Shown: positions 1 through 64,000 of the stretch, one piece after another | How the letters are laid out: each line of letters opens with the position of its first letter | How positions within the stretch are numbered: the stretch's first letter is position 1 | Origin: Cytophagaceae bacterium | Lineage (GTDB): Bacteria > Bacteroidota > Bacteroidia > Flavobacteriales > Flavobacteriaceae | Assembly: GCA_002710685.1 (NCBI GenBank) | Contig: PALD01000071.1 | Coordinates: forward strand, 310,001 to 374,000 | Length of the DNA stretch: 64,000 bases | Direction: 5' to 3' | The notes under the pieces: generated by a model | Told to the model about the DNA's origin: nothing | Seen by the model: only the letters and a program-made list of their open reading frames with translations | The model's database searches: none | Made by a program: the position numbers and the translations under genes

Positions 1-1056
1 ATACTCAAGCGGTACCTGGGGACCTTTACCATGATGCTTGTCTTGTTTATCCCCATCGGGATAACGGTGAACCTTGCCGAGAAGATTGATAAAATCCTGG
101 CAAACGAGGTGCCGTTCGTAGAAGTTGCCATTTACTATCTCAACTTTACCATTTACTTTGCAAACCTGCTTTTTCCACTATTCTTGTTCCTTTCGGTAAT
201 ATGGTTTACCTCAAAATTGGCAAACAACACAGAGGTGGTGGCCTTTTTGAGCAGTGGTGTTTCTTTTTACCGGTTTTTAAGACCATATATTATTGGGGCA
301 TCCATTGTATGTATAGGGGCCTATATCATGGGTACATATCTGGCACCCAGCGCGAGCAAGGGTTTTAATGAGTTTACTTATGAGTATCTCAAGCATGGTA
401 AGAAGGATAGGGAAACCTCTAATGTGTACCGGCAGATTAATGACAACGACTATATATATGTAAGCCGTTTTAACCCGTTGCGCAACATGGGGTCAAACTT
501 TACCCTGGAGCATTTTGAAGATGACGTGCTCAAATACAAAATTCATGCGCGTAGCATTTTATACAATCCAGAAGATACCACATATACGCTCAACGCGTAT
601 AAAAAAAGGATCGTGGGCAAGGAAGAAGACATACTGCAGAGCAAGTCAAAACTTGACACCACGTTCACCTTTGACCTAGAAGACCTTACCCCGGTAGAAT
701 ATATTGCCGAAACGTTGACCACCCCCGCACTGCGCAACTTTATTGAGAAAGAGCGTGCCCGCGGTAGCTCAAATATCAATAGGTATGAGGTCGTGCTGCA
801 CAAAAGGTACAGTTTGCCCGTGAGCGCATACATCCTTACCATCATCGCGGTTGCGGTTTCTGCCATGAAACGCCGTGGTGGTATGGGTATCAACCTTGCC
901 TTTGGTATATCGCTGGCATTCATATTTATCTTTTTTGACAAGGTTTTTGGTACAATTTCAGAGCAATCCAGTTTTTCGCCCATAGTGGCCGTATGGTTGC
1001 CCAATATTCTTTTTGGCATACTCGCCGTCATCCTGCTCAACCGTGCAAAACGATAA
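1..1056 (+). CDS. LptF/LptG family permease (5' end cut off)
   Basis: Inner-membrane permease of the lipopolysaccharide export ABC complex (LptB2FG), which lifts LPS from the inner membrane towards LptC/LptA. The reading frame is open from base 1 (ILKRYLGTF before the first Met at base 31), so the true start lies upstream of the window. Visible parts: N-terminal membrane segments (residues about 10-110 of the visible part), a periplasmic beta-rich middle, and a C-terminal block of hydrophobic helices ending IPLNRAKR-like. LptF and LptG are hard to tell apart here. It overlaps the next gene by 14 bases, indicating translational coupling. Family call is firm; the F/G assignment is not. Confidence 0.88.
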   Translation: MLKRYLGTFTMMLVLFIPIGITVNLAEKIDKILANEVPFVEVAIYYLNFTIYFANLLFPLFLFLSVIWFTSKLANNTEVVAFLSSGVSFYRFLRPYIIGASIVCIGAYIMGTYLAPSASKGFNEFTYEYLKHGKKDRETSNVYRQINDNDYIYVSRFNPLRNMGSNFTLEHFEDDVLKYKIHARSILYNPEDTTYTLNAYKKRIVGKEEDILQSKSKLDTTFTFDLEDLTPVEYIAETLTTPALRNFIEKERARGSSNINRYEVVLHKRYSLPVSAYILTIIAVAVSAMKRRGGMGINLAFGISLAFIFIFFDKVFGTISEQSSFSPIVAVWLPNILFGILAVILLNRAKR

Positions 1057-1948
1057 TCTCAAAAGTTACCTGCATTTTCACGTCATCGTCTTCATCTGGG
1101 GTTTTACCGCAGTGCTGGGCGCATTGATAAGCATAGGTGCCATCGCGCTGGTGTGGTACCGTATGTTGATAGCATCGGTGGTGATTTATGGCTATATCCG
1201 GTATAAGAAGATTTCGCTTAAAGCGAAAAAAAAGACCATATTTACCCTCTGTGTGGCCGGGATTCTCATTGCCTTGCACTGGCTGGCATTTTTTGGCGCG
1301 ATAAAGATTTCTAATGTGAGCATTACCCTGGCGATGATGAGCACGGGCGCATTTTTTACGAGTATCCTGGAGCCCATTTTTTATAAGCGTAAGGTGATAT
1401 GGTATGAAATAGCCTTTGGGTTGCTGGTGGTGTGTGGGCTATACATCATTTTTGAAGTGGAGACACGGTATACCGAGGGAATCATCGTGGCCCTCGTGGC
1501 AACATTGCTCTCATCTATTTTTACATTGATCAACGGTAAGGTGGCTCAAAAACACAACCCTACGATGATTTCTTTTTATGAGCTGGGCGCCGGGGTGGTG
1601 TTCATAACCATGTTTTTACTGGTCACCTCGGGTTTTAAAGATGGGTTTTTTAACCTCCCCATGATGGACTGGACGTATATTATTATCCTGGCAACGGGGT
1701 GTACGGCCTATGCCTTTATTGCCGCTGTAAAGGTGATGAAGCACCTCACCCCTTACACGGTTATGCTGACCACAAACCTGGAGCCGGTGTATGGGATTAT
1801 ATTGGCCTATTTGATATTGGGCGATTCAGAGCAGATGCAGCCCCAGTTTTACTATGGCGCTATTTTAATTTTGGCGACGGTTATTGCCAATGGGATCTTC
1901 AAGAACAAGAGGAGAAAACGCCCCATAGTCCCAAACGTCATAGAATAG
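1043..1948 (+). CDS. EamA/DMT family transporter
   Basis: About 301-residue inner-membrane protein with ten predicted hydrophobic helices in two halves, the layout of drug/metabolite (EamA, RhaT-like) exporters; substrate unknown. I place the start at the GTG at 1043 (VQNDNLKSYLHFH...), because family members normally begin with this segment just before the first helix; an upstream ATG at 1013 would add ten residues lying wholly inside the permease gene. The 14-base overlap with the permease suggests one operon. A 17-base hairpin repeat at 1212-1228 encodes SLKAK in a cytoplasmic loop. Ends about 100 bases before accA. Confidence 0.85.
   Translation: MQNDNLKSYLHFHVIVFIWGFTAVLGALISIGAIALVWYRMLIASVVIYGYIRYKKISLKAKKKTIFTLCVAGILIALHWLAFFGAIKISNVSITLAMMSTGAFFTSILEPIFYKRKVIWYEIAFGLLVVCGLYIIFEVETRYTEGIIVALVATLLSSIFTLINGKVAQKHNPTMISFYELGAGVVFITMFLLVTSGFKDGFFNLPMMDWTYIIILATGCTAYAFIAAVKVMKHLTPYTVMLTTNLEPVYGIILAYLILGDSEQMQPQFYYGAILILATVIANGIFKNKRRKRPIVPNVIE
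1212..1228. repeat. Mini-hairpin repeat (in EamA gene)
   Basis: TTTCGCTTAAAGCGAAA; encodes SLKAK. Confidence 0.75.
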
Positions 1949-2020
1949 ATTGATATGCTGATGTTTAGGTGTTAGTAAGTTTTGGGCCCTTTCCCATTGT
2001 CCATACACCTTTAAATCCCG

Positions 2021-2028
2021 TATATTTG
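2021..2028 (+). promoter_or_regulatory. Bacteroidota-type promoter for accA
   Basis: TATATTTG matches the -7 element TAnnTTTG; a TTG at 1997-1999 lies 21 bases upstream as the -33 element. The accA start is 23 bases downstream. Confidence 0.55.
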
Positions 2029-2051
2029 TCCCCACTGCTAAAATTTCCCAA

Positions 2052-3005
2052 ATGGAATATCTAGAGTTTGAACAACCCATAAAAGAACTGGAAGAACAGC
2101 TTGAGAAATGCTCTGTTATAGGTGCAGAAAGCAACGTTGACGTTAGCAACACCTGTAAGCAGATAGAGAAAAAGCTGAACGAGACCAAAAAAGAAATATA
2201 CAAGAACCTTACCTCCTGGCAGCGGGTTCAATTATCCCGCCATCCTAACCGTCCCTACACGCTAGATTATATCAAGGCATTGTGTGGAGATACCTGGCTG
2301 GAGCTGCACGGCGACCGTAATGTCAAGGATGACAAGGCGATGATAGGCGGCCTGGGCAAGATAGGTGACCAGAGCTTTATGTTTGTAGGGCAACAGAAGG
2401 GATATAATACCAAAACAAGGCAATACCGCAACTTTGGTATGGCAAACCCTGAGGGATACCGCAAGGCGCTACGTCTTATGAAAAGTGCTGAGAAATTTGG
2501 TGTACCTGTTGTATGTCTCATCGACACTCCCGGGGCATATCCCGGGCTGGAGGCCGAAGAAAGGGGGCAGGGAGAAGCCATTGCTCGTAACATACTTGAA
2601 ATGACCAGGCTTACCGTGCCCATTATCGTGGTGATCATTGGCGAAGGTGCCAGTGGCGGAGCGCTGGGTATAGGTGTGGGCGACACGGTACTTATGCTGG
2701 AAAACACCTGGTATAGTGTGATTTCTCCAGAATCGTGCTCATCCATTTTATGGAGGAGCTGGGAATATAAGGAGCAAGCTGCCGAAGCGCTTAAACTGAC
2801 CGCCAAGGACATGAAGAAGCTGTCTCTTGTGGACAAGATTGTGAGAGAACCTCTAGGAGGGGCACACAGCGATAGGGACAAGACCTTTGATACCGTAAAA
2901 AAGGAAATCCTGCAAGCTTTTGACGACTTAAAAAACTTATCAAAAGAACAACTTGTTGATAAGCGCATGGACAAATATTCTAATATGGGGGTATTTAAGG
3001 GGTAA
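2052..3005 (+). CDS. accA: Acetyl-CoA carboxylase carboxyltransferase subunit alpha
   Basis: Alpha subunit of the carboxyltransferase half of acetyl-CoA carboxylase; with AccD it moves the carboxyl group from carboxybiotin to acetyl-CoA to give malonyl-CoA, the first committed step of fatty acid synthesis in the cytoplasm. 317 residues, the normal length. The N-terminal helix pair (residues 1-50) is followed by the crotonase-like core with LHGDR near residue 85, TPGAYPG near 160, and the [12 protein letters not shown] oxyanion-hole segment near 200. Own promoter and a downstream hairpin terminator make it a likely single-gene unit. Nothing unusual. Confidence 0.97.
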
Positions 3006-3030
3006 ACTCAAACGTTTATCGGAAAATATT

Positions 3031-3061
3031 AAAACCGTGGATTTCAATCTGCGGTTTTTTT
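3031..3061 (+). terminator. Rho-independent terminator after accA
   Basis: AAAACCG pairs with CGGTTTT across a 14-base loop, followed by a run of T, 26 bases after the accA stop. Confidence 0.7.
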
Positions 3062-3065
3062 ACGC

Positions 3066-3121
3066 TTATCAACAATAAATTAAAGTTATCCACATTACAA
3101 TTGTTAACTTGTAGTGGATAA
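3066..3121. promoter_or_regulatory. DnaA-box cluster upstream of dnaB
   Basis: Three DnaA-box-like 9-mers lie within 56 bases: TTATCAACA (3066-3074), the perfect box TTATCCACA (3086-3094), and TTATCCACT on the other strand (3113-3121). The last two are the arms of a near-perfect inverted repeat (TTATCCAC..TACAA / TTGTAGTGGATAA). The stretch is A/T-rich. It could be a DnaA-controlled dnaB promoter or part of a replication start; sequence alone does not decide. Confidence 0.6.
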
Positions 3122-3174
3122 GAGACCATCCTTTTTTCGGGTAGTCCCTTAACAATTTTTTTACATTCGTCATC

Positions 3175-4728
3175 ATGGAAAAGGTACAAGCTCCTCAAAA
3201 CTATACATACGATTCTAGACCGGTAATTTCTCTTGAAAAAGGAAAAATACCCCCGCAAGCCATTGACCTTGAGCAGGTTGTGCTGGGCGCGATGATGATT
3301 GATAAAAAGGGTGTTGATGAAATCATCGATATCCTCAATCCCGATGTTTTCTATAAAGAATCGCATCAGCAGATTTTTGAGGCTATTATGAACCTCTTTG
3401 AAAACGGGGAGCCCATTGACTTATTAACCGTTTCAGAAAAACTGCGCGTTATGGGCAAGTTAGACCTTGCCGGCGGCGACTATTACCTGGTTCAGCTTAC
3501 GCAAAAGGTTTCCTCATCCGCCCACATAGAGTACCATGCACGCATTATTTTACAAAAGCACATACAGCGCAGCTTGATCAAGATTTCAAATGAAATTATT
3601 GAGGAGGCATACGATGAGACCGTGGATGTATTTGACCTGCTGGATGATGCAGAGAGCAAGTTGTATGAGGTAACCCAGGGAAACATCAAGCGCAGTAGTG
3701 AGACAGCACAGAACCTGGTGATCCAGGCAAAAAAGAAAATACAGGAAATTTCTAATAAAGAGGGACTTTCTGGTGTACCCACCGGGTTTGATAAGCTTGA
3801 TAAATTGACCTCTGGCTGGCAGCCCAGTGACCTGATTATCGTGGCGGCACGTCCTGGTATGGGTAAGACCGCCCTTACTTTGAGTATGGCGCGCAACATT
3901 GCCGTGGGCCAGGGTATTCCCGTGGCATTCTTCTCTCTGGAGATGGCATCGGTACAGTTGATTACCCGTTTGATTTCTTCAGAGACTGGACTTTCGTCCG
4001 AAAAACTACGTACCGGTAAGCTGGAAAAACACGAGTGGGAGCAGCTCAATGTAAAAGTAAAAGACCTGGAGAAGGCACCCCTTTTTATTGATGATACACC
4101 ATCGCTTTCCATTTTTGACCTTCGGGCGAAAGCCAGAAGGCTATCATCACAACACGGTATCAAGATGATCGTGATTGATTACCTGCAGTTGATGACGGCG
4201 GGGGGTAGTAGTAAAAATGGTAACCGGGAGCAGGAAATATCGATGATCTCACGTAACCTTAAGGCACTTGCCAAAGAACTTGACGTGCCGGTAATTGCAC
4301 TATCCCAGCTATCCCGTGCGGTGGAGACCCGTGGCGGAAGCAAGCGGCCCTTGCTGTCTGACCTTAGGGAATCTGGGGCAATTGAGCAGGATGCAGATAT
4401 TGTATCGTTCATCTACCGGCCAGAATATTACAAGATTGATGAGTGGGATGATGAAGAGAGAAGCCCCACACAAGGTCAAGCCGAATTTATCGTGGCAAAA
4501 CACCGTAATGGTGGACTGGAAAACATCCGCTTGAAGTTCATCGGGGAGCTAGGTAAGTTTGACAACCTGGATGATTTCTCAACGCCCTACCAGTTTGAGT
4601 CCAGGATGAACCAAAATGAGGCGGCTAATGATGATACATTCAGTTCATCAGGACCCAATGTTTTTCCAGATGCTGACCAGGCCTTTGGCAGCTCCATGAA
4701 TGACGATGATGACGGCGTGCCGTTTTAA
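3175..4728 (+). CDS. dnaB: Replicative DNA helicase DnaB
   Basis: Hexameric 5'-3' helicase that unwinds DNA ahead of the replisome and recruits primase. 517 residues. N-terminal DnaB domain (PPQAIDLEQVVLGAMM, about residues 27-130), linker, then the RecA-like C-terminal ATPase with Walker A ARPGMGKTAL near residue 225, the MIVIDYLQLM Walker B near 330, the LSQLSR motif and the SDLRESGAIEQDAD arginine-finger region near 400. The acidic tail (MNDDDDGVPF) is common in Bacteroidota. The upstream region holds DnaA boxes; a terminator follows. Intein-free and complete. Confidence 0.97.
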   Translation: MEKVQAPQNYTYDSRPVISLEKGKIPPQAIDLEQVVLGAMMIDKKGVDEIIDILNPDVFYKESHQQIFEAIMNLFENGEPIDLLTVSEKLRVMGKLDLAGGDYYLVQLTQKVSSSAHIEYHARIILQKHIQRSLIKISNEIIEEAYDETVDVFDLLDDAESKLYEVTQGNIKRSSETAQNLVIQAKKKIQEISNKEGLSGVPTGFDKLDKLTSGWQPSDLIIVAARPGMGKTALTLSMARNIAVGQGIPVAFFSLEMASVQLITRLISSETGLSSEKLRTGKLEKHEWEQLNVKVKDLEKAPLFIDDTPSLSIFDLRAKARRLSSQHGIKMIVIDYLQLMTAGGSSKNGNREQEISMISRNLKALAKELDVPVIALSQLSRAVETRGGSKRPLLSDLRESGAIEQDADIVSFIYRPEYYKIDEWDDEERSPTQGQAEFIVAKHRNGGLENIRLKFIGELGKFDNLDDFSTPYQFESRMNQNEAANDDTFSSSGPNVFPDADQAFGSSMNDDDDGVPF

Positions 4729-4753
4729 TCCATAGCCCTTAAGATCTTAAAAC

Positions 4754-4806
4754 CGCAACCCGTGTGTATCTTCCCCGGTGAAGAATGGCGCAGGTTGCGT
4801 TTTTCT
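4754..4806 (+). terminator. Terminator after dnaB
   Basis: CGCAACC (4754-4760) pairs with GGTTGCG (4793-4799), followed by TTTTTCTTTT; it ends in the interval between convergent dnaB and the GH3 gene. Confidence 0.6.
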
Positions 4807-4820
4807 TTTGGCGAAAGCCT
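4807..4820. repeat. Mini-hairpin repeat (intergenic)
   Basis: TTTGGC-GAAA-GCCT; after the dnaB terminator. Confidence 0.6.
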
Positions 4821-7767
4821 ATTCTTGTTCTTGATATGCCTTTATGGCATCATACAGCACCTGCTGAATCTGCGTGCGCGTGTTTAAACTATACAACCTG
4901 GTATTATCACGTGTGGGCAGGACCCGGTTGGATAAAAATACATACAGTAAATCTTCTTGAGGGTCCAACCATACCATGGTTCCCGTAAAACCAGTGTGGC
5001 CAAAGCTTTCCATACTGGCATCTTTGGCAACATTGTTGCCCACACCCTGATACTCCAGGTTGGGCTTATCAAAACCCAGTCCGCGGCGGTTGCCATTTTC
5101 TGGAAATTGTACCTTGGACCATTCTTTCAAGGTACTTTCTTCAATATACCGTTCACCGCCATAGGTACCCATGTTAAGGTACATCTGCATTAATTTTGCA
5201 AGGTCGTTTGCATTAGCAAAAAGGCCGGCGTTGCCCGAGACCCCGCCCATCATGATGGCGCCTTCATCATGGACGCGGCCGTGTATGGGCTCATGTCTAA
5301 ATAAATAGTCATGCTCCGTGGGTATTATCCTCTCCAGTGGAAATTTATCTAACGGGTTGTAACCTAGGGTCGTGGCACCCAGGCGGTCATAAAAATGTTC
5401 GTGAAGGTAGGTTCTGTATTTCTCTCCGGTAATGTTTTCTATAATAGTGGGGTTGAGGTAAAAGACAAGGCCAGAGTATAAATATTTTGCCTCTTTTTCC
5501 AGCGGTGATTTTTCTATGGCTTTAAAGATTTTCTTTTTGTAGTTGCGGTGCAGCCACATTTCATCAGTGATTTTTATGGGAAACCGGGCAGATGAATCCT
5601 TTTTAAACGTGTTCCATTTGTATGAACCGTTGTTCCGCAAGGTGTTTTTCCAAAACGGGATCCACGGTTTTAAACGGGCCTGGTGCGCCAGTATTTGTTT
5701 AAAGGGTATACCAGCTTTGTTTGAGTTCTTGAATTTGGGCAGATAGGTGTCAATCCCTGCCTGTAGGCTAAATTTCCCCTGGTCATATAACTGCATCAGG
5801 ATGGGCAATGTGGATGAAATCTTGGTCACCGAGGCCAAATCGTACAGGTCATCCTGCTCCACCTTGACCGTATCGCTATATTTGTGCAGGCCATAAGCTT
5901 TTTCAAAGACCACCTTGCCATTTCTGGCAACAAGTACCACACCGCCGGGTATGGCCCTTGCATTTATGGCTTGTTGCATGAGAGAGTCAATACCCTTGTG
6001 CAACAGGCTTGATTTCATCCCGGCATCTTCGGGTAGGGTATATTCAAAACGGCCATTGGGGTCGATTTCAAGACCATCACCGGCCTTGAACTTTGAGCCA
6101 ATGCCCACGGGCAGTCTTCCATTAGCACCTATCCCTCCAAAAATCAACTGTGCGGTCAGTTCCTGTGTGAGCCTGCTATCTTGATAAGCTTCGATAAGAC
6201 CAGCGGCATCCTCCAGATGATCCAGTTTGTCAATGGCATATGGGTTCTTAAAGAAGGCGAGCACCGTATTGTCTTGTTGCGCTAATTGCGAAATAAAATC
6301 CTGTAAACCATCAGTGTATGTTACCACATTGTTAGGCCTGATACTGCTATCGTGCAGCCCGCCGATGATGATATCATAGGCCGCTAGGGTATCTTTGACT
6401 GCCTTGATCTGTTCTGGTTTTGCATCGTCAGGCAGTTGAAAATGAGTTACCTGGGCGTAAAGGTCCAGCGTCTCTTGAAATTTTGTCTTTTGGCTTGCGC
6501 CAAAGGATACCGAGGCAATCTTCAAGGTGTCCAGCCTTTTTATGGGCAACAGGTTATCATCATTTTTCAGGACCGTGAGGGTGGCCTTGGTCAGGTTGCG
6601 GTTGAGCAGCATGGCCCCGGTCTTGTGCAATCGTGGCTGTATGCCTTCCGCGGAAGCGGGTGTATATTTATCCAGGCCCACCCATTGTTTTGCGGCAAGC
6701 ACCTTGCGGCAGCGGGCGTCTATCTCCTCCTGTGAGACCTTCCCTTGTTTAATGGCTTTTTCTATTTCGGCGATGGCCTTGGGGAAATCCTCGGTGAGTT
6801 CAAGGATGTCATTACCCGCCAGTATGGCGCGCATGTCCACAACGCCGGTCTCGTTGCCGGCGGTCACGCCCTTCATGTCCATGGCATCTGTGATGACAAG
6901 TCCCTTAAACCCAAGTTCATTTTTGAGCAGGCCGGTAATAATGGGTTTTGATAGGGTAGAAGGTGCCTGTGTTGAGTCTAGTGCAGGGATGTTGAGGTGG
7001 GCGACCATCATGCCGCTTATACCTGCATCAATTGCCTTTTTAAAGGGGTAAAGCTCCAGGGAGTCAAGACGGGCCCTGCTGTGGTTGATTTGTGGCAATG
7101 CGTAGTGCGAATCTGTAGCGGTATCGCCATGCCCAGGAAAATGCTTGGCAGTGACCAGCACATTTTCTTCCTGCATTCCCTGCATGTAGAGGATGGCCTT
7201 GTCAGCGACTTTTATTTTGTTTTCACCAAAGGACCTGTAGTTGATCACGGGATTTTGTGGATTGTTGTTGACATCCATCACCGGGGCAAAGTTGAGGTGC
7301 ATGCCTACCAATTTAATCTGGCGGGCGACCTCCATGCCCATTTCTTCAAGCATCGCATCATCTTGTATGGCCCCCAGCGCCATTTGATAAGGAAAACTCA
7401 TGGCGTTATCCAGGCGCATGCCTATTCCCCACTCAGCATCTATCGCTCCCAGCAAGGGGACCTGGGCAGCTTCTTGATAGGTATTCATAAGCTCGATTTG
7501 CTTTTCAGGAGTGCCCTGAAAGAATACCAGGCCACCTATTTTTTGTTCTTTTACGAGCTTTAAGATAGCCTCCTTATGTGCTTCTCCCTTGTTAGAATAT
7601 GCCCTGGCCATAAACAATTGGGCAATGCGTTGCCGTGGCGTGAGCACATGCATGAGCGAGTCGACCCAAGGGCTATTAGTATATTGTAAAAAGGCAGGTT
7701 CTTGTGCGGTTAGGCTTCCACCGGTGGCAAGCAGTAAAAAAAATAGGGTGATAAAATATCTTTTCAT
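4819..7767 (-). CDS. Secreted GH3 N-acetylhexosaminidase-like / serine beta-lactamase-like fusion
   Basis: 982 residues with a signal peptide (MKRYFITLFFLLLATGG...TAQ). Residues about 35-370 are a glycoside hydrolase family 3 (NagZ-type) barrel: KHFPGHGDTATDSH carries the catalytic His/Asp pair of NagZ-like enzymes and TDAMDMKG the probable nucleophile Asp. A GH3 C-terminal domain follows (to about 570). Residues about 590-982 are a class C beta-lactamase/penicillin-binding-like serine hydrolase with SVTK (SxxK) near 645 and an HTG motif near 925. Such fusions are common in Bacteroidota and probably act on peptidoglycan fragments in the periplasm; the substrate of each half is inferred. Convergent with dnaB. 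Confidence 0.9.
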   Translation of the reverse strand: MKRYFITLFFLLLATGGSLTAQEPAFLQYTNSPWVDSLMHVLTPRQRIAQLFMARAYSNKGEAHKEAILKLVKEQKIGGLVFFQGTPEKQIELMNTYQEAAQVPLLGAIDAEWGIGMRLDNAMSFPYQMALGAIQDDAMLEEMGMEVARQIKLVGMHLNFAPVMDVNNNPQNPVINYRSFGENKIKVADKAILYMQGMQEENVLVTAKHFPGHGDTATDSHYALPQINHSRARLDSLELYPFKKAIDAGISGMMVAHLNIPALDSTQAPSTLSKPIITGLLKNELGFKGLVITDAMDMKGVTAGNETGVVDMRAILAGNDILELTEDFPKAIAEIEKAIKQGKVSQEEIDARCRKVLAAKQWVGLDKYTPASAEGIQPRLHKTGAMLLNRNLTKATLTVLKNDDNLLPIKRLDTLKIASVSFGASQKTKFQETLDLYAQVTHFQLPDDAKPEQIKAVKDTLAAYDIIIGGLHDSSIRPNNVVTYTDGLQDFISQLAQQDNTVLAFFKNPYAIDKLDHLEDAAGLIEAYQDSRLTQELTAQLIFGGIGANGRLPVGIGSKFKAGDGLEIDPNGRFEYTLPEDAGMKSSLLHKGIDSLMQQAINARAIPGGVVLVARNGKVVFEKAYGLHKYSDTVKVEQDDLYDLASVTKISSTLPILMQLYDQGKFSLQAGIDTYLPKFKNSNKAGIPFKQILAHQARLKPWIPFWKNTLRNNGSYKWNTFKKDSSARFPIKITDEMWLHRNYKKKIFKAIEKSPLEKEAKYLYSGLVFYLNPTIIENITGEKYRTYLHEHFYDRLGATTLGYNPLDKFPLERIIPTEHDYLFRHEPIHGRVHDEGAIMMGGVSGNAGLFANANDLAKLMQMYLNMGTYGGERYIEESTLKEWSKVQFPENGNRRGLGFDKPNLEYQGVGNNVAKDASMESFGHTGFTGTMVWLDPQEDLLYVFLSNRVLPTRDNTRLYSLNTRTQIQQVLYDAIKAYQEQE
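6645..6656. repeat. Mini-hairpin repeat (in GH3 gene)
   Basis: Palindrome CTTCCGCGGAAG; encodes ASAE. Confidence 0.65.
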
Positions 7768-7854
7768 TATGAAGGTATGCGATTAGAAGCTAAATTTAAA
7801 CAATTCGCATGGCAGTGAACATCAAGTTGTTCCCGGTGTTTGAAAAAATGCTTT

Positions 7855-7871
7855 TTTGGCTTAAAGCCAAA
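7855..7871. repeat. Mini-hairpin repeat (intergenic)
   Basis: TTTGGC-TTAAA-GCCAAA, between divergent genes. Confidence 0.75.
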
Positions 7872-7911
7872 TATACTAGGCATAGTCTTTGATACGTTGT
7901 AAATTCACCAT

Positions 7912-9225
7912 ATGACCCATAACCTACATATAAAAAAAACAAGGCACATTGCGCGCGGTATATCTTCATCAAGGTGGGGATTGCTGTTCCTGGCATTTTT
8001 TTACTTTGCTCAAATGCAGGCATCTTACATCTTGATACCCATGGATGCCGAAGGCCAAAAAGAGCATCTTAAAGCCTATGGTATCACATACTGGATTCTC
8101 TCACAGCAACAAAAGGTAAAATGGTTGCTCAACTACAGGGGAGGTTCTTTCTTGATCCCGGATGCTGAGAACATCAGGAAAGAATGTAAGATTCGAGGGG
8201 TGAGCTTTGAGGTGATGAGCGATGCAAAGACCGAATCCCTGCTTGAGGAAATTGAGAGCCCATCACAAAACATGGAGGCCGTGGTGCTTGAGAAGGCACC
8301 TAAGATAGCGGTTTACACCCCAGATGGTTCTGTGCCGTGGGACGATGCCGTGACCATGGTGCTGACCTATGCTGAGATACCATATACAAAGATATATGAC
8401 CGTGAGGTGCTCAATGATGAACTGGTGCTTTATGACTGGCTGCACCTGCACCATGAGGATTTTACCGGGCAGTATGGCAAGTTTTACCGCAATTACAAAA
8501 CCGCACCGTGGTATATTGAAGAAAAGAAACAAGCTGAGCAACTGGCTCAGGATTTAGGCTATAACAAGGTTTCTCAAGAAAAGTTGGCAGTAGCCCTCAA
8601 GATAAGAAACTATGTGGTGGGCGGTGGTTTTATGTTTGCCATGTGCAGCGCCACGGATAGTTTTGATATCGCCCTTGCAGCAGAGGGTGTTGATATCTGT
8701 GAACCCATGTTTGACGGGGATGCCTCAGATGCAGATTATCAAAACCGTATAGATTTTTCAAACACCTTTGCCTTTCAGGATTTTATGCTGGAGCGGGACC
8801 CCAACCGGTATGAGTTTTCATCCATAGACATGACCGAAAAACGCAGGATACCCTTTGAGACAGATTATTTTACCCTGAAACAATATAGTGCCAAGTGGGA
8901 TCCCATACCCACCATGTTGACACAAAACCATACCGCGCTCGTCAAGGGGTTCATGGGACAGACCACATCATATGACCCCTCCACCATAAAGCCCACGGTA
9001 CTGGTGATGGGCGAGAACAAGACTAATGGAGAAGCACGCTATATACACGGCATCAAGGGTAAGGGGTTCTTTACCTTTTATGGAGGGCATGACCCAGAAG
9101 ATTATCAACATAGGGTGGGTGACCCCAAAACAGAACTTGAACTACATCCCAGCAGCCCGGGATATAGGCTTATCTTGAACAATGTGCTGTTTCCTGCGGC
9201 AAAAAAGAAAAAGCAGAAGACCTGA
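7912..9225 (+). CDS. Conserved exported Bacteroidota protein (often labelled asparagine synthetase B)
   Basis: 437 residues with an N-terminal hydrophobic export segment (about residues 23-40). The rest is soluble, with patterns conserved in Bacteroidota homologues as I remember them: YDWLHLHHEDFTGQYG, GGGFMFAMCSATDSFD, YGGHDPEDY and a C-terminal VLFPAAKKKKQKT tail. The GGG-x-F-x-C arrangement recalls a class I glutamine-amidotransferase-like fold. Databases often call this family asparagine synthetase B, but it lacks the N-terminal Cys and the PPi-loop of AsnB (a true AsnB is at 58683), so I do not accept that function. Its stop overlaps the start of the DUF922 gene by one base. Confidence 0.75.
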   Translation: MTHNLHIKKTRHIARGISSSRWGLLFLAFFYFAQMQASYILIPMDAEGQKEHLKAYGITYWILSQQQKVKWLLNYRGGSFLIPDAENIRKECKIRGVSFEVMSDAKTESLLEEIESPSQNMEAVVLEKAPKIAVYTPDGSVPWDDAVTMVLTYAEIPYTKIYDREVLNDELVLYDWLHLHHEDFTGQYGKFYRNYKTAPWYIEEKKQAEQLAQDLGYNKVSQEKLAVALKIRNYVVGGGFMFAMCSATDSFDIALAAEGVDICEPMFDGDASDADYQNRIDFSNTFAFQDFMLERDPNRYEFSSIDMTEKRRIPFETDYFTLKQYSAKWDPIPTMLTQNHTALVKGFMGQTTSYDPSTIKPTVLVMGENKTNGEARYIHGIKGKGFFTFYGGHDPEDYQHRVGDPKTELELHPSSPGYRLILNNVLFPAAKKKKQKT

Positions 9226-9767
9226 TGTTGCGCATTACCTTGCTCATTGCATTTCTTTTCATAAGCCATTCACCATCCAGTCCAGAAGCTGAAAAATTTG
9301 AATGGAGCAAACGGCGTATGCTCACCTGGAATGATTTTAAAGGAAGGCCAGACAGGTTGAATACCTATGCCGCCAGCACAAGCTCTGGCATCAGTCATGG
9401 ATATAGTATTAATCACAAGGGCTATCTTGTCAAAGAAGATTCTTGGGTCAAGGCTTATTTTTATCCCAGGTTGAGCTGGTTTAGGCCACAAAAGGTGACG
9501 GCCAAAACCCTGCGCCATGAGCAGACCCACTTTGATATTTCAGAGCTTCATGCCCGCATCTTGAGAAAGAAAATCGCCCAATTTACATTTTCGCACAGGA
9601 GCAAGCAGGAAATCAAGGCCATCTATAAAGAGGTTGAAAGCTCACGTCACAAGATGCAGGAAGCCTTTGATAAAGAAACCCGGCATTCTATGAACAGTGA
9701 GGCTGAAGCCGCATGGGAGCGCAAGGTGGCAAAACTGCTACGCGAGTATAGGGGCTGGGCAGAATAG
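9225..9767 (+). CDS. DUF922-type putative zinc metalloprotease
   Basis: 180 residues with a short signal sequence (MLRITLLIAFLFISHS). LTWNDFKGRPD near residue 34 and the HEQTH zinc-binding motif (HExxH) near residue 98 are those of the DUF922 family, thought to be exported zinc-dependent proteases. No substrate known. The start codon ATG shares its A with the TGA stop of the preceding gene, so the two are translationally coupled and probably act together in the periplasm. It ends base-to-base against the convergent nucleoside phosphorylase gene, with no room for a terminator outside the genes. Confidence 0.75.
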   Translation: MLRITLLIAFLFISHSPSSPEAEKFEWSKRRMLTWNDFKGRPDRLNTYAASTSSGISHGYSINHKGYLVKEDSWVKAYFYPRLSWFRPQKVTAKTLRHEQTHFDISELHARILRKKIAQFTFSHRSKQEIKAIYKEVESSRHKMQEAFDKETRHSMNSEAEAAWERKVAKLLREYRGWAE

Positions 9768-10640
9768 TTACAGCAAGGCAATTTTATCTAGTGCGTACTG
9801 TATAAGACGTTGCGTTGTTTCTTCGGGGTTTTTACTGAAAGTCCCCAAAGCCCTATTTGCAAGGATTGCATTGAGTGAAATAGCCTCGTGCCCCAGTAAT
9901 TTTGCAAGGCCGTATATACCAGAGGTCTCCATCTCAAGGTTTGTGACCTTTAAGTTCCCGTGTTTAAAACTGGCAATTTTATCGTTGAGCCGGGGATCTT
10001 CAAGTTTGGCGCGCAACACCCTTCCCTGAGGACCGTAAAATCCCACATTTGTAGCAGTAAAACCTGTATATATTTCGCTTGAAGCGAAATGAACACTCAA
10101 CATATCGCTGCCCTCAACAACATAGGGTGTGCTCTTGTCTTTATTCCAGTTGGTGTGTTTTACAAAAGCTGCTTGAATCTCCTGGTCTTGTAGGTCAAGG
10201 CTATCATAAAACTGCAGCAAACTATCAAAACCTATGGCTCTTTCACTTATAAGAAAGCTGTCTATGGGGATATCTGGCTGTATGGCACCACTCGTCCCTA
10301 TGCGGATTACCTTAAGGCTTGTGAGTTCTTTTTTTATGGACCTTGTAGAAAAATCGATGTTTGCCAGTGCATCGAGCTCATTGAGCACAATGTCAATATT
10401 GTCAGTCCCTATGCCCGTGGAGATCACGGTGATTTTCTTGCCTTTGTAAAACCCGGTTTGTGCTTTAAACTCCCGCTTGTGCTTGGTGAGCAGGATTTCA
10501 TCAAAATGTTGTGTGACCTTCTCTACCCGGTCTGGGTCGCCCACGGTGATAACGGTGTGCGCAAGGTCTGTGGGTTTTAAGTTGAGGTGATAGATACTGC
10601 CGTCCTCGTTGAGGATGAGCTCTGATGATGGTATGTGCAT
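9768..10640 (-). CDS. Nucleoside phosphorylase (uridine phosphorylase family)
   Basis: 290 residues, cytoplasmic. The phosphorolysis of nucleosides to base plus (deoxy)ribose-1-phosphate is inferred from the PNP/UDP family fold: VGDPDRVEKV near residue 33, the phosphate-binding GIGTDNIDIVLNEL near 77, IRIGTSGA near 113 and the substrate-pocket NLEMETSGIY near 235. The family signature fits uridine phosphorylase best, but the exact base is not decided here. Last gene of a four-gene reverse operon (gap of two bases to the DUF1835 gene). A hairpin repeat at 10073-10089 encodes FASSE. Confidence 0.87.
   Translation of the reverse strand: MHIPSSELILNEDGSIYHLNLKPTDLAHTVITVGDPDRVEKVTQHFDEILLTKHKREFKAQTGFYKGKKITVISTGIGTDNIDIVLNELDALANIDFSTRSIKKELTSLKVIRIGTSGAIQPDIPIDSFLISERAIGFDSLLQFYDSLDLQDQEIQAAFVKHTNWNKDKSTPYVVEGSDMLSVHFASSEIYTGFTATNVGFYGPQGRVLRAKLEDPRLNDKIASFKHGNLKVTNLEMETSGIYGLAKLLGHEAISLNAILANRALGTFSKNPEETTQRLIQYALDKIALL
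10073..10089. repeat. Mini-hairpin repeat (in nucleoside phosphorylase)
   Basis: TTTCGCTT-G-AAGCGAAA; encodes FASSE. Confidence 0.75.
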
Positions 10641-10642
10641 TG

Positions 10643-11575
10643 CTAGAGTTTCAGCAGTTGGTGAGTTTCTGGGTCGTAGAGAAAATCATATTTGTTGGTA
10701 CCGCCCAGGCAGGAATCATTCTTTAACTGTTGGTAGAAATTTTTGGCCCCAGCCAGAACAAGTTCACCTTCACGGGTAAGTATGAATTTTTCTCCGTTGT
10801 GCTCATAGAAGGGCTTAAGCTTCTTGATGATATGCATGATCTGCACATCGCCATAACCATAATATCCTTGATAGTTCAATACATAGCCACACAATTGAAT
10901 CTCAGAGGTTATGAGGTGTTCATGTATGAGTTTCAATACGTTTGTCTCGAGCGTGTTGAGCCCGGTCATGGCATTTGGGTAGCGCTCCAGGTGTGCACGT
11001 ATACAGCTGGAAAGGTATTTAAAGTTGCTGCTTTTTCTTATTTCGGGCTTGAGCTGGTTAGGGTTGTGGCCGCAATATAGTTCCCAGATAAAGGCTGCCA
11101 TCTCCAGGTCATCCTCAGTAAGGTGTATCTTGCTTTCATAATGTGCCATGAGTTGCTTGTCACTTAACTCAGAGAGGCCCTTGAGCTCTTTTTCTCCCTT
11201 TACACGGCCACTGCATACAAGATAAATGGGTTCTTTGCGCTTGTTTTGTATAAGGTAGCTAATCGCAGAGAGCATGTTGATGTGGCAAAACAGGTCAAAC
11301 TCAAACCACAGGATGATTTCGTCAAAATCACCTAGGCGCGAGAATTTTTCAAGTTCTGAGATAAACTTTTCTTCATAGTCCCCTTCGGGTATGTCGTAGT
11401 TTTCCTTGAGAAATTTTTCGCGTACGGTGATAAATTCATTTGAACCTACTTCCTGCACGGTAGGACCCTCGCAGAGCATTTCGCGCCATACGATAATATC
11501 TCCATCCAGGTGGATTTCATTCAGTCTTTCAGTCAATGAATCACCATTGGTGATATGAAGTATTTTTTTGCTCAT
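10643..11575 (-). CDS. DUF1835 domain-containing protein
   Basis: 310 residues, cytoplasmic, no signal peptide or helices. The N-terminus (ILHITNGDSLTERL, then DIIVWREMLCEGP) is the DUF1835 signature; DEIILWFEFDLFCHINML near residue 95 is also typical. The C-terminal half, about residues 210-310, contains a winged-helix-like stretch seen with this family. Function unknown. It lies 10 bases after the SUI1-like gene and 2 bases before nucleoside phosphorylase, so is part of the same transcript. A role in RNA or nucleotide metabolism is guesswork from the neighbours. Confidence 0.8.
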   Translation of the reverse strand: MSKKILHITNGDSLTERLNEIHLDGDIIVWREMLCEGPTVQEVGSNEFITVREKFLKENYDIPEGDYEEKFISELEKFSRLGDFDEIILWFEFDLFCHINMLSAISYLIQNKRKEPIYLVCSGRVKGEKELKGLSELSDKQLMAHYESKIHLTEDDLEMAAFIWELYCGHNPNQLKPEIRKSSNFKYLSSCIRAHLERYPNAMTGLNTLETNVLKLIHEHLITSEIQLCGYVLNYQGYYGYGDVQIMHIIKKLKPFYEHNGEKFILTREGELVLAGAKNFYQQLKNDSCLGGTNKYDFLYDPETHQLLKL

Positions 11576-11585
11576 GGTAAAAGTA

Positions 11586-11915
11586 TTAGCCGCCCACTCG
11601 TTTTACTTTAAAACCTTTGTCTTTAAGAAAGGTCATTATCTTATTGCGATAATCACCTTGAATGAGGATTTGTTCTCTTTTAAAACTCCCGCCCACGCCC
11701 AGCATGGTCTTGAGTTCGCGTGATAGTATCTTAAAATCATCGTCAGCACCGGTGTAACCTTCTATTATGGTTACGGGTTTGCCACGTCTTTTTTCATATT
11801 TGCACAGTAGGGGTTCATTTTGCATCCAGATGTCGAGGCCCCCATCATCTACTTCTTGTTTATCTTCTTCCTCATGTTCTGGAAAAAGGTTTTTCAATTG
11901 ATCTCTAAGGTCCAT
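11586..11915 (-). CDS. SUI1/eIF1-like translation factor (YciH family)
   Basis: 109 residues. The C-terminal about 80 residues carry the SUI1 fold pattern: RRGKPVTIIEGY, LKTMLGVGGSFK and ILIQGDYRNKIMTFLKDKG. The acidic N-terminal extension (EHEEEDKQEVDDGG) precedes the domain. In eukaryotes and archaea eIF1/aIF1 controls start-codon choice; the bacterial YciH homologue discriminates against aberrant initiation complexes in vitro. Two bases separate it from the upstream oxygenase gene. The role in Bacteroidota is not established. Confidence 0.88.
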   Translation of the reverse strand: MDLRDQLKNLFPEHEEEDKQEVDDGGLDIWMQNEPLLCKYEKRRGKPVTIIEGYTGADDDFKILSRELKTMLGVGGSFKREQILIQGDYRNKIMTFLKDKGFKVKRVGG

Positions 11916-11917
11916 GC

Positions 11918-12868
11918 TTATTTCTTTATCAGGCCTATATCTACAAGGCGCTGGTGCAGGAATTCTCCAGCCGTGATATCTGGATATGCTTTGGGATGGT
12001 CTTTATCTATACACTCCTCAAGGCAGTTCAAGGGCATGTCACTGCGCGGGTGCATAAAGTAAGGTATGGAATAGCGTGGCGTGTGCCACTGGTCTTTCGG
12101 GGGGTTTGTAACCCTGTGAATGGTAGACCTTAGTTTGTTGTTTGTATGGCGCTCCAGCATGTCACCCACATTAATGACAAGTTCATCTTCGTGGGGTATG
12201 GCATCAATCCATTCGCCATCTTTTCTCAATACCTGAAGCCCGCCTGCTGAGGCACCCATCAACAAGGTAATGAGGTTGATGTCGCCATGCGCACCGGCGC
12301 GTACTGCACCTTTGGGCTCCGTGGTGATGGGGGGGTAATGTATGGGCCTCAATATGCTGTTGCCATTTTTTATCCATTTGTCAAAATAGAATTCATCGAG
12401 ACCTATATATATAGCCAATGCCCTCAAGACGTAGATTCCTGTTTTTTCAAGCATTCTATAGGCCTGCATCCCCGTCTTGTTAAAATCTTTCAATTCCTTC
12501 ACCTCTATATTGTCAGGATAGGGTTCTGGAAGGTTGGCATCTTCATCCACGTCCTGGCCAAAATGCCAAAACTCCTTTAAATCTCCTTCTTTCTTGCCTT
12601 TTGCGTGTTCTTTGCCAAAAGATATATAGCCACGTTGACCGCCCAATCCCTCAATCTCATATTTTTCCTTGACCTCGATGGGGAGGTCAAAAAATTCCTT
12701 CACTTCTGCGTAGAGGTCTTCTACCAGTTGATCATCAAGAAAATGATTTTTTAATGAAACAAAACCTATTTCTTCATAGGCCTTGCCTATTTCATCAACA
12801 AATTTCTGCTTGCGTTTGGGATCGTCACTTAGGAAGTCCGCAAGATCAACACTGGGTATGTTGTTCAT
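11918..12868 (-). CDS. 2-oxoglutarate/Fe(II)-dependent oxygenase (isopenicillin N synthase family)
   Basis: 316 residues, cytoplasmic. N-terminal DIOX_N segment (VDLADFLSDDPKRKQKF) and a C-terminal jelly-roll with the iron triad: HGD near residue 193 (His-x-Asp) and the distal His of STIHRV near 253, then PRYSIPYF near 263 whose Arg-x-Ser binds the 2-oxoglutarate carboxylate. All cofactor ligands are present, so it should be active; the substrate cannot be read from sequence. First gene of the reverse operon with the SUI1 factor, DUF1835 protein and nucleoside phosphorylase; divergent from the E1 gene. Confidence 0.87.
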   Translation of the reverse strand: MNNIPSVDLADFLSDDPKRKQKFVDEIGKAYEEIGFVSLKNHFLDDQLVEDLYAEVKEFFDLPIEVKEKYEIEGLGGQRGYISFGKEHAKGKKEGDLKEFWHFGQDVDEDANLPEPYPDNIEVKELKDFNKTGMQAYRMLEKTGIYVLRALAIYIGLDEFYFDKWIKNGNSILRPIHYPPITTEPKGAVRAGAHGDINLITLLMGASAGGLQVLRKDGEWIDAIPHEDELVINVGDMLERHTNNKLRSTIHRVTNPPKDQWHTPRYSIPYFMHPRSDMPLNCLEECIDKDHPKAYPDITAGEFLHQRLVDIGLIKK

Positions 12869-13022
12869 GGGTTTTAAAATTTTTGTATTAACAAATATAT
12901 TGAATTATCGCTCCCGTTCATTGTAAAGCATACTTAAAAGCTGTTGCAAAGACGTTATAATAAGGCTTACATTTCATAAATTTCTAAAGTAGTTTAACAA
13001 AACATTTGTAAATCAGTACATA

Positions 13023-14999
13023 ATGCGGTTTTCTTGCTATAATCTAGATGATAATCAATTACTTGAAATTTACACCTCTTTATTGATGCCCCGGTTGATT
13101 GAAGAAAAAATGCTCATCCTCCTGCGTCAGGGCAAGATAAGCAAGTGGTTTAGCGGGATAGGTCAAGAAGCCATTGCCGTGGGTGTGGCCCTGGCGCTGC
13201 AAGAGGATGAATACATCTTGCCCATGCACCGCAACCTGGGCATATTTACCACGCGCAAGGTACCATTGAACAGGCTGTTTGCGCAATGGCAGGGCAAGGC
13301 ATCAGGATTTACAAAGGGCAGGGACAGGAGTTTTCATTTTGGCACCCAGGACCACAACATAGTCGGGATGATATCTCACCTGGGACCACAAATGGGAATT
13401 GCTGATGGTATTGCCCTGGCAAGCAAGCTGAGAAACGAGAAAAAGGTTACCGCCGTATTTACCGGCGAGGGAGGCACCAGCGAAGGTGATTTTCACGAAG
13501 CCCTCAACGTGGCCGCAGTATGGCAGTTGCCCGTGATTTTTTGTGTCGAGAACAATGGTTATGGGCTCTCAACCCCCATAAATGAACAATATAACTGTAA
13601 AAAACTAGTCCATCGGGCGGTGGGGTACGGCATGGATGGCCATACCATAAACGGCAACAATATTATTGACGTTTACACGAAAGTCTCTCAGCTGGCCCAG
13701 GAAATGCGCGAAAATCCCAGGCCCGTTCTCATCGAGTTTGAAACCTTCAGGATGCGTGGGCATGAAGAAGCCAGTGGTACAAAATATGTCCCGCCAGAAC
13801 TGCTGGAACAATGGGCACGCCTGGACCCGGTCGATAATTTCAAGGACTTCCTGATTGCAAAAGGCATCCTTTCGCAGCAGCGAAACGATACATTGAGCAA
13901 AGCCCTGCACCAGCAGATTGACGAAGCCTGGGAAACAGCAAATACTGAACCGCCCATAGAATCCACCGCCGCACAGGAGCTCGCCGATGTATATGCGCCC
14001 TACCAACCAGTGGAGGTGGCGGCAGGCAATGTGACTGAAAACCTGCGTTTTATAGATGCGGTCTCGGCTGGCTTGCGCCAATGCATGGAGCGCCATGACA
14101 ACCTTGTGCTGATGGGTCAGGATATCGCTGAGTATGGCGGCGTCTTCAAGATCACCGAAGGTTTTGTAGAGCGGTTTGGCAAGGCACGCGTGCGCAATAC
14201 GCCCATTTGTGAGTCTGCTATTGTCGAGGCGGGCTACGGTCTTGCCGTCAATGGTTACAAAGCCGTGGTGGAGATGCAGTTTGCAGATTTTGCCTCGTCT
14301 GGGTTCAACCCCATCGTCAACCTACTGGCAAAAAGCCATTACCGCTGGGGGCAGGCTGCAGATGTGGTGGTGCGCATGCCCTGTGGTGCTGGCGTTGGTG
14401 CGGGACCCTTTCACAGCCAGACCAATGAGGCCTGGTTTGCCCATACCCCGGGTTTAAAGGTGGTCTATCCGGCATTTCCGGTGGATGCCAAGGGCCTCTT
14501 GATTGCAGCAATTGAAGACCCTAACCCCGTCATGTTTTTTGAGCACAAAGCGCTGTACCGCACCATCAGGCAGGAGGTGGCAATAAACTATTACAACCTT
14601 CCGCTGGGCAAGGCCGCCGTTATCGCTCAGGGCGAAAAGGCCACCGTGGTGACCTATGGTGCGGGGGTGCACTGGGCCCTTGATGTGTTGCCCCACTTTC
14701 CTGCCGGCACGATAGATATTATTGATTTGAGAACCTTGATTCCGATGGATTTGGAGACCATCAAGGCATCAATAAGCAAAACGGGAAGGGCGTTGATATT
14801 AACTGAAGATAGCAATATGGGCAGCATTGCTTCAGATATTGCGGCAAGGCTGGGCGAGGAGTGCTTTGAACTTCTGGATGCGCCGGTAAAAAGGGTGGCA
14901 AGTCTTGACACCGCTGTTCCTTTCGCCGAAAGGCTTGAAAATATTTACCTGCCCAAAGAGCGTTTGATAACGGCTTTGACAGCGCTTCTCAACTATTAA
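13023..14999 (+). CDS. Fused 2-oxoacid dehydrogenase E1 component, alpha plus beta (branched-chain type)
   Basis: 658 residues uniting both E1 subunits of a thiamine-diphosphate 2-oxoacid dehydrogenase, most like the branched-chain (2-oxoisovalerate) enzyme. Alpha half about 1-320: GEGGTSEGDFHEALNVA and ENNGYG form the ThDP/Mg motif near residues 150-185. Beta half about 340-658: GQDIAEYGGVFKITEG near 365 and MPCGAGVGAGPFHSQ near 455. It would make branched-chain acyl-CoA primers for the iso-fatty acids typical of Flavobacteriia. Single-gene fusion is the usual Bacteroidota form. E2 and E3 are not in the window. A hairpin repeat at 13870-13885 encodes LSQQRN in the inter-half linker. Confidence 0.92.
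   Translation: MRFSCYNLDDNQLLEIYTSLLMPRLIEEKMLILLRQGKISKWFSGIGQEAIAVGVALALQEDEYILPMHRNLGIFTTRKVPLNRLFAQWQGKASGFTKGRDRSFHFGTQDHNIVGMISHLGPQMGIADGIALASKLRNEKKVTAVFTGEGGTSEGDFHEALNVAAVWQLPVIFCVENNGYGLSTPINEQYNCKKLVHRAVGYGMDGHTINGNNIIDVYTKVSQLAQEMRENPRPVLIEFETFRMRGHEEASGTKYVPPELLEQWARLDPVDNFKDFLIAKGILSQQRNDTLSKALHQQIDEAWETANTEPPIESTAAQELADVYAPYQPVEVAAGNVTENLRFIDAVSAGLRQCMERHDNLVLMGQDIAEYGGVFKITEGFVERFGKARVRNTPICESAIVEAGYGLAVNGYKAVVEMQFADFASSGFNPIVNLLAKSHYRWGQAADVVVRMPCGAGVGAGPFHSQTNEAWFAHTPGLKVVYPAFPVDAKGLLIAAIEDPNPVMFFEHKALYRTIRQEVAINYYNLPLGKAAVIAQGEKATVVTYGAGVHWALDVLPHFPAGTIDIIDLRTLIPMDLETIKASISKTGRALILTEDSNMGSIASDIAARLGEECFELLDAPVKRVASLDTAVPFAERLENIYLPKERLITALTALLNY
13870..13885. repeat. Mini-hairpin repeat (in E1 gene)
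   Basis: TTTCGC-AGCA-GCGAAA; encodes LSQQR. Confidence 0.7.
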
Positions 15000-15042
15000 A
15001 AGTTAAAATTTTATCACATTGGTAGGAGGGTGCTATTGCTCC

Positions 15043-15070
15043 TTAACTCATTTTAACAGGAATGAGTTAA
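15043..15070. promoter_or_regulatory. 10-bp inverted repeat between E1 and DUF1328 genes
   Basis: TTAACTCATT (15043-15052) and AATGAGTTAA (15061-15070) are perfect reverse complements with an 8-base spacer. There is no T run, so it is less likely a terminator than an operator or mRNA hairpin ahead of the small membrane protein. Confidence 0.45.
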
Positions 15071-15146
15071 ACGTTATTAATTAAACCCATTACGATAGAT
15101 TGTCTTTATACTTTAGTGCAACTAATTAATCTAAAACCAATTTATT

Positions 15147-15305
15147 ATGTTACGCTGGACAATTATATTCATCATTATTGCAATCGTGGCCGCGGCTTTT
15201 GGCTGGGGTGGTATCGCATCAGGTGCTGAGAGCATCGCAAAAATCTTGTTTTTCATCTTTATCGTATTGTTCTTGATAAGTCTTATCTCAAGATTGTTCA
15301 GGTAA
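15147..15305 (+). CDS. DUF1328 (YtjA-like) small membrane protein
   Basis: 52-residue peptide [20 protein letters not shown]... with two hydrophobic helices (about residues 4-22 and 32-49) separated by a GIASGAES turn, ending SRLFR. This is the DUF1328/YtjA family, found widely in proteobacteria and Bacteroidota; its role is unknown, with stress-linked expression reported for some relatives. It is preceded by a 10-bp inverted repeat and followed after 41 bases by a lipocalin-like lipoprotein, suggesting a small envelope-stress cluster with the OmpA-like protein. Confidence 0.82.
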
Positions 15306-15346
15306 AACGGTACATGAAAACAATTGAACTTAACTAAACTTTACAC

Positions 15347-15829
15347 ATGAAAAGGATACTGATTTTACTTTTAGTGGGGGCTTTTGCGGCTTCTTGTGGG
15401 CCTAGCAAGGTCGTGCAGCAGTCAAGAAAAACCCTTAAAGGATACTGGAACCTCGATAACATAAACTATGGCAATGCGCCCGGTGTTTATGATGTGACCC
15501 TCTTTGGCGATGCATCGTCAGAATGTCTTGTGGGCAGTACTTGGAGGTTTATACCCAACAATAACTTTGGTAACTACGAGATTACCTCTGGCAATTGTGC
15601 TGCTGGCAAACGTTATTTTGTCTGGACCATACCAGATGTTGACAACACGACAAGCTATGATATCTTGTTGAAACCCACAGATGAGAAGATGAGGTCAACC
15701 ATGAACAACAAAGGTTTCAGGCTGAGTATAGATTACCTTGCCGATAATCAAATGACCTTTACACAGACGGTTCAATATGACGGTAAACCATTTACTATTG
15801 TCATGAACTTCTCAAAAATCTCAGATTAA
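15347..15829 (+). CDS. Lipocalin-like lipoprotein
   Basis: 160 residues with a lipoprotein signal (MKRILILLLVGAFAASC, lipobox AASC, Cys17). The mature part begins with GPSKVVQQSRKTLKGYWNL; LKGxWxL followed by alternating beta pattern (STWRFIPNNNFGNYEI, RYFVWTI, MTFTQTVQYDGK) is that of lipocalin-like family lipoproteins common in Flavobacteriia. Probably anchored in the outer membrane, facing the periplasm; ligand unknown. 27 bases before the OmpA-like gene, likely co-transcribed. Confidence 0.75.
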   Translation: MKRILILLLVGAFAASCGPSKVVQQSRKTLKGYWNLDNINYGNAPGVYDVTLFGDASSECLVGSTWRFIPNNNFGNYEITSGNCAAGKRYFVWTIPDVDNTTSYDILLKPTDEKMRSTMNNKGFRLSIDYLADNQMTFTQTVQYDGKPFTIVMNFSKISD

Positions 15830-15856
15830 AATTTTAAATAAATCAAGAAAGCAAAT

Positions 15857-16558
15857 ATGAAAACGATTTTAAGATCTTTTGCCGTGGTAGCTCTTTCATT
15901 GACCCTATTGACGGGCTGTGAGGCAACGCGCAATGCAAACAATAAACAAAAGGGTGCCGTGATAGGTGCCGCTGGTGGTGCCATCATTGGAGCCGTGATA
16001 GGCAACAATGTAGGTAGTGGAAACAACTCAGAACTTGGAGCCGTAATAGGTGGAGTCGTGGGTGGTAGCGCCGGTGCCATCATAGGCAACAAGATGGATA
16101 AGCAAAAACAACGTATCGAGGAAGAAATTCCCGGTGCCGAGGTGGAACGTGTGGATGATGGTATCGTCGTAAATTTTGATGAAAACAGTGGTGTCTATTT
16201 TGATACAGAAAAGTATAACATCAATGCCGCATCACAAGAAACCCTCAATGGCCTTGCACAGGTTATGATGGAGTATCCACAGACCAATGTACTTGTAGTG
16301 GGCCACACAGACAGTTCAGGGTCTGACTCATACAACATGACCCTGTCAAAAAACAGGGCTCAGGCAGTAACAACCTACCTTGTGGGCCGTGGCCTTGATG
16401 CAGGAAGGTTTACCACGCAGTGGTATGGTGAGACACAGCCTAAATATGACAACAGTACTGCCGAAGGCCGTGCTAAAAACCGTAGGGTTACACTGGCCAT
16501 CGTACCAAATCAGCAAATGAAGGAAGAAGCTAAAAAAGAAGCTGGAGAAGGACAGTAG
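15857..16558 (+). CDS. OmpA-family lipoprotein with glycine zipper
   Basis: 233 residues with a lipoprotein signal (LTLLTGC, Cys near 21). Residues about 33-80 form a glycine-zipper (GAVIGAAGGAIIGAVIGNNVG and repeats), which inserts in membranes; residues about 110-225 are an OmpA C-terminal peptidoglycan-binding domain with VGHTDSSGSDSYNMTLSKNR and the NRRVTLAI end. This YiaD-like layout tethers the outer membrane to peptidoglycan. Follows the lipocalin gene; a strong terminator ends the unit. Confidence 0.88.
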   Translation: MKTILRSFAVVALSLTLLTGCEATRNANNKQKGAVIGAAGGAIIGAVIGNNVGSGNNSELGAVIGGVVGGSAGAIIGNKMDKQKQRIEEEIPGAEVERVDDGIVVNFDENSGVYFDTEKYNINAASQETLNGLAQVMMEYPQTNVLVVGHTDSSGSDSYNMTLSKNRAQAVTTYLVGRGLDAGRFTTQWYGETQPKYDNSTAEGRAKNRRVTLAIVPNQQMKEEAKKEAGEGQ

Positions 16559-16600
16559 TTTATATTTTCCATATAAATTTTTGAATTTGAGTTAGAAAAA

Positions 16601-16628
16601 CCCGCAGCGAAATACCGCTGCGGGTTTT
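16601..16628 (+). terminator. Strong Rho-independent terminator after OmpA-like gene
   Basis: Perfect 9-bp stem CCCGCAGCG (16601-16609) with CGCTGCGGG (16616-16624), 6-base loop, then TTTTG. It ends only 17 bases before the GTG start of the next operon. Confidence 0.9.
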
Positions 16629-16641
16629 GTACATTTAAAAA

Positions 16642-17757
16642 GTGATAGAACAGCATATCCTTATCATGGGTGGTGGCCTTGCCGGCCTTACCGCAGCAAT
16701 CCACCTCACACAGGGAGGACACGCGGTGACCGTTATTGAAAAATCCCCATACCCACGCCATAAAGTATGCGGCGAGTATATCTCAAACGAGACCTTGCCC
16801 TATTTAAAAACGCTGGGTGTTGACCCCATGAAAGACGGGGCAATACCTATTGATACATTTAATTTTACACACATCAATGGTAAAAATTTCAGGTCGAGCT
16901 TACCACTGGGGGGCTATGGTATCAGCCGGTTTAAGATGGATGCCCTGCTTTTTGAAAAAGCAAGGGACCTGGGCTGTACCTTTGTTTTTGATAGGGTCGT
17001 TGAGGTTCGGTTTGAACAGGGTTTATTTTATGTGGAAACAGCAAATGATAAAACCTTCAAGGCGGGGTTGGTCATAGGTGCCCACGGCAAGAGGAGTAAC
17101 CTTGACGTATCGCTTTCGCGAAAGTTTGCCGCCCGCAAAAGCCCGTGGCTGGCCATAAAGGCCCATTATACCTGCGATGTACAAGAAAACGAAGTGGCAC
17201 TTCACAACTTTAAGGGCGGGTATTGCGGCATTTCAAAAGTTGAAGATGATGCGGTAAATGTATGCTATCTGGCAACATATGAAAGTTTTAAAAATTACCG
17301 GGATATCACAGCATATCAAGACCAGGTACTTTGTGAAAATCCATATTTAAGAGATTTTTTTGCCACAGCAAAAATGACCTTTAAAAAACCCTTGACCATT
17401 GGCCAGGTGTCCTTTGACAATAAAGAACTGGTAAAAGACCATATCTTGATGTGCGGTGACAGTGCCACATTGATTCATCCGCTTTGCGGCAATGGGATGG
17501 CCATGGCCATTATGGGGGCAAGGTTATTGAGCAAAACCATCATAAAACATTACAACCTGGGCACATTGAATCGCGAAAAACTGGAAGCTGACTATCAAAA
17601 GGCATGGAAAAAAGAATTTTATGGGAGGCTGCGCGCCGGGAGGATGTTGCAGTCTGTCTTTCAAAATGAAACACTTTCTGGGTTGACGGTAAACGTTGCC
17701 AAAACCTTCCCGGCGTTAATACCCAAAGTTATCTCCCTTACACACGGCAAACCATGA
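16642..17757 (+). CDS. FAD-dependent oxidoreductase of the type III PKS operon
   Basis: 371 residues. N-terminal Rossmann motif ILIMGGGLAGLTAAIHL binds FAD; CGEYIS near residue 43 and the second FAD motif CGDSATLIHPLCGNGMAMA near 278 match the geranylgeranyl-reductase/phenolic hydroxylase superfamily (group A flavoproteins). Starts with GTG at 16642, forced because the FAD motif begins at residue 6. Stop overlaps the methyltransferase start (ATGA). In Streptomyces srsABC a comparable flavoprotein hydroxylates alkylresorcinols made by a type III PKS; the same role is a reasonable inference here, reduction of a lipid being the alternative. Hairpin repeat at 17113-17124 encodes LSRK. Confidence 0.85.
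   Translation: MIEQHILIMGGGLAGLTAAIHLTQGGHAVTVIEKSPYPRHKVCGEYISNETLPYLKTLGVDPMKDGAIPIDTFNFTHINGKNFRSSLPLGGYGISRFKMDALLFEKARDLGCTFVFDRVVEVRFEQGLFYVETANDKTFKAGLVIGAHGKRSNLDVSLSRKFAARKSPWLAIKAHYTCDVQENEVALHNFKGGYCGISKVEDDAVNVCYLATYESFKNYRDITAYQDQVLCENPYLRDFFATAKMTFKKPLTIGQVSFDNKELVKDHILMCGDSATLIHPLCGNGMAMAIMGARLLSKTIIKHYNLGTLNREKLEADYQKAWKKEFYGRLRAGRMLQSVFQNETLSGLTVNVAKTFPALIPKVISLTHGKP
17113..17124. repeat. Mini-hairpin repeat (in FAD oxidoreductase)
   Basis: Palindrome CTTTCGCGAAAG; encodes LSRK. Confidence 0.75.
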
Positions 17758-18455
17758 AGACACGAAGCAATGAGCCCGAGCTGATGGATGACCATGCACT
17801 GCCCCAAGACCAACTTCAAGCGGCACTCAATGACATCTCGCTGGTCAATAAGTACCTGGGCGGAAACAGGGTCACCATCAAGGGACTGCGGTATTTTTTT
17901 AAAAAATACCCACAGAATAGCTATACCATTGTGGACATGGGGTGCGGTGATGGCGAGGTACTGCGCGAAATTGCGCAGTACTGCCGCAACAGGAAGATCA
18001 AGGTACAGCTCATAGGCATTGACCTTAACCCCACAAGTATCGCTTTTGCGATACGGCATTCGGTGGCGTATCCTGAAATACGATTTTTACGGCAGGACAT
18101 CCTGCAGTTGTCATCACGGGAGCTGCAATGCGACATCGTGACGAGCACACTTACCATGCACCATTTTGACGAAAGTCAGATTCTTGGATTTTTAAGGCAT
18201 TTTATACAGCTGGCAAAACTGGGCGTGGTCATTAATGATTTACATCGAAATCGCCTTGCGGCCATGCTATTTCAACCGTTAAGTCGTATTTTTATGAAAA
18301 CCCATGTGGCCCGCCATGATGGATTGATTTCTATAAAAAGGGCATTTAAAAAAGAAGAATTGCAACAATTTGCACTCAAACTCAAACTTACATCTTACCA
18401 GGTACGCTGGCGGTGGGCATTTAGATATTTATGGATAATAGACAGCAGGGCGTAA
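17754..18455 (+). CDS. Class I SAM-dependent methyltransferase of the PKS operon
   Basis: 233 residues, cytoplasmic. SAM-binding motif I TIVDMGCGDGEVLREI near residue 60, an acidic end of strand 2 (LIGIDLNPTS) near 90, and TSTLTMHHFDE as motif IV region near 130. O- or C-methylation of the polyketide product is inferred from position between the flavoprotein and the type III PKS. Start ATG at 17754 overlaps the upstream stop by four bases; its 3' end overlaps the PKS gene by 25 bases. A variant hairpin repeat (18037-18054) lies inside and encodes SIAFAIRH. Confidence 0.86.
   Translation: MKTRSNEPELMDDHALPQDQLQAALNDISLVNKYLGGNRVTIKGLRYFFKKYPQNSYTIVDMGCGDGEVLREIAQYCRNRKIKVQLIGIDLNPTSIAFAIRHSVAYPEIRFLRQDILQLSSRELQCDIVTSTLTMHHFDESQILGFLRHFIQLAKLGVVINDLHRNRLAAMLFQPLSRIFMKTHVARHDGLISIKRAFKKEELQQFALKLKLTSYQVRWRWAFRYLWIIDSRA
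18037..18054. repeat. Variant mini-hairpin repeat (in methyltransferase)
   Basis: GTATCGC-TTTT-GCGATAC; a divergent member or chance hairpin. Confidence 0.4.
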
Positions 18456-19498
18456 AGATTGTCGCCGCCGCAAAGCAACTACCGGCATACTCAAAAAACA
18501 CAGAAGAAATCATACAGTTCCTCGATACCTGGCTCGATGGCCGGGAGGAGCGTTTTGTGCGCAAGGTGAAAAAGATTTTTCAGGGGGCCGGCGTTGATAA
18601 ACGGTATGGCATCATGTCACCCGAAGAGGTTTTTACCGAAACCAGTTTTGCACAAAAAAACGATATTTATGCCCGTGAGGTCAAGAAACTGGGAGAAGGT
18701 TGCCTTAAAAAAGCTTTGTCAAAGGCCCACTGGCTCCCCACAGATGTGGACTACATCATCACCGTGAGCTGCACCGGGATCATGATACCCTCGCTTGATG
18801 CCTATTTGATAAACTCATTGAAGATGCGACAGGATGTGGTGCGCCTCCCGGTCACTGAAATGGGCTGTGCCGCAGGGGTGTCTGGAATGATATATGCCCA
18901 GAATTTCCTCAAGGCCAACCCTGGGAAACGTGCCGCGGTAATCGCGGTGGAAAGTCCCACGGCTACTTTTCAACTCAATGATTTTAGTATGGCTAATGTG
19001 GTGAGCGCGGCGATTTTTGGCGATGGTGCGGCCTGCGTGCTGTTATCATCTGCGGTTGGTGATGATGGCCCAGAAATCATAAATTCTGGCATGTACCATT
19101 TTTATGATGCCGTGCACATGATGGGGTTTCAGCTTGTTGATACGGGCCTTAAGATGGTGCTCGATAAAGAAGTCCCTGACACGATATCGGCTCATTTTAA
19201 TGATATCATCCTACCTTTTTTAGCGCAAGCTGATCTGGAAATAGAAGACGTTGACCATCTTATCTTTCATCCCGGCGGTAAAAAGATCGTGCAAACGGTA
19301 GAAGGGCTTTTTGGCAAGATGGGCAAGAATATTGATGATACTAAGGAAGTCCTGAGGCTGTATGGAAACATGAGCAGCGTCACGGTGCTGTATGTGCTAG
19401 AGCGCTTCCTGGAGCGCAAATTGCCCAAGGATGATTATGGATTAATGCTTAGTTTTGGCCCAGGGTTTTCAGCACAAAGAACATTGTTGAAATGGTAA
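18431..19498 (+). CDS. Type III polyketide synthase (chalcone/stilbene synthase family)
   Basis: 355 residues, homodimeric thiolase-fold enzyme that extends an acyl starter with malonyl-CoA and cyclises it. The whole catalytic triad is present: Cys in TEMGCAAGVSG near residue 142, His in LIFHPGGKK near 279 and Asn in YGNMSSVTVLYVL near 312; the C-terminal FGPGFSAQRTLL is the G-F-GPG active-site loop. Bacterial relatives make alkylresorcinols, alkylpyrones or phloroglucinol; the product here is not determined. It overlaps the methyltransferase gene by 25 bases and the reductase gene by 7, so a fixed-ratio pathway is likely. Confidence 0.93.
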   Translation: MDNRQQGVKIVAAAKQLPAYSKNTEEIIQFLDTWLDGREERFVRKVKKIFQGAGVDKRYGIMSPEEVFTETSFAQKNDIYAREVKKLGEGCLKKALSKAHWLPTDVDYIITVSCTGIMIPSLDAYLINSLKMRQDVVRLPVTEMGCAAGVSGMIYAQNFLKANPGKRAAVIAVESPTATFQLNDFSMANVVSAAIFGDGAACVLLSSAVGDDGPEIINSGMYHFYDAVHMMGFQLVDTGLKMVLDKEVPDTISAHFNDIILPFLAQADLEIEDVDHLIFHPGGKKIVQTVEGLFGKMGKNIDDTKEVLRLYGNMSSVTVLYVLERFLERKLPKDDYGLMLSFGPGFSAQRTLLKW

Positions 19499-20289
19499 AA
19501 GAATTCAATACGGCACAAGAGAACGAGTGGGCACTTATCTTGGGAGGTAGCTCTGGTCTTGGGTGGGCTTCCGCCAAAAAATTAGCGAGCCACGGCCTTA
19601 ACCTCTGCATCGTGCACCGTACCCGCCGCAGCAAGTTGGCCGATTTTAATACAGGTTGTGAAGAATTCCGCAAGAGCGGAATTAAAGTTCAAGACTTTAA
19701 CATAGACGCGCTCAAAGCGGAAAATGCGCAGCAGGTGCTTGATTTTTTAAAAGAGCAGAATGCTAAAGTGCGATTGTTGTTGCACAGCATCGCAAAAGGA
19801 AATTTAAAACCTCTAGTTATTTCGGAAGAAACAAAGAATCTTTCCACAACAGATTTCACCTTGACGATAGAAGCCATGGCAACAAGCCTGTATACCTGGG
19901 CTGATGCGGTGATCAAGTCAGGTCTTTTTTCGCCGCAAGGCACAATACTGGCTTTTACCAGCGAGGGGAGCACAAAACCGGCACCCAGTTATGCAGCAGT
20001 ATCTGCAGCAAAAGCCACGCTAGAAGCGTTAGTGCGAAGCATGGCGTTTGAGTATGCGCCACTGGGGATCACGGCAAACTGCATACAGGCAGGCGTGACC
20101 GATACCGAGAGTTTGCAGATGATACCGGGCAGTGATGCCCTAAAAGAGCAGGCGTTGATGCGCAACCCCTTTAAGCGGTTGACAGTCCCAGAGGACGTGG
20201 CAAATGCCGTGTACCTGCTCACGAAGGATGAAGCCAAATGGATCAACGGCACCGTTTTAAAAGTAGATGGTGGCGAGCATTTGCGATAA
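19492..20289 (+). CDS. FabL-like enoyl-ACP reductase / SDR of the PKS operon
   Basis: 265-residue short-chain dehydrogenase fold. N-terminal cofactor motif GGSSGLGWASAKKL; active site SYAAVSAAK has Tyr-x6-Lys, the spacing of enoyl-ACP reductases (FabI/FabL) rather than the Tyr-x3-Lys of ordinary SDRs; C-terminal INGTVLKVDGGEHLR is typical of FabI-like ends. Likely NAD(P)H-dependent enoyl reduction, either making a special acyl starter for the PKS or supplying general fatty acid synthesis. ATG overlaps the PKS stop by 7 bases; last gene of the four-gene operon. Confidence 0.82.
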   Translation: MVKEFNTAQENEWALILGGSSGLGWASAKKLASHGLNLCIVHRTRRSKLADFNTGCEEFRKSGIKVQDFNIDALKAENAQQVLDFLKEQNAKVRLLLHSIAKGNLKPLVISEETKNLSTTDFTLTIEAMATSLYTWADAVIKSGLFSPQGTILAFTSEGSTKPAPSYAAVSAAKATLEALVRSMAFEYAPLGITANCIQAGVTDTESLQMIPGSDALKEQALMRNPFKRLTVPEDVANAVYLLTKDEAKWINGTVLKVDGGEHLR

Positions 20290-20307
20290 TATTAAAAAAA
20301 CAATGTG

Positions 20308-21321
20308 ATGAGAATAGACCTAAGAAGCGATACGGTAACCAGGCCCTCTGCGGGCATGCTCGATGCGATGATTGCGGCTCATGTGGGAGATGATGTGTAC
20401 AAGGAAGACCCCACGGTCAATGCGCTAGAGGAGAAGATTGCAGATTTGTTTGGCATGGACCAGGCCCTCTATTTCCCCACGGGGAGTATGACCAACCAAG
20501 CCGCGATAAAAATGCATACCCAGCCCGGTGAGCAGCTCATCGCTGATAAATATGCACACGTTTTCAATTATGAAGGCGGCGGGGTGTCGTTCAACAGCGG
20601 TGTTTCATGCAAGCTGGTAGACGGTCACCGGGGCATGATAACGGCAGAGCAGGTCAAGGAAAACATCAATCCGCCAGATTTTTACCACAGCCCGTTGACG
20701 TCGCTGGTGTGTCTGGAAAACACGACGAACAAAGGTGGTGGAGCGTGCTATGATTTTGGCGAAATCCTGGAGATCAAAAAAGTGTGCGACGACCATAACC
20801 TGGGGTTGCACCTGGATGGCGCCCGTTTATGGAATGCGCTTTTAACAACTGATGAATCGCCAAAAGACTATGGACGGGTTTTTGACACCATCTCCATCTG
20901 TTTGAGCAAAGGCCTGGGTGCGCCCATGGGTTCTGTATTGGTAGGGAAAAAGAAATATATGGACAAGGCCATGCGCGTGCGCAAGGTGCTAGGTGGCGGG
21001 ATGCGCCAAGTAGGTTTTATGGCTGCCGCCGGAATTTACGCTATTGATAACCACTGGCAAAAGATGCATGATGACCATACCCGTGCTAAGGAACTTGCTG
21101 CCGCACTTGCCGGTCATGCTAAAGTAAAAGCGGTAGAGCCCGTAGAGACAAACATCCTTATCTTTAGCCTTAATGACGATGTCAAAGAAACCGACTTCAT
21201 GGCGAAGCTTAAGGCAAATGATATCCACATCAGCTCAATGGGGCAGGGCAAACTACGCATCGTGACACATTATGATTACACGGCAGCGATGCATGATAAA
21301 TTTTTAGAGTTTTTAAGTTAG
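20308..21321 (+). CDS. Low-specificity L-threonine aldolase family (PLP)
   Basis: About 337 residues, cytoplasmic fold-type I PLP enzyme cleaving L-threonine/allo-threonine to glycine and acetaldehyde. MRIDLRSDTVTRPS at the N-terminus, GDDVYKEDPTVNALE near residue 30, LHLDGARLWNA near 170 and the PLP lysine in CLSKGLGAPMGS near 200. I prefer the ATG at 20308 to the GTG one codon earlier. It begins 18 bases after the reductase stop and may be read from the same transcript, but is a housekeeping gene. A terminator follows. Confidence 0.93.
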   Translation: MRIDLRSDTVTRPSAGMLDAMIAAHVGDDVYKEDPTVNALEEKIADLFGMDQALYFPTGSMTNQAAIKMHTQPGEQLIADKYAHVFNYEGGGVSFNSGVSCKLVDGHRGMITAEQVKENINPPDFYHSPLTSLVCLENTTNKGGGACYDFGEILEIKKVCDDHNLGLHLDGARLWNALLTTDESPKDYGRVFDTISICLSKGLGAPMGSVLVGKKKYMDKAMRVRKVLGGGMRQVGFMAAAGIYAIDNHWQKMHDDHTRAKELAAALAGHAKVKAVEPVETNILIFSLNDDVKETDFMAKLKANDIHISSMGQGKLRIVTHYDYTAAMHDKFLEFLS

Positions 21322-21343
21322 AAACTTAGGAGTGTAGAAAACA

Positions 21344-21371
21344 AAAAGACGGCAAGCGCCGTCTTTTTTGT
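21344..21371 (+). terminator. Terminator after threonine aldolase
   Basis: Perfect 10-bp stem AAAAGACGGC (21344-21353) and GCCGTCTTTT (21358-21367) with a 4-base loop, followed by T run. Confidence 0.88.
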
Positions 21372-21375
21372 TTTT

Positions 21376-21389
21376 TTTGGCGAAAGCCA
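21376..21389. repeat. Mini-hairpin repeat (intergenic)
   Basis: TTTGGC-GAAA-GCCA; just after the threonine aldolase terminator. Confidence 0.6.
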
Positions 21390-21530
21390 TATTCTCAGTT
21401 CTCAGTTCCCAGTTTACAGTGTTCGGTTTACAGTTTTAAGCAGTAAATTGTATTAGCTTCACTGCCTACTGAATACCACCGACTGCCCACTTAATACCGC
21501 CGACTGCTGACTGAATACTGACTACTTAAA
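21390..21530. repeat. Degenerate cAGTtc / gACTGc short tandem repeats
   Basis: About 140 bases made of loose 7-10-base units: CAGTT-type units on the left (ctcagttctcagttcccagtt, about 21394-21435) and CTGACTG-type units on the right (ctgcctactgaataccaccgactg and on, about 21460-21525). The right side is roughly the reverse complement of the left, so the DNA or RNA could fold on itself. It fills the space between convergent threonine aldolase and YbaB genes. Confidence 0.6.
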
Positions 21531-21875
21531 CATATCCAGACCGGGGATGTCTGGCATGCCTTCTTTGGCCACGGCCGCAAGTTCTGTGTCGTGTGTCGTT
21601 CTGGCTCTTTCCAGGGCTTTGTTGAGTGTAAGGATAAGGTAATCTTCCAGCTGCTCCTTGTCTTCAAGCAGTTCGTCGCTTATCTCAAGTGATTTGATCT
21701 GTCCTGCCACAGATACAGAGGTTTTCAGCAGTCCGTCACTACTGGCTTCATCAATATATACAGTCTCTAAGCGTTTTTTAGTCGCTTCGGCTTTTGCTTT
21801 TGCTTCCTGAATTTTGGACATCATGCCCATCATATCTCCAAACATATCTTGCGTTTTAAAATTTTCAGAATTCAA
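21522..21875 (-). CDS. YbaB/EbfC family nucleoid-associated protein
   Basis: 117 residues. [27 protein letters not shown] is the N-terminal helix of YbaB/EbfC; the middle strands and the C-terminal acidic helix ([19 protein letters not shown]) fit the dimeric tweezer-like DNA-binding fold. Usually next to dnaX/recR, but not here. It binds DNA as a homodimer and may affect nucleoid structure. Divergent from the S9 peptidase gene with about 60 bases between. Confidence 0.88.
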
Positions 21876-21937
21876 AATTACTAAATTGCCATGCCATTGA
21901 TCCCTAACCTTCCCTTAAAAAATTTACTGCTGTTGCC

Positions 21938-24049
21938 ATGGTAACGCTTATTTTTGCCAGCGCTTGCAAAACTCAAAAAAATAAAGACTTGAAGACTACC
22001 ATTGCCCCACCGGTTGCAAAAAAAATCCCCAAAAAACTGGAGATGCACGGGGATATAAGAACTGACGATTATTTCTGGATGAATGAGCGGGATAGCCCCG
22101 CGGTCATTGACTACCTCAATAAGGAAAATGCCTATTATGATGCCCTCACGGCACATACAAAGCCTTTACAGCAAAAACTTTTTGAGGAGATGAAGGCACG
22201 CATCAAAGAAGACGATGCCTCAGTACCCTACAAGCACAATGGGTACTGGTATTATACCCGTTTTGAAACCGGAAAAAACTATCCGCTGTATTGCCGTAAA
22301 AAAGAAACGCTGGAAGCACCAGAAGAAGTCATGTTTGACAACAATGCCATGGCTGAGGGACATTCTTATTTCAACCAGGCAGGATACAGTGTGAGCACTG
22401 ACAACGGGCTGGCCGTCTTCGGTATCGATACCGTGAGCCGTCGCAAATATGTGCTGCAGTTCAAGGATTTAAAGACCGGAGAGGTTTACCCGGAGAAGAT
22501 AAAGAACACCACCGGGAGGGCCGTATGGGCAAATGATAACAAGACCATATTCTACACCCGCAAGGATGAACAGACCCTGCGCAGTAGCCAGATCTTCATG
22601 CATGTTTTGGGCGAAGACCCACACAATGACACCTTGGTGTATCAAGAAGATGATGAGACCTTCAGCATAGGCGTTTTTAAGACCAAGTCCAGGGACTTTA
22701 TCATGATTGCGAGCAGTAGTACCTTGACATCAGAGTACCGTTTCGCTTCCGCGAAAGGGCCCCGGTTTGAATTTAAGGTGGTCCAGCCACGCGAGCGCGG
22801 CCTGGAATATAGCGTGTCTCAGTTTGAAGACCATTTTTACATCCTTACCAATAAGGATGAAGCGACTAACTTTAAACTGATGAAAACGCCGGTGAGCCTT
22901 CCGGCAAAAGAAAATTGGGAAGAAGTGATTCCGCATCGTGGGGATGTGCTCATTGAGGATGTCGAGATTTTTAAGGATTATCTGGTCATTGATGAAAGAA
23001 GCAATGGCCTCAACAAGATAAACATCAAGCGCTGGGACGGTACGGTTGACTATTACCTGCCATTTGCGAGCGAGACCTACACGGCATACATAGGCATCAA
23101 CCCAGAGTTTGACACTGACAAGCTCAGGTTTTCATACAATGCCATGGACACGCCACCCTCAGTGATTGAGTTTGACATGAAGACCCGGGAAGAAGTGGTG
23201 CTTAAAGAAGCTGAGGTCTTGGGCGGTGATTTTGATAAACAAAATTATGAGTCTAGGCGCATCTGGGCCACGGCAGGTGATGGTGTAAAAGTACCTATCT
23301 CCCTTGTGTATAAAAAGGGTTTGGTACTTGATGGGGCTAACCCCGTCCTGCAATACGCTTATGGAAGTTATGGCCACACGACTGACCCATCATTTTCAAC
23401 CTCAAGGTTAAGCTTGTTGAACCGCGGATTTATTTTTGCGATAGCGCACGTACGTGGTGGAGAATACATGGGGCGGCAGTGGTATGAAGACGGAAAATTG
23501 TTTAAAAAGAAAAACACGTTTACAGATTTTATCACCTGCTCAAAGCATCTCATCGCTTTAGGTTATACCAGTCCACAACACCTGTATGCTTATGGAGGTT
23601 CGGCCGGCGGGCTCTTGATGGGTGCCGTGATCAATATGGCCCCGCAATTGTATAATGGCGTGATTGCCGCGGTGCCGTTTGTGGATGTGGTGACCACTAT
23701 GCTGGATGATTCAATCCCCTTGACCACCTCAGAGTATGATGAGTGGGGCAATCCTAATGAAAAGGATTATTATGAGTATATGAAATCCTACTCTCCATAT
23801 GATCAAGTAATGGATACGGCATTTCCCAATGTTCTTGTGACAACGGGTTATCATGATAGCCAGGTGCAATACTGGGAGCCGGCAAAGTGGGTTGCAAAAA
23901 TGCGTGAGCATAACACAGGTAATGCCCGGATTTTTTTTCACATCAATATGGATGCCGGCCATGGAGGGGCTTCTGGACGATTTGAGGCCTTGAGGGAAGT
24001 AGCTGAAGATTATGCTTTTATCATTGATTTAGAGGGTAAGGCCGAGTAA
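21938..24049 (+). CDS. S9 family prolyl oligopeptidase (oligopeptidase B-like) lipoprotein
   Basis: 703 residues. N-terminal beta-propeller (about 40-410) and C-terminal alpha/beta hydrolase (about 430-700) with GGSAGGLL nucleophile Ser near residue 552, Asp in NVLVTTGYHDSQVQYWEP near 638 and His in DAGHGGASG near 673. This is the oligopeptidase B-like group, cleaving short peptides, probably after basic residues. MVTLIFASACK gives a lipobox but a very short signal without positive charge; in frame upstream lies LKKFTAVA with no start codon, so the annotated start is doubtful. A hairpin repeat at 22741-22756 encodes FASAK. Confidence 0.9.
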   Translation: MVTLIFASACKTQKNKDLKTTIAPPVAKKIPKKLEMHGDIRTDDYFWMNERDSPAVIDYLNKENAYYDALTAHTKPLQQKLFEEMKARIKEDDASVPYKHNGYWYYTRFETGKNYPLYCRKKETLEAPEEVMFDNNAMAEGHSYFNQAGYSVSTDNGLAVFGIDTVSRRKYVLQFKDLKTGEVYPEKIKNTTGRAVWANDNKTIFYTRKDEQTLRSSQIFMHVLGEDPHNDTLVYQEDDETFSIGVFKTKSRDFIMIASSSTLTSEYRFASAKGPRFEFKVVQPRERGLEYSVSQFEDHFYILTNKDEATNFKLMKTPVSLPAKENWEEVIPHRGDVLIEDVEIFKDYLVIDERSNGLNKINIKRWDGTVDYYLPFASETYTAYIGINPEFDTDKLRFSYNAMDTPPSVIEFDMKTREEVVLKEAEVLGGDFDKQNYESRRIWATAGDGVKVPISLVYKKGLVLDGANPVLQYAYGSYGHTTDPSFSTSRLSLLNRGFIFAIAHVRGGEYMGRQWYEDGKLFKKKNTFTDFITCSKHLIALGYTSPQHLYAYGGSAGGLLMGAVINMAPQLYNGVIAAVPFVDVVTTMLDDSIPLTTSEYDEWGNPNEKDYYEYMKSYSPYDQVMDTAFPNVLVTTGYHDSQVQYWEPAKWVAKMREHNTGNARIFFHINMDAGHGGASGRFEALREVAEDYAFIIDLEGKAE
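22741..22756. repeat. Mini-hairpin repeat (in S9 peptidase)
   Basis: TTTCGC-TTCC-GCGAAA; encodes FASAK. Confidence 0.7.
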
Positions 24050-24064
24050 TTGAAATAGAATACG

Positions 24065-24072
24065 TAAATTTG
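24065..24072 (+). promoter_or_regulatory. -7 element before the cysteine-synthase-like gene
   Basis: TAAATTTG is a perfect TAnnTTTG -7 element 67 bases upstream of the start; no well-spaced TTG -33 is visible. Confidence 0.4.
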
Positions 24073-24139
24073 CAAGGTTTTGAACTTTTGGTTTTAGGAT
24101 TTATTCAATAAAAAGCAAGTTGGCAACAAAACTTCTTTT

Positions 24140-25180
24140 ATGAAAGAACAACTCAACGTTTTTGATAACGTACTTCAACTTATAGGCAACACACCGCTTA
24201 TAAAACTCAATAAAATCACGCAGGATTTTCCTGGCGAATACCTTGCAAAGGTTGAAGCTTTTAATCCTGGGCACTCTTCTAAGGATAGGATTGCTTATCA
24301 TATTCTGCAAAATGCTGAAGAGCAGGGCATCTTAAAACCGGGAGACACCATTATTGAGACCACCTCTGGTAATACGGGTTTTAGTATCGCCATGGTAAGC
24401 ATAGTCAAAGGGTACAACTGCATCCTTGCCGTAAGTTCAAAATCTTCTAAAGATAAAATAGACGCCTTGCGCAGCATGGGGGCAGAAGTTCATGTTTGTC
24501 CTGCTCACGTAAGTGCAGATGATCCCCGCAGTTATTATCAAGTTGCCAAAAGACTGCACGAGGAGACGCCTGGGTCCATATACATCAATCAGTATTTCAA
24601 TCAATTGAATATTGATGCGCATTACAGGACCACCGGTCCAGAAATATGGAAACAGACCGAAGGAAAAATAACACACCTGGTTGCTTGTAGCGGTACAGGT
24701 GGGACCATATCTGGAACTGCAAGGTTCTTGAAAGAACAAAACCCCAATATCAAGATCCTCGGGATAGATGCTTATGGCAGTGTACTTAAAAAATACCATG
24801 AGACCCAGGAGTTTGACAGCAATGAGATCTACCCTTACCGTATAGAAGGCCTAGGTAAGAACCTTATCCCCACGGCTACTGATTTTGACGTCATTGACCA
24901 GTTTGAGAAGGTGTCTGATGAAGATAGCGCGCACATGGCGAGAAGAATTGCCCGTACTGAGGGGATGTTTGTGGGATATACCAGTGGCGCGGCCCTACAA
25001 GGTGTAAAACAGATGGTTGAGGCAGGCCAGTTTGATAAAAACAGCAAGGTGGTTGTTATCTTCCCTGACCATGGCAGGGCGTATATGAGCAAAATATATA
25101 GTGACGACTGGATGCGTGACCAGGGCTTCTTTGATAGTGAGGATGTAGAGCAGCCCAAAGAGATAGACTACATTAAATGA
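24140..25180 (+). CDS. PLP-dependent cysteine synthase/CBS-like enzyme (possible cysteate synthase)
   Basis: 346 residues, fold-type II PLP enzyme. [10 protein letters not shown] near residue 16, PLP lysine in [11 protein letters not shown] near 49 (SSKDR instead of the usual GSVKDR), [13 protein letters not shown] near 80 holding the substrate, and [10 protein letters not shown] near 190 binding phosphate. Known relatives make cysteine, cystathionine or cysteate by beta-replacement. Together with the serine-palmitoyltransferase-like gene 132 bases downstream, cysteate synthesis from O-phosphoserine or O-acetylserine plus sulfite is the attractive inference; ordinary cysteine or cystathionine synthesis remains possible. 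Confidence 0.85.
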
Positions 25181-25203
25181 GATGAAACATATTCATGATC
25201 AAG

Positions 25204-25228
25204 GCTTCTCATCGTAGAAGCTTTTTTT
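25204..25228 (+). terminator. Terminator after cysteine-synthase-like gene
   Basis: GCTTCT (25204-25209) pairs with AGAAGC (25216-25221), then seven T. Confidence 0.7.
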
Positions 25229-25260
25229 ATTTTTATTGAAAACCACATTATGTTAATTTA

Positions 25261-25290
25261 TTGTTATGCAGGCAAAAATGTGTAGTTTTG
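25261..25290 (+). promoter_or_regulatory. Bacteroidota promoter before the SPT-like gene
   Basis: TTG at 25261-25263, a 19-base spacer, and TAGTTTTG at 25283-25290: a full match to the TTG-N19-TAnnTTTG pattern, 22 bases before the start codon. Confidence 0.72.
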
Positions 25291-25312
25291 CTACCTGTTT
25301 GAAAACCGTTGT

Positions 25313-26581
25313 ATGAAAGATTTATTTGATAAGATTTACAAGGATAAAGGCCCCCTGGGGAAGTGGGCTTCTCAAGCTGAAGGCTACTTCGTATTCCCCA
25401 AATTAGAGGGTCCCATTTCAAACCGAATGAAGTTTCAGGGCAAGGAAGTTGTCACCTGGAGCATCAACGATTACCTGGGGCTTGCAAATCATCCCGAAGT
25501 TAGAAAAGTGGATGCCGAAGCTGGTGCGGAGTATGGTTCTGCCTACCCCATGGGCGCCCGCATGATGAGTGGTCACACTGACCTGCATGAACAATTGCAA
25601 AATGAACTAGCGGCATTTGTTAAAAAAGAAGCAGCTTATCTATTGAACTTTGGGTACCAAGGTATGGTATCCACGGTTGATGCACTGGTGTCCAAAGATG
25701 ATATCATCGTATATGATGTAGATGCACATGCCTGTATCATTGACGGTGTACGTCTGCACATGGGCAAGCGCTTTACGTACAAGCATAACGATGTGGAGAG
25801 CATCGAGAAAAACTTACAGCGCGCAACTAAACTTGCAGAGCAGACCGGAGGGGGGATCCTCTTGATTTCAGAAGGTGTTTTCGGGATGCGTGGTGAGCAA
25901 GGAAGACTTAAAGAAATAGTAGCCCTTAAGGAAAAATACAACTTCCGTCTGTTTGTGGATGATGCACACGGTTTTGGTACACTTGGGGCAACGGGAGCAG
26001 GAGCAGGAGAAGAGCAGGGCGTGCAGGACGGTATCGATGTGTATTTTGCAACCTTTGCAAAATCCATGGCCAGTACGGGAGCCTTCATCGCTGCAGATAA
26101 AGAAATTATAGAATACCTAAAATACAACCTGCGTTCTCAAATGTTTGCAAAGTCATTGCAGATGCAGCTTGTGAAAGGTGCGCTTAAACGCCTGGACATG
26201 TTGCGCAGCATGCCAGAACTCCGTGAGAAGCTTTGGGAAAATGTAAATGCACTGCAAGGCGGTCTTAAAGAAAGGGGTTTTGACATCGGTACCACGCAGA
26301 GCTGTGTGACGCCCGTGTATCTTAAAGGTAGCATCCCAGAAGCGATGGCACTTGTAAAGGACCTGCGTGAAAACCACGGGATCTTTTGTAGCATCGTGGT
26401 GTATCCCGTGATACCCAAAGGGTTGATCCTGCTTCGCTTGATTCCCACCGCATCGCACACACTACAAGATGTAGAAGATACCCTCAATGCGTTTTCATCC
26501 ATTCGTGAACGTTTGGAAAATGGAACGTACAAGAGGCTTTCTGCCGGTGTTGCCGCAGCCATGGCAGGAGCAGCTGAATAA
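25313..26581 (+). CDS. Serine palmitoyltransferase-like alpha-oxoamine synthase (possible cysteate acyltransferase)
   Basis: 422 residues, fold-type I PLP enzyme of the alpha-oxoamine synthase group (SPT, KBL, BioF), condensing an amino acid with an acyl thioester. INDYLGLANHPEV near residue 44, SAYPMGARMMSGHT near 75, VDDAHGFGTLG near 215 and the PLP lysine in FATFAKSMAST near 250. SPT-like homologues in Flavobacteriia make sphingoid bases or, with cysteate, capnine for sulfonolipids; a cysteate acyltransferase of this family has been described in Flavobacterium. Preceded by a cysteine-synthase-like gene, which favours the sulfonolipid role. Own promoter, terminator after it. Confidence 0.85.
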   Translation: MKDLFDKIYKDKGPLGKWASQAEGYFVFPKLEGPISNRMKFQGKEVVTWSINDYLGLANHPEVRKVDAEAGAEYGSAYPMGARMMSGHTDLHEQLQNELAAFVKKEAAYLLNFGYQGMVSTVDALVSKDDIIVYDVDAHACIIDGVRLHMGKRFTYKHNDVESIEKNLQRATKLAEQTGGGILLISEGVFGMRGEQGRLKEIVALKEKYNFRLFVDDAHGFGTLGATGAGAGEEQGVQDGIDVYFATFAKSMASTGAFIAADKEIIEYLKYNLRSQMFAKSLQMQLVKGALKRLDMLRSMPELREKLWENVNALQGGLKERGFDIGTTQSCVTPVYLKGSIPEAMALVKDLRENHGIFCSIVVYPVIPKGLILLRLIPTASHTLQDVEDTLNAFSSIRERLENGTYKRLSAGVAAAMAGAAE

Positions 26582-26605
26582 TATAGCTTACGCTAAAAAG
26601 AAGTA

Positions 26606-26634
26606 AGGCCGTCCCATTGTGGGCGGCTTTTTTT
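26606..26634 (+). terminator. Terminator after SPT-like gene
   Basis: GGCCG..CCCA pairs with TGGG..CGGC around a short loop, followed by TTTTTTT, 25 bases after the stop. Confidence 0.75.
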
Positions 26635-26635
26635 A

Positions 26636-26652
26636 TTTGGCTTTAAGCCAAA
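26636..26652. repeat. Mini-hairpin repeat (intergenic)
   Basis: TTTGGC-TTTAA-GCCAAA; after the SPT-like terminator. Confidence 0.75.
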
Positions 26653-26656
26653 TAAA

Positions 26657-28138
26657 CTACTTGCTGAACCCCGCCGGAAATACGGAAATATCGATACCCC
26701 AGATCACGGGTAGCAAAAAATAGGTGAACAGGGTAATGAGCACGATTGAAAAGATGTTGAGCCAGATGCCGGCCTTCATCATATCTGGGATGCGCAGGTA
26801 GCCAGAGCCAAAGACGATGGCATTGGGCGGTGTGGCCACGGGGAGCATGAACGCGCACGAGGCAGCGACCGTGACACCTATCATGAGCAGGTAAGGGTGC
26901 GTGTCAAACAATACCGCTACTGGAACGATGATGGGCAGCAACATGGCCGTTGTGGCCACATTTGAGGTAATCTCCGTCAAAAAGTTAACTGAGGCCACAA
27001 GGATGAGCACGAGCACGAACAATGAAATCCCTTGTATATTGACCAGTTTATCGCCTATCCACTGCGCCAGGCCCGTACTTGTGAACCCGGTTGCCAGGGC
27101 TAGCCCGCCGCCAAATAGCAGGATGATGCCCCAGGGCAGTTTTACGGCTTCTTCCCAGGTAAGGATGCGCTGGTTCTTTTTGCCGGTAGGCAATACAAAA
27201 AGGACAATGGAGAAGAATATGGCAATCACCGTGTCGTCAACGCCCGGTAAGAAAGGTGCGATGAGAAACGAGCGCGAAATCCAGCAGAGGGCGGTGAGTA
27301 TGAAAACGATAAGTACCGTCCTTTCTTGCCGCTGCATCTTCCCCAGGGCGTTGAGCAGCCTCCTGATTTCTGTACGGCCACCAGGAAATTCACTGGGTAT
27401 CTGTATGTCCTTGCTCTTAAAGGCAAATCTTGTGAGGTAGTACCAGCAGGCAGCAAGGAGAAGGATTGATATGGGCAGGCCGTATAGCATCCATTGCATG
27501 AAGGTGATCTGGGTGCCGTAGGTTTCTTCAAGGATGCCTGCCAGGACAAGATTGGGCGGTGTGCCTATCAAGGTGCCAATTCCGCCTATGGATGCTGCGT
27601 ATGCAATGGCGAGCATGAGGGCCTTGCCAAAGGCCAGTTGTTCATCTTCTTTAGTGGCAGCGTTGTCCTTGAGCTGGGTTACGATTGCCATACCTATGGG
27701 CAGCATCATCACAGCGGTTGCGGTATTTGAAATCCACATCGAGAGAAACGCGGTGGCGGCCATGAAGCCCAGGATTATCCTATTGGTCTTTATGCCCATG
27801 AGGTTGATGATATTCAGGGCAATCCTGCGGTGGAGGTTCCATTTTTCAATGGCAATGGCAATGATGAAACCGCCCATGTACAAAAAGACATATTTATGTC
27901 CATAAGAGGGTGTGACCTGGTCAATGCCCAGCGCACCGGTAAGGGGCATCAATACTAATGGCAGCAATGCTGTAACGGCAATGGGCACGACCTCCATGGT
28001 CCACCATAGGGCCATCCAGGCGGCAGTGCCCAGCACGGCATGCCCTTCGGGCGAAAGCCCATCTAGCCCTATCATGTTGTTTAAAAAAAGAAACAGTGCC
28101 GGGCCCAGGATCAGTCCAATTATTTTTGATGTTTTCAT
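26657..28138 (-). CDS. SLC13/DASS family sodium:anion symporter
   Basis: 493 residues, about 11-12 membrane helices. Na+-coupled uptake of dicarboxylates or sulfate. Family marks: SIGGIGTLIGTPPNLVL near residue 190 (the SNT-like hairpin motif) and a second STATT/SNVATTAMLLPI motif near 395, followed by the ATPPNAIVFGSGY signature near 442. Whether it carries C4-dicarboxylates or sulfate is undecided; sulfate would fit the neighbouring sulfonolipid-like pair, but the gene is convergent to them and has its own transcription unit. Confidence 0.9.
   Translation of the reverse strand: MKTSKIIGLILGPALFLFLNNMIGLDGLSPEGHAVLGTAAWMALWWTMEVVPIAVTALLPLVLMPLTGALGIDQVTPSYGHKYVFLYMGGFIIAIAIEKWNLHRRIALNIINLMGIKTNRIILGFMAATAFLSMWISNTATAVMMLPIGMAIVTQLKDNAATKEDEQLAFGKALMLAIAYAASIGGIGTLIGTPPNLVLAGILEETYGTQITFMQWMLYGLPISILLLAACWYYLTRFAFKSKDIQIPSEFPGGRTEIRRLLNALGKMQRQERTVLIVFILTALCWISRSFLIAPFLPGVDDTVIAIFFSIVLFVLPTGKKNQRILTWEEAVKLPWGIILLFGGGLALATGFTSTGLAQWIGDKLVNIQGISLFVLVLILVASVNFLTEITSNVATTAMLLPIIVPVAVLFDTHPYLLMIGVTVAASCAFMLPVATPPNAIVFGSGYLRIPDMMKAGIWLNIFSIVLITLFTYFLLPVIWGIDISVFPAGFSK
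28049..28060. repeat. Mini-hairpin repeat (in DASS gene)
   Basis: GGGC-GAAA-GCCC; encodes LSPEG. Confidence 0.55.
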
Positions 28139-28243
28139 GTTTATAAATCAGGTAAGTACAAGATAATAAAATACTCTTCAAGGGTTAACCTTGTCTTCAA
28201 GGCTCTTGATTTTATGCTATATTTATTTACTTTAAAATTCTCC

Positions 28244-30262
28244 ATGAGAAAATTATACCTATTTTTTTTATGCATTATCACTCTAGTCTCTTATGCTCAA
28301 TCCCAAAATATTGATATTGATAAAAGCATTAAAGAGACAAGAAAAAGAATTGCTGGTGAGGGTAAAGCTATACAACTGGAAGCTTTAGACAGTATCATAA
28401 ATTTCCTTGAACAAGAACTCGACCCCAAATATGATACGATCTATCTTGAGGCAATTGCCATGAGCAATGAGCTTGATTCCATAACAAAAGAAACAGAGAT
28501 TACGGCAGATCTTATCTATAGATATAACCAGCGGGACGCAGCACAAGGACAAAAACTTTTTGAAGATTATTTAAAAAAGGACTTTAGCCGTAGTTCATAT
28601 CATGAAAAAGCCAGGCTCTACCTTAATGGTGCAGATAGCTATTATTTTATGGGGGACTATAAAAAAGCCCTTAAAAATTATAAAAAGGCGGATTCGCTTT
28701 CGCGAAAGACAAATAATCTAAGACTTACTGGATTAATACAACTATACACCAGTGAACTCTATGCAGAAAAAGGAGATTTTATTACCGCTGTACAAGAGTA
28801 TCCCAAGGCCATAAAATTGTTAGAGAAGGTTAAAGACACCTTTAATATCATCGGGTCAAAAATTGGGCTCTCAATTTTATATAGTAAAAATGGGTTTTAT
28901 GAAGAGTCAGCCGCAGAAGCCACGGAGGTAATTGCACTGGCCAGGAAGGCTAAGATATATTCAAGTTTATCTGTAGTGCTTTATAACAAGGCAATTGTAG
29001 AGAAAAAACTGGGACATCCGGCGGAGCAGCTCAAGCTTGTCAAAGGAGCTTATGAGGCAAATAAAAAGTCAGAATATAGGAGTCAAATGGAACCAAGTTT
29101 CCTGAGTGGGTTAATTAAAGTACTGGCACAACAGGGTAAGCTCAAACAAGCAAAAGATTATTTGGACACGATCCAAAATAAACCCGCATATTATAGGGAA
29201 GGTGTAAATGAAATGGGTTATAAAGCTGCTTTGATGGAAATATCCCTTGCAGGAAAAAACTACAAAAATGCACTTAAACTAGGTGAGGGATATAGGGAGA
29301 AAACTAATCAAAGTGAACAGATTGATAATCGTATTGAGGCCGAGAACTTTCTTTATCGTGCATATAAAAGTGCTGGTAAAACACCAGAGGCATTAAGGCA
29401 TTATGAACGCTCTATTAACATGAGGGATTCCCTCTCGGGGATTTTAAAGGCAAAACTAATCGCGTATTATAAAACCATTTATGAGACCGAAAAGCAAAAA
29501 CATACCATAGAAAATCAAAAGAAAGATATAGCACTTCTAGACAGTCTTAGCAAGAATAGGCGTAACTGGATACTATTTGGTGGTTTAGGGCTAGTATTTG
29601 CTTTTGTGTTGATCATGATGTCAAGGTCCAGAAATGCAGTAAGAAAAAGAAATGAACTTCAAGAGCAATTTGCCCAAGAACTTATACAAGCACAAGAAAA
29701 TGAACGATCCCGGCTGGCCATGGAACTTCATGACAGTGTGGGGCAAAAGATCATGTTGCTTTCGCGAAAGACAAAATCAAAAAATGATCCCGATATGGAA
29801 TCGCTTGCAGGCAAAACCCTTGAGGAGCTTCGCAGTATTTCCCGAGGCCTGCATCCGCCTACCCTGAATGATTTTGGGATTACCCAGACAATCATTAACT
29901 TAATAAATGAGATTGATGAGCATTCTTCCATATTTTTTACCAATGAAATTGAAAATATCGATGATGTACTAAGCAAGGAAACCTCACTACATCTATACAG
30001 GATATTTCAGGAAATTTTAAACAATATGGTAAAGCATAGTGCCGCCAGGGAAGCTTCGGTTACCATAAAGAAGGACGCGCGTATGATACGTGCGACAATA
30101 ATAGACAATGGGATAGGTTTTGCAGTTGATGAAAATATCAATAACACCACTACACTGGGCATGAAGACCTTGATGGAAAGAATGAAGATCATCAAATCAA
30201 GGGTTGAAATAAACAGTAATAAAAATGGCACAAAATTTCATATTTACATTCCATTTGCATGA
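28244..30262 (+). CDS. TPR-containing sensor histidine kinase (HisKA_3/NarX-type)
   Basis: About 672 residues. Start chosen at ATG 28244, giving a clean signal peptide (MRKLYLFFLCIITLVSYAQ); the ATG at 28214 would add ten residues in front. Periplasmic tetratricopeptide repeats (about 90-400; e.g. YHEKARLYLNGADSYYFMG), coiled coil, one membrane helix near 440-460 (WILFGGLGLVFAFVLIMM), then the HisKA_3 dimerisation helix ERSRLAMELHDSVGQK with the phosphorylated His near 490 and a HATPase domain (NNMVKHS, DNGIGF). Overlaps the response regulator by four bases. Senses an unknown envelope signal. Two hairpin repeats inside, both read as LSRK. Confidence 0.9.
   Translation: MRKLYLFFLCIITLVSYAQSQNIDIDKSIKETRKRIAGEGKAIQLEALDSIINFLEQELDPKYDTIYLEAIAMSNELDSITKETEITADLIYRYNQRDAAQGQKLFEDYLKKDFSRSSYHEKARLYLNGADSYYFMGDYKKALKNYKKADSLSRKTNNLRLTGLIQLYTSELYAEKGDFITAVQEYPKAIKLLEKVKDTFNIIGSKIGLSILYSKNGFYEESAAEATEVIALARKAKIYSSLSVVLYNKAIVEKKLGHPAEQLKLVKGAYEANKKSEYRSQMEPSFLSGLIKVLAQQGKLKQAKDYLDTIQNKPAYYREGVNEMGYKAALMEISLAGKNYKNALKLGEGYREKTNQSEQIDNRIEAENFLYRAYKSAGKTPEALRHYERSINMRDSLSGILKAKLIAYYKTIYETEKQKHTIENQKKDIALLDSLSKNRRNWILFGGLGLVFAFVLIMMSRSRNAVRKRNELQEQFAQELIQAQENERSRLAMELHDSVGQKIMLLSRKTKSKNDPDMESLAGKTLEELRSISRGLHPPTLNDFGITQTIINLINEIDEHSSIFFTNEIENIDDVLSKETSLHLYRIFQEILNNMVKHSAAREASVTIKKDARMIRATIIDNGIGFAVDENINNTTTLGMKTLMERMKIIKSRVEINSNKNGTKFHIYIPFA
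28697..28708. repeat. Mini-hairpin repeat (in TPR kinase)
   Basis: Palindrome CTTTCGCGAAAG; encodes LSRK between TPRs. Confidence 0.75.
29759..29770. repeat. Second mini-hairpin repeat in TPR kinase
   Basis: CTTTCGCGAAAG again in the same frame; encodes LSRK after the phospho-His helix. Confidence 0.75.
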
Positions 30263-30915
30263 AAGACAGTAAACATATCACGGTAGTGATTGCAGATGAT
30301 CACCCCATGCTTTTACGGGGGTTGAATGATGAATTGACTGAAAAAGGATATCATGTTCTCGGTCAAGCCGAAAACGGTATCAGGGCTTTGCAATTAATCA
30401 TAGAACATCAACCCATGGTTGCCCTTATTGATATTGATATGCCGGTTTTAAAAGGGCTTGAAGTAATCAAGAAGGCGAAGTTAAAGACGAGCAGTACAAG
30501 ATTCATCCTGCTTTCATTTCATAGGGAAACAACGTATGTGATACAAGCAAAAACACTAAGTATTGATGGATATTTATTAAAGGAAGATTCTTTTGATGAA
30601 ATTGAAAAGTGTATTCATGCTGTGATAAATGGAGAACAATATTTCAGTAATTCGTTTAAGGGCATGGAGATGACAAGTGCCAATAAAGAACTACGGATGC
30701 TCAGGAACTTAACACCATCTGAAAGAAAAATATTAAAGCTCATCGCAAAGAGCTATTCAAGTCAAGAAATGGCAGACTCCCTGTATGTTTCCATACGCAC
30801 TATTGAAAAACACAGGAGCAACATAATAAGCAAGCTACAAGTAAACCCTTCTACCCATTCATTGACCCACTGGGCGCTGGAAAATAAAGATATCATATTG
30901 AATTTTCACACCTAA
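30259..30915 (+). CDS. NarL/LuxR-type response regulator
   Basis: 218 residues: receiver domain 1-125 (VVIADDHPML, phospho-acceptor Asp in LIDIDMP near residue 56, LSF...K switch) and C-terminal LuxR helix-turn-helix about 150-212 (LTPSERKILKLIAKSYSSQEMAD, SIRTIEKHRSNI). Translationally coupled to the TPR kinase by ATGA overlap. A 20-bp perfect palindrome begins 28 bases after its stop, ahead of the fibre-tip gene, and could be its binding site. Confidence 0.93.
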   Translation: MKDSKHITVVIADDHPMLLRGLNDELTEKGYHVLGQAENGIRALQLIIEHQPMVALIDIDMPVLKGLEVIKKAKLKTSSTRFILLSFHRETTYVIQAKTLSIDGYLLKEDSFDEIEKCIHAVINGEQYFSNSFKGMEMTSANKELRMLRNLTPSERKILKLIAKSYSSQEMADSLYVSIRTIEKHRSNIISKLQVNPSTHSLTHWALENKDIILNFHT

Positions 30916-30942
30916 CCTTAAAAGTTAAAAATTTAACATATT

Positions 30943-30962
30943 AATACGTAGTACTACGTATT
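30943..30962. promoter_or_regulatory. 20-bp perfect palindrome, candidate response-regulator operator
   Basis: AATACGTAGTACTACGTATT is its own reverse complement over all 20 bases. It lies between the LuxR-type regulator and the fibre-tip gene, 94 bases before the latter's start. No T run, so not a terminator. LuxR-type dimers bind such dyads. Confidence 0.6.
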
Positions 30963-31007
30963 ATTCACGTGTTTACACCCTAATGTTTTCATTTTCTTAT
31001 ACTTATA

Positions 31008-31027
31008 TTGTTAACGTTTTTTAACAA
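31008..31027. promoter_or_regulatory. TTGTTAA / TTAACAA inverted repeat upstream of fibre-tip gene
   Basis: Perfect 7-bp arms (31008-31014, 31021-31027) with spacer CGTTTT, 29 bases before the start; a second possible regulator site or 5' leader hairpin. Confidence 0.4.
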
Positions 31028-31055
31028 ACCATAACTCTCATCAAAATATTACACA

Positions 31056-31943
31056 ATGAAAACAAAATTATTCTTAGGATTAATGCTTTTTTTGGGTTTA
31101 AGCTTTCGCGGAAGCGCCCAGAGCACAGCAGAGGCTAACGGTATTGCCATACAGGGCATTGCCCGTGACGATAACAATACCGCAATGGCGGATGAAGACA
31201 TCAAGTTAGAATTTACCATCTATTTTTTGGACTCATCGAATAATCCGGCGAATATCTATACAGAAAATAAAACGCTTCACACAGATGCCTTTGGTGTGTT
31301 TTCGCATGTTATCCAGCCTGGTAATGTTAATTATTCAAAAATTGCCAATACTGAAGCCTACCTTAAAATTGAAGATGCTGATGGGGTGGTTTTTTCAGAT
31401 GAAAAGCTTAAGATGGTACCCTATGCCGTATCGGCCTATAATGGTGTGCCCACGGGAGCAATCATGCCTTTTTTGGGAACCACGGCTCCAGATGGATGGA
31501 TGCTGTGTGATGGTAGTGCCATACCCAATACCGCGGCGGGTACTTATTTAAAAGCATTGCTGGGCGGTAATAATGTGCCTGACTTAAGAGGTACCTTTTT
31601 AAGAGGAACGGGTACAAGTCCTACAAATGGTCAAAATGGACCCAACCTTAATGGCTATCAAGGAGAAAATCTAAAATCACACCTCCATTATGTGGATTTG
31701 CAAACAAGTTTACAGGGAGACCACAACCATACCAATGGTTCATATAGTCAATTATTGGCAAATGATGGTAGAAATACGGTTGCAAGCTTAGATAATTCTG
31801 CTGGAGAGCCAAAACTTACCAGCTCAGCCACCATGCTACCTGCAGGATCTCACATACATGATGTTGAGGGAAATACAAATAACTTTGGAGGCAATGAAAC
31901 CCGCCCTGTCAACTATGGTGTGAACTATATCATCAAACTATAA
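31056..31943 (+). CDS. Secreted tail-collar / fibre-tip-like protein
   Basis: 295 residues with signal peptide MKTKLFLGLMLFLGLSFRGSAQ, so it acts outside the inner membrane. Residues about 25-130 are a beta-rich N-terminal domain also seen in Bacteroidota exported proteins (DIKLEFTIYFLDSS...). Residues about 132-180 are a phage tail-collar domain (GAIMPFLGTTAPDGWMLCDG, DLRGTFLRGTG). The C-terminal part has three His-x-His motifs (SHLHY, DHNHT, SHIHD) and ends ETRPVNYGVNYIIKL, like the metal-coordinating receptor-binding tips of phage fibres. No other phage genes are nearby. 11 bases before the giant surface-protein gene. Signal peptide carries a hairpin repeat. Confidence 0.83.
   Translation: MKTKLFLGLMLFLGLSFRGSAQSTAEANGIAIQGIARDDNNTAMADEDIKLEFTIYFLDSSNNPANIYTENKTLHTDAFGVFSHVIQPGNVNYSKIANTEAYLKIEDADGVVFSDEKLKMVPYAVSAYNGVPTGAIMPFLGTTAPDGWMLCDGSAIPNTAAGTYLKALLGGNNVPDLRGTFLRGTGTSPTNGQNGPNLNGYQGENLKSHLHYVDLQTSLQGDHNHTNGSYSQLLANDGRNTVASLDNSAGEPKLTSSATMLPAGSHIHDVEGNTNNFGGNETRPVNYGVNYIIKL
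31102..31115. repeat. Mini-hairpin repeat (in fibre-tip signal peptide)
   Basis: GCTTTCGCGGAAGC; encodes SFRGS of the signal peptide. Confidence 0.65.
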
Positions 31944-31954
31944 ATAGTAGGATC

Positions 31955-34900
31955 ATGAAAAGATTATTACTATTTGTAGGATTTTTTATCCTGCTCACGC
32001 CCTTTTTATGGGCACAACAGGAGGATGGCGCAAGGGTGGTGATACCTGCACAGGCGGTACAGGCCAATGGGGTGACCATACAGGTTGGTGTGCCTTTCCT
32101 GGGAGAAAACAGGAACGCTGTTAAACGTAGGTTGTTACCCATAGATGTTCGCTTTCCCTGGGATGTGCTTTATCTTTTTGAAACTTTTGCCGAAACGTCT
32201 TTTGATGTCTCAAAAGGATATTACAGTGATAAAATACGTATCGACTGGGAGTTGAGGAACAATTTTGACCTTGTTTCAAATATTAAAATATATAGGAGGC
32301 AATATACTGTAGAAGGTAACGATCCTTATGAATTTGTAGCTTCGGTAAGTTCTACTACTACTTCGTATGAAGATCAATATGTAGAAGGAGGTATATTGTA
32401 TGAATATAAAATATTGGCAGATGGAATCTTAGATGGGGAAGTGCGATATGCAAACTTTATAACAGGAATAGGTTTTAGAAACCCCACGGCCACGGTTACT
32501 GGAAATATAGTTTTTGAGGGAGGAAACCCTGTTGAGGATGTCATCGTGCGTGCAACGAGCAATGGCAATACCAGTAATTATGGTGCAGCACTAAAAATTC
32601 CTGCAGATGGTTTTGCAGATATTAGGGGGATTTCAAAACCTATTACCACTACAGCAACACTACAAGCATGGGTAAAGCCCTTAACGGCATATACTTCAGC
32701 CACGGACAACCCTATTTATCTTTTTGATATCAAGGGTGCTGGTAATCACAAGGTAAGTGTACGATATGATCCTGACAATCAAAAAATAGTTGTGGAAGTT
32801 GCCGGTAATATTTTTGAAATAGAAAATTATTTTCCATCGGGAAGGCTCAATACACGCGGGGATGATGAGCTTGTGCCCGTATCTGTTTTTAATACGGCAT
32901 TCACACATATTTCAGTGGTTTTACAAGATGGGGAATTGCCACAATTGTTTGTCAATGGGCGTCCCATGACCCAGGAATATGTGAGCTCTACCCATGCTGC
33001 GCTAGAAGGCACCGTGGGATATACCATGCCTTTTTTTGGCGTACGCCAAACAACAACTTCTCCAATAGATATGCAAGCTTCTGCAAATACGGAATGGGAT
33101 CGTGTTACTGTAGGTGGAAATATGGATGCCATGGTTGATGAGATCAGGATTTGGAAAAGCGTCCTGGATGCCGAAACGATCAGAAAGGATTATAGGCGTT
33201 ATATAAGCGGCAATAATGCTGACCTTATAAGTTATACACGGGCCAATGAAGGCGTGGGGCAATATGCCTATGATCTTTCCAGGATGGGTTTTACCTATAA
33301 CAAGAATAATGCAAGGTTGTGGACAACATCTACCCCCGTTGCCGATAGGATTACCTGGACAAGTGGTCTAGGCAATATACCCACGGCAGAGCAACTGGGG
33401 ATACTGGGTATTACCGATGTTAATGGAAATTATGAAATCACATCCATCCCTTATTCTGGCACGGGAGAATCTTTTAAGATCACGCCACTATTTGGTCAAC
33501 ATCAATTTGAGCCGGGACAACAACTGGTTTATTTGGGTCAGGGTTCTGAAGTGGTGAACAAGATTGATTTTAAGGATATCTCATCATTTGTGTTCAAGGG
33601 AAAGATACTTTATGATTCAAGGAATGTTTTTCCATCTTTTGTAGAAGCTAATGGAGGGAATTTTCAGGGACTTTCTGACGGGGATGAATATGTTACAGGA
33701 CCTGGTATCCTTGATGAAGGATACAATTATTTTGAGAAAAATGGCAAAAAATATTCCAAAGGGGAATATTGGTTGAATGATAATGGCACCCCGGGTAATA
33801 TTACTGATGATTATCTAGAGCGTTATGCCCGTATAAGCCCTGAGGGTGTCAATGTGTATATCGATAACCAGATTGTACTAGACAAGAACAATGTGCCCGT
33901 GGTCACAGATGCCAATGGAAACTTTGAGATAAGCGTCCCCATTGGCAATCATTATATTTCAGTTAAGAAAGATAAGCATGATTTTATTTATGCTGGGCGT
34001 TTTCCTGCAGAACCGGGCACATTTAAAGAGTTTTTTGAGGATGTCGTGGAGCAAACGGTTTTTGTGGATACTACCAAAGTAGTTCTAGTGGGCAAGGTCG
34101 TGGGCGGTAGCGTTGAGGCCGAAAAGCCTATAGGCTTTGGTGCAGATGGTCTACGGGAAGAATCGGTTAACGTTAATGGTACCATTCAAGATGTTGTAGT
34201 GAGTTCAGTGAACAATATAGGGCAGGCAAGTATCGTGTTGAACTATTCCCCGCCAGGATTAACTGATGGTCCATACACAAGAACCCGTATTACAACAAAC
34301 GAGCAGAGTGGGGAATTTAGAAAGAAACTTCTACCACTTAACTATGATATTAAAGAAGATACCGGTATCACGATCTTGAGCAATTCAACCCTAGACCTCC
34401 TGGACTCTAATGAAAGTGTTAATCTCAAAGAAATACCGCTCACGGAAACTCCAGAATTTGAGTTGCCTAACGGCGAAATGATTACGGGAGAGCCCTATCA
34501 TCTATATAAACCATTTGTTTATAGGTCTACGCCCGTGTTGCGGGTCACTGATCAGACCAGCGATGAATTAATCAACATAAACGATACTGATGTCATCTCC
34601 ACCGAAGGTTTTCAATATCCCGTGTATAGTCAATTCTTAACCTATAAAATTGACCTCATGACTTTTGAAAGGTATGAAAACCTAGACAGTGGCACACCTG
34701 TGGAAAGCCTTGTCCCCATAATAGATGGTCAATTGAACATCACGAACAACCTGGCACTTGATGACTCAGAAGAAATCAAACGGGATGATAATGATCAAAG
34801 TATCATACATTATACCTTCAGGGCGGGATTACCGTCTATCTCACCCCCCTTCACACGGAATATAGATATAAAATACACCATTAATGAAGTTGATTATCCT

Positions 34901-37900
34901 GCCGAGAATTATATCAAGGAAGGGATTATATTAGGAGGGCAATCAGATGGTAGTCAAACCTTTATTACCGCAGGCCCTGATATTCCTGAGATAATCCTAA
35001 GGGATCCCCCAGGGTCAGAAAGCTCAGCATCAATAGAATCTGGTGAAAGCATAACGTTTAATGTCAATTATGATGGTGCAGAAGGCGGTGGAGCTTCAGA
35101 GGACATTAAAGTTTTCGGAGGCGTAAAAACAGCGGGCGGTGGCGGTCTAGCTGGCCCCGTGATTGAAGCTCAGGCAGTGAATACACTTAATTTTGGGATT
35201 AGTGCTAAAGCGACATCAAAGGATGGAAAGAGCCTTACAAAAACATATACTTTCAATCAAACTATTTCAACAAGTGACGATATTAGGTTTGTGGGTGCTG
35301 ATGGTGACCTGTATATAGGATATTCTAAAAATTATTTCTATGGTAAGTTTGATAATGTACAATCTTCAGAAAATCAAATAAATGGTGCTGTTGATCTTGT
35401 GCTGGAGAACACTGCTGGTGAAAAAGCTTATATATCAAAACAGAAGGCTATGTTCTTTGTAGAAGAACCTTCAGAAACTTTTTTTGTCTATTCTCAAAAG
35501 TATATCCTGGAAACTGTGATTCCAGAATTAGAATTGATCATTTCAAACATTGATAATGGGATTATAAGTGAAAATGACCCAGGAGTTCTTACAAAAGATG
35601 AATATCAACAACAGATCTATCTATGGCGCAAGACAATTTTAGAAAATGAAAGGAAGAAGTATCTAGCACTCAAGGATAGATCAGCAATTCAAGAAGGAAT
35701 AGAAAATCAACTGGATAGTTATATTGAAGATATTACCAATGTTATAAGCGATGCAAATGTGGGAGTGGGGTATGAGAATGCCCTGCAAAATAAAATTGAA
35801 CAATTTGAGGGGCTCAAAACTTTGCTGGATGAACAGTTTTATAAAAATGTGTCTTTTGATGATGGGGTAGGCGAGTTTTCTAGAAGTGTTGAAACAGTTG
35901 TTGTAAACGGGGATTCTTATGAATATAATGTTACTGTAGATGAATCCTTTGCATTGGATCTGGGATTTACATTCAATAAAGTGGGTCTTGTCAGCACAAC
36001 AAGTGTTTTTTCAAACCAGGATTATAACGCCGCTTTAGAAACTGAAGATACAAAGACCACGACAGTAAATTATACCTTAAAAGATGGTGACCGGGATAAT
36101 TTTTTAAGTGTGGATGTGGTTAATGCATTTGATGGCAACGGACCCATATTTTCAACCGTAGGTGGGGCAACTTCCTGTCCCTGGGAGGGCGAGGAGCTTT
36201 CCCATTTCTACAATCATTCCACGTATGATCCAGATAACAGTGTGGTAGAAGAACTGCCCGAAGATAAACGTGAGCAGCTCAGTTTTGCAACACAACAGGT
36301 TGAAGTACCCAGGATAAGCGTTGACGTTGCAGAAGTATTCAATGTGCCAGAAACAGATGCAGCAGAGTTTACATTATTGCTTGAAAACAATAGCGCTACA
36401 GAACTTGATATTTATTTTGACATCGTGGTGGATAACAGTACAAATCCCAACAGTGCAATCTTTAATATTAATCAAAATGGCACCGAGGTTTTTGTGCCTT
36501 ACGGTAAAACCATAGAATATAAACTTACCCTGCAGAAATCCATAAGCGATGTATATGATTATGAAGATATAGACATCTATATCTTATCACAATGCGATCC
36601 ATATAACACGTATGATTACACCACGGTTTCTGCACATTTCGTGCCCTCGTGTTCTAAGGTAAGCGTGCTTGCTCCCCTAGAAAACTGGACCTATAACAGG
36701 GATATTGCCTTTAATACAGATGGCACCACAAAACCCATGAACATAAATCTAGGTAATTACAGTACGGTTTTTAATGGATTTAAAAAGATTGACCTAGAAT
36801 ATAAGCTGGCCTCAGCACCTACATGGAACCGCCTGCAGACCTATTACACATCGCAGGCTTTTTATGACGAGGCTGATGCTGCAGGGGAGGATGAAATTAC
36901 ACTCATTACAGATGCCTCCGTGACATATCCCTTTGATATAGTTGCATTGCAACTTAATGATGGTGAATATGAAATACGGGCAAGGAGCACCTGTACAAAT
37001 GGCACGGAATATATCTCTCAACCTATAAAGGGAAGGATAGACCTTTCATCGCCCAGGCGTTTTGGCACTCCTCAACCTATTGATGGTATCCTGGGTGCAG
37101 GAGAGGACCTTTTGGCAAGGTTCAATGAAAATATATTTTACAATTCAGCGGTATCGTCCATTGAAATTACTGGGCAAACAAATCAATTGCCCATCAATCA
37201 TGAGGTTTCGGTTTATTTTGAAGGTCAAGACAATACCATGACCATTGAAACCCCCATGGTGACTGATGGTGATTTTGCACTGGAATTCTGGATGAACAAC
37301 GCGACCACTTCCGCGCAAGCGGTAATAGCTAAACAGCAAGGTGGGTTTGAGATTAAGCTTGATGGCCCGGATATAGTATTTACCTATGGTGATAAAACAG
37401 CCCGTGGAGCTATTTCCAGAGACGGTTTGTTTCACCATTATACCTTTTCACTGGACAACGCAGGGGGTGAACTTATCGTGTATGAAGATGACCGCGTGGT
37501 AGGGGAAGGCTCGGGGATGGTGAATTCCCTTAATGGAAGCAACAACCCCATAATACTGGGGGGCAATAGTTTTAAGGGAAATATCAATGAGCTAAGGTTA
37601 TGGCATAAAGCACTTTCTCTTGAGGATGCCTATGCTGCCATGTATGATAAATTGCAGGGCAATGAAAGTGGTTTAATAGGATACTGGCCCATGACTGAAG
37701 GCCATGGTAGTATTGCAAATGACCTTGCCCGCTTTAAAAATGCCATCATTACTGCTTCATGGGACATTAAGCCTAAGGGAAATTCCTATGATTTTAAAAA
37801 TGGGCAATATCAACTTCTTGATAATACCAGCTTTGTACAATTGACCCCCACGATGGATGCCTCCATAACCTTCTGGGTAAAAACAGCAACACCGCAGCAA

Positions 37901-40510
37901 GCAACCTTGTTTTCTAACGGTAAAGGCGATGGTACAGATGTTATACAACCGGGTGGTTATGCAAACAAGTGGGCGATAAATATGACTTCTTCCGGTAAGC
38001 TTGAATTTGCCAGCGAAGGAAAATCCTATGTAGTAAGCCCTCAAAATATGGCAGATGATCAATGGCATCATGTGGCAATCCTTATCAATAGGTTGGGGTC
38101 CATGACAACATATCTTGATGATAAACAGGTTTCCTCACATCCTGTTGCAGATATTGGTGGTTTTTCGGGTAATAAGGTCTGGCTAGGAGCCAGGGGAAGT
38201 ACTGACCTCGCGGGTATCGTTACCGTTGATCGTGAATTTACGGGTAAAATAGATGAGTTCCGCCTGTGGAATACCTTGAGGAACAGGGATCAGGTAAGCA
38301 GGGACAGATATAATGAAATGGATTTTGAAACTACTGGTCTTTTGCTTTACGCAAAAATGAATCAGCAAGATCCACCCACGGCCAATGGCCCTAGATATTA
38401 TCATGCATTTAGCAATAATTCCGTGATACCCTCCAATGCTGTTTTAAGTAGCGGTGCCGTTAGTTATTCTGATGATGCACCGCCCATTAAACCGGCGCGG
38501 GACCTAATAAATTTCCAGGTAAACCATGTGATCAATCAAGATGAGGTAATACTTGAGCCTGTGATAAATAATTGGGCAGAGGTAGAAGGGCAGATTCTTG
38601 ATATTACCGTACACCGCATGTTTGACAGTGCAAACAATATGCAGCAATCGCCCATCACCTGGACGGCCTTTGTGCAAAAAAATGATGTAGATTGGTTTGT
38701 AGATGGCTATCCAGAAGACATCATTGAACTTATACAGCAATCTGGTGAGTCGCAAACCTTCCAGGTTACGCTGGTCAATAGGGGAGGGCAAAATCAGCCC
38801 TACACTATACAAAACATCCCCAGCTGGCTCTCATTGAGTCGCAGCAGTGGGGTTTTGCCGCCCAGCAGCCAGGTCAACATCACTGCAACTGTGGATGCCT
38901 CCCTGGCCATAGGAGAGTATGAACAGGACCTGCACCTGCAATCAGATTTTGGTTATGACCAGCGCTTGCTCCTGCAATTGCGCGTCTTGGGTGATGAGCC
39001 AGACTGGGCGGTCAATCCAGAAGATTTTGAATATAACATGAACATCATAGGTAAAGTCCGGGTAGATGGGGAATTCTCAGAAGATGTCTATGATATGGTA
39101 GGCGCCTTTGTGGGCGATGAGGTACGCGGTTCAGCACATCTGGTATATGATGAAAACTATCAGCAATACTTTGCTTTTTTAACCGTGTATGCACATACCG
39201 CCACTGGTGAAGATGTGAGCTTTAAACTATGGGATGCCTCACGTGGGGAGATAGTGTACGTATCGCTCAATGCATCTGCGTTAGAACCTTTTATGGCAGA
39301 TAAGATCCTGGGGTCGCTCAATGCCCCCGCCATCTTTGAAAACTCAGGCCTGGTGGAGCAAAAGGTGCATTTCAACAGGGGGTGGACGTGGCTCTCACTT
39401 AATGTGAACGATCCACTGTTCAATGACCTCAATACACTTACGGCGGGCATGACATTGGCCACGTCTGACCGTTTTATGAGCAGCTCTCCATCCTATCTGG
39501 AGACCTATTATAATGACGCGGGCCAGCCGCAAAACAGCACATGGTCAGGTACGATAAGTGCTAATGGCGGGCTCATGCCCACGCATATGTACAAGGCCTA
39601 CATGGCCACGTCCCAGGACCTTGATCTCGTGGGGCCGGCAGTGGATATGCCATCATGGTCATTTTCCATAAAGCAAAACTGGAACTGGTTGCCCTATCCA
39701 GTAAGGAGCAACAATACCGTGGGTGAGGCCCTCTCATCATTTGCCGCCACTGAGGGAGATGTCATAAAATCACAGAATAAATTTGCGATTTATGATGCCC
39801 TTAACGGGTGGAGCGGTACGCTGCAATATCTTGAGGCCGGTAAGGGTTACATGCTCAAGTCTGCCACGCCACAAGAGTTTGTATATCCTTCCTTTTTAGG
39901 GCGCGAGATGCAACGTTTGCCTTACGGCGAAAATCAGCCTGATGTATTCTCCCTCAACGCCATGGAGCATAACATGAACGTGGTGGCCCTGTTGCCCGAA
40001 GGGTATAGCATACTGTATGCCTATGACAAAGATGGTGTGCTTAAAGGAAGGGCCACAAACCAAGGTGTGGGTGAGCTGCAGTTGAGCTTCTTGACCATCT
40101 TTGGGGATAAGGTAGAAGACATGCAGTTCTATCTTTCAAGTCCAGGGGATGATCCCATACCGGTCGATATGCATTTTGATTTTGTGCCTAACAAGGTGTG
40201 GGGCACGGTCATTGACCCCGTGCTCATCAACCTCTCCAGCCTTGCGGTTGAAGAAATGGGTATCACGGGTACCTATGTCTATCCCAATCCCTTTGATGAG
40301 GGCTTTGACCTCTCGATGCATTCCGTGATGGAACGGGAAATCGAAGTGAGCCTTTACTCTGTGGTGGGGCAGTTGATCAAGACCGATAAATTTTCGGCGA
40401 AAGCCGGAAAAAACACCTTTTCCCTATCACCCCAGGTCATGGCCGGTACCTACTTCTTGAAGATCAGGGCAGGCGACAGGGAGACAACCATGAAAATCGT
40501 GAAACGCTAA
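31955..40510 (+). CDS. Giant T9SS-secreted LamG-domain surface protein
   Basis: 2851 residues with signal peptide (MKRLLLFVGFFILLTPFLWAQ). A LamG/concanavalin-like domain spans about 212-445 (VDEIRIWK near its end); carboxypeptidase-regulatory-like beta domains about 490-690; a predicted coiled coil about 1180-1300; two more LamG domains about 1746-1930 (INELRLWHKAL) and 1950-2120 (IDEFRLWNTL); a conserved WAVNPEDFEYNM module about 2348-2460; and a type A type IX secretion sorting domain about 2766-2851 (TYVYPNPFDEG ... GTYFLKI). It should be exported by T9SS and anchored or released at the cell surface, likely for adhesion or polymer binding. The middle is more A/T-rich than the last 1.8 kb. 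Confidence 0.9.
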   Translation: MKRLLLFVGFFILLTPFLWAQQEDGARVVIPAQAVQANGVTIQVGVPFLGENRNAVKRRLLPIDVRFPWDVLYLFETFAETSFDVSKGYYSDKIRIDWELRNNFDLVSNIKIYRRQYTVEGNDPYEFVASVSSTTTSYEDQYVEGGILYEYKILADGILDGEVRYANFITGIGFRNPTATVTGNIVFEGGNPVEDVIVRATSNGNTSNYGAALKIPADGFADIRGISKPITTTATLQAWVKPLTAYTSATDNPIYLFDIKGAGNHKVSVRYDPDNQKIVVEVAGNIFEIENYFPSGRLNTRGDDELVPVSVFNTAFTHISVVLQDGELPQLFVNGRPMTQEYVSSTHAALEGTVGYTMPFFGVRQTTTSPIDMQASANTEWDRVTVGGNMDAMVDEIRIWKSVLDAETIRKDYRRYISGNNADLISYTRANEGVGQYAYDLSRMGFTYNKNNARLWTTSTPVADRITWTSGLGNIPTAEQLGILGITDVNGNYEITSIPYSGTGESFKITPLFGQHQFEPGQQLVYLGQGSEVVNKIDFKDISSFVFKGKILYDSRNVFPSFVEANGGNFQGLSDGDEYVTGPGILDEGYNYFEKNGKKYSKGEYWLNDNGTPGNITDDYLERYARISPEGVNVYIDNQIVLDKNNVPVVTDANGNFEISVPIGNHYISVKKDKHDFIYAGRFPAEPGTFKEFFEDVVEQTVFVDTTKVVLVGKVVGGSVEAEKPIGFGADGLREESVNVNGTIQDVVVSSVNNIGQASIVLNYSPPGLTDGPYTRTRITTNEQSGEFRKKLLPLNYDIKEDTGITILSNSTLDLLDSNESVNLKEIPLTETPEFELPNGEMITGEPYHLYKPFVYRSTPVLRVTDQTSDELININDTDVISTEGFQYPVYSQFLTYKIDLMTFERYENLDSGTPVESLVPIIDGQLNITNNLALDDSEEIKRDDNDQSIIHYTFRAGLPSISPPFTRNIDIKYTINEVDYPAENYIKEGIILGGQSDGSQTFITAGPDIPEIILRDPPGSESSASIESGESITFNVNYDGAEGGGASEDIKVFGGVKTAGGGGLAGPVIEAQAVNTLNFGISAKATSKDGKSLTKTYTFNQTISTSDDIRFVGADGDLYIGYSKNYFYGKFDNVQSSENQINGAVDLVLENTAGEKAYISKQKAMFFVEEPSETFFVYSQKYILETVIPELELIISNIDNGIISENDPGVLTKDEYQQQIYLWRKTILENERKKYLALKDRSAIQEGIENQLDSYIEDITNVISDANVGVGYENALQNKIEQFEGLKTLLDEQFYKNVSFDDGVGEFSRSVETVVVNGDSYEYNVTVDESFALDLGFTFNKVGLVSTTSVFSNQDYNAALETEDTKTTTVNYTLKDGDRDNFLSVDVVNAFDGNGPIFSTVGGATSCPWEGEELSHFYNHSTYDPDNSVVEELPEDKREQLSFATQQVEVPRISVDVAEVFNVPETDAAEFTLLLENNSATELDIYFDIVVDNSTNPNSAIFNINQNGTEVFVPYGKTIEYKLTLQKSISDVYDYEDIDIYILSQCDPYNTYDYTTVSAHFVPSCSKVSVLAPLENWTYNRDIAFNTDGTTKPMNINLGNYSTVFNGFKKIDLEYKLASAPTWNRLQTYYTSQAFYDEADAAGEDEITLITDASVTYPFDIVALQLNDGEYEIRARSTCTNGTEYISQPIKGRIDLSSPRRFGTPQPIDGILGAGEDLLARFNENIFYNSAVSSIEITGQTNQLPINHEVSVYFEGQDNTMTIETPMVTDGDFALEFWMNNATTSAQAVIAKQQGGFEIKLDGPDIVFTYGDKTARGAISRDGLFHHYTFSLDNAGGELIVYEDDRVVGEGSGMVNSLNGSNNPIILGGNSFKGNINELRLWHKALSLEDAYAAMYDKLQGNESGLIGYWPMTEGHGSIANDLARFKNAIITASWDIKPKGNSYDFKNGQYQLLDNTSFVQLTPTMDASITFWVKTATPQQATLFSNGKGDGTDVIQPGGYANKWAINMTSSGKLEFASEGKSYVVSPQNMADDQWHHVAILINRLGSMTTYLDDKQVSSHPVADIGGFSGNKVWLGARGSTDLAGIVTVDREFTGKIDEFRLWNTLRNRDQVSRDRYNEMDFETTGLLLYAKMNQQDPPTANGPRYYHAFSNNSVIPSNAVLSSGAVSYSDDAPPIKPARDLINFQVNHVINQDEVILEPVINNWAEVEGQILDITVHRMFDSANNMQQSPITWTAFVQKNDVDWFVDGYPEDIIELIQQSGESQTFQVTLVNRGGQNQPYTIQNIPSWLSLSRSSGVLPPSSQVNITATVDASLAIGEYEQDLHLQSDFGYDQRLLLQLRVLGDEPDWAVNPEDFEYNMNIIGKVRVDGEFSEDVYDMVGAFVGDEVRGSAHLVYDENYQQYFAFLTVYAHTATGEDVSFKLWDASRGEIVYVSLNASALEPFMADKILGSLNAPAIFENSGLVEQKVHFNRGWTWLSLNVNDPLFNDLNTLTAGMTLATSDRFMSSSPSYLETYYNDAGQPQNSTWSGTISANGGLMPTHMYKAYMATSQDLDLVGPAVDMPSWSFSIKQNWNWLPYPVRSNNTVGEALSSFAATEGDVIKSQNKFAIYDALNGWSGTLQYLEAGKGYMLKSATPQEFVYPSFLGREMQRLPYGENQPDVFSLNAMEHNMNVVALLPEGYSILYAYDKDGVLKGRATNQGVGELQLSFLTIFGDKVEDMQFYLSSPGDDPIPVDMHFDFVPNKVWGTVIDPVLINLSSLAVEEMGITGTYVYPNPFDEGFDLSMHSVMEREIEVSLYSVVGQLIKTDKFSAKAGKNTFSLSPQVMAGTYFLKIRAGDRETTMKIVKR
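33035..33050. repeat. Mini-hairpin repeat (in giant protein)
   Basis: Perfect palindrome TTTGGCGTACGCCAAA; encodes FGVRQ. Confidence 0.7.
40395..40406. repeat. Mini-hairpin repeat (in giant protein sorting domain)
   Basis: CGGC-GAAA-GCCG; encodes SAKAG inside the T9SS domain. Confidence 0.65.
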
Positions 40511-40512
40511 TT

Positions 40513-41457
40513 ATGAAGACTAAGAAAATGAAGACAATCATTTATATAATGGGGATTATTGTTCTAGGAGCGTTTCCCGCATATTCTCAAGCTCCCGCAT
40601 GGAGCGTGAACGAGAATGATTTTGAATATACCATGTCGCTGGTTTCTTTTCTATCAATAGATGGGGATGTGCTTGACAGCGAAAACGACATGGTGGCGGC
40701 CTTTGTCAACGGTGAATGCCGTGGTGTGACCCATCTTGTACAGGCTCCCGTCAACGGAAGGTTTTATGGTTATCTCACCGTTTTTTCCAACACCAGTGGA
40801 GAGGTCATCGACTTTAAGGTCTATAAGGCTTCTACTGGTGAGGTACGCAATATAAAAGGGAACAGTGTTTTTGAAATCAATGCACATTATGGCAATCTTT
40901 TTCAGGCATTTAGCATTGCAGATCCTCAACTCAGTGCAGCAGCTGATTTTATGGATTTTTCGTTTGACGGCATTACCTCTGTTGACACACAGGTTGGTGA
41001 TGGGGCCATTGAGGTGACCATCTATGATGACAATGATGTAATGAACCTCACACCGGTTTTTGAAGTGAGTGATGGCGCTGATGTATTTCTGGGCACAACA
41101 CTACAAGTATCGGGAGGGCAGGCCATGAGCTTTAACAGTCCCATTGTTTATTCCGTGCGCTCTGAAAACGAGGCGGTGCTCAAAGACTGGAAGGTTACTG
41201 TTAAACTGGTAGAAGATGTGGTTGCCAGCGGCACGGCAACATTTTATAAAAAAGATGCCGTGTGCCATACCAATGGGGCAATCAAGGTCATGTTTAGCGT
41301 AGATAATGTCCCGGTGTCGCTGATGAGCAATGGCACAGTATACGCCACGGGAGTTATTGAGGATGGCGAGGTCGTTTTTGATGATTTACCTGAGGGAAGC
41401 TACAATGTAAAGGTAGGTAGCTATGATAAACCCATTGCAATATCCATGAACAATTAA
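40513..41457 (+). CDS. Exported protein sharing a module with the giant surface protein
   Basis: 314 residues, signal peptide (MKTIIYIMGIIVLGAFPAYSQ). Residues about 30-135 (APAWSVNENDFEYTMSL, DMVAAFVNGECRGVTHLV) repeat the WAVNPEDFEYNM / DMVGAFVGDEVRG module of the giant protein just upstream; the rest is beta-rich with a possible Ig-like or cadherin-like section. It lacks the T9SS sorting end. Begins two bases after the giant gene, ends one base before the lipoprotein start region, so it belongs to the same operon and may be an accessory or partner of the giant protein. Confidence 0.75.
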   Translation: MKTKKMKTIIYIMGIIVLGAFPAYSQAPAWSVNENDFEYTMSLVSFLSIDGDVLDSENDMVAAFVNGECRGVTHLVQAPVNGRFYGYLTVFSNTSGEVIDFKVYKASTGEVRNIKGNSVFEINAHYGNLFQAFSIADPQLSAAADFMDFSFDGITSVDTQVGDGAIEVTIYDDNDVMNLTPVFEVSDGADVFLGTTLQVSGGQAMSFNSPIVYSVRSENEAVLKDWKVTVKLVEDVVASGTATFYKKDAVCHTNGAIKVMFSVDNVPVSLMSNGTVYATGVIEDGEVVFDDLPEGSYNVKVGSYDKPIAISMNN

Positions 41458-41467
41458 AATGACTGAG

Positions 41468-41857
41468 ATGAAAACAAGATTTATACTATTGATGTGCCTT
41501 TGCATACTGGCTTGTGGCAAGGATGATGATGAAGCATCATTTGCAAACTTATCAGTGAACGATTTATTTATTATAGATGCAAATGGAGATAGAATGGGCA
41601 GTCTGGACTGTCTAGATCCAGCTAAGGAATATTCTTTAGCGATATCTGTGGAGGCAGATAAGGCTGGCAATGCAAACGTATTTAATGTGGAGTTTTTTGT
41701 AAATGGTCAAGTACATGCAACATCTTTTACGAGGGCTGGTTTACAAAAGTTTTCTCTTCAGTTGCAAGAGGGTAAAAATACCATACGCATAGCCAGTACC
41801 TATTTTACCTTAACGGGAAATGCGATATTACAAGAAGATTTTGAGCTTGTCCCTTGA
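41468..41857 (+). CDS. Small lipoprotein of the surface-protein operon
   Basis: About 129 residues. The ATG at 41468 (MKTRFILLMCLCILAC) gives a normal lipoprotein signal with lipobox ILAC; an ATG nine bases earlier adds three residues. After Cys comes a short Asp/Glu-rich tether (GKDDDEASF), then a beta-rich domain with FNVEFFVNGQVHATSF and NTIRIASTYFTL, resembling a small Ig-like or adhesin fold. No family recognised. Last gene before a strong terminator; likely outer-membrane lipoprotein. Confidence 0.7.
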   Translation: MKTRFILLMCLCILACGKDDDEASFANLSVNDLFIIDANGDRMGSLDCLDPAKEYSLAISVEADKAGNANVFNVEFFVNGQVHATSFTRAGLQKFSLQLQEGKNTIRIASTYFTLTGNAILQEDFELVP

Positions 41858-41880
41858 TAGAATATGATATGTTTTGGATA

Positions 41881-41912
41881 AAATGGTCGGTTTTTAACCG
41901 ACCATTTTTTTG
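41881..41912 (+). terminator. Terminator of the fibre-tip/giant-protein operon
   Basis: Perfect 10-bp stem AAATGGTCGG (41881-41890) / CCGACCATTT (41898-41907), then a T run. Confidence 0.9.
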
Positions 41913-42020
41913 TTTGATAACCTCGGGGATAAAAATAAGCGTATTTTTTACGTTTTATAACGAAAACGATGTATATTTAACCCACTTAAATCCATTTAGT
42001 CAGCATAAAATTTTTTGATT

Positions 42021-43232
42021 ATGAATAAATTACGATATGGCCTGATCACAACACTACTACTGTGCCTGGGCATTGTTTCTTGTAAAAACGAGAAAAAAGA
42101 AGATAAAAACATGACACAGGAATCTTCAAAGCCAGAATATTTATATGCCCAGAAGATAGACTCAACAGCTTTTGAAAAGACCATTGATTCTATTGAGACC
42201 AGGCTATATACCATAAAAAATGCAAACGGTCTGGAGATAACCTTTACAAACTGGGGGCAACGTCTAGTAACGCTCTATACCCCGGACAAGGATGGTAACT
42301 TTGATGATATTGTGCTGGGTTTTCCCACACTGGATGGCTATATGAATGCCAGCGAAGTCTATATAGGGTCAATGGTGGGGAGGTATGGCAACCGCATTGC
42401 AAAGGGTAAATTCTCCATAGGTGACAATGACTATACCCTAGCCACTAACAATGGGGAGAACCACCTGCATGGTGGCGGGCCCAAGGCCTTCAACAAAGTA
42501 CCGTGGAATGCTGAGCAGATCAATGAGCATGAACTCGTTTTTACCCGTCTCTCACCAGATGGCGAAGAAGGGTATCCCGGTAACCTTGAGGTACGTGTAG
42601 AGTATAACCTTACTGATGATAACGAGCTTGTGATCAATTATTATGCAACGACAGACAAGACAACACCGGTCAACCTCACCCACCATAGTTTCTTTAACCT
42701 TACGGGAGAAGGAAGCGGGGCTTCGGTCAACGGAAACCTACTGACCATAAATGCTGATAAGTTTACACCGGTTGATGCCGGGCTTATCCCCACGGGCGAG
42801 TTAAGACCTGTTGAGGGTACCCCATTTGACTTTAGGACCGCAAAGCCCATAGGTCAGGATGTAGATGCTGATAATGAACAGCTCAAGATGGGCAAAGGGT
42901 ATGACCACAACTTTGTGCTCAATGATGAACCTAAAAATAACGACGGACTCACTTTTGCAGCTAAGGTGGTTGATCCCATAAGCGGTAGGACGCTAGAGGT
43001 ATATACTGATGAACCTGGCCTACAGTTTTATGGAGGTAATTTCCTTGATGGTTCTGATAGCGGGATTGCGGGCAAGCCATATAAATTTAGGACAGCATTT
43101 GCACTGGAGACCCAGCACTTCCCAGATTCACCTAATCAGCCAGATTTTCCGTCAACGCTCTTAAAACCAGGGGAGCAATACGCATCAACCTGTGTTTACA
43201 AATTTGGCGTTGAGAAAAACGCCCAACAGTAA
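42021..43232 (+). CDS. galM: Aldose 1-epimerase (galactose mutarotase), lipoprotein form
   Basis: About 403 residues. Start ATG 42021 (MNKLRYGLITTLLLCLGIVSC, lipobox IVSC) is preferred over a TTG two codons earlier. Catalyses alpha/beta interconversion of aldohexoses. GalM marks: NWGQRLVTLYTPDKDG near residue 75, GRYGNRIAKG near 117, LHGGGPKAFNKVPW near 147, the catalytic His of NLTHHSFFNL near 218 and the C-terminal catalytic Glu in ALETQHFPDSPN near 370. Lipid anchoring places it in the periplasm, where it would process sugars released by the two glycosidases downstream. Confidence 0.92.
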   Translation: MNKLRYGLITTLLLCLGIVSCKNEKKEDKNMTQESSKPEYLYAQKIDSTAFEKTIDSIETRLYTIKNANGLEITFTNWGQRLVTLYTPDKDGNFDDIVLGFPTLDGYMNASEVYIGSMVGRYGNRIAKGKFSIGDNDYTLATNNGENHLHGGGPKAFNKVPWNAEQINEHELVFTRLSPDGEEGYPGNLEVRVEYNLTDDNELVINYYATTDKTTPVNLTHHSFFNLTGEGSGASVNGNLLTINADKFTPVDAGLIPTGELRPVEGTPFDFRTAKPIGQDVDADNEQLKMGKGYDHNFVLNDEPKNNDGLTFAAKVVDPISGRTLEVYTDEPGLQFYGGNFLDGSDSGIAGKPYKFRTAFALETQHFPDSPNQPDFPSTLLKPGEQYASTCVYKFGVEKNAQQ

Positions 43233-43250
43233 ATCATAGAAAGCCAGACA

Positions 43251-44315
43251 ATGAAAAAACAGGTTTATATATTTATGGTTTTGGCGTTAAGCCTTACAGG
43301 TTTTAACGCATTCGCTCAAGGCGAAAGGTGGAGCATTGCAGAAGCTGAAGAATGGTACAATAAACATGAATGGCTCAATGGAGCTGACTTTGTGCCCAGT
43401 ACCGCGATCAATCAGCTTGAGATGTGGCAAGAAGAAACCTGGGATCCAGAAACCATCAAGAGAGAACTGGGCTATGCCTCAAAAATAGGCATGAACGTGA
43501 TGCGCGTTTACCTGCATAGCCTGGCCTACAAGGCAGACCCTGATGGTTTTAAGGACCGTATGAACCAGTACCTTGAAATTTCTGATGGATTGGGCATAAA
43601 GACCATGTTCGTGATTTTTGACGATGTATGGAACGCCACCCCAAAAATAGGAAAACAACCAGCCCCCAAGCCCGGGACCCACAATTCAGGATGGGTGCAA
43701 GACCCTGGCAATCCAGCCTCAAAAGAAGAAAAGAACTTCCCTGCCCTTGAAAAATATGTGACCGATATCATGACCACCTTCAAGAACGATAACCGGGTAC
43801 TATTGTGGGACCTGTATAACGAACCAGGAAATTCCGGCAAGGGTAACGAGAGCATGCCCTTGCTCAAGGCAGTCTTTAAATGGGCCAGGGCAGTTGATCC
43901 ATCCCAGCCCATCTCGGCCGGGATATGGAGCTGGCCACTAGAAGACCTGGGCGCGGTACAGGCACTTAACTCAGATATCATAACCTATCATCACTACGGC
44001 CCGCCCGAAGAGCACCGCGAGGTGATACAGCTTTTAAAGACCCATGGCCGCCCCATGATATGTACAGAGTATATGGCGCGTACGCGAAATAGCCGTTTCT
44101 CCAATATCATGCCCGTGCTCAAAGATGAGAATGTGGGCGCGATAAACTGGGGTCTTGTCAATGGAAAGAGCAATACAATCTACCAGTGGGATACCCCCAT
44201 AGACAGTGGTGCAGAGCCAGATGAGTGGTTTCACGACATCTTTAGAAAAGATGGAACCCCATACCGCCAGGATGAAGTGGACATGATCATGAAGCTCAAC
44301 GGAACAAAAAAATAG
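43251..44315 (+). CDS. Secreted glycoside hydrolase, GH5-like (clan GH-A)
   Basis: 354 residues with signal peptide (MKKQVYIFMVLALSLTGFNAFAQ). TIM-barrel glycosidase of clan GH-A: the acid/base Glu is in LWDLYNEPGN near residue 187 and the nucleophile Glu in PMICTEYMAR near 270. Close homologues in Bacteroidota are usually labelled cellulase-like or 1,4-beta-xylanase; the true substrate is not evident. 18 bases after galM and 21 before the GH2 gene, so one operon for breakdown of a beta-linked polysaccharide or oligosaccharide. Confidence 0.83.
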   Translation: MKKQVYIFMVLALSLTGFNAFAQGERWSIAEAEEWYNKHEWLNGADFVPSTAINQLEMWQEETWDPETIKRELGYASKIGMNVMRVYLHSLAYKADPDGFKDRMNQYLEISDGLGIKTMFVIFDDVWNATPKIGKQPAPKPGTHNSGWVQDPGNPASKEEKNFPALEKYVTDIMTTFKNDNRVLLWDLYNEPGNSGKGNESMPLLKAVFKWARAVDPSQPISAGIWSWPLEDLGAVQALNSDIITYHHYGPPEEHREVIQLLKTHGRPMICTEYMARTRNSRFSNIMPVLKDENVGAINWGLVNGKSNTIYQWDTPIDSGAEPDEWFHDIFRKDGTPYRQDEVDMIMKLNGTKK

Positions 44316-44336
44316 TAAACAGCAACCTAATATATA

Positions 44337-46145
44337 ATGAAGAAGACTAACCTATTACTCCTATTCTTCCTTGTAAGTACAATTTCATTTGCACAATGGA
44401 AACCACAGGGAGATAAAATAAAAACCGAGTGGGCAGAAAAACTGACCCCAGAAAACGCCTGGAAAGAATACCCCAGGCCCATAATGAAAAGAGAAGAATG
44501 GCAAGACCTCAATGGCCTGTGGGATTATAGTATCACAAAAGCAGGCAGTGCAAAACCAGCAGGTTTTGATGGCAAGATACTCGTTCCCTTTGCGGTAGAA
44601 TCTTCACTTTCTGGCGTTATGAAAGAAGTGGGCAAAAACAATGAACTGTGGTATGAAACCTCGTTCACGGTTCCCGCCGGCTGGAATGGTAAGAAGGTGC
44701 TACTGCACTTTGGCGCTGTAGACTGGCGTGCAGATGTATGGATAAATGATGTCAAGATAGGTAGCCATGAAGGCGGTTTTGACCCATTTTCTTTTGACAT
44801 AAGCCCATTTCTTAAAGCAGGTCAACAAAAACTTACGGTCAAGGTCTGGGACCCATCTAGTGATGGGCCACAGCCCCGTGGCAAACAGGTCATCAAGCCA
44901 GAGGGTATATGGTACACCCCGGTAACGGGCATATGGCAAACGGTATGGATGGAGCCAGTGGGAGACAAGAGTATTGCCAGCCTCAAGACCACGCCAGATA
45001 TTGATGAAAGCACCATAAAATTCAAGGCCCAGCTTGACAATGCCACGTATGGAGATGTACTTGAGGTAACCGTCCTCGATGGCGGTAAGGAAGTCGCAAC
45101 CGCTTCCGCGGAAGCGTCTCAAGAACTACAGATAACTGTTCCCGGTACAAAACTGTGGTCTCCAGAAACCCCGTTTTTATACGATACTAAAGTCAAGCTC
45201 ATCAGTAATGGTAAGGTAGTGGATGAAGTTGAGGGTTATTTTGCCATGCGCAAGATATCCATGAAACGGGATGAAAAAGGCATCATGCGCATGCAGCTCA
45301 ACAACAAAGATTATTTTCACTTTGGCCCTCTAGATCAAGGGTGGTGGCCTGACGGTCTCTATACAGCACCATCTGATGAAGCCCTCAAATATGATATTGT
45401 CAAGACCAAAGAAATGGGCTTTAACATGATACGCAAGCACGTAAAGGTAGAGCCCGCCCGCTGGTACACACATTGTGATCAACTGGGTATCCTGGTATGG
45501 CAGGACATGCCCAGCGGCGATAGGACAAAGGAGTGGCAGCCCAGGAAATTCTGGGATGGTAACGAGCTTGTAAGGTCATCACGGTCAGAACAGATTTATA
45601 GAACAGAGTGGAAAGCAATCATGGACTACCTCTATTCTTATCCCAGCATCGTTGTCTGGGTACCCTTCAATGAGGCTTGGGGACAGTTCAAGACGGTCGA
45701 GATCACAGAGTGGACAAAGGCATATGACCCATCAAGGCTGGTCAATTCTGCCAGTGGGGGCAATCACCTTGATACGGGAGACATCCTTGACCTGCACAGT
45801 TACCCAGACCCCAACCTCTTCTTGTATGATGCAAACCGTGTAACCGTACTGGGCGAGTATGGAGGTATAGGGCTACCACTTAAAAAGCACCTATGGCGCC
45901 CAGATCAAAACTGGGGCTATGTTAAGTTCAACAGCTCAAAAGAAGTTACAGATGAATATGTGGCTTACGCCAAAAAACTACAGGACCTGGTAGCTGCTGG
46001 CTTCTCCGCAGCGGTCTATACCCAGACCACGGATGTGGAAGGCGAGGTCAACGGGCTGATGACCTATGATAGAAAAGTGGATAAAGTAGAAATAAGCCGT
46101 ATAAAAAAGGCAAATGAAGATGTCATCAACGCACTGAACAAATAA
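44337..46145 (+). CDS. Secreted glycoside hydrolase family 2 protein
   Basis: 602 residues with signal peptide (MKKTNLLLLFFLVSTISFAQ). GH2 layout: sugar-binding jelly roll (about 45-200, GLWDYSITKAG, AVDWRADVWINDVKIG), immunoglobulin-like domain (about 205-290), then TIM barrel (about 300-600) with acid/base Glu in PFNEAWGQ near 440 and nucleophile Glu in LGEYGG near 500. Relatives include beta-galactosidases and beta-glucuronidases, but the substrate is open. Ends the galM-GH5-GH2 operon. A perfect 16-bp repeat (45101-45116) inserts ASAEA at a loop. Confidence 0.88.
   Translation: MKKTNLLLLFFLVSTISFAQWKPQGDKIKTEWAEKLTPENAWKEYPRPIMKREEWQDLNGLWDYSITKAGSAKPAGFDGKILVPFAVESSLSGVMKEVGKNNELWYETSFTVPAGWNGKKVLLHFGAVDWRADVWINDVKIGSHEGGFDPFSFDISPFLKAGQQKLTVKVWDPSSDGPQPRGKQVIKPEGIWYTPVTGIWQTVWMEPVGDKSIASLKTTPDIDESTIKFKAQLDNATYGDVLEVTVLDGGKEVATASAEASQELQITVPGTKLWSPETPFLYDTKVKLISNGKVVDEVEGYFAMRKISMKRDEKGIMRMQLNNKDYFHFGPLDQGWWPDGLYTAPSDEALKYDIVKTKEMGFNMIRKHVKVEPARWYTHCDQLGILVWQDMPSGDRTKEWQPRKFWDGNELVRSSRSEQIYRTEWKAIMDYLYSYPSIVVWVPFNEAWGQFKTVEITEWTKAYDPSRLVNSASGGNHLDTGDILDLHSYPDPNLFLYDANRVTVLGEYGGIGLPLKKHLWRPDQNWGYVKFNSSKEVTDEYVAYAKKLQDLVAAGFSAAVYTQTTDVEGEVNGLMTYDRKVDKVEISRIKKANEDVINALNK
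45101..45116. repeat. Mini-hairpin repeat (in GH2 gene)
   Basis: Perfect palindrome CGCTTCCGCGGAAGCG; encodes ASAEA. Confidence 0.7.
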
Positions 46146-46173
46146 TTCATTCAGTTTATTAGTGTTTTTTGAG

Positions 46174-46205
46174 AGCCCTGGTCCATGTAGTACCGGGGCT
46201 TTTTA
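46174..46205 (+). terminator. Terminator after GH2 gene
   Basis: AGCCCTGGT (46174-46182) pairs with ACCGGGGCT (46192-46200) with one G-T pair, then TTTTT; sits at the convergent end with the pseudouridine synthase gene. Confidence 0.75.
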
Positions 46206-46967
46206 ATTTCTCCTTCTCCTCTTACCAGAGTGGGTCTTGGGATAATTTGTTTTCTCGGGATGAGACAGCAGTTTTTTAAGGGTGGTGAGTTCTTCTTCGG
46301 TAAGGTTGCGGTATTCCCCTTTTGCCACGTCTAGTTTAATGTTCATGATGCGTATGCGTTTTAGTCTGACCACCTTGTAACCCAGGTGTTCACACATGCG
46401 CCTTATTTGCCTGTTAAGGCCCTGTGTAAGGGTGATTTTAAAACGGTTTTCACCTATTTGACTCACCTCGCATTTGCGTGTTATGGTATCCAGGATGGGT
46501 ACACCGTTGCCCATTTTAGTGATAAAATCTTCATCAATGGGCATGTTTACCGTGACGATATATTCTTTTTCATGATGGTTTCTCGCCTTGAGTATCTTGT
46601 TGCTGGTCTCGCCATCATTAGTCAAGAGTATCAATCCCTCACTGGCCTTGTCAAGCCTACCCACGGGGTAGATGCGGGTGGGGTAATCGATAAAATCTAT
46701 GATATTGTCCTTTTCTACCTGGGTCGCCGTTGTGCATACAATGCCCACGGGTTTATTGAAGGCAATATAAACGGGTGGTTCTTCATTTTGCTCGATGAAC
46801 TTGCCATCCACACGCACTTCGTCACCGGGCATGACCTTTGTTCCCATTGCTGGTACGGTGCCGTTTATGGTTACCCTACCTGCATCGATGAGGCGGTCTG
46901 CCTCACGGCGGGAGCAGTAACCCACCTCGCTGAGGTATTTATTGAGCCGTGTGGGGGTTTGTTCCAT
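46203..46967 (-). CDS. rluF: rRNA pseudouridine synthase, RluF-like
   Basis: 254 residues. N-terminal S4 RNA-binding domain (LNKYLSEVGYCSRREADRLIDAGRVTING), then the RsuA/RluB/E/F catalytic domain with the catalytic Asp in VGRLDKASEGLILLTND near residue 105 and GLNRQIRRMCEHLGYKV near 180. RluF modifies U2604 of 23S rRNA in E. coli; the basic tail KTHSGKRRRRN is common in Bacteroidota. Assignment to RluF rather than RluB is from the GLNRQIRRMCEHLG pattern and is likely but not certain. Confidence 0.88.
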   Translation of the reverse strand: MEQTPTRLNKYLSEVGYCSRREADRLIDAGRVTINGTVPAMGTKVMPGDEVRVDGKFIEQNEEPPVYIAFNKPVGIVCTTATQVEKDNIIDFIDYPTRIYPVGRLDKASEGLILLTNDGETSNKILKARNHHEKEYIVTVNMPIDEDFITKMGNGVPILDTITRKCEVSQIGENRFKITLTQGLNRQIRRMCEHLGYKVVRLKRIRIMNIKLDVAKGEYRNLTEEELTTLKKLLSHPEKTNYPKTHSGKRRRRN

Positions 46968-46977
46968 TGTTATCTTT

Positions 46978-46994
46978 TTTGGCTTACGCCGAAA
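46978..46994. repeat. Mini-hairpin repeat holding the hydrolase stop codon
   Basis: TTTGGC-TTAC-GCCGAAA; the hydrolase TAA is inside it. Confidence 0.6.
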
Positions 46995-47823
46995 TAAAAT
47001 CGATTATCTTCTTGTTTACATCTCTATCATAGAGCGAATGATTGAGCCCTTCTGTGATGATGAGTTGTGAACCCCTCCAGTTTTTATGGATGTTTTTTGA
47101 TCCGCTCAACGGTGTGATTCTATCGTCCTTATCATGAATTATCAGCCCCGGGGTTTTGATGTTCCTGGCAAAGAGGGAGCTGGCAAAGCTGCTGCTCTTG
47201 AATCCAAACCTTTTTTGAAAGTATGCATCGAGTTGTTGCATCACTCTTTGGCGCAAGCCTAATATAGATCTATACTCCCCTAGGATACTATCAAGGTCAT
47301 CAGGAGGACCCAGTAAAACGGCTTTTTTAATATTGTTGTCCTTGCTCTGTGAGAGTTCATATAGTGTGGTCATGGCCCCCACGCTGTGACCTATGATATA
47401 TTGTGGGGCATACCGGGAGATGATTGTATGCAGCACATCCCTGTACAAGGGCACATACAGGTTTGTGCCGGTGCTGTGCCCATGTGCCGGAGCATCAAAT
47501 GTATAGATGTCATACCCCTGGGGGATCAATTGCTCAATGAGCATCTTCCAGCGGTGGCTATTGCTCTCCCATCCATGAACGAGGAGGATGGTGGGGCCTT
47601 TGCCCGGCCAGTGATAGACTTGTATCTCTAGCCCGTCATGTTCTACCCTAGCTTCTTTAGCGTTGTCCAGAAATGCTTTGTGGTGCTCGCCTATCCTGCC
47701 CCTACGGGGTTTGCTAAAAAGGTCAAAAGCCTTTTTTTGAGTTCTTGCGGGCGAGAAGAGACTGAGCATGTTGAGATAAGTGCCTATGGCCCTGGGAACT
47801 AATTTTTTAAAACTTTCGCGCAT
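46984..47823 (-). CDS. Alpha/beta hydrolase
   Basis: 279 residues, cytoplasmic. The fold is shown by ILLVHGWESNSHRW (oxyanion region, near residue 80), nucleophile Ser in IGHSVGAMTTLYE near 145, Asp in LIIHDKDDRITP near 227 and His in EGLNHSLYDRD near 265. Substrate unknown. The last codons and the stop (TAA at 46984-46986) lie inside a hairpin repeat. Its ATG is only six bases downstream of a terminator hairpin of the preceding small gene, see 47829-47847. Confidence 0.85.
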   Translation of the reverse strand: MRESFKKLVPRAIGTYLNMLSLFSPARTQKKAFDLFSKPRRGRIGEHHKAFLDNAKEARVEHDGLEIQVYHWPGKGPTILLVHGWESNSHRWKMLIEQLIPQGYDIYTFDAPAHGHSTGTNLYVPLYRDVLHTIISRYAPQYIIGHSVGAMTTLYELSQSKDNNIKKAVLLGPPDDLDSILGEYRSILGLRQRVMQQLDAYFQKRFGFKSSSFASSLFARNIKTPGLIIHDKDDRITPLSGSKNIHKNWRGSQLIITEGLNHSLYDRDVNKKIIDFISA

Positions 47824-47828
47824 ATAAA

Positions 47829-47847
47829 AACCCTCTTATAGAGGGTT
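47829..47847 (-). terminator. Hairpin terminator between 67-residue gene and hydrolase
   Basis: Read on the minus strand AACCCTC..GAGGGTT with a 5-base loop then TTTTTAT; the hydrolase ATG follows within six bases, so the hairpin may also act as an attenuator for it. Confidence 0.65.
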
Positions 47848-47872
47848 CAAAGATAATCGTTAATGCCGTAAA

Positions 47873-48076
47873 TCAATGGTTGTTCTCTGCTTCAATAACA
47901 TCTGTATCCTTTCTATACTTGAGCAGTGAGATTCCTGAGATGAAAAAAATCAAACCTAGAATGGCCAACGCCCATGGACTTATACCTAAGGACATGCTTC
48001 CAAAAATTCCCAGTACACCAACTACAAGGCTCAAGGCCCCTCCTACGGCTAATATTATTCCTAATATCTTAATCAT
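47873..48076 (-). CDS. Small two-helix membrane protein
   Basis: 67 residues: two hydrophobic helices (MIKILGIILAVGGALSLVVGVLGIF and WALAILGLIFFISGISLL) and a charged tail (KYRKDTDVIEAENNH). No family is recognised with confidence; small DUF3185-like membrane proteins look similar. Possible start also one codon upstream. Terminated by the hairpin at 47829-47847. Function unknown. Confidence 0.6.
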   Translation of the reverse strand: MIKILGIILAVGGALSLVVGVLGIFGSMSLGISPWALAILGLIFFISGISLLKYRKDTDVIEAENNH

Positions 48077-48365
48077 GACATATTGTGGTTAAGGTTATGG
48101 AAACGAATTTATGAATTAGAATAGCTGTGGGATAGGTAATTAACCATCTGTTAAGGGCATTTTGGCAATATTTTAAAGGTTACTTGATTGCGGGCTAAAT
48201 AATATTGAATTATTCATAAATTTTAAAGGTAATATTTACACTTTATTGATGATATTCTATTTTTTTTACAAAAACATCTAAATATTGACAGCCGTCATTT
48301 TTTTGGGATTGCTTTTTCTTGAATTTTGTAGTGTTCTCCTAATAATAATAATAAGACAAATTATC
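48077..48365. other. Gene-free A/T-rich interval
   Basis: No convincing gene. It holds a T/A-rich stretch, the repeated string TTTTAAAGGT (near 48172 and 48220) and a short run of ATA triplets (about 48340-48355). It should contain the promoter for the 67-residue gene on the minus strand and perhaps one for the 79-residue frame, but no clean promoter stands out. Confidence 0.5.
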
Positions 48366-48426
48366 AAAGAGGGTTTTTAAGTGTTTTTTTACCCCTAAAA
48401 TCTGCTTGACAGGCCCTCTTTTTTAA
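48366..48426 (+). terminator. Long-loop terminator-like hairpin in a leader
   Basis: AAAGAGGG (48366-48373) and CCCTCTTT (48414-48421) pair across 40 bases, followed by TTTTTT; the 79-residue frame starts at 48430, so it may be a terminator, attenuator or small RNA end. Confidence 0.45.
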
Positions 48427-48429
48427 TCT

Positions 48430-48669
48430 ATGGAGCTTTATAAAAACCTGTGTATGATGATTGATGCTACTGTATTTAATGAAGAATTGGTCCTGGAAGT
48501 CTTGGAGCATAGGCAAAAGCACATTGAATACCGCATCCGGTTTAGAAAAGAAACCTGGGAATTTGCCATATCCCGTTTTAAGAGATATGATATGTTTGCC
48601 ACAGAGCAAATGGCACGGACCCATGCATTTATACTATATACGGCCCAAAGAAACTGGAATCAAAATTAG
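48430..48669 (+). CDS. Small hypothetical protein
   Basis: 79 residues (MELYKNLCMMIDATVFNEEL...AQRNWNQN). No signal peptide or helix for membranes; mostly charged and helical, with ARTHAFILYTAQRNW near the end. I do not recognise it. It stands alone between two gene-poor stretches, has normal codon use by eye and a hairpin with a T run four bases upstream. Could be a real small protein or a chance frame. Confidence 0.4.
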   Translation: MELYKNLCMMIDATVFNEELVLEVLEHRQKHIEYRIRFRKETWEFAISRFKRYDMFATEQMARTHAFILYTAQRNWNQN

Positions 48670-48979
48670 ATTTATTGAATAGCATAGCCCATTTACATAC
48701 TTGATTTCTCTTTTGATTACAGTGAGGGCCTGGTTTAAATTTTCTCATCCCCTCAATTACCATCTTCCTTGCCTTATGGGCGGGGAAGATTTTTTTTTAT
48801 GGCCTCTTACCTGATATACATACTTCCTCTCCTGTAAGGCAACCCAGATGTTTTTTCTGGTTACAGGTAATCCCTGTACACTTACCGTTAACCTTTTCAA
48901 ACCTACCGATAATGTATTGCTTGTTTTAAAAACGGCTGATAGCCAGCATCTTTGAGCTACAATTTTAAACAATACTACG
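48670..48979. other. Interval upstream of the large OmpA gene
   Basis: No gene seen. It holds a terminator (48762-48799) and, near 48947-48954, CATCTTTG, a weak -7-like element 25 bases before the OmpA gene start. Confidence 0.5.
48762..48799 (+). terminator. Terminator after small hypothetical gene
   Basis: A 12-bp stem ATCTTCCTTGCC (48762-48773) with GGCGGGGAAGAT (48779-48790), two G-T pairs, 5-base loop, then nine T. Confidence 0.75.
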
Positions 48980-50728
48980 ATGAAGAATTTATTAGGAATT
49001 TTAAGCATGATCATGATGTTTCTTATGTATGTGCCCGCGATGGCACAAGGTATGGACAAGGATGGTTTACAGGTTACACCCCGCGTGGGTTATGATTTTC
49101 CCACGTATGATAACAATACACCTTATATAGACTATAAGGGAGGGATTGAAGCTGGACTCTCAGTTGATTATTACTGGAAGTGGTTTGGCGTGGGAGCAGA
49201 TTTTGATTTTATAAAAAATCAACCTCAGAGCACATTTCCCACGGACAATCTCTTTGATGCCGGGGGCAATGCATTTACGAGCTTTAACCTCGATGAAAAA
49301 GATATAACCCGAATATTTTATGGTATAGGTCCAGATGCTAAATGGCATAACAAGAAGGGTAATTTTATTGCAGAACTCAATACACGTGCTGGCCTTGCTT
49401 CTATTAAGGGAGGACGTACCCTGCTTGAAGGAAACACATCAACAACTTCTAATCAACTGCTCAATTTTCATGCGGGTTATGACGATAAGAATGTATTTTC
49501 TGCAAAGGGGCAGTTGAGGTTTACCTATCTCTTCAATAAAAATTTTGGAGTAAATGTGGGCGGATATTACCTGAGGCACTTTAACACACAAGAACAGGTA
49601 CAAGGTGGTCTTGCCAGTGCATATTATCCATTTACCACCGCTGATGGGGCAACCTTTCTAGATCAGGGAGGTATTTCATTTAGAGAAGAACCCTGTGATT
49701 GCGACATCTATTCCCTGGGGGTATTTGCTGGAGTAACCATAAAATTCAATAAAAAAGAAAATGTTTGCCCCGTATGTAAAAAAGACCATGAACCGCATTG
49801 CTGCGCAACCTGTGGATGTAACGTTACCATAACGGCAAAGGACAAGTTTACCGGTACCATCCTTCCCGGGACTGACGTGGTACTCATTGACATGGATGGC
49901 AATATCACGCATGAGGGCACCACAAACGCGTATGGGGTGGTCGTTTTTGAGAATGTAAAAGAAGACAATTATGTCATAAAGGGTAAATTATATGATGTCG
50001 ATCTAGTAGAGACCGCTTTGGCGAAAGCCGATTTTGAAGATTGCCAAAAAACAGCCGGTATCCAAAAGGAAATCCTGTATGGTGATGAAAACTTCATCCT
50101 TAAGGGAAAAGTGGTTGAATGCAACACCACAGAAGGTATCGATGCCGTGGATGTTATCTTGAAAGATACCCTGCGTGCATGGCAAAAAAATACCCTTTCT
50201 GATGCTGGAGGTGATTTTATCTTTCATCTCAAGCAGGCTTCTAACTACACCTTGAAGGGTAATAAAGATGGTTATTTTTCTAACGAAGTGGGTGTTTCAA
50301 CCACATCATATAACAGGAACTCGACACTGTACATTGATTTTGAAATGTGTGTAAACCCATGTGGGCAGGCCATAAGACTGGATAATATAAACTTTGACCT
50401 TGACAAATGGGATATCCTGCCGGCGTCAGTGCCAGATCTTCAAAAAGTGGTGAACCTCATGAAGGCCAACCCCACCATAAAAGTGGAGATGTCATCACAC
50501 ACGGATTCTCGCGGGAGCAACCTATATAACCAAGACCTTTCTCAAAAACGTGCACAATCTACAGTGGAATACCTCGTCTCACAGGGTATTTCTCGTGATA
50601 GGTTGATAGCCCGCGGTGCTGGTGAGACCGAACTGCTCAATCGCTGTGCAGATGGCACTTCATGTAGTGAGGCAGAGCATAGGATTAACAGGAGGACCGA
50701 GTTTAAGGTAGTATGCCCCCAGCAATAA
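48980..50728 (+). CDS. Large OmpA-family outer-membrane protein with Cys cluster
   Basis: 582 residues, signal peptide (MKNLLGILSMIMMFLMYVPAMAQ). Residues about 30-255 form an outer-membrane beta-barrel-like region; a Cys cluster CPVCKKDHEPHCCATCGC follows at about 263-281; then two carboxypeptidase-regulatory-like domains (about 282-360 and 380-460) and a C-terminal OmpA peptidoglycan-binding domain (about 470-582; SSHTDSRGSNLYNQDLSQKRA, INRRTEFKVV). Anchors the envelope to peptidoglycan. Repeat at 50017-50029 encodes ALAKA. Likely single-gene unit; a weak hairpin follows. Confidence 0.88.
   Translation: MKNLLGILSMIMMFLMYVPAMAQGMDKDGLQVTPRVGYDFPTYDNNTPYIDYKGGIEAGLSVDYYWKWFGVGADFDFIKNQPQSTFPTDNLFDAGGNAFTSFNLDEKDITRIFYGIGPDAKWHNKKGNFIAELNTRAGLASIKGGRTLLEGNTSTTSNQLLNFHAGYDDKNVFSAKGQLRFTYLFNKNFGVNVGGYYLRHFNTQEQVQGGLASAYYPFTTADGATFLDQGGISFREEPCDCDIYSLGVFAGVTIKFNKKENVCPVCKKDHEPHCCATCGCNVTITAKDKFTGTILPGTDVVLIDMDGNITHEGTTNAYGVVVFENVKEDNYVIKGKLYDVDLVETALAKADFEDCQKTAGIQKEILYGDENFILKGKVVECNTTEGIDAVDVILKDTLRAWQKNTLSDAGGDFIFHLKQASNYTLKGNKDGYFSNEVGVSTTSYNRNSTLYIDFEMCVNPCGQAIRLDNINFDLDKWDILPASVPDLQKVVNLMKANPTIKVEMSSHTDSRGSNLYNQDLSQKRAQSTVEYLVSQGISRDRLIARGAGETELLNRCADGTSCSEAEHRINRRTEFKVVCPQQ
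50017..50029. repeat. Mini-hairpin repeat (in OmpA gene)
   Basis: TTTGGC-GAAA-GCC; encodes LAKA. Confidence 0.6.
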
Positions 50729-50752
50729 AATCAAATGATTAGTCAATCTCTT

Positions 50753-50784
50753 AAAGTGGTTCATTGTAACCGGTGGACCACTTT
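50753..50784 (+). terminator. Weak hairpin after OmpA gene
   Basis: AAAGTGGT (50753-50760) pairs with ACCACTTT (50777-50784) but only a short T-rich tail follows. Confidence 0.5.
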
Positions 50785-50801
50785 ATCTTAAAAACAGTTT
50801 C

Positions 50802-51629
50802 ATGAAAAATATAGATAAAATCAATGGTCAGGAAAATGGTCCTGGCAAAACAGGACAATTGATTGCGGGTATTGTCGCAATCATAATCATAATACTTACA
50901 GCGGTTTCTTGTGATGATAGCGACTGTGAATATATTGAACAGCGGGAACCGCCCTACCTTACCACCAATGAGTGTCCCGGTTTTGTGGATAATGGGGATT
51001 TTGAAATCGTAACAGGTAATCCCAATGCATCAGTCGATCAAGATATCGACCTTGCTACGGGATGGGGCGCCCTATGGCAAAATGGGAGCCTTGCAGATTT
51101 ATTTGATGCAAGCACCACAAATTTTGGGAGTTCATCATTTGTGGCCCCAGCGCCGGCATCTGGTGTTTTTGCCGGGATGTGGGTTGAAAACAGCAGCAAT
51201 GGTGGTGCTACATATAGGGAAGGGATGTTCAATAAGCTTACTAATGCCATAAATGCCAGTACAGGTATCTATACCCTTTCATTTGACTATGCAAAGATGA
51301 GCACCGCCTCGTCTAATGATGTAAAAGTAGGAGTATATGGGGTTTACTTTACGGGTACTTCGCTCCCGGCAAACCCTACTTCTATCAATACACCGCCTAA
51401 TACAGATTTGTTTGGTACAGCTAACGCGGTATTGCTGGGTGAGGTCGTGATAAGCAATACCACCACAAATACGTGGGCCAGCGCAAGCTTTACCTTTGAC
51501 TCATCAAGTATCACAATGCCCGCAAGTGGCAATATCACGCATGTCATGATCACAAATTCTCATGTGACCTTACCTGATTTTGGCAGGATGTTCGTGGGTT
51601 TTGACAACTTTTGCTTGATCAATGAGTAG
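50802..51629 (+). CDS. Exported lipoprotein with jelly-roll-like domain
   Basis: 275 residues. About 25 polar residues precede a hydrophobic stretch (LIAGIVAIIIIILTAVSC) ending in a lipobox-like VSC, so it is a long-leader lipoprotein or membrane-anchored protein; a start further in would leave no positive charges. The rest (CPGFVDNGDFEIVTGNP, FAGMWVENSS, LSFDYAKMS, FVGFDNFCLINE) has the pattern of carbohydrate-binding-like beta-sandwiches in Bacteroidota surface proteins. No exact family recognised. It follows the OmpA gene by about 70 bases. Confidence 0.65.
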   Translation: MKNIDKINGQENGPGKTGQLIAGIVAIIIIILTAVSCDDSDCEYIEQREPPYLTTNECPGFVDNGDFEIVTGNPNASVDQDIDLATGWGALWQNGSLADLFDASTTNFGSSSFVAPAPASGVFAGMWVENSSNGGATYREGMFNKLTNAINASTGIYTLSFDYAKMSTASSNDVKVGVYGVYFTGTSLPANPTSINTPPNTDLFGTANAVLLGEVVISNTTTNTWASASFTFDSSSITMPASGNITHVMITNSHVTLPDFGRMFVGFDNFCLINE

Positions 51630-51632
51630 TTG

Positions 51633-51650
51633 TTTTCGCTTTAGCGAAAA
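51633..51650. repeat. Mini-hairpin repeat (intergenic)
   Basis: TTTTCGC-TTTA-GCGAAAA, four bases after a lipoprotein stop. Confidence 0.75.
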
Positions 51651-51729
51651 CTTATTCTCAACAATACATCTGTTAAATATAAATAAATACAGATATTTAG
51701 TACTCTAACCTTTAATATTTTGAACAGTT

Positions 51730-52221
51730 ATGAAAAATCAAATCATGGCAGCTGCCCTTATGGTAATAGGAATATGTTTTTCCTGTAGCCAGGATGATAA
51801 GCCAAATGACTCTAATGATTGTGAACCAGATGGGCTCCTGACCTATAAGGAGGCAGATTCACTTGAATCTAATTACAAGAAATATCAATATGCGGCAATA
51901 AACCAGGGTTTATCAACAGATAATATGGAATTTCTTGATAACCGGGAGTTTTTATTTGAGCTTGATGATTTGCAATGTTACCTTGATTATGTAAGAAAAG
52001 CAGGAGCAGATGCAGGAATACCTTCTTCAGATATGGGGATACGTGTTTACCTGGGAGCCCGTTTTGAAGAAGGTCAAGAAAGGCCACATACCCAAGTGTT
52101 TTTTGTGCCCACGGCAAATACCGCAAGCAGGTCAGTAAGTGAAGGAGATACATTTTACCCTGCCCAGCCCAAAGATTATGGCAGTTCAGGAAAACCACCT
52201 AAAGAACTTAACCAACAATAA
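51730..52221 (+). CDS. Lipoprotein of the LytS/LytTR operon
   Basis: 163 residues with a lipoprotein signal (MKNQIMAAALMVIGICFSC, lipobox FSC). The mature part is charged and mostly helical (LESNYKKYQYAAINQGLSTDN), with FELDDLQCYLDYVRKAG near residue 75 and a conserved-looking IRVYLGARFEEGQ/TQVFFVPT strand pair near 105-125. Not assigned to a family. Followed after five bases by a multi-helix membrane protein and then a LytS-type kinase and LytTR regulator, so probably a periplasmic or surface input partner of that system. Confidence 0.65.
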   Translation: MKNQIMAAALMVIGICFSCSQDDKPNDSNDCEPDGLLTYKEADSLESNYKKYQYAAINQGLSTDNMEFLDNREFLFELDDLQCYLDYVRKAGADAGIPSSDMGIRVYLGARFEEGQERPHTQVFFVPTANTASRSVSEGDTFYPAQPKDYGSSGKPPKELNQQ

Positions 52222-52226
52222 AGAGC

Positions 52227-52841
52227 ATGCAGTTGATCCTGAGCATTATATTGCTGGTGATTGAGGTAGTTGCCCTGGTGCAGGGATTGAGAAATTATTC
52301 TTACCTAAGGACAACCCCCGAAAAGTACCTTGTGTATTTCATGATACTTGTGGTGCTGGTGGAGATCCCTGCCTTTGTCATGACAAATTATGGCATCAAT
52401 GCATCTCCATTGTACAACATGTATATGCTTCTATCTTTTGCAATATTCTTTGTGTGGTTTTACCATATATTGAGACATAGATATGTTGTGATAGGCCTGG
52501 GAGTGGTTTTTATGCTGGGGTATATAATCGCTTTTATAACACAAGATTTTTATTACTCTTTGCTCAGCTATGCACTTGCAACAGGTACCATTGCAATCTT
52601 GATATTGGTTTTCATGTTATATTTGGATATGCTTAAGGCAGATTATGTTATTGAATACAAGGATTCTAGGAGGTTTTGGATAGCAACCGGTCTGCTCTTG
52701 TTTCATATAGGTTTTTTACCCATAAGTTTTTTTCAGGGTTTTGTAGATGTTTATGGTGTTGAGTATAACCTTGTGCTCACCATGCTCAACCTTATAGTAT
52801 ACGGTTGTATTATAAAAGCTTTTTCATGCATAAAGACGTAG
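52227..52841 (+). CDS. Seven-helix membrane protein of the LytS/LytTR operon
   Basis: 204 residues with about seven hydrophobic helices and few charged loops (MQLILSIILLVIEVVALVQ ... NLIVYGCIIKAF). Similar multi-helix proteins sit before LytS-type kinases in Bacteroidota and are thought to sense membrane or ligand signals, but none is characterised to my knowledge. It overlaps the kinase start by 16 bases, showing coupling. Function inferred only from context. Confidence 0.65.
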   Translation: MQLILSIILLVIEVVALVQGLRNYSYLRTTPEKYLVYFMILVVLVEIPAFVMTNYGINASPLYNMYMLLSFAIFFVWFYHILRHRYVVIGLGVVFMLGYIIAFITQDFYYSLLSYALATGTIAILILVFMLYLDMLKADYVIEYKDSRRFWIATGLLLFHIGFLPISFFQGFVDVYGVEYNLVLTMLNLIVYGCIIKAFSCIKT

Positions 52842-53620
52842 AGGCAATATATCTTATCCTTCCCGTGATCGTGGTGATTATAGCCTTTGCCATGGTGGTG
52901 ATGTTCGTGGTTTTCAACAATAGGAAGAACACCTTGATCAAGAAGAAATATGAAGATGAAATTGCCTTTCAAAAAAAAATTCACCGTATTGAACTTGATG
53001 CCCTGCGCAGCCAGCTCAATCCACATTTTATACACAATTCATTAAATGCCATTCAATATTATATACAGCGCAATGAAGTGGAAATCTCAGAAAATTACCT
53101 GACCAAGTTTTCTAAATTGATGCGTATGTTCTTTGAATACTCCAAGAAGGCAAGCATAACCATACGTGATGAGGTTACCTTGCTCAAGACCTACCTCGAG
53201 ATAGAAAAACTGCGGTTTGAGGACAAGATAGAATACACCATTGAAGTTGATGATGAGCTAAATCAAGACAGCCGTGAGGTGCCCACCATGCTCATACAGC
53301 CCATTGTTGAAAATGCCATAAACCATGGTCTTTTTCATAAAAAGGGCGAGGGCAAGGTTGAGGTTCATTTTAAGTACATCAATGTAGATACATATAAAAT
53401 CTTGGTAAGAGATGATGGTATAGGCCTTAATAAAGCCTTAGAACTTCGGCCGAAAGGCATAAAAAGGCTCAACTCTTCTAAGGTTATTGCAGAGCGATTA
53501 CTACTGCTTAAAAAATCTGAACAGGTAGATATAGAACAAGAGGTAATAGACCTTTCTGATATTTCCCCGCAAACGGGAACACAGGTAAGCCTTACCATAA
53601 CCCAAAAAGACATCCTATGA
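52826..53620 (+). CDS. LytS-family sensor histidine kinase
   Basis: About 264 residues. ATG at 52826 is preferred; a TTG at 52805 would extend it by seven. One membrane helix (about 8-30, LILPVIVVIIAFAMVVMFVVF), coiled coil, then a His_kinase (PF06580-type) domain with LRSQLNPHFIHNSLNAIQ, whose His near residue 68 is the phosphorylation site, and a C-terminal HATPase region (IQPIVENAINHGL, VRDDGIGL). It overlaps the upstream membrane protein by 16 bases and the response regulator by four. A partial repeat TTCGGCCGAA is inside near 53446. Confidence 0.88.
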   Translation: MHKDVEAIYLILPVIVVIIAFAMVVMFVVFNNRKNTLIKKKYEDEIAFQKKIHRIELDALRSQLNPHFIHNSLNAIQYYIQRNEVEISENYLTKFSKLMRMFFEYSKKASITIRDEVTLLKTYLEIEKLRFEDKIEYTIEVDDELNQDSREVPTMLIQPIVENAINHGLFHKKGEGKVEVHFKYINVDTYKILVRDDGIGLNKALELRPKGIKRLNSSKVIAERLLLLKKSEQVDIEQEVIDLSDISPQTGTQVSLTITQKDIL

Positions 53621-54360
53621 AAATAAGGACCATACTTGTAGATGATGAGCCCAAGGCTATTGCCATATTGCAAAATAAGCTGGAACGTTTTTGCCCCGTC
53701 ATAGAAGTCGTGGCCACGACACAGTCTCCTCATGAAGCCATAAGCTTGATACAGGAGCAGCAGCCAGAACTGGTATTCCTGGACATCGCCATGCCCGAAT
53801 TAAATGGCCTTGAGGTGCTCAGGCGTTTTGAATCTCCAGACTTTGAAGTCATTTTTGCGACAGCGTTTGACGATTATGCCATTGAGGCCATAAAACATTG
53901 CGCCATAGGCTATCTTGTAAAACCGGTTGATAATGAAGACCTGGTAATGGCCGTCAACAATGCAATCAAGAATATAGAAGAAAAAACGGCCCTGCGCAAA
54001 AACTTGAAATTGATTGAAAACCTAGGGGTTCAAAATTTTAAGAACAAAACCGTGATCATACCCTCTGTAGAAGGGCTTGAGTTTATCAAGATTGAGGACA
54101 TCGTGCACTGCGAGGGCGTTGATGGCTACACAAAGGTTTACCTCAGGGATGACAAGCCCATTTTGAGCTCAAACAGCATAGGCCACTTTAACAGGATTCT
54201 GGAAAATCAAAATTTCTACCTCATTCACAAATCGCACCTTATCAACCTGGATTATATAGATAAATACCTTAATGAAGGATACGTGGTCATGGGCAATGAA
54301 AAATTACCCGTTTCCAGAAACCGGAGGAGTGCATTCCTGGAGATGATGCGTGGCAACTAG
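53617..54360 (+). CDS. LytTR-type response regulator
   Basis: 247 residues: receiver domain about 1-120 (ILVDDEPKAI, acceptor Asp in LVFLDIAMPELNG near residue 54, TAFDDYAIEA switch) and LytTR DNA-binding domain about 145-245 (FIKIEDIVHCEGVDGYTKVYL, NFYLIHKSHLINLDYIDKYL). It should bind DNA as part of the kinase's output; targets are not evident. ATGA-type overlap with the kinase. Its stop overlaps, on the opposite strand, the end of the pyrophosphatase pseudogene. Confidence 0.92.
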   Translation: MKIRTILVDDEPKAIAILQNKLERFCPVIEVVATTQSPHEAISLIQEQQPELVFLDIAMPELNGLEVLRRFESPDFEVIFATAFDDYAIEAIKHCAIGYLVKPVDNEDLVMAVNNAIKNIEEKTALRKNLKLIENLGVQNFKNKTVIIPSVEGLEFIKIEDIVHCEGVDGYTKVYLRDDKPILSSNSIGHFNRILENQNFYLIHKSHLINLDYIDKYLNEGYVVMGNEKLPVSRNRRSAFLEMMRGN

Positions 54361-54627
54361 TACGTCATCCATCTTTTGATTTCGGCAGCAGCCTCTTGCT
54401 CATCTCCCCATCCCTGTAGCTCGGTGGTATCCCCGGGGTCATAATTTGTAAACCACAGTTCAAGTATTTGCCTTGCGGCGAAAAAATCATCCTCAAAGTC
54501 TTTCCATTTTTCTACTTTGATGACCTGTTCATCTGCTTCTGGCGGAATGGCGATAATCTTATGATCTCCTTCACCGGCATCCACCAATTTGAGCATATGG
54601 GTTTAATGCCCATTACGGTGCAACTAC

Positions 54628-54640
54628 TTTCGCTTTAGCC
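54628..54640. repeat. Degraded mini-hairpin repeat in pyrophosphatase pseudogene
   Basis: TTTCGC-TTTA-GCC; its minus strand supplies a TAA. Confidence 0.55.
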
Positions 54641-54905
54641 TATGATAAGAACATCTAGCGGGTCGCCATCACCCCCATTTTTTGGGTCGCAATGTTGAGG
54701 GAATAAAACCGTAATTGCCAGGATATCCCAGAAACCCGATACGCCTGTCTTGCCCATTGCGTTGGTCAGGTGTTATTTTTCTGCTTTTGGCATCATACTC
54801 CATCTTTAGGTTTGTGCCTGCAGGGATTTACACAACAGCTTGCAGGATACCATCTTGATACGTAGGGAGATTATAATGATCTGTGCTCTCTCAGGACGGG
54901 AAAAA

Positions 54906-54921
54906 TTTGGCGAAAGCCAAA
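54906..54921. repeat. Mini-hairpin repeat in pyrophosphatase pseudogene leader
   Basis: TTTGGC-GAAA-GCCAAA; minus strand encodes LAFAK. Confidence 0.75.
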
Positions 54922-54946
54922 AGGACCATCCCGCGCGCAATACCTT

Positions 54947-55489
54947 TTACCATCCCACCATAAAGTATTTAACCTTGGCCTTATCAGGGATTTGAGATTC
55001 GCTCACTTTTATTTCACGGTTAAATTGTAGTTCACCGGCCAGCTCTTTTTTATCAATCGTAAAGTATGCGTTGATATCGTCTGTAAATACCACCACGCTA
55101 CTCAACAGGGTTTGTATTTTTGAGATTTTATAGGCTTTCCTGATATCGCCAAAAGTGCTCTTGAGGCTTATTCCCTCGGGTGTTTCATAGCGGTCATCAA
55201 AGATTTGCACGGTTTTTATCTTGCTGCTATCTGCCGCGGTAGCAGGTGATAGGCTCAATAACTGCTTGCCATCTTTCTCATAGATCTCGATGGCCCCGGT
55301 ACCGCTAAGGCTATTGTTATCGGTAGGGTCGATGACATCATCATTTTCAAACAGGGCATCAAGTTCGCTCACTTTGGTATCCTGGGTTATGTGTCCCACG
55401 CTCGTGGGTGTCACTTTGTAGGGGTCATCGCTGTTGCAGGAAGTTAAAAGGAGGCAGGTGATGGCAATCGAGGTCAATAATTTTTTCAT
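54947..55489 (-). CDS. Small lipoprotein, unknown function
   Basis: 180 residues with lipoprotein signal (MKKLLTSIAITCLLLTSC, lipobox LTSC). Mature part has alternating beta pattern (ISLKSTFGDIRKAYKISKIQTLL, INAYFTIDKKELAG) similar to other DUF1131-like periplasmic proteins, where a SLKSTFGDI motif recalls a repeat that measures secretion, but I cannot assign it. Upstream of the pyrophosphatase remnant, whose ATG overlaps this stop (coupled before decay). Confidence 0.62.
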   Translation of the reverse strand: MKKLLTSIAITCLLLTSCNSDDPYKVTPTSVGHITQDTKVSELDALFENDDVIDPTDNNSLSGTGAIEIYEKDGKQLLSLSPATAADSSKIKTVQIFDDRYETPEGISLKSTFGDIRKAYKISKIQTLLSSVVVFTDDINAYFTIDKKELAGELQFNREIKVSESQIPDKAKVKYFMVGW

Positions 55490-55513
55490 GTTTTATGTTT
55501 GGTTTGTAATAAT

Positions 55514-57043
55514 CTATTTGATCATCTTGCCCAGTATGCCCAGTACCCCGCGTATAACGGTGGCACTTGTCAATACCTTGATGATGGCTTTTTGTGTGGT
55601 GTTTGAAGAGCGCGAACTGCTGGAGCGTGTGGACTTTGATACTTTGGCCCTTTCTGCTTTTGCTTTTTCCTTCACCTCTTCGGTCTCGGCCTTTTCTATT
55701 TTTTCACATAGAATTTCATAGGCGCTTTCCCGGTCAATATGCTCATTGTATTTCTTTACGAGCAATGACTTTGCGTTGATTTCATCCAGCTCGGCTTGTG
55801 TGAGTATATCCATCCTTGACATGGGTGCGCGCATCATTGTCGCGGCCAGCGGGGTGGGTCGCCCTTTTTCATCAAGGGCAGAAACCAATGCTTCTCCTGT
55901 ACCTAACGATGTCAAGACCTCTGTGGTATCATAATATTCAGAAATAGGATAATTTTCTGCCGTAAGCTTGATGGCCTTTCTGTCTTTTGCCGTAAAGGCA
56001 CGCAGGGCGTGTTGTATTTTAAGACCTAGTTGGCTAAGTACCCCATCAGGGACGTCAGTGGGGTTTTGAGTTACAAAATATAGGCCTATCCCCTTAGAGC
56101 GTATGAGCTTTACAATGCTTTCTATCTGGTCGTGGAGTGCTTTTGATGCTTCTTTGAAGATAAGGTGGGCCTCGTCAATAAAGATTACAAGTTCTGGCTG
56201 GCCGCTGTCGCCCTGCTCGGGGAAAGTGCTGTAAATTTCAGCAAGCAGGCTGAGCATAAAGGTTGAGAAAAGGTGTGGCTTGTCTTGAATGTCGGTCAAC
56301 CTCATGATGTTGATATAGCCATTACCGTTTTCATCCAGCCTGGTCAGGTCGCGCACTTCAAATGATTTTTCTCCAAAAAATATATCAGCGCCCTGTTGCT
56401 CCAGCTGTACTATCTTTCTCAATATTGAACCGGCTGATGCCGTAGAGATACGGCCATACAGGTCTTGAATTTCATCCCTGCCTTCATTTGTAGAATATTG
56501 CAGCACCTTTTTAAAATCCTTTAAATCGAGCAGAGGCAACTTATTGTCATCACAATATTTAAAGAGGATGGCAATGATACCTGCCTGCGATTCACTGGCA
56601 TCTATTATTCTTGAAAAAAGCACGGGGCCAAACTCACTTACCGTTGCCCTTAGGCGTATGCCATCCTGTTCTGAAAGGGTCAGGATTTCCACAGGAAACC
56701 CCTTTGCCGTAAAGGGCAGGCCTATTTTCTCCTGGCGTTCATCAATCTTGGGGTGGCCGGGGCTTGCCTTTGCAATACCGCTCAAGTCCCCCTTCATGTC
56801 CATCAATAGCACGGGCACCCCTTTTTCACTGAGGTTTTCTGCCAGTACCTGGAGGGATTTTGTCTTGCCCGTTCCCGTTGCCCCGGCAATGAGGCCATGG
56901 CGATTCATGGTTTTGAGCGGGATTTTCACATGCGCGCCGGTAATCGTTTCGCCATTGAGCATGGCGGCACCCACGGTAATACTTTCTCCTTTAAAGGTAT
57001 TGCCTGCTATAATGTATTCCTTAAAAGCTTCTAAGTTGGCCAT
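55514..57043 (-). CDS. HerA-like ATPase (DUF853 family)
   Basis: 509 residues, cytoplasmic. Walker A IAGATGTGKTKSLQVL near residue 35, Walker B VIFIDEAHLIFKEA near 288, sensor segment GLYFVTQNPTDVPD near 322 and a C-terminal coiled tail (about 420-480) rich in Glu/Lys/Ser. DUF853/HerA-like helicases are often found in Bacteroidota and E. coli (YjgR) with unclear function; a role in DNA translocation or repair is only suggested by fold. The last helix IIKVLTSATVIRGVLGILG is hydrophobic. Divergent from queE. Confidence 0.87.
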   Translation of the reverse strand: MANLEAFKEYIIAGNTFKGESITVGAAMLNGETITGAHVKIPLKTMNRHGLIAGATGTGKTKSLQVLAENLSEKGVPVLLMDMKGDLSGIAKASPGHPKIDERQEKIGLPFTAKGFPVEILTLSEQDGIRLRATVSEFGPVLFSRIIDASESQAGIIAILFKYCDDNKLPLLDLKDFKKVLQYSTNEGRDEIQDLYGRISTASAGSILRKIVQLEQQGADIFFGEKSFEVRDLTRLDENGNGYINIMRLTDIQDKPHLFSTFMLSLLAEIYSTFPEQGDSGQPELVIFIDEAHLIFKEASKALHDQIESIVKLIRSKGIGLYFVTQNPTDVPDGVLSQLGLKIQHALRAFTAKDRKAIKLTAENYPISEYYDTTEVLTSLGTGEALVSALDEKGRPTPLAATMMRAPMSRMDILTQAELDEINAKSLLVKKYNEHIDRESAYEILCEKIEKAETEEVKEKAKAERAKVSKSTRSSSSRSSNTTQKAIIKVLTSATVIRGVLGILGKMIK

Positions 57044-57130
57044 TTTTTCAAATTTGCCTTAAAAATAAGGATTACCAGCAAATGGCAAGGATTTTTTGTG
57101 TCATTCATGTAAGAGAAGTGGCTTTGCGTT

Positions 57131-57160
57131 TTGGAAGCATCTTAAACCGCAGTATCTTTG
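57131..57160 (+). promoter_or_regulatory. Bacteroidota promoter for queE
   Basis: TTG (57131-57133), 19-base spacer, TATCTTTG (57153-57160): full consensus, with the ATG just 7 bases after, so the transcript may be nearly leaderless. Confidence 0.75.
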
Positions 57161-57167
57161 CGCCCTT

Positions 57168-57800
57168 ATGACAAAAGAAGCTATTGCAAGTAGGGTAGAG
57201 CTGGGGGAACTATTGCCCCTCATGGAAGAATTTTATACCATTCAGGGAGAGGGAGCACACACGGGCAAGGCCGCATATTTCATCAGGGTGGGGGGCTGCG
57301 ATGTAGGCTGTCACTGGTGCGATGTCAAGGAGAGTTGGGATGCTGCGATACACCCACCCACAGAGGCATCTCATATTGTGGAGAATGCTTCAAAATATAG
57401 TGATACCGTGGTCGTGACCGGGGGCGAACCCTTAATGTGGGACATGGCACCGTTAACCACCATGCTCAAGGCAAAAGGCATGCAGGTGCACATAGAAACC
57501 TCTGGCGCATACGAGCTTTCTGGGCAGTGGGACTGGATCTGTCTTTCGCCAAAAAAACGCATGTTGCCCAAACCCCGCATTTATAACGAGGCACATGAAC
57601 TCAAGGTGATTATTTACAACAAGTCAGATTTTGCTTTCGCCGAAGAACATGCCGCAAAGGTCAATGCAAACTGTGAGCTGTACCTCCAGCCAGAATGGAG
57701 CGTACGTGAAAAGATGACCCCGCTTATTGTGGATTACGTCATGCGCAACCCAAAATGGAAAATCAGCCTACAAACACACAAATACCTCAATATACCATAA
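57168..57800 (+). CDS. queE: 7-carboxy-7-deazaguanine synthase
   Basis: About 210 residues, radical SAM enzyme converting 6-carboxytetrahydropterin to 7-carboxy-7-deazaguanine in queuosine (tRNA) and related 7-deazaguanine synthesis. Start ATG 57168 chosen: an upstream ATG at 57096 lies before the promoter. EFYTIQGEGAHTGKAAYFIR near residue 15 and CDVGCHWCDVKES near 35 carry the Cys-x3-Cys-x2-Cys of the iron-sulfur cluster; VTGGEPLMW near 80 binds SAM. A hairpin follows the stop. Partial hairpin repeats (57543, 57639) are inside. Confidence 0.92.
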   Translation: MTKEAIASRVELGELLPLMEEFYTIQGEGAHTGKAAYFIRVGGCDVGCHWCDVKESWDAAIHPPTEASHIVENASKYSDTVVVTGGEPLMWDMAPLTTMLKAKGMQVHIETSGAYELSGQWDWICLSPKKRMLPKPRIYNEAHELKVIIYNKSDFAFAEEHAAKVNANCELYLQPEWSVREKMTPLIVDYVMRNPKWKISLQTHKYLNIP

Positions 57801-57802
57801 TA

Positions 57803-57834
57803 AAAAACCTTCTGGTATACCGGAAGGTTTTTTT
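57803..57834. terminator. Bidirectional terminator between queE and DUF2911 gene
   Basis: AAACCTTC (57805-57812) and GAAGGTTT (57823-57830) form the stem with CTGG/GGTATACCGG paired in the loop; A run left and T run right serve both convergent genes. Confidence 0.82.
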
Positions 57835-57859
57835 ATATCACGGGTAAACAAGCTATGGT

Positions 57860-58411
57860 TTACTCTGTTGCGGGAGCCGTGGTAAACGGTATCTTGATAA
57901 ATGTCTGTTCCCAGCCTATCAGCATATCGGCACCATCAGTCGCGGGTTGAAAGGTGATGCTAAAGTCTTCAATGGGCGCGCTGGTCTTTCTTGCTGGTGC
58001 GGTGATGCGGGCAAGGTCCATCTCTTCTTTGTAGCCAAAGGCCCCCCAGGTGTTTATGTCCCTATTGAGTATTACCGTCCACTCTTTGTCACCGGGTATG
58101 GAAAATAGGGTGTAGGTACCGGCCTTGATGGTCTTGTCGCCCACGGTCATATCCTTGTAAAGGGTGATTTCGGTAGACTCATTGGCACCGGTCCTCCATA
58201 CCTTTCCATAAGGTACCAGGTCGCCAAAAATCTTGCGTCCCTTGACCTTTGGGCGGCTATAGATCACACGTATCAAAGGCCTCTTGTCAGGGCTCCTGTA
58301 CATGGCGATATCCAGCGGACTCGCATCGGGCTGGTCAAACGACTGGCTTATTGCCCGTGGGGCAGCAAGCATTATGATAGAAAATATGGCGGTATATATG
58401 AGTTTTTTCAT
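57860..58411 (-). CDS. DUF2911 exported protein
   Basis: About 183 residues; the start at 58411 (MKKLIYTAIFSIIMLAAPRAISQ) gives the signal peptide, ten codons after an earlier ATG. SPLDIAMYRSPDKRPLIRVIYSRPKVKGRKIFG, VPYGKVWRTGANESTEI and AGTYTLFSIPG are the DUF2911 family pattern, exported proteins abundant in Bacteroidota with no known activity. Own promoter on the minus strand (58439-58467). Confidence 0.87.
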   Translation of the reverse strand: MKKLIYTAIFSIIMLAAPRAISQSFDQPDASPLDIAMYRSPDKRPLIRVIYSRPKVKGRKIFGDLVPYGKVWRTGANESTEITLYKDMTVGDKTIKAGTYTLFSIPGDKEWTVILNRDINTWGAFGYKEEMDLARITAPARKTSAPIEDFSITFQPATDGADMLIGWEQTFIKIPFTTAPATE

Positions 58412-58438
58412 GGTATGCGTGTTTAAGTTTTCGGTGTG

Positions 58439-58467
58439 CAAATGTATGGTCTCTCAACAATCTGCAA
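58439..58467 (-). promoter_or_regulatory. Promoter of DUF2911 gene
   Basis: On the minus strand TTG (58467-58465), 18-base spacer, TACATTTG (58446-58439), 27 bases before the start. Confidence 0.62.
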
Positions 58468-58494
58468 GTTAATGAATTGATAAAGATCTAGAAG

Positions 58495-58514
58495 GTTTTG
58501 GCTATAGCCAAAAC
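58495..58514. repeat. 20-bp perfect mini-hairpin repeat upstream of asnB
   Basis: GTTTTGGCTATAGCCAAAAC, fully self-complementary. Confidence 0.75.
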
Positions 58515-58551
58515 AACTTTTATGTCATATCGTTTTTTATAGTGTAAACGG

Positions 58552-58559
58552 TATATTTG
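58552..58559 (+). promoter_or_regulatory. -7 element upstream of asnB
   Basis: TATATTTG, 124 bases before asnB start; -33 is only weakly matched. Leaves a long A/T-rich leader. Confidence 0.5.
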
Positions 58560-58682
58560 GTTTTTATTTTTATTAAAAATGTTTTTTAAAGTTTTAAATT
58601 GTAACTAAAAAAAACTTTAGTGTTTTAAAGATGAACTTTGATGTTCACTTTTGAAGCCTATTTAATAACAAAACGATAAGAT

Positions 58683-60371
58683 ATGTGCGGAATTGTTTGT
58701 GCTTATGAATTAAAGCAGGATGCCGAGGGAGTTAGGCAGCAAGTATTGGAAATGTCAAAAAAAGTGCGCCACCGTGGTCCAGACTGGAGCGGTATTTATA
58801 ATAATGATAAAGCGGTTCTTGCCCACGAGCGGCTGTCAATAGTTGACCCTGCTTCTGGTAAACAGCCTTTGTTTAGCCCAGACGGTAAACTGGTACTTGC
58901 GGCTAACGGTGAAATCTACAACCATCGTGAACTGAGAAAGCAGTTTGCGGGCAAGTATGATTTTAAGACCGAATCTGACTGTGAGGTCATCCTGGCACTG
59001 TATCAAGAAAAAGGCCCTGACTTTGTAGATGAGCTCAATGGTATTTTTGCATTTTCGATATATGATTCTGAAAAGGATGAATATTTTGTGGCTCGCGACC
59101 ACATGGGCATCATCCCATTATACATGGGGTGGGATAAAAACGGTACATTTTATGTAGCTTCAGAGCTTAAGGCGCTAGAAGGTGTTTGCACAAAAATTGA
59201 GCTTTTCCCCCCGGGACATTACCTGCATAGTGCTACCGGCGAGTTGACCAGATGGTATGAACGCGACTGGATGGAGTATGATGCGGTAAAGGACAATGAG
59301 ACCAGCATCCAGAAATTAAAAGATGCACTGGAGGCCGCGGTAAAGCGCCAGTTAATGTCTGATGTTCCTTATGGAGTGCTGCTTTCAGGTGGGCTGGATT
59401 CTTCCATTACATCAGCTGTTGCTAAAAAATATTCAGAAATGCGTGTTGAAAGTGATGACACCCAGGGAGCCTGGTGGCCACGGCTGCATTCATTTTCTGT
59501 AGGGCTTGAGGGCTCGCCAGATCTGGCTGCTGCCCAAAAAGTAGCAGACCACATCGGTACCGTGCACCACGAGATAAAGTTTACCATTCAAGAAGGGCTT
59601 GATGCCATTCGGGATGTGATTTACAACCTGGAGACATATGATATCACCACCATCAGGGCCTCCACCCCCATGTACCTTATGGCGCGAGTAATCAAGTCCA
59701 TGGGTGTTAAAATGGTACTTTCTGGCGAGGGGGCTGATGAGATTTTTGGAGGATACCTCTATTTCCACAAAGCACCAAACGCACAGGAATTTCATGAGGA
59801 GACCGTGCGCAAGTTGAGCAAGCTGCATATGTATGATTGCCTGCGGGCAAACAAGTCACTGGCGGCATGGGGCATAGAAGGCCGAGTACCTTTCCTAGAC
59901 AAAGAATTTATGGATGTGGCCATGAGCATTAACCCACAGGAAAAGATGATCAACGGCGAGCGCATGGAAAAATGGGTGATTCGCAAGGCATTTGAAGATT
60001 ACCTGCCCGCAAGTGTGGCTTGGCGCCAAAAAGAGCAGTTCTCTGACGGTGTGGGCTACAGCTGGATCGACACCCTCAAGGAGATGGTGGGTGAGAAGGT
60101 GACAGACGAGATGATGGCAAATGCACATTACCGTTTCCCCATACAAACCCCGCAAAACAAGGAGGAATATTACTACAGGAGCATTTTTGAAGAGCATTTT
60201 CCCAGTGATGCGGCAGCATTGAGCGTGCCCCAGGAAGCCTCTGTTGCTTGCAGCACAAAGATTGCCCTGGAGTGGGACGAGGCGTTCAAGAACATGAACG
60301 ACCCTTCTGGCCGTGCCGTCGCAAACGTGCATACAGATGCCTATAAAAAAGGTGTGGAGACACCTGTTTAA
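58683..60371 (+). CDS. asnB: Asparagine synthase, glutamine-hydrolysing
   Basis: 562 residues. Converts aspartate to asparagine with ATP and glutamine. MCGIVC gives the N-terminal Cys nucleophile after Met removal (Ntn amidotransferase, about 1-200), with RHRGPDWSG and ANGEIYNH. C-terminal synthase domain about 215-530 with the ATP-pyrophosphatase loop VLLSGGLDSSIT near residue 232 and LSGEGADEIFGGYLYFH near 345. Length and motifs match AsnB. Ends 25 bases before a terminator. Confidence 0.95.
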   Translation: MCGIVCAYELKQDAEGVRQQVLEMSKKVRHRGPDWSGIYNNDKAVLAHERLSIVDPASGKQPLFSPDGKLVLAANGEIYNHRELRKQFAGKYDFKTESDCEVILALYQEKGPDFVDELNGIFAFSIYDSEKDEYFVARDHMGIIPLYMGWDKNGTFYVASELKALEGVCTKIELFPPGHYLHSATGELTRWYERDWMEYDAVKDNETSIQKLKDALEAAVKRQLMSDVPYGVLLSGGLDSSITSAVAKKYSEMRVESDDTQGAWWPRLHSFSVGLEGSPDLAAAQKVADHIGTVHHEIKFTIQEGLDAIRDVIYNLETYDITTIRASTPMYLMARVIKSMGVKMVLSGEGADEIFGGYLYFHKAPNAQEFHEETVRKLSKLHMYDCLRANKSLAAWGIEGRVPFLDKEFMDVAMSINPQEKMINGERMEKWVIRKAFEDYLPASVAWRQKEQFSDGVGYSWIDTLKEMVGEKVTDEMMANAHYRFPIQTPQNKEEYYYRSIFEEHFPSDAAALSVPQEASVACSTKIALEWDEAFKNMNDPSGRAVANVHTDAYKKGVETPV

Positions 60372-60394
60372 GTCCAACGTTAGATTAGATTTTT

Positions 60395-60430
60395 AAAACG
60401 GCCCATCACAAGTTTGATGGGTCGTTTTTT
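60395..60430 (+). terminator. Terminator after asnB
   Basis: CCCATCA (60402-60408) with TGATGGG (60415-60421), extended by ACG/CGT, then a T run. Confidence 0.85.
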
Positions 60431-60486
60431 TGGTCAAAAACCCAATAATCCCAACACGGTTGTATATGCTTTAAAAAACAGCTGTT

Positions 60487-60507
60487 TTTTCCACAATTTG
60501 TTGATAA
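60487..60507. promoter_or_regulatory. DnaA-box-like sequences upstream of gyrB
   Basis: TTTTCCACA (60487-60495) and, on the other strand, TTATCAACA (60499-60507) lie close together, 150 bases before gyrB. The second is identical to one of the three boxes before dnaB. Confidence 0.45.
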
Positions 60508-60556
60508 CTTAAAGGCTTTAGAGCTGCCTTTTAACCCCTTTTGGGAAGGCTTTTTC

Positions 60557-60564
60557 TATATTTG
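60557..60564 (+). promoter_or_regulatory. -7 element upstream of gyrB
   Basis: TATATTTG, 95 bases before the start; -33 not clear. Confidence 0.45.
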
Positions 60565-60583
60565 TTTGCTAGTGGAATTTTAA

Positions 60584-62596
<2,013 letters not shown>

Positions 62597-62618
62597 GATA
62601 CCTTTCATTTTTTTTACT

Positions 62619-62650
62619 AAACCCTGGGCAAACTGTCTGGGGTTTTTTTA
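62619..62650 (+). terminator. Terminator after gyrB
   Basis: AAACCC (62619-62624) pairs with GGGTTT (62640-62645), then T run. Confidence 0.75.
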
Positions 62651-62713
62651 TTGATTGTAAGTGATTATGTTAAATCATTTTCTATTTTAGCTGTTCTCCA
62701 AATCTTCTTGAAC

Positions 62714-63721
62714 ATGAAAAAGCTTATTTATCTATTTGTATTACTTACAGTTGGCCTTTCGGCGAAAGCCCAGGTGCTGGGAAGCGATTTTGAAACCGTG
62801 GTCGCCGCTGGCAAGCAGGATGCCTCTACATTGATGGGGGCTTACATAAACCCAGCGATGGAGGGTTTGATATTTGCCATGAACGGTGGCTGGTACCACA
62901 CCGCAAAGACCCATAAAAAGTTTGGTTTTGATATTTCACTGGCAGTAAACGCCTCTATGGTTTCTTCAGATAAGGAAAATTTCAATATAACAGATTTTGA
63001 TTATGAAGGTACCGTCGTGGCAACCCCAGGGACAACGCCCACCGTTATGGGAAGCGGTGACCCCGCGACCATTACCTATGTTACCAGCGATGGTGCAGAG
63101 ACCGTAGAATTTGAAATGCCCGAGGGCATCAAGGATGACCTTCCGCTCAATGCGGTACCGGCGCCAACGCTACAAGCAACCGTGGGGCTGTTCTATGATA
63201 CAGATGTTTCCCTGCGCTATACGCCTAAAGTGGGGGATGAGTCAGTAAAGGGTCAGTTATATGGCGTGGGGCTCAAGCATAACCTCATGCAGTATTTTGG
63301 CCCGCTGGATAAATTGCCCCTCAATGTTGCCATCATGGCGGGCTACACCAATATGACCGTTGATTATGATATAGAAGATGGCAGCACCTTTGACGGTAGT
63401 AACCAGCGCGCAGAGTTCAGCCTTGATTCTTATACCGTGCAGGCAGTAGCATCGCTGGATTTTCCATTTGTTACACTTTATGGCGGCCTGGGCTATGCCG
63501 GTGGTAAATCTTCACTTGGTGTCCTGGGGACCTATGTAGTTGAATATAATGGTGGAGAAACGGAAACCATAGTCGACCCCATCTCCTTGAGCTACAATCC
63601 CGGTGGGGTACGGGCAAACCTTGGTGCAAGCCTCAACCTTGCCTTCTTCCATATCTTTGCAGATTATACCATACAGGATTACAGTAACCTTACGGCGGGA
63701 GTAGCGTTTAGCTTTCGCTAA
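62714..63721 (+). CDS. DUF6588 family outer-membrane beta-barrel protein
   Basis: About 335 residues. Start ATG 62714 (MKKLIYLFVLLTVGLSAKAQ) gives a signal peptide; an upstream ATG (62651) gives a poor leader. Repeating polar-hydrophobic strands, INPAMEGLIFAMNGGWYHTAKTHKKFGFDISLAVN and GVRANLGASLNLAFFHIFADYT, match the DUF6588 family of Flavobacteriia, porin-like proteins of unknown cargo. The signal peptide's SAKA (62755-62770) and the end FSFR plus stop (63707-63722) both come from hairpin repeats. Normal barrels of this kind end in Phe, here followed by Arg. Confidence 0.78.
   Translation: MKKLIYLFVLLTVGLSAKAQVLGSDFETVVAAGKQDASTLMGAYINPAMEGLIFAMNGGWYHTAKTHKKFGFDISLAVNASMVSSDKENFNITDFDYEGTVVATPGTTPTVMGSGDPATITYVTSDGAETVEFEMPEGIKDDLPLNAVPAPTLQATVGLFYDTDVSLRYTPKVGDESVKGQLYGVGLKHNLMQYFGPLDKLPLNVAIMAGYTNMTVDYDIEDGSTFDGSNQRAEFSLDSYTVQAVASLDFPFVTLYGGLGYAGGKSSLGVLGTYVVEYNGGETETIVDPISLSYNPGGVRANLGASLNLAFFHIFADYTIQDYSNLTAGVAFSFR
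62755..62770. repeat. Mini-hairpin repeat in DUF6588 signal peptide
   Basis: CCTTTCGGCGAAAGCC; encodes LSAKA at the cleavage region. Confidence 0.65.
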
Positions 63722-63722
63722 A
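63707..63722. repeat. Mini-hairpin repeat holding the DUF6588 stop codon
   Basis: TTTAGC-TTTC-GCTAAA; encodes FSFR and supplies TAA. Confidence 0.7.
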
Positions 63723-63868
63723 ATTTCTCATGCCCAATCCCTTTTTATATAGGGTAAACTATGGTTAAAACCTTGTGAAGTTGTAATTTTACAGGAGGAT
63801 TTATTTTGACCTTGAGCCAAGGTAAAAACCCTTGAACAATAACCGTTAATTACATAAAAACATATACA

Positions 63869-64000
63869 ATGAAAGTTACCGTAGTAGGTGCAGGTGCCGT
63901 GGGCGCCAGTTGTGCCGAATATATCGCGATCAAGGATTTTGCATCAGAAGTTGTGCTGCTGGACATCAAGGAAGGCTATGCAGAAGGCAAGGCCATGGAC
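63869..64000 (+). CDS. mdh: Malate dehydrogenase (3' end beyond the window)
   Basis: The first 44 codons ([20 protein letters not shown]...) contain the GxGxxG NAD-binding motif and, at the end of the second strand, [15 protein letters not shown], the acidic residue and family pattern of LDH-like malate dehydrogenase. It converts malate to oxaloacetate in the citric acid cycle. The reading frame runs to the window edge. Start ATG 63869. Confidence 0.9.

Follow-up and report, generated by a model that had tools for sequence, protein, structure and literature searches.

Paired but variable hairpins scattered through a flavobacterial genome look like an unrecognised genome-wide DNA signal

The short hairpins scattered through this flavobacterial genome look like an unrecognised genome-wide DNA signal, in which base pairing is conserved and the letters are variable. 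The first-pass annotation of the window, by which we mean the whole 64-kb stretch of DNA analysed, had described recurring small hairpins there, and this observation holds. Across the whole genome the pattern matches 713 times and its reversed-pattern control 6 times, and the family density of ~0.38 per kb extrapolates to ~1,850 copies per genome. That annotation knew of no description of the family, and our searches of open-access papers turned up none.

Eleven perfect TTTSGC-N4/5-GCSAAA hairpins, the strict form with complementary arms, lie in the window. A scan of loop lengths from 0 to 11 gave lengths 4 and 5 alone; length 3, part of the range of 3 to 5 first proposed, also shows next to no excess among TTT-hairpins (19 against 18 in one order-4 Markov copy). 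The wider family, which we define as the strict form plus double hairpins and hairpins that combine a GNAA loop with a core stem of 3 bp, numbers 25 in the window, one per 2.6 kb, or 26 with a variant at 63707, close to the initial estimate of ~27 copies at one per ~2.4 kb. The GNAA-loop class is the commoner one and does not require a 3' AAA. Each of the 15 coordinates reported at the outset marks a hairpin or palindrome to an accuracy of 2 bases, and 14 of the 15 fit the sequence forms reported with them; the exception is the variant TTTAGC-TTTC-GCTAAA (63707..63722, minus strand, minus-strand loop GAAA), in which arm position 4, the first arm pair, is A-T and not S, and which the strict patterns miss.

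On the plus strand, GNAA-class sites are TTTGGC-GAAA-GCC at 4807..4819, an intergenic GAAA loop at 21376..21388, a GGAA loop with C-G arms at 31104..31116, a GCAA loop at 47247..47259, a GAAA loop at 50017..50029 and a hairpin with full 6-bp arms at 54906..54921. Those on the minus strand have a GCAA loop with full 6-bp arms (6489..6504), a GGAA loop (19566..19578, ungapped against orthologous proteins), a GGAA loop with full 6-bp arms (22741..22756), a GTAA loop (45962..45974) and a GAAA loop (60605..60617). No strand is assigned to the remainder, which comprise a TTTSGC-TTAAA-GCSAAA hairpin with C-G arms (1212..1228), a TTAAA-loop hairpin in a divergent-gene spacer (7855..7871), an in-gene hairpin with the 5-nt loop TTGAA (10073..10089), one with the 4-nt loop AGCA in an E1 dehydrogenase gene (13870..13885), a TTTAA-loop hairpin in a convergent-gene spacer (26636..26652), a hairpin with the 4-nt loop GTAC (33035..33050), one with the 4-nt loop TTTA directly 3' of a stop codon (51634..51649) and a TNNA-loop hairpin with loop TATA (58497..58512), the double hairpins CTTTCGCCGAAAG (14920..14932), CGCTTTCGCGAAAG (17111..17124 and again 28695..28708), CGCTTCCGCGGAAGCG (45101..45116) and CTTTCGGCGAAAG (62756..62768), and CTTTCGCGAAAG (29759..29770). 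Among these, the sites at 1212, 13870, 14920 and 17111 are likewise ungapped against orthologous proteins.

In 433 kb, TTTGGC arms occur 54 times and TTTCGC arms 29 times; the averages over five order-3 Markov copies are 0.2 and 0.0, respectively. TTT-hairpins with loops of 4 and 5 bases occur 341 and 175 times, against 24 and 11 in one order-4 Markov copy. Inside genes there are 184 sites, against 0–5 (mean 2.6) in 20 shuffles preserving protein and codon usage, which rules out protein or codon usage as the overall cause, goes against the refuting outcome named in the first-pass annotation (counts no higher than in such shuffles) and, together with the genome-wide counts, bears out the first judgement that such a density is beyond chance. 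Some sites are in part accounted for by peptide conservation or are found in relatives as well (306934, 311212 and 178482). The over-representation extends to both strands, inside and between genes, which is a property of DNA uptake sequences. No site falls in the 83.7 kb of chunks that are foreign in composition, and two host-like 20-kb chunks, L148 and L153, hold one site each.

Where both sides of arm position 4 are C or G, 83 of 83 hairpins with loops of 4–5 bases are complementary, and neither C/C nor G/G occurs. When every site in 776 kb is counted a single time, pair 1 is GC 92, CG 38, GG 2 and CC 2 in the GNAA class, and GC 33, CG 22, GG 0 and CC 0 in the TTWAA class (Fisher test on the C/G cells, p 2e-28 and 8e-16, respectively). 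With reads on both strands, pair 2 of the GNAA class is GC 138, CG 10, AT 3 and others 9, and pair 3 is CG 138, TA 12, GC 3 and others 3; compensatory variants are found at all three core stem pairs. Pairing is nonetheless a rule and not an absolute, because in 43 of 177 GNAA-class sites one or both bases of pair 1 are A or T, only 7 of these 43 being A-T or T-A; the commonest combinations among the 43 are C/A (11) and C/T (10). There is no fixed core word in the window genome, where the letters vary, the arms stay paired and most sites have loops and are not perfect palindromes.

Loop class and stem length are linked. Among 206 GNAA hairpins, the 5' TTT stands alone in 118 and is accompanied by AAA in 20; both tracts are present in 49 of 57 TTAAA hairpins. 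Predicted DNA energies for TNNA loops (–1.3 vs –4.1 kcal/mol) support a trade-off between loop and stem, which finds no support in the TTAAA hairpins lacking AAA, predicted at –2.6 kcal/mol to fold no less well than GNAA hairpins. The flanks are T-rich before the hairpin and A-rich after it, and the flank alignment revealed no conserved flank beyond the hairpin and the 5' tract.

Judging from the alignments, origin at comparable sites is in place. At eight in-gene sites, 25 of 25 alignments to orthologous proteins are ungapped over the stretch shown, and DNA-level comparison of ten sites gave 27 of 35 ungapped within the motif, intergenic sites being barely comparable. In-gene sites are mostly ungapped against orthologues and therefore originated by substitution, not by insertion, which had been the other outcome envisaged for such alignments.

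The hairpin family spans several genera, with lineage dialects, and its expansion is confined to some lineages, in a comparison that took in 397 family genomes; CGCTTNCGCGNAAGCG has 513 copies in the whole genome G022. The motif is absent from 78 of 80 loci among the matches listed, nearly all titled Flavobacteriaceae or Bacteroidetes. Another genus of the same family has a fixed sister motif, CGCTTTCGCGAAAGCG, a perfect 16-bp palindrome whose core conservation is 160/160, compared with 82% for its flanks. Covariation in the flanks outside this 16-bp core is suggestive at one site (37570) and was unconvincing by eye in genome G240. In viral contigs the 17-mer turned up in 9 stretches and the 16-mer in 41, and one protein query gave no match there.

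We suspect, tentatively and with rather less than even confidence, that the hairpins are a DNA-level recognition signal of the HIP1 or uptake-sequence kind, recognised through its foldback and marking DNA as self. Copies would accumulate in place through base substitution, and the unit read would be either a three-pair C/G stem with a GNAA loop and a 5' T-tract, or a six-pair TTTSGC/GCSAAA stem with a TTAAA or TNNA loop. A putative protein would bind the hairpin, cruciform or palindrome; the motif thus bound would flag DNA as self in uptake or recombination, and motif-bearing alleles would therefore spread via biased transfer, in the manner of Haemophilus USS and Neisseria DUS. Self-DNA recognition in uptake or recombination, one of several roles suggested by the first-pass annotation, is the leading candidate function. 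The more specific proposal that ~1,850 single-strand hairpins or cruciforms form a structural code we advance more hesitantly still; in it, pairing and loop class would be read in place of the letters, a fold-sensing protein would label the DNA as self in uptake, recombination or replication, and related genera would have dialects. The TTAAA class, mostly intergenic, may have a separate role. The presence of ComEC here fits uptake; as a counterpoint, each of the 4 motif-poor genomes tested has it equally. According to PMC7965970, Riemerella columbina, a flavobacterium, shows a preference for its own DNA although no uptake sequence is known for it, and the top-ranked candidate uptake words of R. 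columbina and of two further flavobacteria are without exception rich in A or T.

A rather unlikely alternative, close to the nucleoid-protein site suggested in the first-pass annotation, is chromosome organisation, in which a nucleoid, segregation or repair protein would act on the palindrome or cruciform and the sites would be kept by selection for chromosome upkeep. The fixed, conserved palindrome of the sister genus speaks for this (a duplex-binding protein would explain it with the hairpin dispensable, a point against the hairpin reading), and so do the strand neutrality of the sites, their presence inside and between genes, and a spacing in C70 slightly evener than random (CV 0.85 vs 0.99 ± 0.08). 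However, a duplex-binding dimer would allow C/C and G/G arms, which are seen in 0 of 83 hairpins and, in the GNAA class, in 4 of 134, and the signal of even spacing is weak (CV 0.90 vs 0.98 ± 0.12 in C26).

Improbable, in our estimation, is a Chi-like motif that would be recognised in single-stranded DNA by an enzyme of the AddAB/RecBCD type, or would load a recombinase. Density and scatter are of Chi order, and single-strand reading of a hairpin would account for the pairing. Chi-like sites, however, are usually oriented with replication, and with GC skew as guide the replichore bias initially raised did not clearly emerge among single-oriented GNAA hairpins of the window genome (26 to 41 in C70, p 0.09; 17 to 16 in C26). 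In genome G224, the plus strand carries 17 of 23 asymmetric copies in the first half of the record and 11 of 22 in the other half. Assuming the origin at the record start and the terminus at its middle, 28 of 45 would run in one sense.

We give a similarly low probability to a by-product of the kind proposed for HIP1, in which methylation-dependent mismatch repair or another biased repair process would make and keep the motif. HIP1 offers a parallel for which a model of this kind exists (PMC4390886), and the in-place origin of the sites would fit. HIP motifs, however, are short palindromes of fixed sequence that have their own matching methyltransferase, whereas here the letters vary and the loops are free. 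Template-switch (quasi-palindrome) mutagenesis perfecting chance inverted repeats is very doubtful: it would account for perfect arms and 4–5-base loops, and 6–8-bp inverted repeats generally show some excess over Markov sequence, but TTGGC/TTCGC arms stand out (17–38 vs 0.2–0.6 for loops 4 and 5) with a far smaller excess for other arms, TTTSGC arms have no excess with a loop of 3, and the 5' T-tract and the fixed sister motif would be left unexplained.

Action at the RNA level, as terminators, mRNA stabilisers or processing sites, we consider highly improbable. The TTAAA class offers some encouragement, with 31 of 49 intergenic and 13 of those between convergent genes, but 107 of 126 single-oriented GNAA sites lie inside genes, in 51 cases sense and in 56 antisense, which also leaves no strand bias of the sort initially raised; a hairpin preceded by T and followed by A is the reverse of an intrinsic terminator, and the window has no Rfam match at gathering scores. 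The mRNA hairpin of the first-pass annotation is accordingly disfavoured, and its mobile mini-element, whether REP/RAYT or MITE, hardly merits belief, since for all its REP-like look of a hairpin with a conserved 5' tract, in-gene sites are mostly ungapped (intergenic ones can hardly be compared), no longer flank is conserved, and Y1_Tnp (PF01797, the IS200/RAYT transposase) has 0 matches in G000, the window genome (listed as 99.99% complete), and in G224.

Returning to self-recognition, DUS, USS, Chi, HIP1 and KOPS are known genome-wide signals. Known signals of this kind are fixed words. One whose pairing is kept, whose unrelated sites differ in compensatory ways and whose loop classes go with stem length would mean that the cell reads DNA shape, and does so at loci numbering in the hundreds to thousands. 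The family would also be a concrete candidate for the own-DNA preference of Riemerella columbina. It resembles DUS and USS in its copy number, of the order of 1,000 or more, in the shortness of the copies, in their spread over both strands and over genes and spacers alike, and in having dialects and in-place origin. Known uptake sequences, however, are one fixed, non-palindromic duplex word, whereas here the letters vary and pairing is kept; the sister-genus motif does have a fixed core word, as uptake sequences do. It is comparable with HIP1 (GCGATCGC, cyanobacteria), a highly iterated genome-wide palindrome of unsettled function that gives way to alternates in some genomes (PMC4390886). HIP1 differs in being a fixed word of 8 bp with a link to methyltransferases, without the loops and covarying stems found here; CGCTTTCGCGAAAGCG in the sister genus is a perfect iterated palindrome like HIP1, and sites in the window genome are mostly looped. 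REP/REPIN sequences with RAYT likewise occur in hundreds of copies and form short hairpins whose 5' tract is conserved, but they are transposed and extragenic, unlike these mostly in-gene GNAA sites in a genome with no Y1_Tnp match. Chi is likewise an over-represented short word, but a fixed, oriented and non-palindromic one, and no clear orientation bias is seen here. We know of no genome-wide signal role for GNA/GNNA mini-hairpins, a biophysical motif. The GNAA hairpins nevertheless belong to their loop class, GNNA on at least two G-C pairs, which PMC4686876 describes as extraordinarily stable in DNA.

At 15 of 15 positions where the first-pass annotation placed a member of the family in the window, a hairpin or palindrome is found with an offset of at most 2 bases; 14 of these fit the forms it stated, and the remaining one, at 63707, carries A-T where the form calls for S (G or C). 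The window contains 11 strict TTTSGC hairpins, and their loops are all 4 or 5 bases long in a scan of lengths 0-11; the wider family has 25 sites there plus the one at 63707. The window covers bases 310001-374000 of contig C70. In 433 kb (C70 plus 40 kb of contig C26), inverted repeats with the arms TTTGGC and TTTCGC number 54 and 29, and five order-3 Markov copies average 0.2 and 0.0; other inverted repeats, too, exceed Markov expectation to some extent, but TTSGC arms are by far the most prominent. Over the whole assembly (4.99 Mb in 80 contigs) TTTSGCN3-5GCSAAA gives 713 matches against 6 for the reversed control. The first-pass annotation judged the density to be beyond chance, and the family survives the comparison that could have dismissed it: 564 predicted genes contain 184 family sites, compared to 0-5 (mean 2.6) in 20 shuffles preserving protein and codon usage. 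The density is 220 sites in 581 kb of C70 and C26, or 0.38 per kb (214 sites with slightly different merging), which extrapolates to ~1,850 sites in the genome if contaminant contigs are ignored.

Over-represented words revealed four forms of the wider family: TTTSGC-TTAAA/TTTAA-GCSAAA; the oriented TTT-SGC-GNAA-GCS, with loops GAAA, GGAA, GCAA or GTAA; TTTSGC-TNNA-GCSAAA; and double hairpins (examples are CTTTCGGCGAAAG and CGCTTTCGCGAAAGCG), where a single GGC or GC is able to pair with either its left or its right neighbour. Among 206 SGC-GNAA-GCS hairpins, 118 have the 5' TTT only, 18 the 3' AAA only, 20 both and 50 neither, whereas both arms are extended in 49 of 57 TTAAA hairpins and in 29 of 55 TNNA hairpins (neither in 13); thus a three-pair stem accompanies the GNAA loop, and six pairs are commoner with the other loops. 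In the GNAA class the 5' T-tract (T at 95, 95 and 71% of sites at -3, -2 and -1) is unpaired in most sites. PMC4686876 describes DNA mini-hairpins as extraordinarily stable when a GNNA loop sits on two or more G-C pairs. TTTT-SGC-GNAA-GCS is predicted to fold as DNA at -2.3 to -2.6 kcal/mol; the energies of TTTGGC-TACA-GCC (-1.3, and -4.1 once AAA is added) fit a loop-stem trade-off, and those of TTTGGC-TTAAA-GCC (-2.6 without and -5.4 with AAA) do not demand one.

Pairing, not the letters, is the conserved feature of the hairpins. With C or G on both sides of TTTxGC-GCyAAA (loop 4 or 5), the two are complementary in 83 of 83 cases in the 433 kb. A recount over 776 kb, with each site taken once, x and y free and two GC-rich contaminant chunks dropped, gave at pair 1 of 177 GNAA sites GC 92, CG 38, GG 2 and CC 2, the other 43 carrying A or T on one side or both (7 A-T or T-A pairs, 21 C/A or C/T), and at pair 1 of 58 TTWAA sites GC 33, CG 22, TA 2 and CT 1. 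For the C/G cells of the two classes, Fisher p is 2e-28 and 8e-16, respectively. Counting reads on both strands, pair 2 of the GNAA stem is GC 138, CG 10, AT 3 and non-Watson-Crick 9, and pair 3 is CG 138, TA 12, GC 3 and unpaired 3. Mixed copies of TTTTSGCGNAAGCS, counted by eye, make up 6 of 100 among the matches listed (of 378) in this genome and 14 in the first 25 rows listed for other family genomes, which have few copies each.

The hairpins that could be compared with relatives appear to have arisen in place and not by insertion. The orthologue alignment proposed in the first-pass annotation bears this out at the protein level, with 25 of 25 alignments ungapped at 8 in-gene sites (6 residues either side). 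At the DNA level, the motif is gap-free in 27 of 35 comparisons with relatives at 10 sites. Gaps occur in the other 8: two at intergenic sites, three at 176414, an in-gene site that is variable, and three at other sites, each in a single relative. Part of the sequence is shared with relatives at some sites, and at C70:178482 all 17 bases are also present in G006 and G011. Y1_Tnp had no match in the genome. In the genus of G022, another Flavobacteriaceae genus, the sister motif, with the fixed core CGCTTTCGCGAAAGCG, seems to be actively kept up: none of the 160 core bases differs between G022 and G276 at the 10 sites aligned (670/814 identical in the flanks), and 58 of 64 match G427 at 4 sites (flanks 209/336), the sample being 14 sites with at most one mismatch in 80 kb, leaving out sites without alignment. 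Sites with 0, 1, 2 and 3 mismatches number 12, 2, 0 and 1. A close relative suited to the same comparison was looked for and not found in the case of the window's genome.

The family is expanded in some lineages only and has dialects. Among 59 relatives, TTTSGCN3-5GCSAAA occurs 14-113 times in 12 same-genus genomes (controls 8-27) and 98 times in G022 (control 4); most others are near control, with G048 (18 vs 0), G042 (17 vs 4) and G023 (17 vs 6) modestly above. CGCTTNCGCGNAAGCG has 82 copies in the window's genome, 2-16 in genus mates, 513 in G022, 5 in G024, 2 in G033 and none in the rest. Across a sample of 397 family genomes, this one included, TTTTSGCGNAAGCS has 378 copies here, 130 in G240, 45 in G224, 12-17 in each of three species from G022's genus and 13-16 in G009, G077, G351 and G111; no other genome exceeds 9, and 183 have at least one copy. 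The over-represented word in G022, its genus mates, G240 and G224 is CTTTCGCGAAAG (palindromes counted twice), and at phylum level CGCTTTCGCGAAAGCG has 1-2 copies in 10 of 394 other genomes sampled. Some IMG/VR contigs carry several CGCTTTCGCGAAAGCG copies (L235-L275), six of them in three possibly overlapping stretches of IMGVR_UViG_3300040781_000495; these may be phages or prophages whose hosts are rich in the motif. The window's E1-dehydrogenase has at least 80 matching loci at 64-69% identity in a named-genome scan; those listed are nearly all Flavobacteriaceae or Bacteroidetes by title, on which basis the organism is placed in that family.

Five chunks of foreign composition in the genome (83.7 kb), picked after profile inspection, have 0 sites against ~32 expected; two host-like 20-kb chunks likewise have only 1 site each. 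Contigs C31 and C55 (L145, L150; GC 0.67-0.68, deviant tetranucleotide profile) are probable contaminants, chunks of C35, C60 and C75 also look foreign, and assembly contamination is listed at 8.79%. In the motif-poor genus mates G001 and G010, the copies lie within copper/heavy-metal efflux clusters (proteins checked), and frames of matching size are present at the corresponding loci of G006 and G009; it looks as if these copies came by transfer from a motif-rich donor. CTTTCGCGAAAG is found in such clusters, which contain an RND pump, a CusB-like protein, a P-type ATPase and a multicopper oxidase, in G010:C12 (L310, L311), G010:C6 (L317) and G001:C4 (L312), and probably also in G009:C15 (L314) and G006:C32 (L315). 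In each of G001, G006, G008 and G009, two copies are spaced 2446 bp from one another.

The evidence favours a signal at the DNA level over one in RNA. GNAA hairpins with 5' TTT inside genes are sense in 51 and antisense in 56 cases (p 0.70; 12 reads in double sites removed beforehand), and 107 of 126 single-oriented GNAA sites lie within genes, coding calls covering 87% of the sequence overall; of the TTAAA class, 31 of 49 are intergenic, 13 of these between convergent genes. A strand or replichore bias, raised in the first-pass annotation, did not clearly emerge: with the G-rich strand as reference, single-oriented GNAA sites split 26 to 41 on contig C70 (p 0.09) and 17 to 16 on C26. In contig C1 of G224, a single-contig chromosome, 17 of 23 asymmetric copies in the first half are on one strand, with 11 to 11 in the second half; the first-half lean weakly suggests replication orientation. 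The nearest rival to self-DNA recognition as the function would have a chromosome-organising protein read the motif. Spacing is slightly more even than random in C70 (CV 0.85 vs 0.99 +/- 0.08) and in C26 (0.90 vs 0.98 +/- 0.12), an evenness that is not significant alone. An intrinsic terminator is disfavoured, since the flanks, T before and A after, are the reverse of the expected order. Beside the hairpin at 7855, the gene at 7912 is preceded by ~35-43 bases (window 7869-7911) that are 86-92% conserved in six genus mates, in which the gene itself is ~70-73% identical, and would be a conserved regulatory stretch; window 4819-7767 encodes a glycoside hydrolase family 3 fused to a beta-lactamase-like (serine hydrolase) domain.

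Listings of the open-access full-text literature yielded no account of the motif; in the parts available, PMC13155455 restricts its counts to arms of at least 10 bp, PMC4119200 holds nothing bearing on the motif and PMC4390886 treats the HIP1 palindrome. As for function, we lean towards a mark by which uptake or recombination recognises self DNA. The reasons are how dense the sites are, their strand neutrality, the existence of dialects and the lack of sites in foreign DNA; in addition, the flavobacterium Riemerella columbina prefers its own DNA with no signal known for it (PMC7965970). ComEC is present in 8 of 8 genomes tested, 4 motif-rich and 4 motif-poor, and therefore does not discriminate. 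As a DNA-level, in-place, lineage-specific motif, the family is most like DUS/USS or HIP1. Its unusual part compared to DUS and HIP1 is the covarying stem, which to our knowledge neither of them shows.
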